64,000 bases of DNA from the NCBI GenBank assembly GCA_001632435.1, contig KV423916.1:310001-374000 (forward strand), given 5' to 3'. Source of the stretch: Calocera cornea HHB12733. Taxonomy: Eukaryota > Basidiomycota > Dacrymycetes > Dacrymycetales > Dacrymycetaceae. The position numbers and the translations under genes were made by a program. Positions 1 through 64,000 of this stretch are shown here, in pieces (within the stretch, counting starts at the first letter, position 1; every line of letters starts with the position of its first letter). Under the pieces are notes generated by a model. The model was not told the DNA's origin. It saw only the letters and a list, made by a program, of their open reading frames with translations, and did not search any database.

Positions 1-2378
1 CTCCCCGGTCTTGGTGTTGAAGATCTGCGCAGAGCGGTTGCACCCCGTGGCGAGGCGGGTGCCGTCCGAGGAGAACCTGACGCAGCAGACGACCCTGTCC
101 CGATTAACAGACCGATCAGCCTCCCTCGTCCGCCCAAAAAGGAGCGAAAAAGGACGCACGACTCATGCAACAGCGTATGCACCAGCTTGACATCCAGCAC
201 CCTGGGCACGACATGCGGGTTGTAGATGGCGAACCAGTCGCCGCCCTCCGTGCGGTACTCCGGGCCCACGCGGTCCATGTCGACGACCTCCTGGCCGCGC
301 TGCTCCTCGCCCGGCCGCACGATGTTCTGCTGGATCACCAGCGTGCCTGTCTGCGATGGCCGGTCCGAGCGCGCGGCTGCCGGCGCGCCGGGGGCGTTCA
401 CCGTGCTCCCCGGTGCGGGGCCGGGGCCGGCGGGCGGAGGGCCGGGGGCGAGCGCGGGCACGGGCGCGGGCGGCAGCGGGTGGGGAGCATCACGCATCTC
501 CACGTCGCGCTGGTCGCGCTGGTCGCGCTGGTCGCGCTGGGGGAGCGGCATGGGCGGGGGCACGGGCCCCATCGCGCGCGGGGGGCCGGGAGGGGCGTCG
601 CGGTGCTGGACGAGCTCTGGCCCGGGGTGGCCGGCGCCGGGGCGGGAGCGCTCCATCAGCTCGCGTTCGCGGTCCCTTTGCTGCATTGCGCTGTTTCCCC
701 GCACAGCATTCCACAGAACAGAACAAAAGAAGCAGAAGCCCGATCCGATCAGCCGTGTATTGGGGAAGGGGGAGAGAGCGCGCACCGTTCCTCCTCAGGA
801 TGGCGGTCCATGAGCCCGTTGGCGGGCGGGAGGGCGGAGGGGGGCACGGGCGGGCCGTAGAACGCTGTTTAGCAGCCCAAGAAAAAGGGGGAGAGTCAGC
901 ATTGGTGTATAATGCGGACGGGACATGCGGGCGAGGAGTGTATATGTGCAATTGGGATGGGAAGGCAGTGGGGGTTAGGGAGCAGTGGGGATGGGCGTGG
1001 GCGTGGAAGGGGTTGGGGGGTTGTGTTGCAGTTGTGCATTTGGGTGTGGGTGTGAAGGAAGCGGGTGCGGGATTTCGGGATGTGGGTGGGAGTAGGAGTG
1101 GGAGTGGGAGTGGGGGAAAAGATGTGAAGAAGGGTGAAAAGTGAAGAAAGAAGGACTAACGCTTCACGTCCACGTCCATCCTCTCCCTCTCGCGCATCTC
1201 CCTCTCCCTGGCCTCCTGCCGCTCGCGCTCGCGCATCTCCCGATCGCGCATCTCCCGCTCCCGGTTGTCCCTCTCCCTCAGCTCGCGGTCGCGCAGCTCG
1301 CGCTCCCTCGCCCGCTCCCGCGCCTGGTACTCCTCCCGCTCCTTGAGCCGCTCGCGCTCGCGGTCCCGGTCCCGCTCGTCCCGCTCGCGCTCGCGCCGAT
1401 CACGCTCACGGCGGTCGACCATCTCCCGCTCGCGCTCCCTCTCCCGCCCGCTGCCGGGGGGAGCAGGCGCGAGCCCAGGAGGAGGAGGGCCGCCGTGCCC
1501 CTGCTGCTGCTGCTGCTGCTGGGAGGGGGGCGGGCCCCGATAGTGTTCCCCTTGCGGGCCATAACCCCCGGCGCTGCCGGGCGGCCCCGCACCTCCGGGA
1601 GTAGCGCTCTGGGGCGGCCCCTGCGCGCCGAGGCGGTCGAGCTGCGCCTGCAGCGTCGCCATGTGCTGCCGGAGCGCGGCGTTGTCGCTCCGGACTGCCG
1701 CGAGCTCGGTGTCGTACGTCTCGCGCAGGGAGAGCTGCTTCTGCTCGAGCAGGTGGTACAGGTGGCGCATCTCGGAGAGCTCGGCGATCTGGGAGCGGAC
1801 TGCGGGGGGGTTCAGATTAGCATCCCGCCTGGTTGAAGAAAAGGGGGCACTCACTCCTCGACTCAAACTCCTCCCTCTCCGCGCGGTACTGGGCGGCCTC
1901 AGCATTCAGCTGCTCCATCTCCTGCTTGAACTGCTCCATCAAGTCCAGCGCCCTGCCGGGCTCCCTGCGGTTGCCCATACTGCTCTGGGTAGCGATCATG
2001 TCCCTAGGATCGCGGGGATCGCGCTCGCGCATCTCCCTGGGGTCGCGGGGGTCGCGGTCGCGGTCTCTGAGGTCGCGGGGGTCGCGGGGGTCGTGCATGG
2101 CGGCCTGAGGGGGGATGAGGGCGGGGGGAGGGACGGTGAGGGAGTGGGCGTGATGCTGGCCCGGTGCGTTGGGGGGCATGATGCTTGGCGGGGAGGACTG
2201 TGCGCCGAGCGGGAGAGGGGGCGGGATGGGGATGGGCCCGCCTGGGCCTGGGCCTGGTGGGCCGTGGTGTGAGGGCGGTGGCGCGGACATGGAGGGGTGG
2301 TGCTGGGGGTGCATGTGGTGTGCGTGGTGTGCGGGGTGCATCCTTTCCCTCTCTCTCTCTGCGCGCGCCTCTCTCTCC

Positions 2379-2443
<65 letters not shown>

Positions 2444-2590
2444 GGGCGGCGGTGGCGGCGGTGGGCCTGCGGAGGGGTAGACGGGGGAGTGCTGCGATGC
2501 CGAGTGGGTGCGGTGGTGGGCCGGGTGGGGCGGGATGTGGTGGTTGGGGGCGAGGTGGTGCGGCTGCGACGGGTGGCGCGGCGCGGCCAT
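1..2590 (-). CDS. TUP1: Tup1-type WD40 transcriptional corepressor, 3' part cut by window edge
   Basis: General transcriptional corepressor acting in the nucleus with an Ssn6/Cyc8-type partner. I see a Gln-rich leader (one run of more than 20 Gln near 2393-2440), then a coiled-coil Tup_N domain (LDLMEQFKQEMEQLNAEAAQ, MRHLYHLLEQKQLSLRETYD). A long Arg/Glu repeat linker and a Pro-rich stretch follow, then the conserved entry to the propeller (GGDWFAIYNPHVVPRVLDVK) and first WD40 blade (VVCCVRFSSDGTRLATGCNR). Exons by splice phase: 2590-1855, 1799-1161, 864-786, 690-160, 94-1. The 79-nt exon at 864-786 is supported by clean phase on both sides. The start is the ATG at 2590; the upstream in-frame codon at 2608 is TTG. 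Most of the WD40 propeller lies outside the window. Family assignment is secure; the exact start is less so. Confidence 0.93.
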
Positions 2591-3592
2591 CCAGTCCCTT
2601 GCTGGCAACGAGTGGCGGGCGGGAGCGGGAGCGGGTCACGTTCAGTGGAGGGAGGGCAGGCGAGGCGGCTCGACCACGGGGAACGTGATGCTGCTGACCG
2701 ACGTGGTTGCAGCGGAGGAGGGGGGACGACCAGACGGGGGACGTGGCACAGTACTCAGTCTCACTGCTGTCAGACCTCTGACGAAATCCGGGCAAGCTTT
2801 CGGGCGGTCGGAACCACTTGCACGAGGCGTGCGCGGCGCGTGGCACCTCAACCTTCTTCGCAGGCCGTTCGCACCTTCTGCTCCTGGGCTTCCCTTCTGC
2901 TTCGGCGAACAGCGGTGGGAGCAAACCCTGAGCGGCCATGCCATCAAATCGCCATCCATCCCATCCGCGTGCCTCAGCCTCACAAGCAGCGTGTTTCACA
3001 CGGGCACAGCCTTCACCGGCACCGGTGCGGAAGCGGAAGCGGACCCTCTTCAAATCACAAGCCAAGAAGCCTGCGGGGTCGGCCCCGCCGCCCACCGTGG
3101 TCGGGCTCGGAAGGCACCGCAGCCGGGTGCCCCATGTGCGTTTTGGTTCCTCTCTCATCTGCTGTCGACTGACAAGTTCGGGTTGGTCTGATGCGCGATG
3201 ATAGATAAATAACTTACCGTATCTTCCCACATGCGTGATCAAAGTCGTTCAGTTATTATTCTTGAGGGAAACACAGGAGGCAACACTCTGTTGCTGTTCT
3301 GGGTTGCGAAGAATGAGCGCCGGTCGGCGCTTCAGCTTCCCGGGCGAGCCATACCTATCTCTGCTCTGCAAAAGATTTTCAGCGACACCGTGTAGCGTTA
3401 AGCCGCCCGCGTCGGACGCGCGCTTCGTTCGCTGCGGCGCTGCCCGTCCTGGCCGCATCGCGCAACCCGCAGCCGGCAGCTCGCAATCGGGCGACCTTTC
3501 TCTGCCCGCGAGGATGCCCTCATCCCATTCTCAGAGCACATAAGGCGAGGAGCCGATGCCCCCCACTTCTGCCATCAGCGACCAGCAGCAGG
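2591..3592. other. Divergent intergenic region between TUP1 and first hydrolase
   Basis: Shared upstream region of two divergently transcribed genes. I see no convincing gene, tRNA or repeat here. No clear TATA box precedes the first hydrolase, unlike its three downstream copies, so its promoter appears to differ. Confidence 0.6.
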
Positions 3593-5805
3593 ATGGCCAA
3601 GCCCGAGAGCGGCGCTGTCACGGTGGACTCTGGCCTGCCCACCCCGACAGCGACGGCGAGAGCGGGGGACGAGGTGCTCCCGGACCCGGGCGTCAAGAAG
3701 TCCCTGCGCAGGAGGAGGGGGACGGGCCCGGGCGTCAGGCGCGCGCTGCTTCTCTCTGGGGCGGGGCTGCTGCTCGGGTGGAAGCTACTCTCTGGGGGAC
3801 TCCGGAAAGTGCGCATATACGCGCATGTGCTGGCCAGGGTGACGGCGCTGACAAGCTGTGGCTGTTACAGGCCCGGGCAAAGCAGGCTGAGGGCGCTGCG
3901 GGGCACGGGAGCCTGATCGGCTGGACGTCCTGTGCCGATCTGCCCGAGTTCGACTGCGCCTACCTCTCCGTCCCGCTCTCCTATGCCGACGCCGAGCCGG
4001 AGCCGTCGGAGCAGCTGCACGTTTCGCTCGCCCTGCGTCGCTACCCCTCCACGGTCCCCCGCAACAGTGCAGACTACATGGGCACGCTGTTCCTCAACCC
4101 TGGTGGGCCGGGGGAGAGCGGCACGGCGAGTGTAGTGCACGACGCGCCTGTGATCGGGCTGGTGCTCGGGGGGAGGTATGATATACTTAGCTGGGACCCG
4201 AGGGGGGTCAATATGGTATGCCCGTGTCTGCTGTCTGCCCCGCGGCCTGTTATGCACGTACCCCTGCGGGCGGGCGGGTCTGATTCTGATTCTGATTCTG
4301 ATGGGTGGCGGACGGTAGACGACCCCCGCGCTCGACTGCTACCCGACGGAGTACGACGAGTTCCTCGCCGAGCAGGCGGCGTACCGCCTCGGCCTGCCGT
4401 TCCAAGCGCGCGGCGAGGGCGGGCGCGCGGCCGAGCTCGCCCTGCTGAAGAAGACCGACGCGTACTACGCGTCCGGGCTCGGCAGCTGCCTGAAGAACGG
4501 CAACACGAGGATGCTCGCCTCCCTCAGCACGGCGTACAACGTGCGGGATATGCTGCGGGTGCTCGAGGCGCTCGGGGAGGACGGGCGCGGGCTGCAGTAC
4601 TGGGGGTTCTCGTATGGCTCGATTCTGGGCGCCACGTTCGCAGCCATGTTCCCCGAGAAGGTGCATCGCGTGATGCTCGATGGTGTGTCCAGCGCGCGGC
4701 TCTACACGAGGGACATATTCGACTGGGGCCGCTCGGGCTTGGACGACACGAACAAGGTCTGGCAGGGCTTTCTCAGCAGCTGCGCGAAGGCTGGCCCGGC
4801 GCGCTGCGCCCTCGCGAAGGGGAACGACACCGCCGAGAGCATCATGGCAAGGTTCGACAAGATCGTGGAGAACGCGATCGACCGGCCCGTGCCTGTGCCG
4901 TGGGGAGGCGTTACCAGCGGGATCGTCACCGCTAGCGATGTCATCCAGGCTGTGAGTGCATATATGCGCGTTCCTGGGAGAGACAACTGACTGCATACCA
5001 GGTCTACAAGGTGCTGTATGCGCCCAAGGACTGGCCAAAGGTCGCCACCGCGCTCGCAGCGCTCGAGGTGGGCGACGCCTACCCGCTCGCGGCCTACCTG
5101 GACGAGGTGACCCCCGCACCGCCGGGCGGCCGCCGTTCCCCGCTGGCCAACATCTTCAACCGGCATATGACGACGATCGCCTCGCCCCTCACGACGGAGG
5201 CGATCATGTGCTCGGACACGGACCAGCGCGTCGCGCACGCCGGCGCGCCGGACGCCGCGGGCTTCGCGCAGTACGTGAGGGAGCTCGCGAACATCAGCAG
5301 CATCACGGGCGAGAGCTGGGCGCTTTGGGTCGCCAAGTGCAGGGTATGGAACGTCACTGCGACGGAGGCGTACAGGGGCCCGTGGACGGTCGCGGAGGGG
5401 CTGAAGCAGACCAAGTACGTTTCCACACGCATACATCCGTCGCAGTGCAATACTGACACGGGCGCCTACCACAGGTTCCCCGTCCTGTTCCTCGGCGTCA
5501 CCGCCGACCCCGTCACGCCCCTCTCGGCCGCGAAGGACATGTCAGCCGGGTTCGGAAACACCTCCGCCACCTTGTTGATTCAGGACGGCTTCGGCCACTG
5601 CTCGTACGCGCACCCCTCCCTCTGCACCGCCAAGACAGTCGCCGCGTACTTCCTGGAGGGCAAGGTGCCGGCGTACGGGACGGTGTGCTCGAGCCCGGAG
5701 GAATACCTCTTCCCCGAGAGTGGGGCGACGGACGACTTCCTGAGCGCGCTGAGCATGGAGGATCGGGAGCTGCTGCAAGCGTGGGAGAAGCTGGGGGACA
5801 GGTAA
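3593..5805 (+). CDS. TAP-like alpha/beta hydrolase (peptidase S33-like), tandem copy 1
   Basis: Predicted serine hydrolase of the tripeptidyl-aminopeptidase/TAP-like group, probably anchored by one N-terminal membrane helix (ALLLSGAGLLLGWKLL, about residues 50-65) preceded by Arg/Lys. Exons: 3593-3808, 3871-4215, 4319-4951, 5002-5414, 5475-5805; 645 aa. Visible motifs are the oxyanion-type FLNPGGPGESG, the nucleophile elbow GFSYG (Ser about 285), Asp in TADPVTPL (about 547) and His in GFGHCS (about 577). It is the most diverged of four tandem copies: it has its own N-terminus (MAKPESGA instead of MEKYGAI), a longer intron 2 with TCTGAT repeats, and ends GDR instead of GDSVVAW. Substrate unknown; a membrane-bound exo- or oligopeptidase is the family expectation. 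Confidence 0.88.
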
Positions 5806-6148
5806 AGCACATTTTGTGCCGACACATTCTCGATCTCTACGCATCAACCAACCAACAGTTAATCCAGCGTAACGCACGTAGCCTTAATTTCATCTACGGG
5901 CTTGTTCAAACGCGCTTCACCGTGACGGAACGCGACACCGTTGGCTAAGCTTGATTGCGCCCCGTGCGCAAGTTCAAGCAGTTGGATGTGCGGCGAGGAC
6001 TAATTGAAGTGATGACTCGCACTTCACCATGAGCGAAGGGGCTGGGATCGCCACAACGAAGCGTGGCCTATGTTACGGCACTCGCTGACTACTCCTCAAC
6101 GCACTGTGCAATTTGGTGGTCGACCACGATTGGGTTCCAGCCCAGCAA

Positions 6149-6597
6149 ACGCAGCAACCCGAGAATCCGATGTCTGGGCTTGTCGGGTTTCGGCCGGATA
6201 AGGAGGCTGTCATGGTCGGATGGCTGCTGTGGCGCGGAGAAGTGAGCAAGAGAACGAAACTTGGGTTTGAGCGAAGATCTGGTGGTACTCTAGATACAGC
6301 TGGATTCGAATCTAAATATGTACACAAGCTTGGGTGTTGGAGAATCGGCGCGCTTGGTAAGGCTGACCGGTGCAGAATACAATCAATGCCAAGCCTCGGT
6401 GGCTATCAACAGACCCTGAGTACCTCCCAAACAAGGTCGCGTCGCCCTGCAATGACGCGCCCTTTTGCTGTCTAACTCACACCCAAGCCGCAAGCCGGCG
6501 ATCCTCCCTCTTCCCGGCAGAGGAAGATGCTGCTCGGGCTGGCTATTGGCTCTCTGGGATCGGATGACGCGGCCAGCCCATGACGGGCTATATAACC
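6149..6597 (+). promoter_or_regulatory. Upstream region of hydrolase copy 2: conserved block and TATA box
   Basis: In the 5806-6649 intergenic region, 6149-6200 holds a block (core ACCCGAGAATCCGATG, then CGGGTTTCGGCCGG) that recurs upstream of copies 3 and 4 at 430-500 bp before the ATG. A TATATAA box at about 6589-6595 lies 60 bp before the start. The CGG...CCG arrangement resembles a zinc-cluster factor site; that reading is inference. Confidence 0.55.
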
Positions 6598-6649
6598 GTC
6601 CCCATCTATGGAGACGTCCCCCTTCTGCTCGCTACTACATAGCACCAGC

Positions 6650-8751
6650 ATGGAGAAATACGGCGCCATCGACTCTGGCCTGCCTACCACGACGGCGGGG
6701 AGCAAAGAGGTGCTCCCGGACCTCCAGAAGGCGAAGAGGAGACGGACGGTCGTCAAGCGTGCGCTGCTCCTCTCTGCGGCGGGCGCGTTGCTCGGGTGGA
6801 AGCTGCTCGACGGGGGTGTCTGGCATGTGCGCATATACCCAAGTATACCCACATAGGTGACGGCGCTGATCAGCTGCTGCAGACCGGAGCGAAAGGCGCT
6901 ACAACGGGACACGGGATCTCCTGGACGCCATGCGCGGACCTGACCGAGTTCGACTGCGCCTACTTCTCAGTCCCGATGGACTACGCAGACCCGCAGCCGT
7001 CCGAGCACGTCTCGCTGGCGCTCCGACGCTGGCCCGCCACAGCGCCCAAGAAGGATTACATGGGCACGCTGTTCATCAACCCTGGTGGGCCGGGAGGGAG
7101 CGGTACGGCGAGCGTGGTGAACCAGGGGCCTACGCTGGGGAAGATCTTGAAGGGGAGGTACGATATCATGAGCTGGGACCCGCGCGGGGTGAACATGGTA
7201 GGTCCCCCCAGTCGGTTGCGTATGGGCCGTGTTCTGATGTCGGCGTGTAGACGACCCCTTCGCTCGACTGCTACCCGACAGAGTACGACGAGTATATGTC
7301 CGAGTCGTTCTCCAACCACCTCGGCCTGCCATTCCAAGCGCGCGGCGAGGGCGGGTCGGCCGCTGAGATCGCTCTGATGAAGAAGACGGACACGTACTAC
7401 CTGTCCGGGCTCGGCAGCTGCCTGAAGAACGGCAACGCAAAGATGCTCGCCTCGGTCAGCACGGCGTACAATGTGCGCGATATGGTGCGCATGCTCGAGG
7501 CACTGGGAGAGGATGAGCGCGGGCTGCAATACTGGGGATTCTCTTATGGCACTATCTTGGGAGCGACATTCTCCGCGATGTTCCCGGAGAAGGTGCACCG
7601 CGTGATGCTGGATGGTGTGTCTAGCGCGCGCCTATACACGACCGATATGTTCGACTGGGGCCGTTCGGGCATGGACGACACCAACAAGGTCTGGCAGGGC
7701 TTCCTCAGCCGCTGCGCCAAGGCTGGCCCGGCGCGCTGTGCGCTCGCGAAGGGGGACGATACCGCGGAGAGCATCTTGGCAAGGTTCAACAAGGTGGTCG
7801 ACGACCTTATCGAGCAACCCGTGCCCGTGTCGTGGGGCGGCGTCACGAGTGGGATCATCACAGCCAGCGATGTCATCCAGGGTGTAAGCGCATCCTTATA
7901 TGCACGTTTGTGGCAACATAGGCTTACAAGTGCAATAGGTGTTCAAGGTGCTGTATGCGCCTAAGCTGTGGCCCACGCTCGCTACCGCCCTCGCTGCGCT
8001 TGAGGCGGGCGACCCCTACCCGCTCGCAGCATACGTCAACGAGCCTTCCCCGCAGGGTGACCCCCTGACGGAGCGCCGTGACCCGCTTGACAACATCTTC
8101 AAGCGTCATATGACAAAGACGTGGTCGCCAGTCACCACCGAGGCCATCATGTGCTCCGACACGGACCAGAGTGTCGCTCATGCGGGTGCACCGGACGCTG
8201 CGAGCTTCGCCGAGTACTCGCGCGAGCTCGGGAAGCTCAGCATCACAGGTGAGACGTGGGCACACTGGGTTGGCAAGTGCAGGCTGTGGAACGTCACTGC
8301 GACTGAGGCGTACAGGGGCCCGTGGAAGGTTGAGGACGGGCTGAAGCAGACCAAGTGAGGCTCCACGCCCATATCCCTATGAATTCGCAATACTGACGCT
8401 TATCACAGCTTCCCCGTCATGTTCCTCGGTGTCACCGCCGACCCCGTCACTCCCCTCTCGGCTGCGAAAGACATGTCGGCTGGGTTCGGAAACACCTCCG
8501 CGACCTTGCTCATCCAGGACGGCTTCGGCCACTGCTCGACCGCCCACCCCTCGCTCTGCACCGCCAAGACTGTCGCCGCATACTTCCTGGAAGGCAAGGT
8601 TCCCGAGTATGGGACGGTGTGCTCGAGTCCGGAGGAGTACCTTTTCCCCGAGGGTGGGGCGACGGACGACTTCATGAGCACGATGAGCGTGGAGGATCGG
8701 GAGCTGCTGCAAGCGTGGGAGAAGCTGGGCGACAGCGTCGTTGCGTGGTAA
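6650..8751 (+). CDS. TAP-like alpha/beta hydrolase, tandem copy 2
   Basis: Same five-exon architecture as its neighbours: 6650-6826, 6883-7197, 7251-7883, 7939-8354, 8409-8751; 627 aa. The start MEKYGAIDSGLP matches copies 3 and 4, so I reject the in-frame ATG at 6608. N-terminal membrane helix ALLLSAAGALLGWKLL. Motifs: INPGGPGGSG, nucleophile GFSYG (Ser about 262), Asp in TADPVTPL (about 525), His in GFGHCS (about 555). Catalytic residues are intact. Copies 2, 3 and 4 are much closer to each other than to copy 1 and begin at an almost constant spacing of about 2.82 kb, which points to recent unequal duplication of a gene-plus-promoter unit. Confidence 0.9.
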
Positions 8752-9043
8752 AGGACAGTGTCACGGATATGTTTGGGATCTCTGCACATCAATGCACAAA
8801 CAATCGTGGTTAATTTATGTTTATATTCATCCACAGGCCTGTCCGGGCGTGATTGGCCGTGAACGGTGCCGCTCTCTAGGCTCGATTGCAACGCGTGGGT
8901 AAAGTGCAAGGAGTTACATGTGTGGCGACGCGCTGTGCCTAGCACCTCACCGGGTTCGGATGGCCAGAAGGAAGCGCGCCCTGCATTACGGCACTCTCGC
9001 TGAATGCGTCTCGCACCCTCAGGTCGCACTGTTACTGCGATTG

Positions 9044-9417
9044 CACGCAGCAATCCGAGAATCCGTTGCCCCAGCTACATCGGGTTTCGGCCGGGTGGAG
9101 CCGTCCGTTGAGACCTTGCAGCACATCTTCAAACGTATAGAAAGACTTGAGAGCTGTTGGAACTGTTGCTCTTGGGCAGGCCCTAGCATCTAGATAGTGA
9201 TGGAAATCAAAGGAATTCTAAAGAATAAGCTTGAGCCTGGTCGAAGCCGCGCGCTTCGTAAGGCCGACTCCGAGTCTGGCAAAAAGAACGGGTCCTGAGC
9301 AACCCGCCAAACCAGGCCGCGTCGCCGTACCGTCCAAGCCCAGGATCCTCGCTCTTTCCGGACGACAATGAATCTAGGGCACTGGCTATCGCCCCTCCAG
9401 CGTGGGTGGGTATATAG
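9044..9417 (+). promoter_or_regulatory. Upstream region of hydrolase copy 3: conserved block and TATA box
   Basis: Duplicated promoter inside the 8752-9469 intergenic region. The conserved block is at 9044-9098 (ATCCGAGAATCCG, then ATCGGGTTTCGGCCGGGTGG). A TATATAG box at 9411-9417 stands 59 bp before the start codon, the same spacing as in copy 4. Confidence 0.55.
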
Positions 9418-9469
9418 CCATCTGTAGTGGATTGAATGAGTCCCTTCTTGCGATCATATTGGCACTAGC

Positions 9470-11567
9470 ATGGAGAAGTACGGCGCTATCGACACAGGCC
9501 TGCCGGTCACCGCGAGGAAGGAGGCGCTCCCAGATCTCAACAAGTCGAGGAGACGGGCGATCATCAAGCGTGCGCTACTTGTCTCTGCGGCGGGCGTGCT
9601 GCTGGGCTGGAAACTGCTTAATGGGACTGTCTGGAACGTGCGTATTCCCGCCTGTATGGTGTAGGTGTATGCGCGAACCGCACTGATCAGATTTATAGAC
9701 CAATGTGAAGGACACCTCAATGGTTCGTGGCATTTCTTGGACGCCCTGTGCAGACCTCACGGAGTTCGACTGCGCCTACTTCTCGGTGCCGATGGACTAC
9801 GCGGATCCGCAGCCGTCCGAGCACGTCTCGCTCGCACTCCGGCGCTGGCCCGCCACCGCACCCAAGAAGGACTACATGGGCACGCTGTTCATCAACCCTG
9901 GTGGACCGGGCGGGAGTGGCACAGCAAGCGTGGTCATCAGAGGGCCAGAGCTCGGGAGGATCCTGAAGGGGCGGTACGATATCATGAGCTGGGACCCGAG
10001 GGGTGTCAATATGGTGCGTCGCCTGCCCGTAGGCTGTACTGTCCACTGGGCATGCGCTGATTGTGCTCGTAATAGACGACCCCCGCAATCGACTGTTACC
10101 CGACGGAGTACGATGAGTACATGTCCGAGCAGCAGTCATACCACCTCGGCCTCCCCTTCCAAGCGCGCGGTGAGGGTGGGTCCGCCGCCGAGATCGCCTT
10201 GTTGAAGAAGAAAGACACGTACACTCAGTCGGGGGTCGGCAGCTGCCTGAAGAACGGGAACGCGAAGATGCTCGCCTCGGTCAGCACGGCCTACACCGTG
10301 CGTGATATGATGCGCATGCTCGAGGCACTGGGGGAGGACGAACGCGGTCTCCAGTACTGGGGTTTCTCGTACGGTACTATCCTGGGCGCAACGTTCTCGG
10401 CCATGTTTCCCGAGAAGGTGCACCGCGTTATGCTCGACGGCGTGTCAAGCGCGCGGTTCTACCACAGGGACATTTTCGACTGGGGCCGGTCCGGCATGGA
10501 CGATACCAACAAGGTCTGGCAGGGCTTCCTCAGCAGCTGCGCAAAGGCTGGACCGGCGCGCTGCGCACTCGCGAAGGGGGATGATACCGCGGAGATCATT
10601 CTGGCGAGGTTCAACAAGATGGTGGAACTCTTGCTTGAGCAGCCCGTGCCGGTGTCTTGGGGAGGCGTCACGAGCGGGATCATCACGGCCAGCGATGTTA
10701 TCCAGGGGGTAAGTGCACTATATGCGAGTTCCGGGCCAGAAAGCTTACAAGTACCAATAGGTCTTCAAGGTGCTGTATGCGCCGAAGAAGTGGCCCATCC
10801 TTGCCTCCGCACTCGCCGCTCTCGAGGAGGGCGATCCCTACCCGCTCGCAGCCTACGTGAACGAGCCTGCCCCGCAGGGCGACCCTCTGACGGCGCGCCG
10901 AGACCCCTTGGACAACGTGTTCAAGCGGCACATGACAAAGACTTGGTCTACCATCGCCGGTGATGCCATCATGTGCTCCGACACAGACCAGACCGTCTCG
11001 CACGCCGGCTTCCCCGACAGCACGGCATTCGCAGAGTATTCGCGTGAGCTTGGGAAGCTCAGCGTTACAGGCGAGAGGTGGGCGCACTCGATCGGCAGGT
11101 GCAGGCTGTGGAACATCACGGCGACCGAGGCGTACCGGGGCCCGTGGAATGTCGAGGAGGGGCTGAAGCAGACCAAGTGAGGGCCCACGCGCATTTATCT
11201 TTAACATGGCAATGTTGACGCCTATCGCAGCTTCCCCGTCCTGTTCCTTGGCGTCACCGCCGACCCTGTCACGCCCCTCTCAGCCGCGAAGGACATGTCA
11301 GCCGGATTTGGCAACATTTCCGCGACCCTGCTCATCCAGGACGGCTTCGGCCACTGCTCGACTGCCCACCCCTCGCTCTGTACCGCCAAGACAGTCGCGG
11401 CATACTTCCTGGAGGGTAGGGTTCCCGAGTACGGCACGGTGTGCTCGAGTCCGGAGGAATATCTTTTCCCTGAGGACGGGGACAGTCCGATGAGCTCAAT
11501 GAGCGCGGAAGATCGGGAGCTGCTGCAGGCATGGGAGAAGCTTGGCGACAGCGTTGTCGCGTGGTAA
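9470..11567 (+). CDS. TAP-like alpha/beta hydrolase, tandem copy 3
   Basis: Exons 9470-9637, 9699-10013, 10076-10708, 10761-11176, 11231-11567; 622 aa. Starts MEKYGAIDTGLPVT, followed by a basic stretch and a short membrane helix (ALLVSAAGVLLGWKLL). Keeps INPGGPGGSG, GFSYG (Ser about 259), the TADPVTPL Asp and the GFGHCS His. Near the C-terminus it has a two-residue shorter, charge-altered loop (PEDGDSPMSS) compared with copies 2 and 4. Exons 2 and 3 have exactly the same lengths (315 and 633 nt) as in copies 2 and 4. Confidence 0.9.
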
Positions 11568-11857
11568 GGACATTGGCGCCGATCTGTTCCGGATCTTTGC
11601 GCATCAACGAACAAGCAATCTCGGTTAACTTATGTATCATTCCGTTCTATTCATCTGCTGGCCTGTCCAAGCGCGATTGACCGTGACCGAAAGTACTGGC
11701 TAAGGTCGATTGCATCGTGTGGGCGAAGTGCAAGGACTTATAGCAATAAGCGGGGACGTGACAACGAAGCATGCCCCTCATTACGACACTCGCTGACAAC
11801 GCGCCTCGTCTCTTCAGGTTGTGCCACTTGTTTGTCCACCGCGATTGGGTTCTAGGC

Positions 11858-12234
11858 CAGCGAACGCAGCAACCCGAGAATCCGATGTCGCAGGTACGTC
11901 GGGTTTCGGCCGGGTGGGGGTGTTGGGACGGTGTCGCACAACTTCAAGACGAGCAGAAAGACCCGGCTTGTTGGACCGTTATTATCGGACAATCTAATTA
12001 CAACTGGAAAGTGATAGAAGTCGAGAGAATACGGAGAATAAGCTTGAGTGTTGTCGAATCGGCACACTTCGTAAGGCCGACCGGTGAAGAGCTGACCCTG
12101 TGAAACCCGCCAAACAGGGTCGCAGTGACGCGGTCTGGGTCGCTCGCCGCCGCCAGCCGTGGATCCTCCCTCATCCCGGGCGACAATGAACCTACAGGCA
12201 CTGGCTATCGGCCCAGCGCGGGTGGGGTATATAG
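11858..12234 (+). promoter_or_regulatory. Upstream region of hydrolase copy 4: conserved block and TATA box
   Basis: Third copy of the duplicated promoter, in the 11568-12286 intergenic region. The block ACCCGAGAATCCGATG...TCGGGTTTCGGCCGGG is at 11858-11912 and TATATAG at 12228-12234, 59 bp before the start. Confidence 0.55.
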
Positions 12235-12286
12235 CCCTCCTCAATGAATCGAGCGGATTCCCTCTTGCGATTAGATAGGCACTAGC

Positions 12287-14393
12287 ATGGAGAAGTACGG
12301 CGCTATCGACACAGGCCTGCCCGTCACCGCGACGAAGGAGGCGTTCCCCGATCTCAAGAAATCAAGGAGGAGACGGACGATCATCAAGCATGCGCTACTT
12401 GTCTCTGCGGCAGGCGCGCTGCTCGGGTGGAAATTACTTGACGGGGCTGTCTGGAACGTGCGTATCCGCACCTGTAGGCTATAGTGTATGCGCAATCGAT
12501 GTTGACGAGATTCACAGACCGATGTGAAAGACGCCTCGATGGTCCGCGGCATCCCCTGGACGCCCTGCGCCGACCTGACCGAGTTCGACTGCGCTTACTT
12601 CTCGGTGCCAATGGACTACACCGATCCCCAGCCCTCCGAGCACGTCTCGCTCGCACTCCGTCGCTGGCCCGCCACCGCGCCCAAGAAGGACTATAAGGGC
12701 ACACTGTTTATCAACCCTGGTGGACCGGGCGGGAGCGGCACAGCCAGCGTGGTGAACCAGGGGCCGCTGCTCGGGAAGATCTTGAAGGGCAGGTACGATA
12801 TCATGAGCTGGGACCCGAGGGGTGTCAATATGGTGCGTGACTGGCCCCTGTGCTGTACTACCCTTCAGGCTTGCGCTGATCGACTTGATGATAGACGACC
12901 CCCCCGATCGACTGCTATCCGACGGAGTACGACGAGTACATGTCAGAGCAGCAATCGTATCACCTCGGCCTGCCTATACAAGCGCGCGGCGAGGGCGGGT
13001 CAGCCGCCGAAATCGCCTTGCTCAAGAAGAAAGACACGTACTATCAGTCTGGACTCGGCAGCTGCCTGAAGAATGGCAACGCAAAGATGCTCGCCTCGGT
13101 CAGCACGGCGTACAATGTGCGCGATATGGTGCGCATGCTCGAAGCGCTCGGGGAGGACGAGCGCGGGTTGCAGTACTGGGGGTTCTCCTACGGTACCATC
13201 TTGGGGGCAACGTTCTCTGCAATGTTCCCTGAGAAGGTGCATCGCGTGATGCTCGACGGCGTGTCGAGCGCTCGGTTCTATCACAGGGACATCTACGAGT
13301 GGGGCCGTTCTGGCATGGACGACACTCAGAAGGTCTGGCAAGGCTTCCTCAGCAGTTGTGCAAAGGCTGGACCGGCGCGCTGCGCGCTCGCAAAGGGAGA
13401 TGATACCGCGGAGAGCATTCTGGCGAGGTTCGACAAGATGTTGGAGACGTTGATTGAGCAGCCCGTGCCCGTGTCGTGGGGAGGCGTCACGAGCGGGATC
13501 ATCACGGCCAGCGATGTCCTCCAGGGTGTAAGTGCACTGTATGCGCATTCCGAAGGCCGGGAGCTTACAAGTACCAATAGGTCTTCAAGGTGCTGTATGC
13601 GCCCAACAAGTGGCCCCTCCTCGCAACCGCACTTGCGGCTCTCGAAGAAGGCGATCCCTACCCGCTCGCGGCCTATGTGAACGAGCCTGCCCCGCAGGGC
13701 GACCCTCTGACGGCGCGTCGCGACCCGCTGGACAATGTCTTCAAGCGGCACATGACCAAGACCTGGTCGCCCATCACCACCGAGGCCATCTTGTGTTCCG
13801 ACACGGATCAGACTGTTGCGCACGCCGGCTTTCCAGATACCGCTAGCTTCGCGGAGTACTCGCGTGAGCTTGGCGAGCTCAGCATTACCGGTGAGAGGTG
13901 GGCGCAATCTGCCGGCAAATGCAGGGTGTGGAACATCACGGCGACAGAGCCCTACAGAGGCCCGTGGACGGCCGAGGAAGGGCTGAAGCAGACCAAGTGA
14001 GGCTCCACGCCCATATTTCCATGACATAGCAATGCTGACGCCTATCGCAGCTTCCCCGTCCTGTTCCTTGGCGTCACCGCCGACCCCGTCACCCCTCTTT
14101 CCGCCGCGAAGGACATGTCGGCCGGGTTCGGCAACACCTCCGCGACGTTGCTCATTCAGGACGGTTTTGGCCACTGCTCCACGGCGCACCCCTCCCTGTG
14201 CACCGCCAAGACTGTCGCCGCGTACTTCCTGGAAGGCAAGGTGCCCGAGTACGGGACGGTGTGCTCGAGTCCGGAGGAGTACCTGTTCCCCGAGGTCGGG
14301 AAGACGGACGACTTCATGAGCGCGATGAGTGTGGAGGATCGGGAGCTGCTGCAGGCGTGGGAGAAGCTGGGCGATAGCGTAGTTGCGTGGTAA
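12287..14393 (+). CDS. TAP-like alpha/beta hydrolase, tandem copy 4
   Basis: Exons 12287-12457, 12518-12832, 12895-13527, 13581-13996, 14051-14393; 625 aa. MEKYGAIDTGLPVT start, basic stretch, one membrane helix (ALLVSAAGALLGWKLL), then the secreted or lumenal hydrolase domain with INPGGPGGSG, GFSYG (Ser about 260), TADPVTPL and GFGHCS. Ends GDSVVAW like copies 2 and 3. No inactivating change seen. Last member of the array. Confidence 0.9.
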
Positions 14394-15430
14394 AGGACAT
14401 TGGTTGGTGATATGTTCCGGAGCGTCAAGTGCATCTCTGATGGGGCTAGCATCGTTTATTTGTACATATACTATCGAATATATAAGACCCAGTTCTTGGC
14501 GTGTCAAAGAAACATGTCCACCTGTTTGACGGTCATATGAAGGCAGACCGGTGCTCCCTTGTCGTCAACGAAAACAAGATGGGTAATGCTGCGTAGGCAT
14601 CACTGCCGTCTGAGATGGTCCGCGCATGGCTGCATATGGGCGACGGTGATGGCGAACCGGCACCTCCAGAATCGGTCCCCTGAAAACGCACATATAGCTG
14701 TCTCATCTCCTCTTGCTATCGGCTAGCTGAGCTGGATATCAATTGACAGAGATCAATGAAGGAGAATAAAGTACCCAATACCACACTTGTTCCATCTCAC
14801 CTGTGTGTTTCACTGTTTACAGGCTTACCGTGCTTTCCCGGAGGGCATTGTCAACTGTCTTCAATGCGGCGCTCATGTCATGCAACGCGGGGCGTTCATA
14901 TCCTGCACGGTCGTTTGTCGCCTGCAGTATGGTGTTTGTCTCCTGCACGCCTCGAGAGAGGCCGTGTTCGCCTGGAGCGCGGCGTTCATCGCTGCTGTAT
15001 TACCAGGTCCGGTCCGCTGGTTGAGTCGGCGCGTTGTCTTATACGTGCCATGTGAGAATCAGTGGAGGAAGCTTGCTGGTTCGCAGTGTAGAGTTGAGCT
15101 GAACATGTCCGACTGGTGGTACCGGCAGGGACGGCGATTCCGATTCCCAATTCAGTTGCACCGCGTGGTCGATTACCCCATCACGCTCTCCACCGCCCGC
15201 CTCTCCCCGCACGACCCTCTGACTGCCTTTGACGTGTCCTCACTGCACCCTGTGACGACCCCGATGCGAAACTCGGTCCGGAGGGTTCGGTGGGCGGGCG
15301 AGATGAGTGAGCATATGGCCGCCCCGCTCCAGCGGCCGGAGCCCTGAGCTGGAACGTATATAGCCGCGTATTTGCCGCTCGTTACTAGTTGTTGACGTCC
15401 ACTACAGCTCTCCGACATCACGCATTCACC
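14394..15430. other. Intergenic region; TATA box of the cyclase gene
   Basis: About 1 kb without a gene I can support. An open frame on the plus strand (14787-15347) has no recognisable domain. On the minus strand around 14870-15000 there is a short heptad-like stretch (ETNTILQATNDRAGY) that may be a relic. TATATAG at 15357-15363 stands 68 bp before the next start codon. Confidence 0.5.
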
Positions 15431-16559
15431 ATGATCGAACCCAAGAACGTGCCTTCGTGGGAGGCACTCCCCTCCGTCGCCGGCCAGCCGCATGGTACGG
15501 CCTGGCCCGTCTGGGGTCCGAACGACCAGCTCGGCGCGCTCAATATGCTCACGCCCTCAGTCGTCCTCGCCGGAATGGCCGAGGCGCGTACAGGCGAGCG
15601 CTTCCAGCTCGACTGGTCGATGGACAAGCCGCTCCTCCCCGGCCCCGGCCGGCGGACGATGGACCACAAGGTGATCTGCTCGAACGGGCCCGAGTGGTGG
15701 GGCTGCGACGACGAGATCCGCATCAATACGCAGAGCAGCTCCCAGTGGGACGGCTTCAAGCACTGCGCGACCAAGGAGGGCGTGCTGTATGGTGGATTCA
15801 AGCTGGCCGATGTCAGCAGCGGGAAGGAGACTATGCGGAACGGGACACATCGTGCGCATTCTAGCCGTTCCACCTGCTGAGTCTATGCTGACAGTACAGC
15901 AGATTGGGTCGAAGCGGGCGGCCTTGCCGGACGTGGCATCCTGCTCGATTGGGCGCGCTGGCGCACGCTCACGGGCCAGGAGCTCCCCAAAGCTTGCACG
16001 GACTTCAACGTGCCCGTGTCCGAGCTGTCGGCGGTAGCCGAATACCAGGGCACAGAGCTCCGGCCGGGCGACGTGCTCTTCGTCCGCTTCGGTTTCACAC
16101 AGTGGTACGACGGCGCGAGCGACACAGAGCGCAAGTGGGCGTTTAGGGAGAATGGGAGCAAGTGGATCGGCGTGCTCGCTGCGGAGGAGAGCAAGAAGTG
16201 GATATGGGACCACCATTTCGCGGCGGTCGTGGGCGATAACCCGGCCTTCGAGCGTGAGTGTGCTGGGATGCGGCAAGGGCAATCCTGACGAGGGAAATAG
16301 AATGCCCTGGTGTTGATGGAGAGGGCGACGGGCTGCATCACTGGCTCCTCCCGCTCGCCGGCATCCCAATCGGAGAGATGTTCTACCTCGAGAAGCTGGC
16401 GCTGGCTTGGTATGTTGTCCTGTCTCTGGTGTGGGATCAACGCGTATTGATGGAGACGACAGTGAGAGACAGAAGAAGTGGTCGTTCTTCTTCACCAGTG
16501 CGCCGCTCAATATCCCAGGAGGCGTCGCATCCACTCCGAACGCAATCGCGATCTTGTAG
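15431..16559 (+). CDS. Putative cyclase / kynurenine formamidase-like hydrolase
   Basis: Member of the metal-dependent Cyclase family (PF04199), widespread in fungi as single-domain cytosolic proteins of about 320-340 aa. Exons 15431-15851, 15900-16253, 16301-16409, 16463-16559; 326 aa, with all phases consistent. Visible: WGPNDQLGALNMLTP near the N-terminus, SSSQWDGFKHCATKEG (the family's metal-site region, where DGxxH replaces the bacterial HxGTHxDxP form), GRGILLDWARW, ELRPGDVLFVRFGFTQWYDG, HHWLLPLAGIPIGEMFYLEKL and the terminal LNIPGGVASTPNAIAIL. TATA box 68 bp upstream. True substrate unknown; the clade's members are usually annotated only as 'putative cyclase'. Confidence 0.85.
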
Positions 16560-16727
16560 AAGAGACAGTCTGCTCCATCATATCGGGTTGAAAGGGACCA
16601 GAGTAGAAGTCCATATAACTTGAAGTTTATCCCTTTCGCATCTTTTGACCATGTTCCATGCGCATGTAGCTTGCTGTTGATGAAATATGCGCATAGATCC
16701 TGCACCCCAGCGCAAGTCGAAATGACG

Positions 16728-16833
16728 CCTTGCTGACGCCCGCGGAATTGCACCTAAAGAGGCTGTCCTGAATAGGCGCACCTTGCTGAGGCCAGCGGAA
16801 ATGCACTTGAAGAGGCTGTCCTGAATAAACGCG
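16728..16833. repeat. Two head-to-tail copies of a 53 bp unit
   Basis: Units start at 16728 and 16781 with the shared sequence CCTTGCTGA...GAGGCTGTCCTGAATA and a few mismatches. They lie between the cyclase and the F-box gene, in an otherwise gene-free stretch (16560-17291). Confidence 0.75.
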
Positions 16834-16900
16834 CATGGGAGGCGTGGCGTGCTTCTTTTGCGGCATGCCTATATATTTCACAGTATCGGAGCAAATCGCG

Positions 16901-16911
16901 ACGCGACGCGT
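16901..16911. promoter_or_regulatory. ACGCG/ACGCGT cluster upstream of F-box gene 1
   Basis: ACGCGACGCGT lies 380 bp before the F-box start at 17292. ACGCGT is the MluI cell-cycle box core bound by MBF-type factors. The paralogous locus at 24015 has two ACGCGT sites exactly 10 bp apart at 23913 and 23923. Function is inference. Confidence 0.35.
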
Positions 16912-17291
16912 CCTCTTTTCCTCCTGACCACTACACCACCACCACCGTGGTCGAATCCAACCCAATACTCACAGCTACGGAACATCGATCTGAACAACGT
17001 ATACTGAGCCACGTACGAACAAACGTTATTGGGTTGAGACGGCAAATTGTGTTGACAGAAGCCTGCTTGAAGTGTCCACATCGGTGGCATACAAGCACAA
17101 TCCACAAATACACTTAACAACGATGGGTTGCGGAGCATGTGAGTGCACACACTCTGCACAAGGTCAAGGCTGACTTGCAGCCAGCTCTACCTAGACATGA
17201 GGAGTCATATGGCCCTACTCCAGAAGCCGGATATGGGCCTGGACAGCTGGTGTATGGCATGAACCCAATGGGCCGCTCTGGGGTGACGACC

Positions 17292-18953
17292 ATGCATCGA
17301 TTCTGGACTGTCGAGGATCTGGTCGACATCGTTATGGACGAGATTGCTCTGGGGTATCGCAGGAATCTTGAACGTGTAGCAAGGACCGCACGATTCTTGC
17401 AAAGACCTGCTCTTGCTCGGCTGTACAAAAGCATCGGATGCTGGCAGTTATGCGCACTAGCAAATCTCATCCATCCCATGGCACCTTCAATCACTGAAGT
17501 ACGTTGGTGTGTCATCTAGTGTGCCCAATACTAAGTTTGATGTCAGATGTCACTTCATGCTAGACTCGCCCGGTTCAGCATGTATGCAGATCTGGTTCGA
17601 AGCATTGACATCGATGACAACTTATATGACAACCTGGCTTCCCATATCACTGTTGCCCTGGCAAAGCTATTTATGCAACAGCCGTTCCCCCGCCTGGAAC
17701 GGCTACGAGTGTTTCGCATGCATCCAAGACTCGTTCCGATTGTCATGGCCATAATCACCCCTACTTTGTCGGACATCGATCTATTCCCCATATATGTCAA
17801 GGAAGACGAAGGAGACGAGGACGCTGAACGTAGTCTCGGTGTCTGCCTTGGCCATGTGCTTGATCGGATACAATCTCTCAACTGCCACCCTCGGTCTCTG
17901 CAGATGCAAAGCTTCTCATCTTCCACCATGCCATACCAATCTAGCTTCGTGGCCATCATGTCGTCGCTCACATTTCTAAAGGAGCTGAAGATCGAAACTC
18001 GTCTCCTTGCCATCGATGGAACATTCTTACTCATTTCCCGGCTCCCTTCCCTTACCTCCCTGACGATCTCGAGGAGCGTTACATATTCGTCAGTCTTGCA
18101 GGAAGAAGCCCAGCGTCCTTCGGAACTGGCTGAACTTCCTCACACCGAAGCTCCCTACTTCAGAAGCCTCACAACGCTCAATTTTGAGGGAACATTGTCA
18201 AACTACGCGCGTCTATTCTACATCATTGGTGGACCTCTTCAAGACCTCACTGTATCCCTTGTTGACGTCAACATGAGCCAGATCTCCCAAGTGGTCCACA
18301 CAGCAACGAAGCTTGCGGATCACTTGCGACATCTGTCTTTCACCCTAAGCAGAAGAGTGCACTCCTTGGGGCCTGATGGTCTTCCAAATCAAGAAGTTCC
18401 TTTCAGCCTTTACTCGCCACTCCTGAACTATCACAAGCTTACACAACTCTCCATCACACATCAAGGTGGGCTCACGTCTTACGTGGATGATGGTGACTTG
18501 CAGCAGATATCCAAGTCTCTTCCCTCTCTCAGGAAGCTGTGTTTATCGCTCGGGTCTCTCAGTTACCTGGCGGACTCGGAACATCGCAGACCGACTGCAT
18601 CTGGCTTAGCAAGTCTCGCCTATAACTGTCTGGACATTCATGAGATATATCTATACACTCTGGATCCCACCCTACCTCCTGGCTCTGTCGAGGGAAACAA
18701 GAATGCCAGAGGATCGATAGCCCTGAAAATCGGAGACCTGTGTATTGAGCCCTGGAGCAAAACTGCATCGTTCCTGTTTTCACTCTGGCCGAACGCACAT
18801 GTATCGATTAGCATGTCTCCCACACACGGCACGCAATATCTCGAACATTCTGCCAATCCCTTTTTCTCCGCTGGTCTAGTCATCCTGTCTTCTCATGACA
18901 CGGGCTCAGCTACTCTTCATGTGCCCGAGGGTGGAGATGGTAATGAGGATTGA
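17292..18953 (+). CDS. F-box-like / LRR-type protein
   Basis: Exons 17292-17498 and 17547-18953; 537 aa. The N-terminus MHRFWTVEDLVDIVMDEI...ARTARFLQRPALARLYKSIG has the shape of the degenerate F-box common in Agaricomycetes. The rest has irregular leucine-rich segments (SLTFLKELKIETRLL, LPSLTSLTISRSV, LPSLRKLCLSLGSL) typical of their substrate-binding halves. The start is chosen because MHRFW is shared with the related locus at 24015, which also has its intron at the same point. Expected role: substrate adaptor of an SCF ubiquitin ligase. No substrate can be inferred. Confidence 0.75.
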
Positions 18954-19262
18954 GCGTTGCCGGGCGAGCATACTTCCTCTTATGGAGGAAATAGGTGCCT
19001 CTTTGTGTATTTCGTCGTTGCTGATATTCCGGACTGAGATGGATCAAGGACAGGACACGGAAGGCAGTGTACGGAGAGTACGGGCATGGATCTGAGCTAC
19101 AGGGCATGAACTGATTCACAGTAGGGCGGGGTAGCATGTAATGGATGGTAGGAAGCGAGTAACGTAGACCATCGGATGTAGCTTCCTCAACACGTGCAAT
19201 GACATAATGACGTGTCAAAGACTCGCCGGTCCCTGGCCCGCCCTTACCTTGACTTCCCAATC
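18954..19262. other. Intergenic region
   Basis: Short spacer between the F-box gene and the first MYND gene. No feature seen. Confidence 0.5.
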
Positions 19263-20462
19263 ATGCCTAGCCGTCGTGCAATACCGACGTCGGAATCGCT
19301 TGTTCGGAGCAACAAGATATGCCGGATTTGTGCCATCCAGTTCTCTTGACCAAGCCGAACATGCACACGATGTCAAGATATTGTCTTACCTGCATTGGGG
19401 AACAAGACACCCGAAGCGGCTGACTTGTGCATGGGCATCAGTTAGTCCCAATCCATCTTCCCGCAAGGCGATATCTAAATGATGCGAGCTATGCAGTCGT
19501 ATACAAGGGAGATAGGAGCGGACAGCTCCGAGAATTGTATTATACCTGGGTAATGCTCTACAACGCCGCTGGTGCGGTATCTCCATCTCATCTCAGGCAG
19601 CTGATAGCCCTCCTGGGAAACGCACCGCACATCGACATCGTCACATCACGTCTTTGCGCTCTTTACATGCCTCACCTGCTCAAGGCACTCACTCAACTCA
19701 AGCAGCGACTGCGCGATAAGGAGGACGTTGTTCTGCGAGAGAAATTTGATGCTATCATCTCCTTGATCACCCTTGTTCGACAACAGAATCGCTATTTCGT
19801 ACGATTGGTCTTATCGGGGAGCAGTGTCGTTCCCGAGGTGAATCTTTTGGCAAAATTGCTCGCTGAGTACCTGATTGGCTTGCAAGTGCCCTGGCACAGA
19901 ATATTCGATCGGCCGCACAACGACACCTCCAGTTCAACGCAGCTGAATGATATGATACAGCTCGCAAAACACGTTTACAATGGGCTATTCTCTTTGCTTC
20001 GTGTTCAAATTGACAGCAATCCGGTCTGGATCGAACTCGATCCGATTATACCTGAAGTCTTAAAAGCCGTGGACCATTGGAGCGCTGTCTTTGACGAGTA
20101 CGGAGATCTGACGGACAACTTTCGAGACCTACTTGCGCGGAAGGAACGCATGGTGGACATATCCAGGAGGATCCGGGATAATCAGATCGATGTGTCACAC
20201 TGCGCATATCCATGCTGGGAGAGGAGCGAGAAGCCGAGACAGTGTTCCCGGTCAGTTGCCTCATCACCTTTGTTTGCTTACAGAGCTGACCTCCCTTCCT
20301 TAACTCAGCTGCAGGCTAGCGGTCTATGTACGTCCTGCTTGTGCCTCGTCATCTTCAATGCGCATCTCATCAGCTTGCCAGTGTACGGTGGAGCATCAGA
20401 AACAGCATTGGGACCATCGCGAAGGAGCACACCGAGCTGTTTGCTATACGATGGAGTTCTAG
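19263..20462 (+). CDS. MYND-finger protein, tandem copy 1, with in-frame stop near N-terminus
   Basis: Exons by homology with copy 2: 19263-19440, 19497-20250, 20309-20327 (19 nt), 20382-20462. The C-terminus is a MYND zinc finger spread over three exons (CAYPCWERSEKPRQCSR, CRLAVY, then CTVEHQKQHWDHREGAHRA). The N-terminus has a CRIC...CTRC double-Cys motif matching copy 2. However, an in-frame TGA at 19347-19349 separates the two Cys pairs. Either the gene is a young pseudogene, or translation begins later (in-frame ATG near 19432, giving about 287 aa that still includes the MYND finger). Central part (SRLCALYMPHLLKAL...) is helical and of unknown function. Confidence 0.6.
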
Positions 20463-20702
20463 ACTCATGTTCAGAGCCTATATAGCACCTGCGTTCGCCG
20501 TTGTGACGCTTATGACCCGATAGTACCAATCGCAAGCGTTCATTCAAGTTAACCCATTCTGTCAACCGAAAAGTGGGCATAGGTGATGCGAGCAGAGTCG
20601 GTTCCCATGAGGTCACCAGAAAATTACCGTTCCCTTGGGCTCGGCGGTATAGCCATGAAGAAATGGTGTGTCGCTCATGCCACTCCTCTGTCTACAACCG
20701 CC

Positions 20703-21901
20703 ATGGCACCCGCAGGAACCATATTCACATCTGCTGCACTCCTGAACAACAATATGACATGCAATACCTGCGCGGTCCAATTTCAGCGGGAAGGGCCGGC
20801 GAGGACTTGTCGTCGGTGCGTTGCGGTCCATGCCACACCAGGCGTCCCGTGGCAGATGCTGTACTGTGGCTTTGGTGCGTATTAGACACTGAACCGATTC
20901 ATCATCACGGTCTCATAGGAAATTACATTCCTCAGGACCTGAGGAGGGGAGCGGCATTAGGCAGGTTGCAGATTTGGTGCGCATATACTATCGCGTCCTT
21001 CTTTCCAACGCTCATGTAATCGGACAGATGACGAGCTTGAAGCAGCAATGCAAGGACAATAGTCGTATGGCAATATCCCGACTCTGCGCGCTATATCTAC
21101 CCTATCTAGTTCGCCTCTTCCTGAGACTTGAAAAGCGGCTCGAGGTCCGTCATGAAGATCCGGTCCTGTTTCCGGGACACGTCGTCATGGAGTTGCTCGA
21201 ATACGTCCACGGCGACCTCTTCTTCAACAAGTACTTCTTCAGTGACCGGGAGGCGTTTCCGGAGGTCTACTTCGTTGCTAAAGGGCTAGCTTCCTACCTT
21301 CTGCACATGAAGGAACTTTGGGACGCAATCGGTGAAAGTTTGTTTACCGCGATGAAGCAGAAGGACTTCGATACCAAATACCACGAGCTCATACGCCGGA
21401 TTACGCAGACGAGCCGGATCCTCCTCTTCATCCTCGAGACGCAGTTCGAGCGTGAGACCGTGTGGCAGAATCTTGCTAAGCATGTGCCGCCTCTCTTAGA
21501 CGCTTTGGGCGAGTGGTATCATACGTTCCCCTTGCACGATAACTACCAGGGCACGCTGCGTGCGCTCGAGAACCTTTTACGTGGAGAGGAGAAGGCCGTG
21601 CGCCGTGCGAAGAACTTCATCGCCCTCCATGTGACGTGCTGTGCGTATCCTGGCTGTCGACAGCACAGGGGCCAACTGCACCAATGTGCTCGGTAAGAAG
21701 CCAACATTCTCCTCTTCAATAGACGCTGACAGGATAATCAGATGCAAGGCCGCCGTCTATGTAAGTACTTCCGTTTTGATTGCGCAACGATCCATATGCA
21801 CGTATTGATCGCCCTTCTAGTGCGGCAGACTACATCAAGTTGGGCATTGGAATCATCGGGACGAGCCTCATCGTGCTGTGTGCTACGTGACGACGTTCTA
21901 G
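20703..21901 (+). CDS. MYND-finger protein, tandem copy 2
   Basis: Exons 20703-20874, 20936-21692, 21742-21760 (19-nt microexon), 21821-21901; 342 aa. N-terminal CNTC...CRRC motif, a long helical middle (SRLCALYLPYLVRLFLRLEK), and a C-terminal MYND finger (CAYPGCRQHRGQLHQCAR, CKAAVY, CGRLHQVGHWNHRDEPH). MYND fingers bind Pro-rich partners, often in transcriptional repression. Start chosen at MAPAGTIFTS to match copy 1; an in-frame ATG at 20655 would add 16 residues. The two copies share every splice position and the microexon. Confidence 0.8.
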
Positions 21902-22183
21902 TCTAGTGTCTATCGGTACTACTGAGAGAAAAGGATTAGCCAGCATATTAAGGTGGTCTAGAGAGGATTTGAAATAGTAAGAACGAGAGAAAGTAGTGCC
22001 TCCTGTATATCATCCAACTCTGTAGTCTATCGCTGTGCATCTGATAGCAGCGCATCGTAATCTATGCTCGTCGTACCGTAGGTTTCGGGAGCGTGGCGCT
22101 GTTCAGTTGGAATCGTAGAAGCGAGTCCATGTAGTGTCATCTGCGAAATCGGTGAACACCGAATGCCACTACGACGAGGAATA

Positions 22184-23323
22184 TCACCCACCAGAATCCA
22201 AGGAGGTTCGCAATATAATGTCGTTCTTTGCGCACTCTTCTTTCAACCCATCATACCTCCCGTCCAAAGATTGACTGCTGAGCTCGCCTGCATCCATCAA
22301 CCTCTTTGCCCAGCCATCGCCCAGATGCTTGCCAGCCACAAGCAGCTCCTCCAGCTCCGGGCGCTCTTTCAATGACGACTGCAGTGTCTCGACGAAGCGA
22401 TCCACGAGAGGTCGCCCCTGTGAAAACAGTGCCGTGTTGAATTGGAGCCGCCGGAGTGCAGGTGGAATCGTGGTGATCAGGTCAGGATCGGCGGTGGTGA
22501 TGGTGAGCTGCTCGAGCTTGGTGAGCATGCGAAGGATGATCGGATCGATCGTGACGTTTTCCGCCATATCCAATCCGAGCGATCGCAAAGTTGGGGCGTG
22601 GTTCACTAGCAACTCCTCCATCCCCGGTTCCGCGCTCATCATGCTCAATCCCAACACCTCCAAGGATCCGATCGATCTCTCGATGTAGTCGTGGATGTAG
22701 GCTGGTGATATGCATCGCCATGGGCATATGAGAAGGAATTCCTGCAAGCGGAAAGCGTACGCCGAGGTGTGGATGGGTGGGATCGACCCCGCTGCATTAA
22801 AGTCCCGTATTGCGAGACGTTTCAATGTCGGCAGCTTCCTCAGAAGGTCATGTAGCGTGCCCCAGCTGGATCCATTGTTCATCTCGATGTCGAAGGACTG
22901 TATGGCGGGGAAGTCTCGAGGGACATAGCTGGATGGTGGCAGATAGGAGAGACTGAAGCCTGCGCGGACATGGACGGTTTCGAGTCTTGTCAGGTGTGAT
23001 AAAATATCGATGATGTCGCGCGGGCTACCAGGTCTGAAGATAGGACCAGAGAGTACCAGCGTTCGTGTCGTCTGCTTGAGATCACGGCTGCGAGTCGTGT
23101 TCCTGCCGATGGCGCGTAGGAAGGCAAGACGCGCATCAAAGCTGCCGAGGTCGACAAGGTCGAACAGTCGATACTGAATGTAGGTCGACCAGGAGCGGCA
23201 AACCATGCACAGCTGCTTTAGCTCTGAATAGGATGGCCGTGCCCCATCGCTGTATCGCGTGTCGTTATGCGGAATCACCAGGTCGAGGATTTCGCACATG
23301 ACCTCGGCAGAGAGAACAGCCAT
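22184..23323 (-). CDS. F-box protein, single exon
   Basis: 379 aa, uninterrupted. The N-terminus MAVLSAEVMCEILDLVIP...LKQLCMVCRSWSTYIQYRLF is a clear F-box (L..E....I......L......C..W). Leucine-rich segments follow (LPTLKRLAIRDF, SLEVLGLSMM, TLRSLGLDM, KLEQLTITTADP). Expected to be an SCF ubiquitin ligase adaptor. It lies tail-to-tail with the MYND pair. Not closely related to the F-box gene at 17292. Confidence 0.85.
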   Translation of the reverse strand: MAVLSAEVMCEILDLVIPHNDTRYSDGARPSYSELKQLCMVCRSWSTYIQYRLFDLVDLGSFDARLAFLRAIGRNTTRSRDLKQTTRTLVLSGPIFRPGSPRDIIDILSHLTRLETVHVRAGFSLSYLPPSSYVPRDFPAIQSFDIEMNNGSSWGTLHDLLRKLPTLKRLAIRDFNAAGSIPPIHTSAYAFRLQEFLLICPWRCISPAYIHDYIERSIGSLEVLGLSMMSAEPGMEELLVNHAPTLRSLGLDMAENVTIDPIILRMLTKLEQLTITTADPDLITTIPPALRRLQFNTALFSQGRPLVDRFVETLQSSLKERPELEELLVAGKHLGDGWAKRLMDAGELSSQSLDGRYDGLKEECAKNDIILRTSLDSGG

Positions 23324-24014
23324 CGTGCTTCGCGAACCCTGCCCGCCCGATCAATGACCTCAGCATAGACTCGCCATACAGACACTGGAAACATACCGAA
23401 TGTTGTTGCAGAGAGGGTCAACTGAAGCCGCCTAGGTGAGCTGTCTGGAATGATAGCACGAGGTGGTTGTAAACACTGAAAATTCGTTGATGTAGACCAT
23501 CCGCGGGCCACTCCGGATGGCGATGACGCGAATACTGGCAGCACCGCCCATCTTATCTTTGGGTTGCACGCGGCCGCACGTGATACCGAGTTCAACTATA
23601 GATAACGTCTCTTCAAGATGGTTTTACGCGAGACTGTATTGACGATAGTACAGGTGGGGATGTCGCCGAGTCTGGAGGCGCGCGCAGAACACCATGTCAG
23701 TGAACCAAGTCGTCACCGCACTTACCACTTCTGAATCGCTGCCCATCACCATAGTAGGTCGTTTTTGGGAAGTGCCGGAGGCACTCCATAGAAGTTTGGC
23801 AGCGCACGACCGCCTCCACAATACTGCCAGTGCTTGCCCACACGGACCCGCTCTTCGCCGAGCCCATCAGAGGCGTGTGTCAGTCAAGCACCAGAAGCCG
23901 CATTGAGACATGACGCGTCGCGACGCGTCGACGCTCCTCTTGTCCCAACCATCACCTGATCCAAGCAAGCTCGACCAAGTATCACTTTAAGTACACTCAC
24001 CTTTCATATACATC
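23324..24014. other. Intergenic region with paired ACGCGT sites
   Basis: No gene supported. ACGCGT occurs at 23913-23918 and 23923-23928, about 90-100 bp before the broken F-box locus; see the related site at 16901. Confidence 0.45.
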
Positions 24015-25987
24015 ATGCATCGCTTCTGGACCATACCCGAGCTCGTCGATATGGTTATCGAGCAATTGCACTGGCCTTTCTCTCGTACCAAATACTTTCC
24101 ACGGTCTCTCGCACGTTTGGCAAGAACCGCCCGACTGTTTCAAGAGCCAGTCCTTTCGCACCTATATAAGGAGATCGGGGGCATGGGATTGCATTCTCTG
24201 TTGAAGGTGATTCATCCTTCGTATGACATCACAATTGAGGTTCGTTCATAAGCTATGTCATTTCACCACGACAGAGAATGGTACAGGCGTCGCTCAACAA
24301 CCGGCTTGCTCGGTTTACTCTGTACGCTGAAAATGTCCGCCGCGTCATTCTAGACTACGCCGCCGACAACCCATCACATCCGGCTAGTCAAGTAATCACA
24401 GCATCTGCAATGGTCGAAACACGCTACCTGTTTCCAAACCTGCAAGAGATGGAAGTGTATCGCGTAAGGTCAAGTAGCTTACAGATTGTTCTGAAGCTTG
24501 TTGCTCCTACACTCACCCATGTGAGCCTGAACCCGCGGGGCTCATGGGGCGCATGTGGGGAAGGGACATACGGTTGGACGCCACAAGAGCATAGTCTCTG
24601 TCTTGCTGCCATTCTCCAGCGCATTGGAACCGCCAACTGCCGGCTTCGCTGTTTCAAACTCCGCGATTTCCCAGACGTTCAGACCCGCTATCAATACGAA
24701 CTCACCGACGTGATCTCCGTCTCTGGTTGACCGTACTTCGCATGGATGATATTTTTTTTCTGATAGATTGGATTTTCGCCCTTGTTCCCAGTCTCCCTTC
24801 ACTAATGGCTCTGACTGTGCACAAGGCATCGGCTTTCAAGCCTAATGAAGTGGCAAACTCTGCTCGATTGGCAAAGCTTGTCCATATCGAGACTGGATGC
24901 TTCACGAGCCTGAGGAGCATTGACGTCTCCGGAAGCTGTCAAAATGCTCTCGATCTACTCAGCACAATCGGTGGTCCTCTGGAGCTTGTCACCTTATCGC
25001 ACAGCACCATTCACGATATCAGCGAGATCGCGCAAATCGTACATACTGTCAGCAATTCTGTCACCTGCTTGAAGGGAATACTGTATCCCTGCATTGGGCT
25101 GGCTGTATTATGGTCGAAGCACTACCATCGGATCTGTCGATGCCCCGGGGCGGAGCGTCGTCCGACTGCTCTCCGCCATCGACTGAAGCATACAGAATCT
25201 CGATGTCGAGATGACGCCAGACCTCGAAGTGCCTATTCTCGCCAAGGTGGCTGAGTGTGTAGCGCAGTTCTCCGATAGCCTTGAGGAGTTCAAGCTGCTC
25301 GGTCCGTACTCCCAAAGCGGGGCACATCTGCCTCTACCGTGGGAGGTGTTCGAGCCGCTGCTGCATTGTCACAAGCTCGTGTCGCTCTCCATCTGCCTGC
25401 AATGGTGGGGCGATCTCTTCATCCAAGACGAGGACATCACCCGACTCGCACACGTCCTCCCCCAGCTCCGAACCCTCCGTATCTGGACCACCGTGTATCC
25501 TGAAGAAGACGCCTCTATCGAACGCTATCTGGACCTGAAACCCGCACCATTCAGTCTCTCCTGCCACTCAGCATTCGCCACTTCTTGTCCCAACATCCAA
25601 CTGATCAGCTTGACTGGCTTCGACGCGACTGGCAACCGCTTCATCCTGCCGGATGTGGATCCCAAACCCGTGTCGCAGCAAGTTGTCCATCTCGCACTTC
25701 GCGCCGCGCCCCTCAACTGGCCTCCATGTGTTGCCCTGTATCTCCAAACGCTCTTCCCAAATGCCGTGCTTCTTCCACGATACTCCGCTCTTGATGCGGG
25801 ATATTCGGAGAATAAACCTTTTGTGCCCGCCTGGGACCTTGTCGCAGCGCTCATGAGGTACCACCGAGCCGCAGTCTTGGTGGAGCAGGGGAAGGCTAGC
25901 GCAGAAGACGCGTTCGAGAAGAACGACGTCCCTCTTCGCGGAGGTTCGCGGCGAATGCGGATCGCCGATATGCCGCCTCTTGTATAA
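24015..25987 (+). pseudogene. Broken, chimeric F-box/LRR locus related to 17292
   Basis: Starts MHRFWTIPELVDMVIEQLHW, parallel to the gene at 17292, with intron 24240-24286 at the same place. After about 24725 the frame shifts (a TGA at 24728-24730 ends the first frame and homology continues in another). A second in-frame TGA lies at 25184-25186. Around 25080-25210 the homology restarts: the module LRSIDVSGSCQNALDLLSTI (first part) is echoed by SVDAPGRSVVRLLSAID (second part). The locus therefore looks like a fusion of the 5' part of one paralog with the 3' part of another. The last open part (25211-25987, 258 codons) is intact and could still be expressed alone. Confidence 0.7.
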
Positions 25988-26272
25988 GTAACGATCTAAC
26001 TTCTTACCATGGTCAAGGCAATTGCATAGCCTACTGTATCACTCGTCGCAATTGTCTGATTAGGCTGTATCAATCTACAAATACATGCTGTTTCTTGCAA
26101 CATATAGTACGTCTGCAGCTCGCCATTGGACGTATTCACGTAGTCGTAACAAACGGGGTCAAAGTGTCTATTGAGTTTTGAATCACCGACTTCTATCATT
26201 AAACGTGGTATTCAAAGATCGGTCTGATTGCTGCCTGACTAAAGTACAATGGGTTGTCATCACATCAACAGC

Positions 26273-28051
26273 CTAATGGTGCACGCCATTCACACCGTTC
26301 GTGCCGTTCGTGCCGTTCATGCCATTCACCTTCGCCTTCTGCTTCTCGGCGATCACTCCTTTCCAGTATGAGCCGTGAGGGTATTCGAACTCTGCAAAGG
26401 CGCTCTCCTTGAACTGAATCGAGTAGCCCTCGGCCGGGTTGGATGGGACGGTATACCGACCGTTCTTGTTGATCGAGCAGGGGTAGATGAAGTGCTCGTG
26501 CAGGTGGTCAACGTACTCGAGGACGTTTCGCTCCATGGAGCCGGAAACGGCGATATAGTCGATCAGCGAGAGGTGGATCACGTATTCGCAGAGACCGACA
26601 CCGCCAGCGTGTGGGCAAACGGGGACGCCAAACCTTAAACAGATCGTCAACTTCAATCATCTCAAACGGCCATCGGACAAACTTACTTGGCAGCCATAAG
26701 CAGTACTGAGAGGACCTCGGTCACACCGGCAAGGCGGCAAGAGTCGATCTGGCAAACATCGATGGCATTTGCCTGCAGGAGCTGCTTGAACACCATCCTG
26801 TTGTGCGCGTGCTCGCCAGTCGCAACGCCGATGCCGTATGGCTTGAGTGCCTTGCGAATCGTGGCATGGCCGAGGATATCGTCCGGAGCGGTGGGCTCCT
26901 CGATGAACCAAGGCTTCACCTCTGCCATCGCCTCGACATACTTGATGGCCTGTGGCACGTCCCACACCTGATTGGCATCGATCATGAACACACTACCTGT
27001 CGGGCCGGCGTTCTTCCCCACGATGGACTTGGGGTCGACCTTCTTTGTAGTATATTCCGGGTTGTCGATGATGCTGCGAATAATGCGCCCGCGGCGAAGG
27101 TCGCTCTCGAGGTTCAGGCCAACCTTCATCTTGAAGTGGTTGAAGCCCTGCTGGACAGCTTCCTTCGTTAGGTGCGCGACCTTGTCATCATCGTACCCCA
27201 GCCAGCCGGCGGAGGTTACGTATGCCGGGTAGCCGAGCTCGCGGACCTTGGCTTCGCGCTCCTTCTTGCCGGCCTCGCGCTCCTTGAGCATGGCCAGGGC
27301 CTCTTCTGGTGTGATCGCATCCGTGATGTAGCGGAACGCGGTCGAGCGCACGAGCTCTTCCTAGACACGCGTCGAATTATCAGCCAGGGTCCAGAGGGTC
27401 CGCAGATGAATAGAGAAGGCCGGAGGGCCGGGAAAGAGACCACGCACAGGCGTCATGTCCACCACGAGCTTCCAGAGAGGCTTGCTCCTGCTTCGCGCAT
27501 ACATGTCCCACAGCGCATTATCCACCGCCCCAGTAGCGATGTGGATAACGCCTTTCTCGGGCCCGATCCTGCGTGTCCGCGGCCTTGTCAGCGCACATCC
27601 CTCCACCGAGAAGCCCGGCGCGTCTCGCCGAGGAAGGGACGTACCAGCGAAGCTGAGGGTCGCCAAGCAACAAACTCCACGTCTTGCCCATGTCTGCAAA
27701 CAACTCCTCGGTATCTTTCCCTACTAGTCGCTGGGCGACAGCGGCGATGGCAGAGCACACAATGTCGTTCCCGCGCCCGATGGTAAAGGTCATTCCGTAG
27801 CCAGTCAGGTCGGGGTCGGACGTGTGCAAAGCAATATAGGCAGAGGAGTAGTCGCATTCCGTGTTCCTACAGATACGTTTGAATGCACTGCCAGGAGAGG
27901 CTCATGAGCAGCACGTACATGGCATCCGTGCCATCGCCGGTGAGCGATGTCGGAAAGCGGACATCTGGCAGGGTGCGGTCAGAGCTACTCCCAGCTTGCC
28001 GGGAACGTTCTGCTCACCATGGATGTCAAAGTGGGTGATCTTGGCCGGCAT
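26273..28051 (-). CDS. L-fuconate dehydratase (enolase superfamily, ENOSF1-like)
   Basis: Mandelate-racemase-type enolase superfamily enzyme. It removes water from L-fuconate (6-deoxy-L-galactonate) to give the 2-keto-3-deoxy acid in oxidative L-fucose/galactonate breakdown. Exons 28051-28018, 27964-27919, 27866-27645, 27568-27448, 27360-26687, 26633-26273; 485 aa. Visible: LTGYGMTFTIGRGND, the KxK base pair in FNHFKMKVG, metal ligands in FMIDANQVWD, WFIEEPT and GVATGEHAHNR, and catalytic His in VCPHAGGVGLCEY. A C-terminal low-complexity tail (NGMNGTNGTNG) extends it beyond the usual 440 or so. The 26634-26686 intron uses an AAG acceptor. Confidence 0.92.
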
Positions 28052-29396
28052 TGTAAGCTACAAAGGTCCCAGCAGAGCAGTTGTGAGGCAGAGTGTTTGC
28101 GTGGTTCATGTGCGCATCATAGGTGCTCCTTATAGCATGTCGTGTTCATGACGCCCTAGGCGGGCCGGGCGATCCGGAACAGCCACGGCATTGCCACTGC
28201 AGCTTTTCGTGCGCTGTAAACGAAGCGTACGGTGTGCATGTGCCCCGGCCCTGGGAGGAAGACAGACCGGGGAAACGCAAAGCCAGACGGCACTCGGGGA
28301 AACCTGCCGACTTACCGACCCCCCCGACGCCCGGGGCGCATGCTTCCGGTGGCTAGGCTGGACCCTGCGGAGGCATTACATTGAACGCCGTCGGTGCAAT
28401 GACCCCGCGATTACCACGCCCATGGGGGAAAGGGCCGAGCCTCCGAGGCCGGTCCATAGAAAATTCTCGGAACAGCGCCCTTTGACATTTGCGGTGTCGG
28501 GAGCTGGTACCGGGGGTGGAGCGATGCGCGCCGACATGTGCTGGGCCGTCATTGTCAAAGTCTTGCTGGCTCGGAACAATTGCCCCTCTTGGATGATGCC
28601 GCCAGAATGTGTAGGCGAAAGGCGGTCCCCGCAGACTTTGCCCCTTCGTGACGTAATGATAACCAAGTTTTTGTCGGAACAGCACTGGTCAACATGCTCA
28701 TCCACAGGTTTTTGTCAGGATCCACAGGTTTTTGTCAGGCGGGACCGAAAAACACTCGAAGGTTGTCAGGAATGATGCAGCATTTTCCACGTCCCTGAGA
28801 CAACGAGGATAAGGGGAGGGAGGATATACGATATGTCTTGTGGAATTTTGAGACGAGCCAGCCCAGAAGTTGGATGCGAGAGATCGCGGCGCCTGGTGAG
28901 GCACGCAGGGACCTTGTCCAGTCCAGGGAGCGAGCAGCTCGCGAGCAAGGGCTTTATACGACGCAAGCTCGACGTCGGTCAGGGATTCGTTTGGCGCTTA
29001 TTACGGATGACGCGCTATCATTGTCAGCACGGTGGTAGAGTGGGAAAGGAGGAGGGTAAGCGATCTAGCGGCCTTGGTGGTCACGAGAGACCGAGCGGAA
29101 TGGAGAATGCTGATAGTAAGTGCACTGTACGACATATATGGCTGCTTGTATTCAGTTTTATGGTAGAACGACGCCTTCCTCGTCGCTAGCCGCGAGGAGT
29201 GACCTGGCAGAAGAGGACGAGTGAAGCGCCCAAAGATTGGAAAAGCGGGAGCAGTTAGCTTACCTAATCCACCACTTTTCGAGTCGGCAAGATTGCAAGC
29301 CTGATGCGCTGAAACCGAGTCGCCTGCTCGATTCAGGTAGACGAGCGCTGGTCGTGGTCTTGAACGCGATACTTCTTGGATTATACTTGAAACATC
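28052..29396. other. Long intergenic region with a short tandem duplication
   Basis: 1.3 kb without a supportable gene. The 20-nt unit TCCACAGGTTTTTGTCAGGA is repeated twice in tandem at 28701-28739. This is the shared upstream region of the divergent dehydratase and RPC19 genes. Confidence 0.5.
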
Positions 29397-30047
29397 ATGG
29401 CCAACCCGCCTGACGATGGCTCACAGCGCTACATCCCAGACGGGCCGAAAATCTCCGTCGTACGGCCTTGTCCTCATTCCCAGGGATGGCGAGACTGACG
29501 CGCCCACAGCTACCTGGACATTCGGCAGACTACTCCCACGCCACGTTCTGCATCGAGGAGGAAGACCACACGCTCGGTAATGCGCTAAGGTGGATGATCA
29601 TGAAAAAGTGCGTTCTCAAGCTCAGGTTGGAGTATTGTTGCTGACTTCGTGGACAGTCCGAAGGTCGAGTTCTGTGGATACAGGTAAGCTTTGCTGAATC
29701 AACGACATGATCGTGTTCTGATGGGTGCTGCAGCATGCCGCATCCGTCAGAATACAAGATCAACCTCCGCATCCAGATGTATGGTACGCACCAATCCGCT
29801 CCTTCCCACCGTACGACGCTGACCCAGATCAGACAACCACTCCTCACTCGAAGCGCTTCAACAAGCCTTGAGTCAATTGGACGACCTCGCGGCAGCGATT
29901 GAAGAGAAGTACACCGCCTCGCTGGAAGCTGAGCAGTGGGAGCAGGGCGAGGACAAGGACCTGACGCTGGAGGGTGCGAAGCGGTATGCGGAAGAAGCGA
30001 AGCGGCGGAAAGAGAGGGAGTCGAGGGAGAGTGCGATGCAGCTTTGA
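29397..30047 (+). CDS. RPC19: RNA polymerase I and III subunit RPC19 (AC19)
   Basis: Shared assembly subunit of RNA polymerases I and III; it pairs with AC40, like the bacterial alpha dimer. Exons 29397-29459, 29510-29607, 29657-29683, 29734-29783, 29833-30047; 150 aa. The family signature is clear: FCIEEEDHTLGNALRWMIMK, NPKVEFCGYSMPHPSE, YKINLRIQMYDNHSSLEAL. The C-terminal tail is acidic/basic (EQWEQGEDKDLTLEGAKR), longer than the yeast tail. Five short exons with about 50 bp introns are typical for the organism. Confidence 0.95.
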
Positions 30048-30249
30048 GCTGCTAAGAGCATGTATGTGCAGTGTGACGTGAGAGTGTGACGCGTCGAGGG
30101 TGTAACTGTAAGAATATAATCTCGTGACTTGACCTTGCACGCGAACTGCTTCCCCTACCCCCCTGACTCCGCAGGCCTTGATGGACCTTGGACTGAATAC
30201 GACTGCTATATTTATGCTTGCACCGACGGCCCTTGGAACGTCGAGGAAG

Positions 30250-30746
30250 ATGGTGCAGGTCACCCTTGAAGCTGAAGGGTGAGCATGACATTCCGCTTGT
30301 TGGTGCATCGGCGTCAACTGGAACAGCAGGACTCCGCTGGACGAGTCGACGCGCTCCGCCTGGGAAGCTGTCGCCGCCGAAGTTCATGTTCGCCACAGGC
30401 ACAACCACATTTGGCCGCCCTGCTAACTTGGATCGAAATATGAATGCAGAGCGTCATCAGCCTTCTTGTCAGTTCCCACCAACAACTAGAGACCGACATC
30501 ACCTTGCTCCAAGGAGACGGGTATGACCTCAGGCTAGGTATATGCGCCCTGTTCAGCAACTCCCATGCCCGTTCTCAACTCTCAGCCACAGAATGCAAGC
30601 CTTGGACGTATGGCAAACGCTGGCGGTTCATGTGGGGCGACGAGGAGGTGCCGTCCGGCGAGAAGTGGGTGTTCACCTGGTGCCCCAAACCAACGAGTTC
30701 GCACACCGCCATGGAGGTCGACACTTGCACCAACCTTATTCTATGA
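30250..30746 (+). CDS. Possible small hypothetical gene
   Basis: Weakly supported. A short first exon (MVQVTLEAEG at about 30250) could splice at a GTGAGC donor to coding-like sequence around 30330-30430 (KLSPPKFMFATGTTTFGRP). A further frame at 30444-30746 contains an aromatic-rich run (WTYGKRWRFMWGDEEVPSGE) ending CTNLIL. I could not join them with confident splice sites and recognise no family. It lies between convergent RPC19 and OPT genes. Confidence 0.25.
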
Positions 30747-30830
30747 CATTTCCGTATTGTACATTATGTGCGTAGAAGTACAGTGCTTGTTGTGCTGATG
30801 TAGGGTATCTCCAATGAAGATTGCCATGCT

Positions 30831-33800
30831 CTAGTTGACGAAACAGCGCTCGATGCTGGAGGCATCATTTCCCCACCAGTGAGGCATCTTGAATTTGTGG
30901 AAGACGGACGTAAGGAGGAACATGAACAGCATGTTGAGGTTGAAGCTGGATATCAAGTCAGCCTCCGCAAGGTTGTCTGAGGTGGATGAGCGTACCCAGC
31001 ATCGCTCGCTGCGCCGAACATGTATGCAAACGGCTTCCAGATGTCATCGTGGTGGAAGCGGAATAACCAGAATCTGGCGACTACATGAATGTCAGCTTCG
31101 TCGCTATGACATGCAGGCGCATATACGTACTGAAACCGAGGATGATGGATGTCAGTGGCCCTGTGGAGATGTATCCACGGAAATGACCCATGGACGAGAA
31201 CAAGATGGTCGAGTTCCAGAGATGAAACTTGCGCTTCGGGAAACGCTTGTGCAGGTAGAAGACCAGGAAGGGTGCCGCAGCACCTAAGATGAAGCCAAGA
31301 GGTAGAGGCGCGTAGGCAGGGTGTCTGAACAGGCGAGCCGGGCCCACCAGACCATACTGTACGGCGGCGGAGTTGTATGCATTTGGTGTTTGTCCAGTCC
31401 ACTGATTGAGGGGATCCTTCTCCTTGCCAGTCAAATAGTCCATCTTGGTATCCAGGATCCAGCGAATGGTGATGTAGCTGCCGAGTCCGTTAGATCAAGC
31501 GCATGCACAGACAGCGGGAAATCTCACTTGACAGGAATTCCAATAATAGAGCCCCATATCTGTGAGAAGAACACGTCGCGAGGGGGAATATGCAGATAGT
31601 GGCCGATCTTCTGATCCTCTAAAATGGTCGCAGCCCGATACCAGCACTGGCCTGATACAGTTCGGTACACCAAACTCGCGAGAGGATGCTTGGAAGGAGC
31701 CATGTAGCCGAATATGAGTTCGTTCAAGATACCAACATGGACACCAAACCCTGAAGTACATTGTTAGCATCTACCACTCGCCACAGACTGAGTTGACTTA
31801 CCAGACACAGCATATACAAATCCCATGGGAAGCAGGAATGTTGCTCCGATTATCAGTGCGATAATGTAGGTCCACCAGGGCAGATAGAGCTCGCCCTTCA
31901 AGACCAGGAGGAAGTTGATGGTGAATGAGATTACGAAGAGGATGATGTACCACCTGGGGACATCCAGTCAACAAACAGCGCACTCGCCAACATGCACTCT
32001 ACTCACTTCAGCGGCACCTCCTTGTACGTCTTCATAATCCAGTTCAGTTTGTCGTTGTAGACGATCTTCTTTCCGCCGCCAAACTGTCCCTTCAGCACCT
32101 TCCAAACGTCGTCGCCATGAAATAGGCCAAGCCAGACAAGCGCCGAGGTATACGACGCATATTGGAAGAACAAGCCCCACATGTACTGCGGACCAGCTCG
32201 GACCATGCCGATCTCCTCGAACGCAGTCGCGTTGAACTCCGCCGTCGGTGTCACTGGACGGGTCGTCAGTACGGGTCGAGAAGCTTTCATCTGCATAGTA
32301 TTAACGCACTGATTTTATGAAAAGGATAGTGGGTGCCATTCTCAGTAAACAGCTTGTTCGACATGACATCGAAGGTATCCCCCCCCCCTGAGCTCCACAT
32401 TAGTTTGATATCCTCATTGTACCGAGAAGGACGTACACATGTGACCAAACTTCGCGATTGGAATAAGTACCCAGCAGCTGTGATCACGATCAGCGGATTC
32501 ACACATCGCGTATGAGTTGAACTCACTTGATCATGAATGCGATGAAGATGATCACTTGCACATACCATGGCTGGGTGATGACGAGCGAGGTGACGTTACT
32601 CCAGTCCAAAGTAAAGTTGAGGAAGCCCATTCCGCCAATGCCGCTGCCAATGAACTTGACAGCAGCGCTGCGCGGAGCAAACCAGCAGAACAGCGCTAAA
32701 CTCGACAGCATCGGGAAGGCAAACTCGGGCAAGAACTGCCAGACGAAGATGGCAAGGAACACAACCCAGAAGACCTTCATCTGTATCGAGCGAAGCTTTG
32801 CTGCTTCACGCTGTTGAAAGAAACCAGGAGGCGGGGATGGCGATGGCGATGCTGCGGTTATAGGAGATGCAGCCGGCGATGGGGTGCCGACCGTGAACTT
32901 TGCCCGACCGGGTGTGTTACCGCGGAATCTCGCTGTGACCGGTGTATGGTGCCTTGAGACAGGAGCGCTGACGACGGTGGGCGTCTTCGGCAGCTGCATC
33001 TTAGCCCGCGAACCTCGCAGCGCCTTGAAGACGGCAACTTGCTGCAGTGCAGTTGGCCAGGGGATCTCGGGGTTGTAGACGAGGAAGTTGCGAGCGAATG
33101 CAGCGTAGGAGAAGCCAGTCCACATCGATGCCCACATGAACAGGATGGCGTACATCGGATTCATGGACTCCTCGTAGAAGATCTCCTTGACGGAGACAAG
33201 GATCTCGCCCTGTTCATAACTCAGTATTTGGGCCTTTGACTGAGGAAGTCCACTCACCATGTTCGAGTGTGCGCCAGCACCAGCGGTCAACACGATCAAC
33301 ACATGCTCCTTCATGCCGAAAGGGCCTGGGTTCAGACTCAAGGTCCATGGCCCAACACGCAAGCTCCAGTCCGGCAGAAGCTGCTCCCACCATCGCCCGA
33401 AGTAATGAGAGGCGATCGCGACAATGAAGGTCGAGAACGGCGCGTGTGTTGTACGGAACCAGCCCATCTGGGATAGGAATGCGCCCATGATGACGAAGAA
33501 GGATGATAGGATGAAGTATCTGGTGGACACTTGTCAGCTTCTGACTGCGACGGTCGAATGGTAACACGCACCGGAAGGTCATAGTGGGCTCGTTGGGGTC
33601 ATCGTCCATGTCCACAACCTCTCGCACGGCCTTCGGCAACTCCGTATATCGATCCTCATCGTCTGCGTCCTCATTCTTCTCCTCGGCCCCATCCTCTACA
33701 AACCGTCCTTGTCTTGTGGCGGATGCTATCAACGGCGTGTCCAACCCCTCATCTCCATCGTCAGACAGCTGACCCTGCTTCTCCTTGAAGATGTCGTCTC

Positions 33801-33954
33801 GTAGCGTGGAGGACGAAAAGAGCTCAATCGAAGGTCTCGATGGCATTCCCATGCCGTAGGAGGGCGAGCGGGCATGTCCATGGTCTTCTTCATTCCGTAA
33901 TGGGGCGTACGTCGCGCTTGTTGGCGTGTTGAGGATGCCGAGGCCGAAGGACAT
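30831..33954 (-). CDS. OPT-family oligopeptide transporter
   Basis: Polytopic proton-coupled oligopeptide transporter of the OPT family, expected in the plasma membrane. Eleven exons: 33954-33572, 33519-33258, 33209-32527, 32477-32437, 32387-32310, 32253-32007, 31953-31802, 31750-31528, 31477-31131, 31080-30996, 30945-30831; 871 aa with all phases closing. An acidic cytosolic N-terminus (about 125 aa) leads to many membrane helices and OPT signatures: FRTTHAPFSTFIVAIASHYF, SLNPGPFGMKEHVLIVLTAG, GFVYAVSGFGVHVGILNELI, MAPSKHPLASLVYRT, HFRGYISTGPLTSIILGF. A Ser/Pro-rich cytosolic loop (VGTPSPAASPITAASPSPSP) is probably lineage-specific. The intron at 33210-33257 is 48 nt without a stop, so retention would add 16 residues in frame. 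Confidence 0.93.
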
Positions 33955-34555
33955 GGTGCGAGTGAGCCTCGCAAAGTGTTAAAGGTCGGAGCCCGGCTGG
34001 ATAGCACGCTGTTTATGGGTATAACCAGTATAGCAGAAGAGTCCAGCTCGGGATGGAGGGGATTACGATATGGAAATACTGGCTCGCCATAACATATGAT
34101 ATGTACCAGTGGTCGAAACGGGAGACGCGACCCCTGCGCGGATAAGGCGGTGCGCCATGAAACGCGCTCGATGAAGGCGCCTGGACGCGTCGCCATGCAT
34201 TGCATTTGACAACAGCCTGCACTCGGCCATTGAAGGGTCGAGATGCGCTCAAATTCGATTGTATTGGAATGGAGAAAGCTTCGTCGATGGTGATTGTGAT
34301 GTTATAGGAACCGGGCGTTGCTGGCGTGCCCTTGTCAACATTGGGAGCTGCTCAGCGACACGCGCGCTTCACCGGCGGCCCGCGCTTTAGAGATGCGAGT
34401 CGTGTTACATCACTCGACTAGATCTTATCTATTCAAATAAGCCAATCGTGAGAAATTGTAGAAGTTCAAAGTGCTGTCTATGTCTGACCGGATATCTCCA
34501 TAGGTGACACGCTCCGCGCTAAGCGGGGGTCATAATCGGAGCCATCGCTGAGCCA
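33955..34555. other. Intergenic region
   Basis: Shared upstream region of the OPT transporter (minus) and the F-box pseudogene (plus). No further feature seen. Confidence 0.5.
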
Positions 34556-35812
34556 ATGAACTCGGAGAGGCCAGCGAACGCATTGGACCACTCTCCGACA
34601 GAGCGTCGACGGGCACCTGCGGATGACCAACTCTCGATACGATTACCTATAGCTCGTCTCACGGATGAGCTATTGATGGTAATGTTTGAGCATGGCTCGG
34701 AGGACGTGAACCAATCATCCTGGGCGTGGACCTTGTTGCAAGTGTCTTCGCGCTGGCGTCGGATAGCCCAACGGACCCCTCGACTGTGGATGAACATCAC
34801 GATTGCACTTCCATCCGACACACCCGATCGAACTCAATTTCTTCACAACGGTCTTCAAGTGGTCGGGCTCATTACCCTTAACGGTACGGACTACCATCAT
34901 AAGTGACATCTCATCGGCAGATCGGCTGGCGATGACTGAGATTCTTGATTCCCTGGCACTCCGGGCCCGATATTTCGTCCTATCCGTGGAGCCTCCGGTG
35001 CTCATGTTTATTCTACCCAAGCTCTTCTCCAAGAGCTTGCTTTGTCTTACTTTGAATGGTTTGATGATCTCCGATACACCGGCCCGGGTAGAAGATCTCT
35101 GCAACGCATTATCGCCTTGTGAATCCCTGCGCACTTTGACGATCTCCGGCTGGCATATGGTAGGCACTATGGGCATAAACGCTACGGGCATATACCTTCT
35201 TCTCGGAGCGAATGCTACTGCGCACCGGCGTCATCTGAGGCTTCCAAGCCTCAAAAATTGAGCTTGGTCGGGCGGGCTGCTCATGTCGTCTGCCCGGTCC
35301 TCGACTGCCAGCCGAGATAGCTCGAGTCCAACGGATCCTCCATGTCGGTGATGTTCCTCCATCGCATATCGCATTGGATGTCTCAACTGCGCTCTGTTTC
35401 CCTCGGCTGGTTGCCCGATCAGAATTCAACTGCGCTCCAAGATTCCAATGCGTCCGTTAACATCATCAGACTTCTGCAGCACATGCCCCTGCTCGAAGAA
35501 ATATCAATCCATTGTGTGGCATTACTCGCGTCTGCCCCAGATCCAGATGCACCTCCGACTCCGCCTCGCCTGAAGAAGATCGCGCTCGATCGCTGTACCG
35601 ACATATGGGGCCTCCGGGACCTCATCAAGGCGCTGAACACCGAAGACGTCAAGGAGCACCTGGCCGCGGACATCACCTTCCGTCCCAGCTCTGCGTGGCC
35701 CGTCTTGCGTCCAATTAGCCAATTGACGGATTGGCTGCGGCCTCGAGTGCTTAGATTCGGCTCCAAAGTTATGTACGTTGGCTTCCCATTCGGTTTTGGG
35801 ATTGGCAATTGA
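34556..35812 (+). pseudogene. F-box protein pseudogene
   Basis: The N-terminus contains a good F-box (LPIARLTDELLMVMFEHG, then WTLLQVSSRWRRIAQRTPRLW). Homology to the family then changes frame three ways. There is a one-base gain in the TTT at about 34841, where the frame passes from RTQ to FFTTVFKWSG. There is a one-base loss near 35258 (LPSLKN, then LSLVGRAAHVVCPVLD in another frame). An in-frame TAG lies near 35317. The final 157 codons (35342-35812) are open. The homopolymer-associated shift could be a sequencing error, but the separate stop makes a pseudogene likely. Confidence 0.7.
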
Positions 35813-36193
35813 CCGTTCTTTTAGTGTGTGATGGTGTAACCCGGCCGTCTACTGGTCAGTGTCGCTCACAATGATCACTCCCGAGCATTGTCTTGGTAGT
35901 GTAGCAGATAGATCTGTCGCTCCTATCGCAATCAGACATGCAAGTCATGTGCAATGTAATCAATTGTGGAACAACAGCGCATGATGTAAGTTACAAGCAA
36001 AGTGAGTATGTCATAGATCCGCGTGTGGATCGTGGTACGGGTTGTATGATAGAGTTACAATAACCAAGGAATTTGAGCCCCTATAATCCCCTCCTTCCTA
36101 CCTAAAGAAACGAGTCCGTTCATCCGTTGAGCGCAAGCGCAGGGTTGATCGCGAGGTCGAGGTCGTCGAGGCAGGGCCGGGTGGTTGGGCCTG
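35813..36193. other. Intergenic region, 3' side of PEP carboxykinase
   Basis: Convergent 3' flanks. No feature seen. Confidence 0.5.
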
Positions 36194-36991
36194 CTAGTCG
36201 AAGGAGGGCCCAGCAGCGAGCACGTCCGCGCTGACGACGTCCTCGTACAGGCGGAAGGCCTTCTGGAACATGCCGCCGAGCTTGTCCGCTTCGCGCTCGA
36301 ACGCCTCGGGGTCGCGCCACGCGCGGGCCGGGTTGAGCAGCTCGTCGGGCACGCCGGGGACATGCCGTGGGACTGAGAGGTTGAAGATCGGGAAGTTCTC
36401 GAACTGGGCGTCGGGAGAGTCGAAGAAGCCCGAGTGGACGGCGTCGACGATGGCGCGGGTGTACTTGAGCGGGCAGCGCTTGCCCGAGGCCGGGTTCGAC
36501 TCGGGCCCGTACTTGCCGCCGGTCCAGCCGGTGTTGATCAGGTAGCAGGATGTGTTGTGCTTGGCCATGCGCTCGGCGAGCATCTTGGCGTAGCGGCTCG
36601 GGTGGAGGACGATGAAGGGGGCGGAGTAGCAGGTGGAGAAGGTCGGGATGGGCTCGAGTACACCGTCCTCCGTGCCGGGCGTCTTGGACGTGTAGCCGGC
36701 GATGAAGTGGTACTGCGCCTGCTCGGGGGTGAGCTTGCTGATGGGCGGGAGGACGCCGTACGCGTCGCACGTCAGCATGATGATGTTGCTTGGCTGGCGG
36801 GTAGACAGGCACGGGATCTTGGCGCTCGGGATGAACTCGATCGGGTACGCGCAGCGCGTGTTCTCCGTGATCGAGACGTCGTCGTAGTCGGGCGTGCGGT
36901 TGCGCGGGTCGAAGACGACGTTCTCGAGCACGGAGCCGAACTTGATCGCGTTGAAGATCTCGGGCTCCTTCTCGGCGGAGAGGTTGATGCA

Positions 36992-37024
<33 letters not shown>

Positions 37025-38091
37025 ACCCGAGTCGGACCACACGTGCTCGTCGTCCCCGATGAGCATGCGCTTGGGGTCGGCGGACAGGGTCGTCTTGCCC
37101 GTGCCGGACAGACCGAAGAAGAGGGTGACGTCGCCCTTCTCGCGGCCCTCATTGCACGAGGAGTGGAGCGAGAGCTGGCCGAACTTGACCGGCATCAGGT
37201 AGTGCATGACGGAGAAGATGCCCTTCTTCATCTCGCCGGCGTACTCGGTGCCGAGGATGACCATCTCCATGCGCTTGAAGTTGATCTCGACCGAGGTCGT
37301 CGAGGTCATCCCGGCGGTGAAGCGGTTGGCGGGGAACTGTCCAGCGTTGTAGATGATGAAGTCGGGCTCGCCGAAGTTCTTGAGCTCCTCGGCGGTGGGA
37401 CGGATCAGCATGTTGTTCTGCACACTAGTGAGTATCGGTTAGAGCAGCGGGAGCGGTGCTCACCATGAACAACGCGTGGTAGGCGCGCGCGCAGATGACG
37501 CGGACCTTGATGCGGTACTTGGGGTCCCAGCCTGCGTAGCCGTCGAAGACGTAGACGAGCTCACGTGTGTTGAGGTAGTCAATGGCACGCTCGCGGTTGA
37601 TCTCAAAGGTGTCTGCAGCAGAGTTGCTCAGCACCCGACGCTCCGACGCCGATAAGAAGGCACTCACGCTCGTCCATCTTGATGTTGACGGGTCCCCACC
37701 ACACCTGGTCCCTGCTCGTCTCCTCATAGACGATACGCTTGTCCTTGGGGGAGCGGCCGGTCTTCTTACCAGAGAAGTTGATTAGCGCGCCCGAGTCGGC
37801 AAGGACAGCGCCCTCGTTGCGGACTGCCTCCTCGTAGAGCTGGGCTACGGGGGCGTTGCGGCGGAGGTGGATGCGCTCCATGTCGAATCCGGCCTGGGAG
37901 AAGTACTCGAGGTCGCGGCCGATGACTGTATGAGTCGCGGTGTCAGCAAGCGTCTGCGACGAGGAGGTGAAGGCTCACGTACACGAGTTGGGGTGCTCCT
38001 CGTCATGGCTGAAGGCTGTGGGGGACATGGCTGCGAGGTTTGTGGACGAAGTGGGGCGGGAGTGGCCGAGGAAGGGGTTCATGAAAGCCAT
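36194..38091 (-). CDS. PCK1: Phosphoenolpyruvate carboxykinase (ATP)
   Basis: Gluconeogenic enzyme turning oxaloacetate plus ATP into PEP, CO2 and ADP in the cytosol. Exons 38091-37983, 37925-37668, 37612-37464, 37417-36194; 579 aa. Visible: [36 protein letters not shown] region ([15 protein letters not shown]), the Arg-rich substrate site near [12 protein letters not shown]-loop [13 protein letters not shown], metal/kinase-2 loop [20 protein letters not shown], and [10 protein letters not shown] with the following Arg region. Very strong third-position GC suggests high expression. A transposon inserted about 0.57 kb upstream of this start. Fungal PCK genes are normally glucose-repressed; I see no site that proves it here. 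Confidence 0.96.
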
Positions 38092-38655
38092 CGTGCGTGT
38101 TGTGCGGGGTCGGCGGGGTTTAAGTAGGTTGGCAGAGAGCGGGCCGGGCGTGTGACGTGCGTGCGAAGCTTGTGTGGAGTCGGGCGGGCGCGATCAGTTC
38201 TCCCGGGGCGGTGGTTGTCTCGGACCTTGTGCCTTTGCCTGCTCGTGTGCGTGCGAACAGGAGATCAGAAAGCGGGGCAGAAGAGGCTGTTGCCTGCCAA
38301 CACCCTCCCAGACAGCAGCCTTATATACACCGGACCGCATGACAATCCCCCTTTCGCGCTGTATCAAGCACAACGCAGCACGGAGCAGCTCGCAGAGAGC
38401 GATCGTCGCTTTGGCAGGCGGGCAAGGCGCGTGAGGGCCCTGGCCGCCACACGCGGGGCAGCCCGGGTCATCCCTCGCGCGCCCTCCGTGCGGGGCAGCG
38501 GGATCAGAACACTCATGAACAAGCCTGCACTCGGAGCTCCTCGGGTGCACTTGGGTCCCGGCTCCACCCGTCATGTGCGAATTCACTTGGACGCAGCAGG
38601 GAGGCCAGGCGACTGCCGAGCGGGCCGGCACCTTGTCAATCGATGAGGGCATCGC
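38092..38655 (-). promoter_or_regulatory. PCK1 upstream region, truncated by transposon insertion
   Basis: The intergenic sequence left between PCK1 and the insertion point. A TATATAA on the minus strand (about 38321-38327) lies about 230 bp before the start codon. Upstream elements beyond 38663 have been pushed 21.5 kb away by the insertion. Confidence 0.4.
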
Positions 38656-38663
38656 AGATAGGC
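38656..38663. repeat. Left target-site duplication AGATAGGC
   Basis: Eight bases immediately before the left TIR, matching 60209-60216 exactly. Confidence 0.93.
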
Positions 38664-38828
38664 CACCCTAGGCAGCCATCCGGACAGACCAAATAGGCCC
38701 CTTGAACCTGTGGGACGTGACAGGCCTGTTAGGGGTCCTACCTGGACAGATCTGGCCGGGTTGTGGTCTCCCGTCAGCCAGACCACTCGGACCAGATCTG
38801 GCTGAGCCAGACCAGATCTGGTCTGCTT
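38664..38828 (+). repeat. Left terminal inverted repeat, 165 bp
   Basis: Starts CACCCTAGG and ends at CTGCTT. Contains CCAGATCTGG at 38792-38801 and again inside an 18 bp perfect palindrome CAGACCAGATCTGGTCTG at 38808-38825. These are likely transposase binding sites (inference). Confidence 0.95.
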
Positions 38829-39131
38829 GTCACCCCCTGGTTAGGTAGCCGGTTAGCCGGACAAGCCTCGATAGGCCCGTACATACTGTACATACAGACT
38901 CTGTAAGCCCGTCTGGCTTTGATTTGTTGTCTTCTCCGCCGTACGTACGTTCGTCGATCTCTCATCCCGTCCGCTCCCTGGCACTCGTTACACTCATCCT
39001 ATAGAAGAGTCATGGAATTCGTATTGCTCATACGGTACGGTACAGGTGTGATAAACGAGTGAATGACCGCCTGCCGACGCTAAAGAGTGACCGAAGTTGG
39101 AAAAGACAAAGGATATCATTTGGCGAGGATA
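38829..39131. other. Left subterminal region of the element
   Basis: Gene-free. Contains CCGG-flanked short repeats near 38840-38860 and a GTACGTACGTT run at 38941. Confidence 0.5.
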
Positions 39132-40162
39132 TCACACGTGCGTGTCCTCGCCCTTTTCCGCGAGATATTGCTTGGGCGTCATGCCCGTCAGCCAGAGGCA
39201 GAACACAGTGACTGACAGGTCATTAGCGACGCGTCCGTCCGTACGAGCCGATGTACGTACGAAAACCGTAGATGAGGCCGGGCCAGTGCTCCTTTGCCTG
39301 GCTCTTCGCGAGGCGCCAGGACGCCACGATTGCGAGGAGCAGAAGACCGAAGAGCAGCTTGACCGTGCCGCCGGCGCCGAGCTCGTACAGCCGGCGGCCG
39401 TCCCACCAACCGTGCACGCGACCCTTGGTGCGGGGACCGCAGCATCCGAGAGCCTTGAAGCCGCGACCGAAGGCGGCGTAACCTTCGCTCGCACCCGCAT
39501 CCATTGCCTGGACAAGCGTACGGCCTTTGTTCGGCGCAGCCTCCAGCTCGCCCTCGGCCTGCCCATCGGTGCTTCCCTCGGTCGTACCCGCACCAGCCTC
39601 GGAAGTCGGCTGGGGGGTGGGCGCCGCCATCGCCATGTTCGTGTCGGGCGTATGGAGGTTCAGGATGTGAGCCTGCGAGGACTCGTCAGCAAGCTGTACT
39701 TACGGTGCGCGCATCTTGCATTCGTCTGACCGCTCGTACAGACAAGCGGTACGAACAGTCTACAAATGCGCGTGCGAAAGAGCGACGCACCAAAAGCCCC
39801 GACTCGAGCGCTCCCAAGTCCACATCCTCAACGCCCTCGGCATGGCGGATGCTCTCGGTTGCCCCATTACGAAGCCTGGCATGCATGCGACGCATACGCA
39901 CTTCCGACCACTCCTCAACCGACAGCTCAGCCCTCACCATCCCCCCACCAAGGTACTGAACGCCGTACAAGTCGTCGGCTGTGTATTCGGGCGCGGTCGC
40001 GAACGAGTCGGCGTAGTCCGTACGGACGCCCTCTTGATGCCCCTCGAGGGCGAACTTGCTTCCCTCGCGGCCCGTGACCGAGGCCATGGCTGCTTTCTTC
40101 TTGACAGCCAGCAGGGGAAGACCCCCACCGCCATCCGTCATCTGCTCGGTGCTTGTGCTCAT
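39132..40162 (-). CDS. Cargo gene 1: hypothetical protein with two C-terminal membrane helices
   Basis: Unrecognised family. Exons 40162-39704, 39609-39261, 39211-39132 give 295 aa. An alternative 31-nt first intron (39673-39703) would give 316 aa; I prefer 94 nt because 31 is below a plausible intron size. The N-terminal half is charged and soluble (MSTSTEQMTDGGGGLPLLAV start). Near the C-terminus is a clear hydrophobic helix (VKLLFGLLLLAIVASWRLA), and a second (LTVFCLWLTGM) appears only after splicing the last intron, which supports the model. The tail is KQYLAEKGEDTHV. Location suggests a membrane role, unusual for transposon cargo. Confidence 0.6.
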
Positions 40163-40567
40163 CGATTTCTTGCCAGTCGTACGGATGTCGATGTGAATGA
40201 GAAAGAGGGATGAGAGACGCTGGCAGTGGCGGAGGCGGATCCCTTACCGCGTCCGGATGCAGATTTCGCGTGCCACGTGTTTCCCCGTGGGCAGAGTGGA
40301 CGTCCACCTCGAGGCGCTGATATCTTCCACGCCGTAGTGGACTTTATTTTTCGGATAGGCTGGACTATGCATACTTGTGGTCTGTCCGTACGACCTTCTG
40401 CTTGAATTCGTACCGAGTTTCCACACGTACAACGGGGCAAACCAATTAAATCCACCCCATTCTTCAACCCAACAGCGTCGTACACGGCCGCACGCACGGG
40501 AATTTGGGCGCTTCAGTCACATGACCACCTCGGGATCTGACTTTGTCTCGCTGGCGAGCGGATCCAG
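40163..40567. other. Divergent spacer between cargo genes 1 and 2
   Basis: No gene seen. Likely bidirectional promoter region. Confidence 0.4.
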
Positions 40568-41730
40568 ATGCCCGCCCCCTTCCATCAAACGACCACTATA
40601 CCTTCCTCTTACTTTCGCTACGGAGTCGAAACTCACTCAGCTGACGAAAGCACGTCCGCCTGCCCTCAGCTCGTACGTACGTCTCCTCGTATTGTCTGTG
40701 TTTGGACAGTGTCTTATTTGTGTCCTGCCAGCTGGTGCAATCCTGGCGCCATGGAGCCCTCTCTTCCCTCTAACCGGCCTCGCATCCTCTCATCCGGCCA
40801 TTCTTCCCTTCCCTTGTCCACCCATCTCCCTGACATCCAAGGTGGTGAGCATGTCTCTAATTTCACCTGTATCCCACGGTCTGACAACCTCTGTCAGACT
40901 CGTCTGGTGTCCTGCGGCTTCATCTTCCCCAAGGCCCTGGCGCGCCAGTCGATGCGACACGCCAGGGCGAATCCAGCTTCAGCCCCTGCCCTGACACACC
41001 CATAGTCAGCACGGCCGCCGTCACAGCGGCCACACCCGACGTCCATGGTGAAAATGCGTCGAGCGAGGGGTACAAACATATTACACCAAACCGTCCGGCG
41101 GACCGTGCTCCCGTCGGAACGGCTGTCATCTGCCGTACGACCCATCCAAAGGTGTTAAAGAAAGTCGCCCTCAATGATCTCTACCTACGTCTGAAGGCCG
41201 ATCCATACGCCATGGCCAGTCTCCCCCCTGTGCGGGCGCGTCTGGCCGTGCAGGGCTGTGCACCTCACCCAGACCATGCCTATGTCCAACCACCTCCCGG
41301 CTACGATCCTAGCTGGGCTGTCGAGTTCGGCAACCAACGCGAACCAGATCTGCCTCCGTACGAACTTCCTTCCACGTCGATCGTTCCTGGTGGCGTCAAG
41401 ATTTCCAAGACTAGTCGACAGTCGGAACCTCTCACCCCAGCCTCCGTACAGTCAGACCAGGATCTTTCGAGGCATGCTGAAGGAGAGTCTGAGCCGGACG
41501 AGTACGACCAAGGGTACGCGCAGGGCCGGGAGGAGATCATTCTGCTCGTCTCTCGCGGCCTCCACCTTTCCAATGAACTCGTGGCCCTTGGCACCAGGTA
41601 CCGGGATATCGCGTACGAATGGCTCAACCACATGTTTGCCGCCCACCCGTCCGACGCAGCCCTCCATACACACAATCCCCAGCTTTCTCTGAGCACCGCA
41701 GACAGTGGGACCATGTCGGTCCATCTGTAG
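40568..41730 (+). CDS. Cargo gene 2: hypothetical protein
   Basis: Unrecognised. Exons 40568-40844 and 40898-41730 give 369 aa, with the GTGAGC donor and GTCAG acceptor in phase. The N-terminus is Ser/Pro-rich. The second exon carries KKVALNDLYLRLKADPYAMA, an acidic linker (GESEPDEYDQGYAQGREE) and a helical segment (LHLSNELVALGTRYRDIAYE). An alternative first exon from the ATG at 40521, spliced at a GTACGT near 40674, also keeps phase. No catalytic motif seen. Confidence 0.5.
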
Positions 41731-42952
41731 TTCCCTATCCTTCCTCATCTTGCTTATGGCCATATGCCTCTATGCCTCTTTCTCTACTCCAGAAGGCCTC
41801 TTCTGATGCCTTGCCCCACTCCTTTGTATCTCCGCCTGTATGGCCGTACATTCCCTCGTCGTACAAACATTGCCAGCTGAATTCATATCACAAGTGATGA
41901 TGCGGAGGCTGACCGCGCGGCATCAAACGGCAGCGAGCGCATTACACACCAGCGCATGCCTTATCCATCTTGTTCAGGAGCCGCTTTGACCCGAATCACT
42001 TACGTCCGTATGTCTCTACGGACTAGCTCAGCACCTCAATAGTGTCCTCCTATGCATCTGATCGTGCGTCCGACGTCTTGCTGCCACGATGCCACCCCTG
42101 GCCCTTTCATGACCAGATCTGATCACGCAGCCTCCGCTCCCTCGCCCCCACATCTCGTCGACATCAAGGTCCCCTGTCTTTCCCATCCCTCTCGTCCACC
42201 TTTAAACGGCGCAACTCACTCCCAATACTGGTTCGCGACCGCTCTGTTCGTCCCGTACGCTCGTTTGGGGGCGCATGTACACCACAACGACTACATGCAC
42301 GTACACCACAGGACTACATGTACGCCCGATATCCACGGCGACCAGGCGTCGTCTTCTTCCCCTCAGCTGTGCACCATTCATTGAAACCACCTTGTCGGCT
42401 GTGTCTTCCTTCCTAATACGCGCTTTCTGCCATGGTTCTCCCACGTACGGCGATCGGACTGTCCACCTCCTTTCTCCGCCGACGGATACTCGCACCCGGC
42501 TAGTCTTCTCTTCCGGCTGTTTGCAACCAGATGTCTCACCAAGCCCCTGTTGAGTGTTGAGTCATCTCTTCTATGTCCATGACTCGCCGGCTGTTATTCG
42601 GGTCCGGCGTCGCACTCTTCTTCTCGTGAGTCATCGATCAGCGCCACGTGCCATGTCACGTCCGTACGTCTGTTTGTCACTGTCTTTTCTGACTTCTTAT
42701 CCAATCCAAGAGCTTCTTCTCCTATTTTCCGACCCACTTTCAGGACATTTACCAGCGCCGATGTCCTCCGAACATCCGTTCTCAGGTTACAGTCGTTGTT
42801 TTTCCCCTGAGTGTACGAACATCTTGACTCCGTACTGTCACGCTCCTATACGCCAGTGTAAGCCTATAAAACCCCGCCGTCTGGTCGTATCTTCTCATCC
42901 CCCACCTCTCAGAAACTCCCCATCATTCAACTCGCCGCCCCAGCATTACACG
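41731..42952. other. Long spacer between cargo genes 2 and 3
   Basis: 1.2 kb, low-complexity and Ser/Pro/Thr-biased in several frames, without a supportable gene. A short imperfect duplication (GTACACCACA...GACTACATG) lies at about 42277-42320. Confidence 0.45.
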
Positions 42953-44577
42953 ATGGCGCCCGTACGGACGCCGCATGCATCCATCTCCGCTGAACTAAAC
43001 CGAAACTCCGTGTATCCGTCCGCTCGGCCCACCCTGGCCTCTCCGCCGTCCCCTCCCCTCAGTCCTCAAGTGGCTAGTCAGCATGCTTCTCGCATGTTGA
43101 CTTTGCCTGGAAGCCTTCTCCGTCCTCACATTTCCGACCATCCAGCGGCGACCAGCGCACGGACGACCATCCAAGCTGGTCTTCACACTATCGACCACAC
43201 CACATCCCGGCTCGAGCCCCTCCCGTGGTCCGCGCCAGCCGACGATGAAAGCGACGTACCTTTGGAAGACGATGCCGTCGAGAACGCACCTAAGGACGCG
43301 GCGAGCGTCCGGGAGCAACGAGTCGCCCGTATAGCCGCCCTGAAGAAGAGTATTGAGCATATGGTACGCAACCCAGTACCGGTCGACCAGTGGGCCGTAC
43401 GATACTTCTTTCGCGGCAAATTCCGGGATACTGTCAATGTCTGTCGCCACCTGCGAGCTTCCAAGGTCTTCAAGAGTACGGTCGAACGTCCGGGAGAAGC
43501 CTATCACAGTGAGCGTTCTACTGGTCGTTCTTAGCATTTCAGGCTCACGACGGCTCTCAGAATGTCAATGGAGCGACACCCCTTTTGACTGTAAATTCTG
43601 GGGTATGCCCTACTTTCCCAATGTCCGTCTGTATGCGCTAATGTTACCGTACGCAGACACTCTTGCGTTCACGGAGCAACATCGTCTTCTCGGCCAAGGC
43701 ATGCAATTAAGGAGCATGGCCGACTATCCGGCTGGCTACGGTCCCACGGTCCCCCTTCCTGAAGGTATCTGCTGCAAGAAGCCCATTCGCCTCAATCCTT
43801 TGAAGCAGTTGCGCATCGAACTAGCGAATGAGGAAAGCAGGTTGAAGTATGAGGACCTAAATGATGCCATCCGTACATCTCGCGAAGAAGGGGCAGCGGC
43901 GCGCGCAGCAGCCTTGCCTCAAGAACGTAAGCGTACGGACTTGCCTGCGCAAAGGTCCGCCTCCCCGGGCAAGCGTCCTCGGCCTGAAGACCTTGATGAG
44001 GAGGCTCAGGCATCTTCCTCGCACCAGAGGCGGACGCTTCACATCGATGTACGTACCGCCGTTCATCCCCTCATGTCTATAGGGTCATAGTTGTTTACAG
44101 GCGCATGCTCCACGTACGCCGCAGGAATCCGAACAGCCACCACGAAGCACCTTCCATATGGTCGATCACACGGTCAGCGACACTTTCACGAGCCCGGCCA
44201 GTCACCCGCCGTCAAACTCTCAGCCGTCTGGACGTACAAACGCCCCTCTTGCTCAGTCAGTGGTCCCCCCTCCCCAGCCCATCAATCCCCCTCCCCAGCC
44301 CATCAATCCCCCTCCCCAGCCCATCCCTCCCCCTCCCCAGACCATCAATCCTCCTCCCCAGACCATGATCGATCGTCCGTTGACTCCGACTACCCCCCAG
44401 TCGCCCGAGGAGAAACTCGCCCACATCTACGCTCTGACTCAACGGCTTCAGTATCTTTTGGAGAGCGGCATCTCCTTCGGGCCCCAACCTCCGTCTCCCG
44501 CCCCTGTTCGTGAGCCCACACCTTGGGAGTTGCTTCAGGAACAAGCGGGCAGCCTTCCCGATGGCCGTTCGTCCTGA
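42953..44577 (+). CDS. Cargo gene 3: hypothetical protein with Pro-rich repeats
   Basis: Unrecognised. Exons 42953-43508, 43561-43602, 43657-44048, 44101-44577 give 488 aa; all splice phases close. Ser/Pro-rich N-terminus, then an aromatic/charged block (QWAVRYFFRGKFRDTVNVCR), a Cys-containing stretch after splicing (KCQWSDTPFDCKFW), ICCKKPIRLNPLKQLRIELA, a helical charged region (YEDLNDAIRTSREEGAAARA) with a basic SPGKRPRPEDL that may be a nuclear signal, five PPPQPIN-type heptads, and a helical end (EEKLAHIYALTQRLQYLLES). Looks like a nuclear regulatory or structural protein, but that is only inference. Confidence 0.6.
44266..44371 (+). repeat. Five 21 bp in-frame repeats coding PPPQPIN
   Basis: Coding minisatellite inside cargo gene 3; unit CCCCCTCCCCAGCCCATCAA plus T, with the last units slightly diverged. 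Confidence 0.8.
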
Positions 44578-45000
44578 TGGACGGCCGTACAATTGCATGT
44601 CCGTGGATACGCGTGCTGCTCAGCGAAGTGGGTATTAACTTATGAGATTGTTGATATGCGCTGCCCGTGAATATAACCGTTTGCCTTGCGTACTGCTGTA
44701 CTGTATGGTGTGCCCTCGGCAGCACATTCGCTGTACACCTTACCTTCCGTACGGGTGACAGGGATTGTCCCGCCTCCGAAACGCCTGCCATTCCCTGCAG
44801 GCCTTGTACGGAAGCATGCTGCTTCCCCATACATAGTACATCACGTGCGGCCATGCAATGTTTACACCGACGCGTGGCGCGCGTCGACAAGATCACGCTT
44901 GCCTCCGGGCATTCCGTCCTCTTCGCGTCATCCATCTCTCTCTCTTTCCTTTCTTGGCCGCGCCAGTCCTTGTACTGTCCGCCCGTCCATCCATCGCTCT
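44578..45000. other. Spacer between cargo genes 3 and 4
   Basis: No gene seen. Confidence 0.4.
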
Positions 45001-48000
45001 ATGGCGCAGTATACTTTGGGCTTTGAATATCTGGGCAGCGATCGGTTAGCCCGACCTGCTCCACCTTCCAACCAGCTGGGCTCTTTTGAGCCCCAAAACG
45101 ACATCCAACGCTTTTTGGAGAGCAGAGCCATGTTTCCCGCCCGTGCGTCCCAACTCGGCCGTGTGCGCACCGACTGTATGTCTCATCAGGCTAGTAGAAT
45201 CTACGCCTTTAAAGGACAAACGACCGTCCGTACCCCATCCCGTTGGTTCGTTCGGCCCCTCTGAACCCAATGCCTTACCCGTCTCACTCACGGTCTTTTC
45301 TTAGCGGTTGGCCCAACGTCCCTTAGTGAACGGCGTATGTTCGTCCAAGCGCCCCAAGGACCTCTCACTCATCCCCTCATTAGCCGTCAACCGTGCGTCC
45401 GTGACCCACGCGCCAACCCCTTCCCGCTTCGTACCGGAAACGCCCGGAGCTTGGTCCGGCGCCAGTATGCAGAGCGTGCTATCGGATCTGTTCCCTCCCT
45501 CCACATCCACGGACCTTTTCGATCTGGGACAGCTTGCTCTCAATGTTGGGATCTCCCCCTGTTCGCAATTATCGCCACATGAAGGTCTCCCAGGGATGCA
45601 GACCTCCGATTCGTCCATATCGTCCATTTCCACGGACATGCAATATCTGAACGACGCTATTGCCAAAATGGGCGAACCATACATATTCCAGCCAGCAGCG
45701 ACCCCTGGCCCTCGCGCGACTTCCTCGGGCGATTCCTTCCTCCCGCCTCGTACGCCCGAAAATACCGCATCCAACCCCGAAGGACCGTACGCTTCGCGCA
45801 TTCCGGCATGGACCGGCGCTTATGAGGAGTGGCGACTCGCATCCCATTGGGATGCTCCTCCTTCCTTTGTGGATCTCTCTCTGTCCGGCGGCGACGTCCC
45901 GCCCATCGCACCCCTGCCCTCTGGGTTCACCGATTCGTCCGAACGCCAGGCCGCTGCACCACCAACAACTTCCCCACCACCCCATTCATCCGTTCCCGTC
46001 TACCCCCTCCATTCACGAAACGGCCGGGGTGGTGACCCACCTCCATCGGAGGACGGCTCGCCCGCCTCTTCGTCGTCTCCTGATGCAGCGGCGTCCGACG
46101 CCGAATCGGAGCACACTTCTGATTCAAGTGACAAAGAACCCGCGGAGCACGACGTCCGTCCGAGCCAAGATGCCGAGTTTTGGGGGGCCAAGCTGCCTGA
46201 TGGCACTCAGGAAGACGAGGAAGACGAGGAAGCGGATGCGAAGGAATTTCAAGCGCGCGCTCGAGCCTTGGCATCTGCATACTATCAACATCGTTACCCG
46301 CATGCCGGAGGCTCTCTCCCTGCGGACGGCCGGACGGCGATCAAGTTTGCCCGCCAAATGGTTCGGGGTTTGATCGAGTTCATCTGTGAACAATACAATC
46401 TTCAGCAACAGAGGGTGTGGAAGGAAGTGGGAGCCTTCGTGGGGTGGGCCCGTGGCTTGAATGCGTGGAATATGTTTCAACGCAAATGGCGCGACGATCT
46501 CCCTCCTGGAAGTACGTCCCGGCCTTCCGTCTCTTCGTACACCTATGTTGACGACCGTACAGCGCCGTTTGATCATGAAGCATGCCACGCCGCGTACATC
46601 GAAGAAGCGTCCAACGATCCTGTTGAATTTCACTCCCGCTTGTCCGCCTGGCACGAGGCTCACACAGCGCCGGACGGACGGGACTTGTTGCCGTCCGAGC
46701 GGGCCAAACTCATGGACCAGCTACTCAAAGCATCAACGTACATGGTATGAGAGATGTTGCAATATCCTTCATCAGGGTTGACTTGGCTGCAGTTCTCGAT
46801 GTACGATCGGACGTGTCATATCGGTGCTCGCCTCGAAGTGGGATCTCTTCATCCGTTAGAAGGCGAAACCATGTACCATGTGTACGAGACGAAGAGTATG
46901 CAAGGGGTGAGTCAAGACGACCAGATGTCTGCATGTGCTCATGTGGAGCAAAGTATACGAACTTTGCGTACAAACGCACGCATGCGGGTTGCAAGATTGC
47001 ATGGGTGGCCTTCGCCGCGTACGTTACGTACGCAGTGACATCGTAGCCTCCCAGTCACTGATGCCCTCTACAGGAAGCGCGCGCATGCTTTGGTGAACAA
47101 TCCCCCCCCCCCCACAGTGGATCGCAGAGTACCACAGAATATGCGGTCCGCGCGTGCTGAGATTCAGTCTGCCGGTCGCGCGCTTGCTCGTATGTCCAAT
47201 CGGCATTCTTGCGTGCGAGTAAAGCTCATGATTTGGTGAAGATCAGATAGTCCTGTTGTCACATCCTCATGCCGATCAGCCAAACAGCTGTCCGTGGCGG
47301 TCGCGATGGAATCAGCAAGCTCTCAAATATCGGTGTACCATATTCAATTGGCCCGATGAAGGTCCTTTACCCCACCAGCTCTCTCGCGAGCTGCAGAACA
47401 GTGTGGAAGGTGAGATCACCCCCATCTGGCGGGCATTCACCTCTGTGGTGCCTTCTCAAGCCCTGTACGTCAAGGCGTGGACGGATGGTACGGCCTCTAC
47501 CGCGTTGCCTGGCTTTGAGATCTAACCTCCTGTAGCGGCCGTCCAGAATCCACAGCGGGAGAATCCTCCACTGATCGTCACCGTCAGCGGTCGCCGCTGG
47601 ACTTGGCAAGATGAGCAGGGCCGTCTGGCCGGTAACATCGCGGAAGAACCCATGCCGCAGTCGATGGTACCCGAAGCGCCCCAGAGTACAGCCGTACAGA
47701 AGACCGTCCAACACCGCACTGGAAAGCCCAAAAGGAAGCTCCGCGATGCCCACAAGCGCGATGCCCCCAAGACTGCACCCTCTCCCCCAGGGCCTCTGCG
47801 CCAAGCCGTGCGGACGGACGTGGTGCCGTCCGACCTCCGATCCTTGACGACGGAATCTCCGGCTCGCGAAGTATCCCACTCTCCTCCCCGCATAGCATTG
47901 AAGAGGAAGGCACTTGATACGGACGCGGCGCCTTTGCAGGGGGACAAGTCGACGGACCCACCGCCCGGACGCCGTCGACGTCTGGATGGGCGAGGTGGCA

Positions 48001-48365
48001 GGTCACATACGCGCTCCTCACGTGAAGATCCCGAAGCTGAGCCTCCCAGTCAGGCAGTCGGAGCACCAGTACAACGTGACCCGGTCGCTGCGTCCCAACC
48101 GTCCGCGCGTCCAACTGGTGCCCACCCGGTAACCCTGCCTTCCTTCCGCGAGCTCGACAGTATGGTCGCTACCCATGGTTCGCCTCCCCCGTCATGGAAC
48201 CAGTCCGCGATTGGGGAGGCTGCGATGTCCCCCAGACGCTACGATGTGCCGGTGTACGACCCTGGCCCTCCCCTCCCTGACGCTGGCCTTACGTTGAAAT
48301 CACAACAGCGGCCCCGGCGACCGGGACCAACGTACGCTACGGTCTCCACTCATGCAGGGCGATAA
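45001..48365 (+). CDS. Cargo gene 4: large hypothetical protein
   Basis: Unrecognised, about 990 aa. Secure exons: 45305-46744, 46793-46906, 46954-47018, 47074-47189, 47242-47487, 47536-48365, all in phase. The 47190-47241 intron uses an AAG acceptor. The first exon is less certain; 45001-45162 (MAQYTLGFEYLGSDRLARPA) joins in phase 0. Features: acidic low-complexity stretch (DGTQEDEEDEEADAKEFQAR), a conserved-looking helical domain (GRTAIKFARQMVRGLIEFIC, WARGLNAWNMFQRKWRDD), a Trp/Pro-rich block (CTIFNWPDEGPLPHQLSREL), and a basic tail (GKPKRKLRDAHKRDAPK) with probable nuclear signals. A run of 12 C at 47102-47113 codes PPPP and is slippage-prone. Confidence 0.6.
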
Positions 48366-49713
48366 TCGGAGTTGACACACGGCTGACTCGACGAGGGAAG
48401 GGGCGGGGCCTGCCACAGGGCCCCTTCATTCTTGTCTTCTAGCTAAGCACAGCAAGTAGAGAATGGATTTTAATCATTTTGCGATCGGGGCTTAGATAGC
48501 GGCCGGCCGGCCGCTGTCTTGTTGTGTCAATTGTCTGACCCGTCCATGCCGTCAATCGGCAAACGTAGTACAACGAGCCCGGACGGCCGTGTCGGCCATC
48601 ATCAGCATGATGCCCTCAGCCAGGCCTCCAACGGTCCCCTTCTTCTTGCTTTGGCTGCCCGTACGTCTCAGCATTAGGACCGGTATGTACGTCTGCCTAT
48701 GTATCCTATTGCAATATAGGCAGCACATCTTGGTCATCTTTTGGGGGTCACTGAGTGATTCGTACGTCGGCTCGTGCGCATGGGGCAGGCATGGACTTAG
48801 GAGGTGTCCATACGTCTGTTAAAGGTGTGTACGGAGCCACCAAACCAAACAGCACCTCCGAGTGCAGCCTACAACCTATTAATCGTCCTACCAAGGCGGC
48901 AGGCTCTCTACGGCTCGACCGTACAGCTGAGCGGCTTGGCTTGGTGACGATTACCTGCTCGCCGCCCTGCCCGCGGTTTTACCATTGTCCGGACGCGCAG
49001 CCTTACTGACAAAATGGCTATACGCCTGGCGTGTTCAGCAGAGCGAGTGCAGTTGCGTCACTCGCCATCGCCGGCCGTACGGACGTACATACATACAACC
49101 GCGTTGTCTCGGGCAATGGTAGGTCACCTACAGGCGTGCTTTGAGATCAATAGGTGGACTCTCCGCTCCTCCCCCCCTGCCGCGTACACCCAACATAGTA
49201 GGCTGGCCAGCCACGTCCCCTTCCCTTCCGTGCGGCTACGTCTCGCGCAGTACTGGACAAAGGATTGTGTCGGTTCACTTCTAATATGTTTGTACCGCTC
49301 GCTGGGGCGAGCGGTACAAATATATTACATGGAGCCCCCATCAGTCGCCCCCAGCTTGCTCAGGAGAGCCAGTGCGAATGCTCACCTCCTTCCCCTCTCT
49401 TCGTCCGTGCATGACTCTACTATGGACACCCCATGGGATGCGTCTTGTAAAACACAAATGACTCTTAGCTGTCCTGCATGGAAAGGGACAGCCGAGACAC
49501 GGCCGGGGTGCTAGTGACGATTGGGATGACTGTACATGGTTGCTCTAGCGTACGTGCTGAACTTCGAGCGGTCACGCGAATGGTCATCGGCACGGCCGGT
49601 ATTTTGTAACCAATTGGGACGACTCGCGGGTTTGTCTTGGGCGGTCGGCTGCCCCCCCGTACACTACGTACAATAATTCATTGATTATCATACGTACATA
49701 TGGTTGGAAGGTG
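48366..49713. other. Long spacer between cargo genes 4 and 5
   Basis: No supportable gene. Holds an 18 bp palindrome AGCGGCCGGCCGGCCGCT (48498-48515) and a long hairpin (49282-49327). Several CGTAC-rich patches. Confidence 0.5.
49282..49327. other. Near-perfect 21 bp-stem hairpin with 4-nt loop
   Basis: Arms 49282-49302 and 49307-49327 around loop TGGG; the core GTACCGCTCGC pairs with GCGAGCGGTAC. One position pairs as G-U in RNA. Transcription would give a very stable stem. Confidence 0.85.
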
Positions 49714-50961
49714 CTACACTACATGACCTCCTTCTTCTCCGGACGAGCTCTCTGACGGCCAATCGTCGTCCGAATCGTGTCCTTCCACGCCATCCGTCAG
49801 GTCCCAATCCACCCCTCCACCCCTGAATGACACGATTTGTGCGAATAGCCAACCCGGGAAATCGTGCTCTTTCCACTCTCTAGGTTCGAAACCTGCCATT
49901 GCCCCCAGGGACTCCCATGCTCGGACAAGAGGTGGCCTGAAGTCGTCCGGTGGGACCATCACTTCGTGGTCGAAGGTGTACGGCACTGGGAATATGTCCG
50001 GGCATACCGTCTGCAGCTGAATCGATTGTTCTTGAATCCAGGCTTCGAAACTTGGGCGGGCGACAGGATGGGGATCATGAAGGAGAAGTACAACCCCTTC
50101 GTCGGGATAATAGACGAACACCTGAGAGAGGGCCGTACGCCATTCGTGACTTTGACCAGACTGTTCAGAACATAACTCTAGCGTGCATGACCGAACGTAC
50201 CCAAAGTATCTCCCGGCATGCTCGACATCTCGCGCCGCCAGCCCAAACTCCGTGAATCGTCGGGGGATAGGACCGAGCAAGTTGCCTGACGTGAGCATTT
50301 CGCTCCTTCGGACGGCCGTTAATAGGTAAAACTCATTGTTCCATTTACCGAGGGGCCCCATATCCGGGAGCGCGTACGCTTGTCCGGAGATGGAGAGTCC
50401 CCGGCGGCCCTCCACCTGGATGGAAGTACCGGGCTTGGAGAACACCTCAGGCCGATGCTCATCCCGCCGAGCCGGCCCACGACCCGTACCACCGTAGAAG
50501 CAGGGGAGTCCTTCGATGCGTTCGTGGGACCAATCGATCACTTCTCCGGTCAGGTCGTCCGTGATGGCCCAGCTCGTTAGGATCAACAGCTTGAGCCATC
50601 GCTCTACGGCCGTTCCGAGTGGGACATACCGGGCCGATGGTAGATATAAGGCACCGCGCCGCTGTACGTCCGCTGAGGTGAAGACTGGCGAGTGGGCGAA
50701 CTCGAAGACGGGAGCGTCTCCAGAGCGATGGACGTCCATGGCGGGTAGACGCAACCACCTGTGGGCGGGTCCAAGGACGCAAAGTCCGTCCTGTGGACGC
50801 AGACCCTGATGGCGACCAGATATGGCTCGGACCAGATCTGGTCCGACCATATAATAGTTACCCGGTGAACCAGATCTGGTCGGACCTTCGCGCGCTTCAA
50901 ATGGGTTCCACTGAGAGATCGGCCGTCCATCCCACTGTTTCCGCCGCTGTGGGGAGGACAT
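49714..50961 (-). CDS. Cargo gene 5: hypothetical protein, divergent from the transposase
   Basis: Unrecognised single-exon frame of up to 415 aa. Its first ATG (50961) overlaps the transposase ATG, so the real start is probably internal: ATG at 50739 (MDVHRSGDAPVFEF) gives 341 aa. Content: LGTAVERWLKLLILTSWAIT, GKWNNEFYLLTAVRRSEML, GYVRSCTLELCSEQ, YYPDEGVVLLLHDPHP, PLVRAWESLGAMAGF, and an acidic Ser-rich C-terminus (DSDDDWPSESSSGEEGG). No catalytic signature seen. Shared regulation with the transposase is likely from the head-to-head arrangement. Confidence 0.6.
   Translation of the reverse strand: MSSPQRRKQWDGRPISQWNPFEAREGPTRSGSPGNYYMVGPDLVRAISGRHQGLRPQDGLCVLGPAHRWLRLPAMDVHRSGDAPVFEFAHSPVFTSADVQRRGALYLPSARYVPLGTAVERWLKLLILTSWAITDDLTGEVIDWSHERIEGLPCFYGGTGRGPARRDEHRPEVFSKPGTSIQVEGRRGLSISGQAYALPDMGPLGKWNNEFYLLTAVRRSEMLTSGNLLGPIPRRFTEFGLAARDVEHAGRYFGYVRSCTLELCSEQSGQSHEWRTALSQVFVYYPDEGVVLLLHDPHPVARPSFEAWIQEQSIQLQTVCPDIFPVPYTFDHEVMVPPDDFRPPLVRAWESLGAMAGFEPREWKEHDFPGWLFAQIVSFRGGGVDWDLTDGVEGHDSDDDWPSESSSGEEGGHVV
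50829..50879. promoter_or_regulatory. CCAGATCTGG palindromes in the transposase/cargo 5 divergent promoter
   Basis: GGACCAGATCTGGTCC (16 bp perfect palindrome) at 50829-50844 and CCAGATCTGG again at 50870-50879, with a TATAATA-like sequence between them (50849-50856). The same decamer is present twice in each TIR and at 59920-59929. Suggests transposase binding and autoregulation (inference). Confidence 0.6.
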
Positions 50962-53900
50962 GCCACCTAAGCCTTCCTTCTTCCTGGGTCGACAACGCCG
51001 CCGCCGTCTGGCTGGTCCTTCGGTGGAGCCCGCGACGCCAGGCGACCGTCCGCCATTCGTACGCCAAAGACGCTTGGATGATCAACACAAAAGGCGGCGG
51101 ACGGAAGGGCGCGGATGGGAGAGCAGGCCGGACCATTTACCTGCCCTACAGTCTGGCTCCCAGTATGTTGGAGGCGACCCAGTCTATGACAGCGATCACA
51201 ACCCAACCGAGCTATATGATCCCGATGCGAACGATTGGGCGGAGGTGCTGGAACCCGTCCGGGCGGACGTCCCTGCGAAAGCACAGAATGAACGCCGTCG
51301 ATACGCTTTTCGGAAAGCCAAAACGTACAAGATATGGTTGAGGACACTGCCTTCGCTGGTCGGGGCGGTTCAGAAGCATTACGGGTCTCCTGCAACTCCA
51401 GACGGCCGCCCGGAGAGGTACGAGGGTGGAATGTCCGAGGGAGCATGTGGTGCTGCTTGCCATGATGTGTCGATAACCCGCCTGAATTGCGTGGGCCTGG
51501 ATGGTGCGTGCCTGTTGGGTACATACTCCTGAGTGGGGCTGACACGCCACAGGGTACCAAACAAGGACCTTTCTCTCTTGTGCCCTTCATTCCCTGAGCG
51601 AGGTCATGGTCGAAGCGGGCATGTGGCCAAGCACGCCGATCCGTCCGCAGCTAGGCTTCACGTTTGAATGCCTGAGCCACTTTATCCATCTGCATCGTGC
51701 CTGTGCCGTGCCCGTAGATGCCTTCTGTGACAGCCTGCTGTCCAAACAAGCTGAATTCGGCATTCACTATCTTGATTCATCAGGCGTACGTCCCCCGTAG
51801 TTGTCGCTCCAAGTCGAGAGCAGCTATCTGAGATGACCGGACGTCCGTAGGTCCGTCCACTGAGTGACCCATGGCGACGAAGTTTCGCCAGCGCGGTACT
51901 GTGGTATGAACTGACTCTCATACGGTGGAATCGACAGCTCTGGACGGCGATATCAGCTCTCCATGTGACTGCCCCTGCCGCGGCATCGATCGGTGGTGAA
52001 GATCGGTGAGGCCAAAGTCCCCTGCACCGTGACCGTGCCTCCGTCCGCCTCAGACGAGCTTGTCCAGCTTGTTTTGCACTGGACGCATGGGGTCGCGACG
52101 CCAAGAGGTGAGCAGATGAGACCCTGTCACGTACGTGTGGTAGATGACCATCGGAAGGCAGCCAGATATTATCGTATGCACGGACGGCAACCGACAGCTA
52201 CGGCGCTTCAGGGGCCGTTCGGAAGGTGCCCCTTTCTACCAGGCAGAACTGTTCCTGTCGGTTGAGGAAGTCGATGCAGTGGGGGAAAAGATGGCGAGCC
52301 AACGTACGTCTCGATCGGACGTCGAAGTTCCAGGCAAGCTCAGCGAAGAGGCACGAGAGCGATGCAAGAAATCCTTCAAAGTGGCAGACGAACAAGCAGA
52401 GATCGTGGACGGGCATCTGTTCGATCCGACCGGATTGATGGTGCTACTGTGCCGACATGATGTACCACTATTTGCGTGTGACATCACGACCCCAGGAGAG
52501 CAGCAGAAGTATGTGGTCGCCTTGCTGAAGGCACTGCTGCGAGAGCTGCCCATGCACGCCACTGTCGGGTTGTTATACGATATCGGGTGTCAACTGGACC
52601 ACAGCTGTATGAAAGTGAGCACAGGCTGCCAGGCGTTGATGCACGACCCACTCATCTCGTCCGGCCGGAAGTACGGCTATTTGGAGGACCATTTCGGCCG
52701 GATTTCTATGGGATGCAGCGTGATGCACGCGTACGGACACGAGTGGGCGTGCCAAGTGGTATATCATCCACGACGGCGGGAAGGCTTCGGTTTGAGCGAC
52801 GGAGAAGGAAGCGAGCAAGTCTGGAGTCGTATTCGTCGGGAGATTCCCATCCTACGCCGTGCGGATGTACGTCCCATCGTGGCTCTGTTCCTGCCGCGCT
52901 GAGCTCTTCTTCCAAGGCAGAAACAATGTCGTGTTATGGTGCTCGATCAAAAACTCATCCATTGTGGGCGATCAATGATCCAACACCTGGGCACCTGGAT
53001 GACGCGTAAAGTGAAGCTGATCGAGCATCAACGTCAACACGCCGAAGAGCTCGTACGAGCGAGCGGAATGTCGAGTCGCCAGTTGCAAGAACAGCACTCC
53101 CTGCAGATGGCCCAGCCACAGTCCGTACGGACGGGTGAGTTGGGACACGCAAGGGTGTAATGCGAGCTGAGATACTTGTACGCAGAGACATTGAGCACAG
53201 TGGAAAGCAAGATGCAGACATACAGGCATCTTCAGCAGGAGATCCAGCGGTTGGAAGGCTCCATTCTGGAAGCGCGGAACGAGCTTGCACGGGCGTACGG
53301 CACTCGGGAAGCGACCGCAATGGTTGCCCAGCTGCGGCACACACACAGCACCATGCTGAGTCAAGGTGAAGCCCTGTTCGCAAGCATGCGGATCGATCGA
53401 TCATTCCCAGAGTTCCGAGGCGTGTCCAGCCAATTCTTGCAATATCTGGTGCTGGCGCGGCAGGAAAAGATCTACGTCCGTGAGCGCATCGTTGGCCATA
53501 TGTGGGAGCTAGCGAGGCTGAGAAGAGCACGGGGAGGGGGCCATGAACCGATCGGTACGAAAATCAGGAGTGAGAACGATACGAGAGACTGATCCGGACG
53601 GGCGTAGGGACGAAGCTTCGAGATCAGATCTTGAAAGGGTACGGGCCCCGCTGGAAGACCACGCAAGCGGCGATCCGCAGGTACAACACTTATGTCGATC
53701 GTTTACGCGAAGCTTTCAGTCCGGAATGGAATATTCCTCTGCCGCTGAAGCTGAGCGCGGAGAGACTGGAAGTCCCGACAGAGGACCACCATCTCTTCAC
53801 TGATGTTTGGTGGCCATCAGTGCAGACTCCAGCCGCATGGATAACGGACGAACGTGTGCGACAAGGCGTCACAGGATGGCTGCTACAGGCGCACTGCGAA

Positions 53901-55470
53901 GAGGAGTCAGTACGCTTGGACCTCGAAGGCGCCAACCTGGTACGTTGGTGGAAAGAGGAGTGGGACGCACTCACTCAGGCCGAGGCCGACGCAGATCGTA
54001 CGTGTGTGAACAGCCCGATGATATTTCGCTGCTGACATGATAGTGCTCGTGCAGATCCCGCTGATAAGATTTGGCTGTCCAGACAGAGAGTCGAGCACAG
54101 TCTGAAGCGACATCGGTGGTCTTCACTAGTGGTCCAGCCGGCCGTGTGGAAAGAAGTATGGGCGGCAGAGCAACCTGCCGATCGACCGGACGGTTGGGCA
54201 GAAGACCAAGGCGATATACACGATGGAGAGGACAACGAGTCATTATCGGCGGCGAGCGATCCGTACGACCGCACCATGGGGGATGTTGACGCGTTGGTGG
54301 AAGAGATGGGCGGGGTCATGTTGGCTGATGGGTCTCCGGATGCGACCGACACCGGACGCGGTTATCTTTCCGAAGAGGTCGAAGAGGAAGGCGTGGCCGA
54401 CGGCGATGCAGAAGTATCAGGATGGCGACGGGAGGACAACCGCGGGTTGTGGCCTGCACGGGCCGCACAGCAGGCACCGCACAACAGACCGTCCGTCGCG
54501 ACGGCGCCTCGTCAGCTCGTGACGGACGCCCAAATTCTCCATCCGGATCCACACTTCTCGGAACGATGGCAATTGTACGAATGGAAAGAGTGGTATGTGG
54601 GGGAGCGGCATACCCGGGTGGACATTCCGGTGGTGGAGCTGCAGCGCTTGGCAAGCCCCACCGCTTGGATGAGTGAAATCATCGTGAACGACTTTGGTGC
54701 CATGTTTGAGGCCGCGCAGCCGAGCCATTGGTTCCCAGAGTCGCATACGGACGTTCGTGTATTCTCGTCATATATCGAAACTTCAGGGAGAGGATGGGCG
54801 GACGAGGAGCGGTGGTACGACCGATTTGTGTCGCGACGTGTCTGGACGGAGACTAGAGAGGGCGGCCAGCGTAGGCGGGTGAGCGATCAATGCAGTCATT
54901 GCGCTCACGGGTTGACTGTTGTCGTAGGTGTACGACCGTATGCACTGCTGGAGCAAGCCTGTATGGATTTTCCCGAGATATCGCGCGGACTTATTGCATT
55001 GGCGCCTCCTGGTCGTCGACTTCGAATCCCAGGAGGTGCGAGTGTACGACAGTATGGCAGGCGTGGGGGGCTGGGAAAAGGACGTGGAGGTAGGTCGGGA
55101 TTGCTCGGACGAGGGCCGCGAGAGCGGGATGACTGTCCATACTGACTGAGTCCAGGATGTCCATGCCATCTTGAGGAGAATCATGCGATTGAGCAGGTAT
55201 GCAGGCACCATAGAACCGGAGGACTGGAGGACTGTGCTGGTAGACGTACGTCCGTAACCGTAACCCTTGATCGGCGAGGATGATGTCTTGCAACAGTGCC
55301 AGCAGCAGCCTAACGAGAATGATTGTGGCGTATGGGTTTTGGCCCAGATGCTCGCCCTGGCTCGGGGATTCGGACGGACGGGACAGCTAAATATGGAATA
55401 CTTTAGGAGTTGTCTTCTGCAAGCGTACTGCCAGGTAGCAAAGAAACACACAGAACAGGAATGCGACTGA
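50960..55470 (+). CDS. KDZ transposase fused to a C-terminal Ulp1-like (C48) protease
   Basis: Twelve exons: 50960-51503, 51553-51785, 51851-52005, 52054-52107, 52158-52866, 52921-53134, 53186-53554, 53608-53997, 54055-54878, 54928-55089, 55156-55245, 55297-55470; 1305 aa. KDZ hallmarks: CPACF (about 314-318), first Asp in VCTDGN (338), ITTPGEQQKYVVALLKAL, second Asp in LLYDIGCQ (470), MHAYGHEWACQVVYHPRRRE, then EGFGLSDGEGSE with the Glu at 545. A helical C-terminal region follows (SKMQTYRHLQQEIQRLEGSI, QILKGYGPRWKTTQAAIRRY) and an acidic linker. The protease shows His in DLLHW (1188), Asp in VYDS (1205), Gln region QQQPNE and Cys in NDCGVW (1258), so its triad looks intact. The 52108-52157 intron uses an AAG acceptor and restores the CPACF frame. 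The join between the two halves rests on one intron (53998-54054); two separate genes remain possible. Confidence 0.9.
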
Positions 55471-55816
55471 TAGATCGAAGCTGGGCTGGGGAGACGAAAG
55501 GCCGAACGGGCGTACGGGGGACGTCGAGTCCCTGGGGTGGCTGTACATGGTCATCGGTCTAACCTATAGAGAATGAATATCGGGCAGAGCATTCATGGCT
55601 GGCTATACGGTCACTTTTCTGAGCCGTCATGAATAGGGCGGAATGTATGTAACTACAACAATCGATAGGTAACTACAGACCGATGTCCCGAAACTGAGAG
55701 ACCGTGGTAATAACTAGGCTCGAGAGAAGGAACGAGTGGAAGTAATGTATGATTTTGATGGTTGCAAGTCGGCCAGATGTCCGGTCGTGCGTGCTTCGAG
55801 AGGGAGTTTGAAATGA

Positions 55817-56228
55817 GGTGGAGAAGAGTACAGTGCGGATGGTTGGTGGGCCGGATGTACGGCGGTGCTTGCAGAGAGTTCGTAAGGTTGTGGATAAGAG
55901 TACAGTGCGATGGTTGGTGGGCCGGATGTACGACCGTGCTTGCAGAGAGTTCGTAAGGGTGTGGAGAAGAGTACAGTGCGATGGTTGGTGGGCCGGATGT
56001 ACGACCGTGCTTGCAGAGAGTTCGTAAGGGTGTGGAGAAGAGTACAGTGCGATGGTTGGTGGGCCGGATGTACGACCGTGCTTGCAGAGAGTTCGTAAGG
56101 GTGTGGAGAAGAGTACAGTGCGATGGTTGGTGGGCCGGATGTACGACCGTGCTTGCAGAGAGTTCGTAAGGGTGTGGAGAAGAGTACAGTGCGGATGGTT
56201 GGTGGGCCGGATGTACGACCGTGCTTGC
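55817..56228. repeat. 71 bp minisatellite, nearly six copies
   Basis: Unit starts GATGGTTGGTGGGCCGGATG; starts at 55838, 55909, 55980, 56051, 56122 and 56194 (the last step is 72 bp and the last unit partial). Inner copies appear identical; the outer ones differ slightly. It lies between convergent gene ends inside the transposon (gap 55471-56311). Confidence 0.95.
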
Positions 56229-56311
56229 TTGAAGAACAATGCGTAGACCGTCGGACGGCGATGCCTGCTGAGTACGACATGTATAGATTAACGTAGCGAC
56301 AGGTGAGTGCG

Positions 56312-58619
56312 TCAACGCCTGCGACGCTTGACCTCGCTGGGGGCAGATGATTTCGATACGTGGCGTTCGGAGCCCTGCTGAAGTGGGGCGGCCTGTGCAG
56401 AAGAGGTGGATGGCGCTGGGCCCTGGCCATGTGTAGAAGTGGTAGTAGCTGATGTGGACGGGAGGTCGTGCCTGTCTTCGTCTTCGTGGTTGGCCGACTG
56501 CGAGGGGGAATGACACTGGCGTCGACTGCCCGTACGGCTGAAGGCTGCACTGAGCTCATCGAGAGGATTCGGCTGGAGAAGTTGCGTCCGGGAGCGCGTA
56601 CGATTGGCGACGGCGGCGGCGAGTGGGTCGAGGGTCCGAGAGGGACCAGCAATCGGACGATCATTAGCATGGCTGGACGATGCCGTGGCATTACGGGCCG
56701 TCCGATGAGGATGAGGGGTAGCAGGGGGCCGGCGAGGGGTGTGACGGCGAGGCGGAGTACGGTTCGCAGGAATGTCCGGTGAAGTACGGCGATCCTCGGT
56801 GAGAGTTGAAGCGTACGATTGGACGGTATTACTGGCGGCAAGAACATCTTCCAGTCGGTTGCGTTGGGCCTGGGCCTCAAGATACTGCGATTCGGTGTGC
56901 TCCGCATGGTGTACGGCCGTACGGAAATCATCCTCCGCGTCCATAGTGGCTCGCAGGATAGCGACGATCTGCGGTGAAAAGGCCTTTGAACGGACAGTTA
57001 CGCCATTAAAGAAGTCGCGCGCTTCCGCGGCAAGGTCCGGGTTGCTGAGTATCTCGGCGGCGCGAGCCATAATGTCATCATCATCCATATCTCTGAGGAT
57101 GGCCGCGTTGTCAATTACTTCTTGCTCCTCTTCTTGTGAATCGGTGCGCTTCCTCTTGCCCTTGCCCTTGTCCTTGCCCTGCCGCATATATGTTAGTACA
57201 AGCGGACGAGAATACGAGCGAGGCGGACGTACGTCCTTGTGATTGCTTTGCCCGGTGGGCGCGGTAGTCGTACAGGAACCTCCCCCGGAAGGTTGACCAC
57301 GAACGGGAGGACGGACAGAGGATGTTTGTGCACGAGCAGGTTGCGTGTCGGGGGGACGAGTGAAGGAAGGGGCTTTGAAATTAGGTGCGGCCGTATGGCT
57401 GCGTCCACCGGGGGCCTGGCTGGGTCGCCGATTGCCGAGTGGCCGCCGAGGTTGACTGGCCTGGGATTGTTGACTGGCCTGTGACGAAGGCAGGACGGAA
57501 GGATGGTGCGTTGCGGGGAAATGGACGGATGCAGGGAGAAGATCACTCCGTTCACGGAGCGGGACGGCCGCGGCGGAATCGGGATCGTGTACGCCACGGT
57601 CAATCGCACGGCGACGGAGGACCGGGTCGATCATCTCAGGCGGTGCCGCGATACCTTGTTCGGGGGGACGGAGCTCCGGACGAGCACCGGAGGGGAAGGT
57701 CACAGTTTCGAGGGGTATGCCGACCGCCTGGGCGAGCCGCATTTGCATCTTATCCGCCCACTCTGTACGATGAGGTCAGATACTGGAACGAGATACGGAC
57801 GATCGGACGTACCCCAGTAGGTGCACTCGTCCTTGGTATGATACCATGGGCACTCTATATGCGGTGAGAACAGCGAAAAGTGAGGAATGAAAAAGGCGCA
57901 CTGAAGAACTTTATGCGAGTCCCGTCCCTCCTCCCGAACCAGGACACAGCAAGACGTCCGTGGCAACACCTAGGTTGCTTTTCCCATATCACCTCGCCTT
58001 TCCAGTGGTAGCGCCTACGCCAACGTGTCGTGTCGGTCGGATCGACAGGTCCGCGAGAGGGCGGCAGATCGCCCTCATCGAGCAGCATATCAGATTCGGC
58101 GAAGACTGGAGGGGGTGGGCGCGGACGGATGGTCGGACGACGAGTCGGACGGTCGGCGGGTTGCAGAGACTCCGCCTCGACTGCATCCAGGGCAGCAAGC
58201 ATCTCAGCATCAAGTTCTTCCTGCGCATACATGAGGGCAAATTCATCTTCAGAGGGTTCGGTTGGCTGGAGGAGGTCGGGCGGAAGTTCGACGTCGTTGT
58301 CGAGATTGGCTAAGTAGGCCTCGTATGCTTCCAGAGCGCCCGGTGACATTGTGGCCGAACGAGCTATATGCTCCTGCGAACTAGGCGGGGTGGGAGCCGG
58401 ATGGTCGGCCTCTGCATCCGGACGATCGAGTTCTACGGCGGTTCCGCCAGAAGTCGGATCACTCACTTCATATTCGTTCTCGGACGGGTTTTCATCTTGC
58501 ATTTCGTCCAGGAAAGCATCGACGGTGTCAGGAGGAGTAGGGTCGGGGGTATGGTCCGTGGGTGTGGCCGTACGTGTATCGTCCTCGCCTTTGGCGCCGA
58601 TGTAACTAACACCAGCCAT
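56312..58619 (-). CDS. Cargo gene 6: GRF-type zinc-finger protein
   Basis: Exons 58619-57902, 57854-57813, 57762-57233, 57178-56312; 718 aa. Splicing assembles a GRF zinc finger at about residues 220-258: PRCCHGRLAVSWF, RIKFFKCPWYHTKDEC, TYWEWADKM, matching the family order C-x2-G...R-x-FF-x-C...C-x-(F/Y)-x-W-A-D. GRF fingers bind nucleic acid and occur in TOP3A, NEIL3 and APE2. The N-terminus is acidic, the middle very basic (GKDKGKGKRKRTD) and the C-terminus Ser/Thr/Pro-rich, ending KRRRR. A 54-nt in-frame intron (57179-57232) with a CTAAC branch point carries no stop, so retention would add 18 residues. Likely a DNA- or RNA-binding helper of the element. Confidence 0.75.
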
Positions 58620-59014
58620 ACTTACGTACAAAAGAACTGCTTCAAGATAGAACCACAGAAAGACTGATCGAAGAATGCAAAGGGACGTACGCGGGGGACG
58701 GGTTGGTGGCCGTGCGGAGATCAGGAGACGAGATCGAAAGCAGAGCGGCGGTTACGATCTGTACGGAGGACTAAGGAGAGAGTAAAGTAGAAGGAGGGAG
58801 GGAGGATAAAAGTGCAGTGTAATGGAGTGTAGACTTGTAGGATATAGGTTGAGGAGACGGGTATGAGGTACAGTGGTACAGTGAGAGGGGACAGAAAGAG
58901 ATGAATGCGGGATGGGCGACGCGCTGGCCGGACGCGTGTAGGCGAAACCACGTGTTCAGGGTGCGCCGTCGTGGGGCCACCGTGTCCTGCCTCAACTCCC
59001 TCGAACAATCAACG
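58620..59014. other. Divergent spacer between cargo genes 6 and 7
   Basis: No gene seen. Probably a bidirectional promoter; rich in GTACAG/GGAGG tracts. Confidence 0.4.
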
Positions 59015-59584
59015 ATGGCCTCAGAGCAAGAGACTCAGAGGCGGGCGAACGATAATCCAGGTACGCTAGGACGATGGTGCAGGGATGACGTCCGTACAAT
59101 CGGCGGACTAATAATGTATAGAGGGAAGCGCGAGCAATCAAGCGGAAGAGCCGAACGCGACGATCCGACCGGACGAACAGCTCGCGTTGGCCGTGAACGC
59201 AATGACGCGACAATTCCAGGTACGGTACAGCCGGTCATCTTTGCTACAAGCTGATCATAGGCTAGGACGCTATGCTCGCTGATCTACAAGAGGATAGAGG
59301 GGAGAACGGCGTCCGTGGGTCGGAGCGAGAGCAACGAAGCCGTCCGCGACGGGTGGATGCACTCCTCCAGGGCCTCTTCGAGTTCATCGATGTACGTGGT
59401 CTCAATCACGCGTACATACGAACGTACTGACAAAGACTAGGCAATGTCTCGAGGGGAGCAACAGGGATCGCCACAGTACCAAGATGTAGATGAAAAGGAG
59501 GGCAAGGGCAAGGGGCGGGTCGTACAGAACATAAGCGTGGCGACCAAGGGGCCGGGGGGGGCTAGGAAGACCAACCAGCCCTGA
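59015..59584 (+). CDS. Cargo gene 7: small hypothetical protein
   Basis: Unrecognised, 137 aa. Four exons: 59015-59060, 59122-59219, 59266-59391, 59441-59584, all closing in phase, which supports a real gene. N-terminus MASEQETQRRANDNP, then a helical charged middle (PDEQLALAVNAMTRQFQDAM), a stretch RRVDALLQGLFEFIDAM, and a Gly/Lys-rich tail (DEKEGKGKGRVVQNI). Possibly nucleic-acid associated, from its charge only. Confidence 0.6.
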
Positions 59585-60043
59585 GGGGACTGCGAAGTAC
59601 GCACAACGAGACTCGGGACAAGCCGTACATTGTATCATACGTACGTACAACACATATGCACATTGATGGAGCCATGAGTGGGGGCCAGAGGTGTGATATA
59701 CAGGCCGGAATCCGGACAGCGCGGACGAGAGGGGGTACAACGACCGCAGGACAAATGAGAAGATGCAGCACAAAGACGCAGTGGGGGCAAAGGCAAGCAA
59801 AGTAGGGTAGCAAAGGAAAGCGCAATGAGGACAATCCGTACGGTCAGATAAACTGACGATGGGGATTTGGGGTAGGTAGTAGAAATGCGAGGACTTATTA
59901 AGAACGGGGAGGAGGATGACCAGATCTGGCCAGAGGACAACAAAACAACTGATTCCATAACTATGTGTAACGATACAAATATCAGCGTACGGCCACCAAT
60001 ATGTGTTATAATAACTAAACCGGAGAGCCAATAACCGGAGTGG
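59585..60043. other. Right subterminal region of the element
   Basis: Gene-free. CCAGATCTGG occurs at 59920-59929 and a TACGTACGTAC run at about 59639-59649. Confidence 0.5.
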
Positions 60044-60208
60044 AAGCAGACCAGATCTGGTCTGGCTCAGCCAGATCTGGTCCGAGTGGTCTGGCTGACG
60101 GGAGACCACAACCCGGCCAGATCTGTCCAGGTAGGACCCCTAACAGGCCTGTCACGTCCCACAGGTTCAAGGGGCCTATTTGGTCTGTCCGGATGGCTGC
60201 CTAGGGTG
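60044..60208 (-). repeat. Right terminal inverted repeat, 165 bp
   Basis: Reverse complement of 38664-38828, identical throughout by eye, including the 18 bp palindrome (60047-60064). Confidence 0.95.
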
Positions 60209-60216
60209 AGATAGGC
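60209..60216. repeat. Right target-site duplication AGATAGGC
   Basis: Immediately follows the right TIR; exact copy of 38656-38663. Confidence 0.93.
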
Positions 60217-60889
60217 AGATAAATCCCATTCACTCGTCGGCACCGGCGATCTCTGCATAGATACGCGACATTGTTATTCCACCAACAGATTGCCTTGCAG
60301 ATCACCTGGACGATCGTTCACCCACCTGGCGGCGATGTGCGAACTGCACCTCACAGCTCGGAAGTACGCACGCCCTCCTCGGACACCTGCAACGCCCTCC
60401 CATCCACGAATGCCTACCGAAGCCTGTTATTAACCCCTCGCGGACATCGGCAACCGGATCTGCCTTCTTCTTCTTCATCCTCCACAAAGTCCCTGAACAG
60501 GAGCCAGGCCTTGGCCCGCGACCGCCCGCCCCCGCGGTCAGCCCCTGGGGCGTCGATCACACCCGATCACACGTCGATCACCGCCGATCACGTATGCACG
60601 CACCTTTGGTGCGCGTAGCGCCCCCGGCCCCCCCGCCGGGTTTGCGCTATCGTAGTTGGGTCGATTATGCGGTGGGCGGCTGGGAAGAAGAGAGAGCCGA
60701 GACCGGTCTGTCCCGACGGTCGTGCCTGGACCGGGCAAGGGCTTCAAGGCCCGTCTAGGAAGGAAGGGGGAGGGGGCGATCTCGGCGGCCCGAAGTGCTC
60801 GGGCGTCGGGGGTGCCCAGGGGGAGGGCGTCGTGAGAAGAAAAGAGAGGAATGCCGCACGGGTATTGTTGATACACGTCTGGGAGAGAT
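60217..60889. other. Host flank with four phased GATCAC repeats
   Basis: No gene supported. GATCAC occurs at 60555, 60565, 60576 and 60586, at 10-11 bp steps (one helical turn). Confidence 0.5.
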
Positions 60890-61125
60890 AATTCCTAGAG
60901 TAGCACCTGTCCGGAGGCAGACAGACTACAGTAGCACTCCGGGTGCAATTGCCTCGAATGGCACTTTTTAAGTCATAAGTTCACCTTACTTCTTCATGGA
61001 AGCAAAGTACAGGAGCGGGGGTATAGTGCGCAATTTGCCCGCCCAAAAAAGTGCCATTCCAGGCAATTGCACCCGGACTGCTACTGTAGTCTTTCCGCCT
61101 CCGGACTGGTGCTACTCTAGGAATT
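60890..61125. mobile_element. MITE-like element with about 80 bp inverted repeats
   Basis: Ends AATTCCTAGAGTAGCACC and its complement GGTGCTACTCTAGGAATT. The arms (about 60890-60970 and 61045-61125) match with a handful of differences. The 236 bp total length and lack of coding capacity fit a miniature inverted-repeat element. TSD unclear because the outermost AATT is itself palindromic. Confidence 0.8.
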
Positions 61126-61233
61126 CCCTCCGTCTGGGACGCGTTCACGGAAGCAACCTGCAAGACGCGTCCAGACCAAGCTGTATGCGCTCTCCTTCTG
61201 ACCACCCCCACGCGCACTCTGGACAATAATATC

Positions 61234-62541
61234 ATGCTTCACTTCCGCGCTCAAGTCGAGGCCGATAAGCGTTCTATCTCCGCCCAGCTGGGGGATCTAG
61301 AACGACGACGGCCGACCTCTGCCAGACAGGCGCGTATTGATGCACTCCGGCTCCAGCTGATAGGGCGCGACACGTCGATACATGCTCTTCCGGACGACGT
61401 GCTATCGTATATCTTCGAGCTGGGATCCGAGCGTGGAAGGGACATCTCCGTCAGCATCCTTATGTCGCACGTCTGTCAACGATGGAGGACGGTCGCGATT
61501 GCCACAGCTGTCATCTGGTCAAGTGTTGAGATTCATCTCCCCGACTCAAGGACCGCTCCCCTTGCCCGCGAATTTCTTCGCCGCTCCGCGCAAAGTCGTA
61601 TCCGGTTGGTGGTTCGCCTTTGGAATACCTCAAACCAATGTTCCTCGACTTGGCTTCGAACCCTCGTTCCTCGATGCGATGAATACACCCTTGCGTCCCG
61701 GTATTACCATCTCGAAGAGGCTCGCATTGTGGATCTGGTGCCCAAAGGACTAACCTCGAGTTTGAGAATCTTGACACTGTCCGATATAAGACTTCGGTCG
61801 AACGCTTTCTATCCCCTTCTGGACGCAGTGGAGTCATGCACTGGTCTCCATAAACTTGTCCTCGACGACTTCTGGTCTAGCGAAGAGAGGGACATCGTCA
61901 CAGAGCGAGTCATCCGAATGCCTGAACTTCGGCACCTCGAGCTTCATCGTCTCGCCGCCGCCACAGCCTGCTGCTTCAACTTTATTTCGAGGGTCGACGC
62001 ACCTGTAACTACGTTAACCCTCCTGGGGAACCTAGTAATACTGCCCACTACCTTGTGTAACAGACTACCATTTGCTGGTTCTATCCTCACCCTTACGCTT
62101 CACTCTTCCCACATCGACGACCTCTCCTCCCTATCCAATGCTATATGTGCAATGCCACTACTTCAGGATCTAGATGTGCAGCTACCACGTCGACACACCC
62201 AGGAGCTGCCCTATCCACCTTCACCAGTGTACACTACAAGGCTGAAGAACTTGACGCTTGACGGCCCTTGCGCATGCCAGATGCGAAGATTCATTGAGTT
62301 CCTGGAGAGTCATGGCCTTCCCCGCGGTGGGTCACACAAGAGGCTCGAGATCTCCCTGCGCATCGTTTGGGATTACAAATCCGATCGACGAGAGAGGATT
62401 CAGTACGAGTTTGACAACATGGCATGGTTGCTTGTCAATGTGACACGTGTAGAGCACATCTTCCGAGTGAGTAGGGATGTCATACCATCTGGATTTCTGC
62501 CGAACACGAACATGCACTCAACAAACATTCAACAGAGCTAA
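61234..62541 (+). CDS. F-box protein, single exon
   Basis: 435 aa. An N-terminal short coiled segment (QVEADKRSISAQLGDLERRR, ARQARIDALRLQLIGRD) precedes the F-box (IHALPDDVLSYIFELGSERG, then SHVCQRWRTVAIATAVIWSS). This order is the standard Agaricomycete F-box arrangement. The remainder has loose leucine-rich segments (SLRILTLSDIRLRS, LRHLELHRLAAATA, LLQDLDVQLPRR). Probably an SCF substrate adaptor. The MITE ends about 110 bp before its start, so it sits in the promoter. Confidence 0.85.
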   Translation: MLHFRAQVEADKRSISAQLGDLERRRPTSARQARIDALRLQLIGRDTSIHALPDDVLSYIFELGSERGRDISVSILMSHVCQRWRTVAIATAVIWSSVEIHLPDSRTAPLAREFLRRSAQSRIRLVVRLWNTSNQCSSTWLRTLVPRCDEYTLASRYYHLEEARIVDLVPKGLTSSLRILTLSDIRLRSNAFYPLLDAVESCTGLHKLVLDDFWSSEERDIVTERVIRMPELRHLELHRLAAATACCFNFISRVDAPVTTLTLLGNLVILPTTLCNRLPFAGSILTLTLHSSHIDDLSSLSNAICAMPLLQDLDVQLPRRHTQELPYPPSPVYTTRLKNLTLDGPCACQMRRFIEFLESHGLPRGGSHKRLEISLRIVWDYKSDRRERIQYEFDNMAWLLVNVTRVEHIFRVSRDVIPSGFLPNTNMHSTNIQQS

Positions 62542-63079
62542 CTGAGACGTTGCACGAAGTAAATTCCTGTTCCACTGTGCGGCATGTCTGCCAGATGCAA
62601 AAATATCTCCCCCAGTGACTGCCACTTCACTCCCTGTCCTTACACTATTGTATCATCGCCTGGTCCCCGTCGATCCTGTATGGCGATTATACCAATTAAA
62701 TGACGCACTGACTCAGTAGTGCAACAACTAGAACGCTATGCATGTCACCACTGTAATTATAATACCGCTATCAAACCGCTACTGTACAGGAACCGCGGAT
62801 GTTCTTGTTAGTGGTGTCCGCCCTGTTCGTCCCACAATCCGGGCGCATCATTTCATCATCGTGCTGATAGAAGCTCATCTGATCCTCCGTCACAGACACG
62901 ACGGCTCGATGTAGAGAGGCGACTCGGGATGGTGGGGGAATGGCAGAATGTGCGGTAGCCCGCCAAAACGGACGCGCCGATCAGACGGTACGCTCTTTCT
63001 CCTTCAACCATCATCTCTCTCCACGTTTGGGACCTGCCATCATTCCGCACTTCCGATCACAACTCAATGCTGACAATTA
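62542..63079. other. Intergenic region
   Basis: No gene seen. Confidence 0.45.
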
Positions 63080-63330
63080 GACAACATCCGCCGAGCTCCA
63101 GGAGCTCGAACGTGGGCAACCTATGCCAGACGACAACGGATTGATGTCCTCCAACGCCAGCGAATCGCCCTCGACTCGTGTTCGACGCGCTTCCGGACGG
63201 CCTGCTTTCCTACCTCTTTGAGCTTGGTCCCGACCTCGGGCCTAGTATCTCGTACGTCCTGCTTGTCTCGCACGTATGCCAACGGTGGAATACGGTGTCG
63301 CTCACCACAGCTAACATAATATATCGCGAC
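63080..63330 (+). pseudogene. F-box gene relic 1, related to 61234
   Basis: Fragments in shifting frames match the neighbour's N-terminus: TSAELQELERGQ, then YARRQRIDVLQRQRIALDS in a second frame, then FDALPDGLLSYLFELGPDLG and LLVSHVCQRWNTVSLTTAN in a third. At least two frameshifts, and no downstream body. Confidence 0.7.
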
Positions 63331-63409
63331 GAGTCGGCCAGCACGTGTTGCCTTTCATTCCCAGTCTACGATTGTCAATCAACCTGTTCATCATGCTGTA
63401 CTCTTGATC

Positions 63410-63625
63410 TCAAATCGATGCCGACAAACGTCTAATATCCACACAGATGCAAGACCCAGAACGAAGATGGTGCACCTGTAACAGACAAGCACGACTCGAT
63501 GCCATCTGAGGTCAGCTAATGAGCCTCGGTGCCTACATTCACTCGCTTCGAACACCGTGCTCTCTTACTCTTCGAAATATGATTCGGGACGCGGGCGGAC
63601 ATCTTCTTGTGTATTGACAGTGGAG
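63410..63625 (+). pseudogene. F-box gene relic 2, related to 61234
   Basis: IDADKRLISTQMQDPERRW, then NRQARLDAI followed by an in-frame TGA, then GQLMSLGAYIHSL. This matches EADKRSISAQLGDLERRR and ARQARIDALRLQLIGRD of the intact gene, in decayed form. Confidence 0.65.
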
Positions 63626-64000
63626 GAAGAGCTCGCTCGCGTTTGCCCTTCTTCAGAAGTAGACTGACAGGGTGAGCTTAAACCATAGGATAGTTGTTCG
63701 CTCACTCTCCGTGTGACAGCTTAGTCGTGTGACAATCACAGAAAAATAACAACACAGTTCATTCCTTCGTACATCATATGACTGAAGTGTGCACTACTGC
63801 AACAAGGCAAAGCCTGTTCTTTGAACTATTCTTAAACCCTAGTATATGGTCGTATACAGTAGGGAACTTTAATATTGCGAAAAATTCCTCCGTCGCAAGG
63901 AATGTTGTGGGCCTCGCCCACGTCAAAACAGCTCATGATTCGAAAACCATATTGTAAAACTATATACCTCAATTAAATAAAGTTAAAGAGATGGTCAATA
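63626..64000. other. AT-richer right edge
   Basis: No gene or repeat seen. Confidence 0.4.

Follow-up and report, generated by a model that had tools for sequence, protein, structure and literature searches.

The locus at 38656-60216 raises the question of what a KDZ transposon carries besides its transposase, and of how such an element might govern its own movement. KDZ genes are widespread among mushroom-forming fungi, and little was found in the literature on what else KDZ elements contain. The assembly studied here, very probably that of the jelly fungus Calocera cornea HHB12733, contains eight related elements, which reveal the retained parts: two genes without a name and a site of palindromic sequence. 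What is new is this anatomy: genes A and B, known only from Calocera elements, and the shared palindrome.

Ends and transposase of the element

The feature is, with near certainty, a KDZ transposon. It is 21.5 kb long and lies within a window of 64 kb, the whole stretch of DNA that was analysed. Its left (38664-38828, + strand) and right (60044-60208, - strand) terminal inverted repeats (TIRs) are 100% complementary over 165 nt, with a spacer of 21,215 nt, and chance cannot account for a perfect match of this length. Both TIRs are directly abutted by the 8-bp target site duplication AGATAGGC (38656-38663 on the left, 60209-60216 on the right), which occurs elsewhere on the + strand of the window only at 12273; the chance of an exact abutting 8-mer is approx. 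1.5e-5 (4 to the power -8). The termini of the element read CA..TG. The motif CAGATCTG starts at 38747, 38793, and 38813 in the left TIR and at 60052, 60072, and 60118 in the right TIR, with a further site just inside the latter (start 59921).

The KDZ transposase gene (50960-55470, + strand) has approx. 13 introns and is stop-free once spliced. With the C. viscosa homologue P0007 as splice guide, no in-frame stops were found in the spliced transposases of the window element (C3), C61, C64, and C162. The KDZ domain (PF18758; 52165-52863, + strand) scores 143.2 bits in the window transposase against a curated cut-off of 26.6, and 146.9 bits in a profile scan of the genome. Its conserved D, D, and E segments, TDGNRQL (52180-52200), YDIGCQ (52576-52593), and DGEGSE (52798-52815), sit in the open frame and presumably hold the catalytic residues of the KDZ transposase. 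An Ulp1/Peptidase_C48 domain at the C-terminus (approx. 54928-55460, + strand) is also above its curated cut-off. The cysteine region of the crude window model reaches 21.1 bits for CxC2 (cut-off 27) and 15.2 bits for CxC1 (cut-off 26.9); the guide homologue P0007 passes the CxC1 cut-off with 36.3 bits. The first-pass annotation had described two identical 165-bp TIRs flanked by an 8-bp duplication, and a KDZ element that is complete, with exact termini and an open transposase. Both descriptions hold, the former by the full match of the TIRs and the position of the duplication, and the latter by these ends together with the KDZ domain and the stop-free spliced frame. The element is best read as autonomous, with a probable cut-and-paste mode of transposition.

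A family of eight elements and its retained genes

Other loci of the assembly have the same terminal structure. Eight elements in the assembly (C3 in the window, C61, C64, C110, C204, C42, C106/C273, and C162) have these termini, the KDZ gene, and genes A and B in common. In the earlier view, intact KDZ elements are a rarity and the group is described mostly from fragments; the seven relatives in this assembly and the published Cryptococcus elements KDZ1-3 (PMC12810828) do not support it. TIR pairs are also present at C61, C64, C110, C204, and C42. C106/C273 is a single element that a contig gap divides, as its matching duplication TGTTACCT and the overlapping halves of gene A indicate, and C162 has one end, its contig starting inside the element. 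The six elements with both ends on one contig measure 18.5-21.5 kb. The tip (G)CACC(C/A)TAGGCAG stands at both ends of seven elements, and six of these seven two-ended elements are directly abutted by a perfect direct repeat, whose sequence differs from element to element. These duplications are of 8 bp (AGATAGGC, TCGTTGAC, GAACTGCA, TAGTTGCC, and TGTTACCT) or, at C61, of 10 bp (CGGAGCAGGG); no target duplication was found at the two ends of C64. Partnerless ends were noted at C40, C56, and C76. Short pieces inside the C40 end resemble C64 and C162 in their upstream part, those inside the C56 end resemble C61, C64, and C162 in their downstream part, and the interior of the C76 end has no similarity to the four elements compared.

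Gene A (45425-48421, + strand) is a multi-exon gene with approximate ends and an N-terminal exon that was not placed. Gene B (CALCODRAFT_479131, P0001; 49717-50739, coding part without the stop codon) lies on the - strand, divergent from the transposase. An assembly search found gene A on nine contigs and gene B on eight, every one of them at elements of this family. Both accompany the KDZ gene in all eight elements, and the order gene A, gene B, transposase is the same in the four compared in detail. Neither gene has a Pfam match, and neither was found outside Calocera in shared-word searches that scored approx. 8,000 candidates for each. Compared with solved structures, gene A gave chance-level matches alone (E 1.1 and 1.7), and the structure models are unusable (mean pLDDT 33.0 for gene A and 30.4 for gene B). 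Between C61 and C64, dN/dS is 0.18 for the transposase, 0.24 for gene A, and 0.13 for gene B; of 18 gene comparisons, 10 show saturation at synonymous sites, and dN/dS is low where measurable. Gene A of C64 has one in-frame stop under a crude splice. Judged from these substitution patterns, genes A and B look constrained. Because they are also common to all eight elements, they are better termed core genes than cargo, the label used in the first-pass annotation, which does not suit at least these two.

A possible gene C (42554-44087, + strand, exons not resolved) lies upstream; its piece 43344-44087, the only part searched, is weakly matched (24-25%, E 7.8e-5 to 2.4e-4) in C110, C42, and C162, each time upstream of gene A. 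A 71-bp tandem repeat of 5.8 copies (55818-56228) is followed by long open frames on the - strand (56315-58751, comprising 56315-57775 and 57858-58751), which may represent one or more genes. The block 59266-59427 lies near the opposite end in other elements, with weak nucleotide support. An Rfam scan of the window returned nothing at the gathering threshold.

A palindrome shared by the ends and the presumed transposase promoter region

The palindrome CCAGATCTGG occurs in the TIRs and again in the interval that separates gene B from the transposase. Within the 220 bp between the ATGs of these divergent genes (50740-50959), where their promoters are presumed to lie, it is found at 50832-50841, inside the 16-bp palindrome GGACCAGATCTGGTCC, and at 50870-50879; in the window copy, a TATA-like ATATAAT stands between the two. 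All eight elements have at least two copies of the core AGATCTG or CAGATCT in this interval, often 20-21 bp apart. The strict paired pattern is found there in only six of the eight; both promoter copies of C64, and one of three in C273, are without the first C of CAGATCTG. Throughout the 32-Mb assembly, the exact paired motif occurs at 12 places, all within elements of this family (reversed control, 0), and 96,441 bp of sampled non-element DNA contained CAGATCTG once and CCAGATCTGG not at all. Further internal palindrome sites exist in the window element (two) and in C64 (one). A scan of 50700-51000 for promoters and terminators of bacterial type, ill-suited to a fungus, returned nothing.

The same palindrome stands at the ends and before the transposase gene, which suggests an element in control of its own transposition. 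A single DNA-binding protein encoded by the element (the N-terminus of the transposase or the product of gene A or B) would recognise the palindrome as a dimer. Bound at the TIRs, it would help to assemble the ends for cleavage; bound at the internal promoter, it would adjust expression of the transposase and gene B. Binding at both places would therefore make transposition autoregulated, and a rising copy number would draw the protein to element ends and shift the balance. Of the possible readings of the motif pattern, autoregulation through a shared site is the likeliest, and we consider it probable as a whole that the window element is an autonomous KDZ transposon of an eight-member family in which a palindrome-binding element protein autoregulates transposition. 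A more specific version, rather unlikely, is offered tentatively: gene A or B would encode a dedicated binder of GGACCAGATCTGGTCC, the operator would lie at the TIRs and around the internal TATA-like box, element ends would titrate the protein and so set transposase output, and the fused Ulp1 peptidase would act on SUMO at the same complex. If true, a eukaryotic DNA transposon would here contain its own sensor of copy number. How a KDZ transposon recognises its ends and keeps itself in check can be tested directly in the Calocera family.

The same palindrome could instead be a site for a host transcription factor in an ordinary KDZ transposon, with genes A and B as accessory genes unrelated to it. 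This reading profits from the fact that binding by an element protein is deduced from motif positions, and genes A and B have no recognisable DNA-binding domain, because they lack Pfam matches; paired sites of a host factor would be expected at host genes too, yet all 12 exact paired palindromes lie in elements, and the reading is unlikely. Still less credible, and very unlikely in our view, is a Starship-type carrier of large cargo, in which the non-transposase genes would be passengers. The length of the element would suit it, as would the frames at 56315-58751 (both parts) and 40885-41727, which have no match elsewhere in the assembly, and the scrambled Hsp90 fragments captured by four related elements (in the window, tblastn gave no Hsp90 match at E <= 1). 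Against it, genes A and B accompany the KDZ gene in all eight elements, in one order in the four compared in detail and with low dN/dS where measurable, and the transposase of the window element is of the KDZ type, with TIRs at the ends. Starships have a tyrosine recombinase captain gene; no such domain was found among the ten window-element sequences scanned, which cover part of the open frames.

Two further readings concern the ends. The first-pass annotation took the identical TIRs as an argument for recent movement, a step that the relatives undermine: C61, C110, and C106/C273 keep perfect duplications with TIRs that match at 124/138, 125/138, and 131/140 positions (90-94% identity), so in this family the age of an insertion cannot be read from TIR identity, and perfect identity alone is not evidence of a recent jump. 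The element might be a relic, once mobile and now fixed, with TIR identity kept by gene conversion. Such a history would accommodate the identical 138-bp TIR stretches of three of seven elements, three of the other four also keeping perfect duplications. It would likewise fit an assembly in which no near-identical second copy was found by TIR (the remaining matches of the window TIR lie at 74-84% over part of its length) and in which the proposed check for an empty site, a joined-flank query in a DNA search that may miss matches, returned the two flanks alone. The open transposase with its conserved segments and the intact duplication speak against a relic, which is conceivable but less than probable. 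The chance that the assembly duplicated one sequence into two inverted copies is close to nil: in its favour, the TIRs are identical and the sequences internal to them diverge at once, but the same terminal structure recurs at other loci, and six of the seven two-ended elements have direct repeats of their own.

Relation to known systems

The Calocera elements may be compared with Cryptococcus neoformans KDZ1-3, whose full-length copies of 9.2-11 kb have TIRs of 139-241 bp and duplications of 8 bp (KDZ1) or 4-8 bp (KDZ2 and KDZ3), and for which the accessible part of the report names the domains KDZ and CxC1 (PMC12810828). The window element resembles them in its KDZ transposase, TIRs, 8-bp duplication, and full length, and may do so in the CxC1-type cysteine region, for which the crude window model is below the cut-off. 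It differs in the Ulp1 domain of its transposase, and the six Calocera elements of 18.5-21.5 kb differ in length, in genes A and B, and in the shared palindrome. Moreover, KDZ1-3 were caught inserting (PMC12810828), whereas no movement is seen in the Calocera assembly. KDZ-Ulp1 proteins of Agaricomycetes (Trametes, Suillus, Pisolithus, and others), mostly 27-35% identical to the queried region, combine KDZ and Peptidase_C48 as the window transposase does, often together with CxC1; the shared-word searches, in contrast, placed genes A and B nowhere outside Calocera.

The Zisupton duplication is 8 bp long. The same length is given for the Dileera element Zisupton-1_PGr in Kojima 2025 (PMC12730594), and the window element agrees with both in the length of its duplication. 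In the same report, two Kyakuja families of Laccaria show 7-bp duplications and CA..TG ends without TIRs (PMC12730594); the window element has similar CA..TG ends, and its 8-bp duplication and 165-bp TIRs set it apart from these two families. That report deals with TET/JBP genes (PMC12730594). None was found among the ten scanned sequences of the window element, which include part of the open frames.

In En/Spm-type CACTA elements, TnpA binds subterminal motifs and affects its own promoter, which lies at the element end; a soybean CACTA element is reportedly 20.5 kb long. If the proposed autoregulation holds, the Calocera elements would be alike in that an element protein reads repeated end motifs and affects its own promoter. 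They belong to an unrelated superfamily, however, and their shared site is also internal, 12 kb from the left end.

Ends of the window element and its relatives

An intact KDZ transposon had been placed at 38656-60216 by the first-pass annotation, and this interval, which runs from duplication to duplication, is correct. In an inverted-repeat comparison within the window, the 165-bp terminal inverted repeats (TIRs; 38664-38828 and 60044-60208) match without a mismatch, and each is directly adjoined by the target site duplication AGATAGGC; the element is real. Just outside it, at 60885-61130, lies an 85-bp inverted repeat (92% complementary, with 76 nt between the arms), and the adjoining frame resembles an F-box protein as judged by eye.

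Intact KDZ elements had also been considered rare, a claim that is not supported. A TIR search of the C. cornea assembly (32.1 Mb, 302 contigs; the window is G000:C3:310001-374000) revealed further TIR pairs on contigs C61 (19.9 kb), C64 (20.0 kb), C110 (19.2 kb), C204 (19.5 kb), and C42 (18.5 kb), after which the elements are named, the window copy being C3. One end was found on C162, a contig that starts within the element, and single ends on C106, C273, C56, C40, and C76. In particular, C106:107159-114513 and C273:6726-19441 share the duplication TGTTACCT in their flanks, and residues 1-531 of accessory gene A map close to the end of C106 and residues 501-788 close to that of C273; because the duplications match and the halves of gene A overlap, the two pieces represent a single KDZ element interrupted by a gap in the assembly. 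By sequence, the assembly contains eight elements, window copy included. Moreover, insertions of Cryptococcus KDZ1, KDZ2, and KDZ3 into a reporter gene have been caught, according to the accessible part of that report (PMC12810828).

Among the seven two-ended elements, five (C3, C110, C204, C42, and C106/C273) carry an exact 8-bp duplication, that of C61 is 10 bp, and C64 has none at its two ends. The TIR pairs of C3, C204, and C42 are identical over their first 138 bp, and those of C61, C64, and C110 match at 124, 125, and 125 of these positions, respectively; the C106/C273 pair matches in 131 of 140 aligned columns. Recent movement of the window element, which had been argued from its identical TIRs and open transposase, is likewise not supported: three of the four elements with diverged TIRs retain perfect duplications (C64 is the exception), and TIR identity is therefore no measure of the time since insertion.

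A profile search of the contigs gave at least 51 exon matches to PF18758, counted as at least 31 KDZ loci, both figures being lower bounds. In the contig pairs C233/C265, C103/C238, and C10/C37, the KDZ loci come in pairs whose partners have identical or almost identical scores and layout; recent duplication, or haplotypes left uncollapsed, could explain this.

Transposase and accessory genes

The KDZ superfamily reportedly owes its name to Iyer et al. 2014. Crude strings of the window element's open frames match PF18758 (KDZ, 143.2 bits) and Peptidase_C48 (Ulp1, 28.1 bits) above the cut-off, and CxC1 and CxC2 below it. When spliced against P0007, a C. viscosa homologue, the transposase frame is open from near an ATG at 50960 to about 55470 (+); the guided alignment contains 15 introns, of which the last two read as end artefacts and about 13 are credible. 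Segments around D, D, and E are present, as are peptidase segments around H, D, Q, and C. The NCBI protein model, P0004, starts downstream of the KDZ domain; thus, the public annotation of the gene at 50960-55470 is truncated and lacks the transposase core. A protein database search with the transposase region yielded 127 proteins at E <= 0.001 among 7,994 scored candidates; KDZ and Peptidase_C48 occur together in many of the 120 matches listed, and proteins with both domains are widespread in Agaricomycetes. Through its Ulp1 domain, the transposase may act on SUMO or a comparable modifier. Directly past the gene, at 55818-56228, is a tandem repeat with a 71-bp unit (5.8 copies, 97% matches).

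Gene A (approximately 45425-48421, +) and gene B (49717-50739, -) accompany the transposase. Assembly searches found relatives of A on nine contigs and of B on eight, every one at the eight elements; A and B thus occur at 8 of the 31 KDZ loci counted, and neither search found A or B at the other 23. The order A (+), B (-), transposase (+) is common to C3, C61, C64, and C162, the four elements of which all or nearly all was read. With crude gene models, the comparison of C61 with C64 gives dN/dS values of 0.18 (transposase), 0.24 (gene A), and 0.13 (gene B). Ten of the 18 comparisons (six pairs by three genes, same crude models) yield no ratio because their synonymous sites are saturated, and the remaining eight range from 0.13 to 0.25; where measurable, A and B appear constrained like the transposase. 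Shared-word searches of the protein database, each scoring about 8,000 candidates, detected gene A in no species other than C. cornea (the C42 copy) and C. viscosa; for gene B, the sole match was the protein of the window itself.

In the assembly search, the frame at 43344-44087 weakly matched (24-25% identity) sequence upstream of gene A in C110, C42, and C162 and nothing in the other elements of the family, a hint of a third gene that changes fast. For frames 40885-41727, 56315-57775, and 57858-58751, the rest of the assembly contains no match. Near the downstream end, 59266-59427 has a translated match, weak at the nucleotide level, near the upstream end of C61, C64, and C162 in inverted orientation.

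Hsp90 fragments in four relatives

Most of C61 aligns collinearly with C64 at a nucleotide identity of 71-73%, whereas their downstream ends, which contain Hsp90 fragments, are 88.7% identical. Elements may have exchanged these ends recently, or captured them repeatedly, which could account for the higher conservation. A piece of the Hsp90 ATPase domain lies on one strand, where the Pfam match (HATPase) stays below threshold; the other strand carries the charged-linker region in repeated copies, which match PF00183 above the cut-off (43.6 bits). A composite-query search detected such fragments, scrambled and partly repeated, at the downstream ends of four of the eight elements: C61:51849-53579 (L008), C64:133828-135587 (L014), C162:16187-17524 (L017), and C110:12518-13943. 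None was found in the window element. The query also matches C9:232055-232597 at 93% identity in an open frame of 677 aa, the probable host Hsp90 gene, from which the fragments were probably captured; two more matches lie at C13:313326 and C84:255.

A shared palindrome and comparison with known KDZ elements

The palindrome was first spotted in C3, C61, C64, and C162 and then tested in the same genome; promoter pieces of C110, C42, C273, and C204, obtained after the motif had been defined, served as a check set. The window element contains 11 copies of CAGATCTG, and 96,441 bp of sampled non-element DNA contain one copy of it and none of CCAGATCTGG. In C3, C61, C64, and C162, sites occur at the element ends and within the short stretch separating gene B from the transposase, with additional internal sites in C3 (two) and C64 (one). 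All eight elements have at least two core copies between B and the transposase, often spaced by 20 or 21 bp; outside the window, the limits of this region were judged from match positions rather than mapped gene ends. In the window it spans 220 bp (50740-50959), with palindromes at 50832 and 50870 on either side of ATATAAT. The consensus of seven of the eight elements, from an alignment cut around the motif by hand, contains ACCAGATCTGGTTGGACCCT at a mean column identity of just 42%. The exact pattern CAGATCTGG-N5..35-CAGATCTG matches the assembly at 12 separate sites (11 forward and 12 reverse hits), all inside the C3, C42, C61, C110, C162, or C204 elements, and its reversed control matches at none; this assembly-wide search did not find the strict pair in C64 or C106/C273.

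The sequences show the ends and duplications, an open transposase frame, accessory genes of low dN/dS, and a shared site. Transposition probably follows a DDE-type mechanism, in which the cuts would be staggered by 8 bp. A putative element-encoded protein may bind the palindrome as a dimer; at the TIRs such binding would promote synapsis of the ends, and between the genes it would feed back on the divergent promoter. What makes the find valuable is the family: it is a well-defined KDZ lineage with several genes, and its palindrome is a candidate site of self-regulation.

Searches of the accessible parts of the open-licence literature turned up no account of the Calocera elements, of their genes A and B, or of the palindrome that they share. 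As far as the available portions of the sources show, nematode Zisupton genes are multi-exon, with evidence of TIRs and no duplications detected (PMC9297572), and the Marasmius oreades genome paper states that the TIR motif was characterised for the KDZ and Plavaka elements of that genome (PMC8290104). Likewise from partial text, two Kyakuja families have 7-bp duplications without TIRs and a Dileera element has 8-bp duplications (Kojima 2025, PMC12730594), and Cryptococcus KDZ1 is about 11 kb long, with 241-bp TIRs and 8-bp duplications (PMC12810828).
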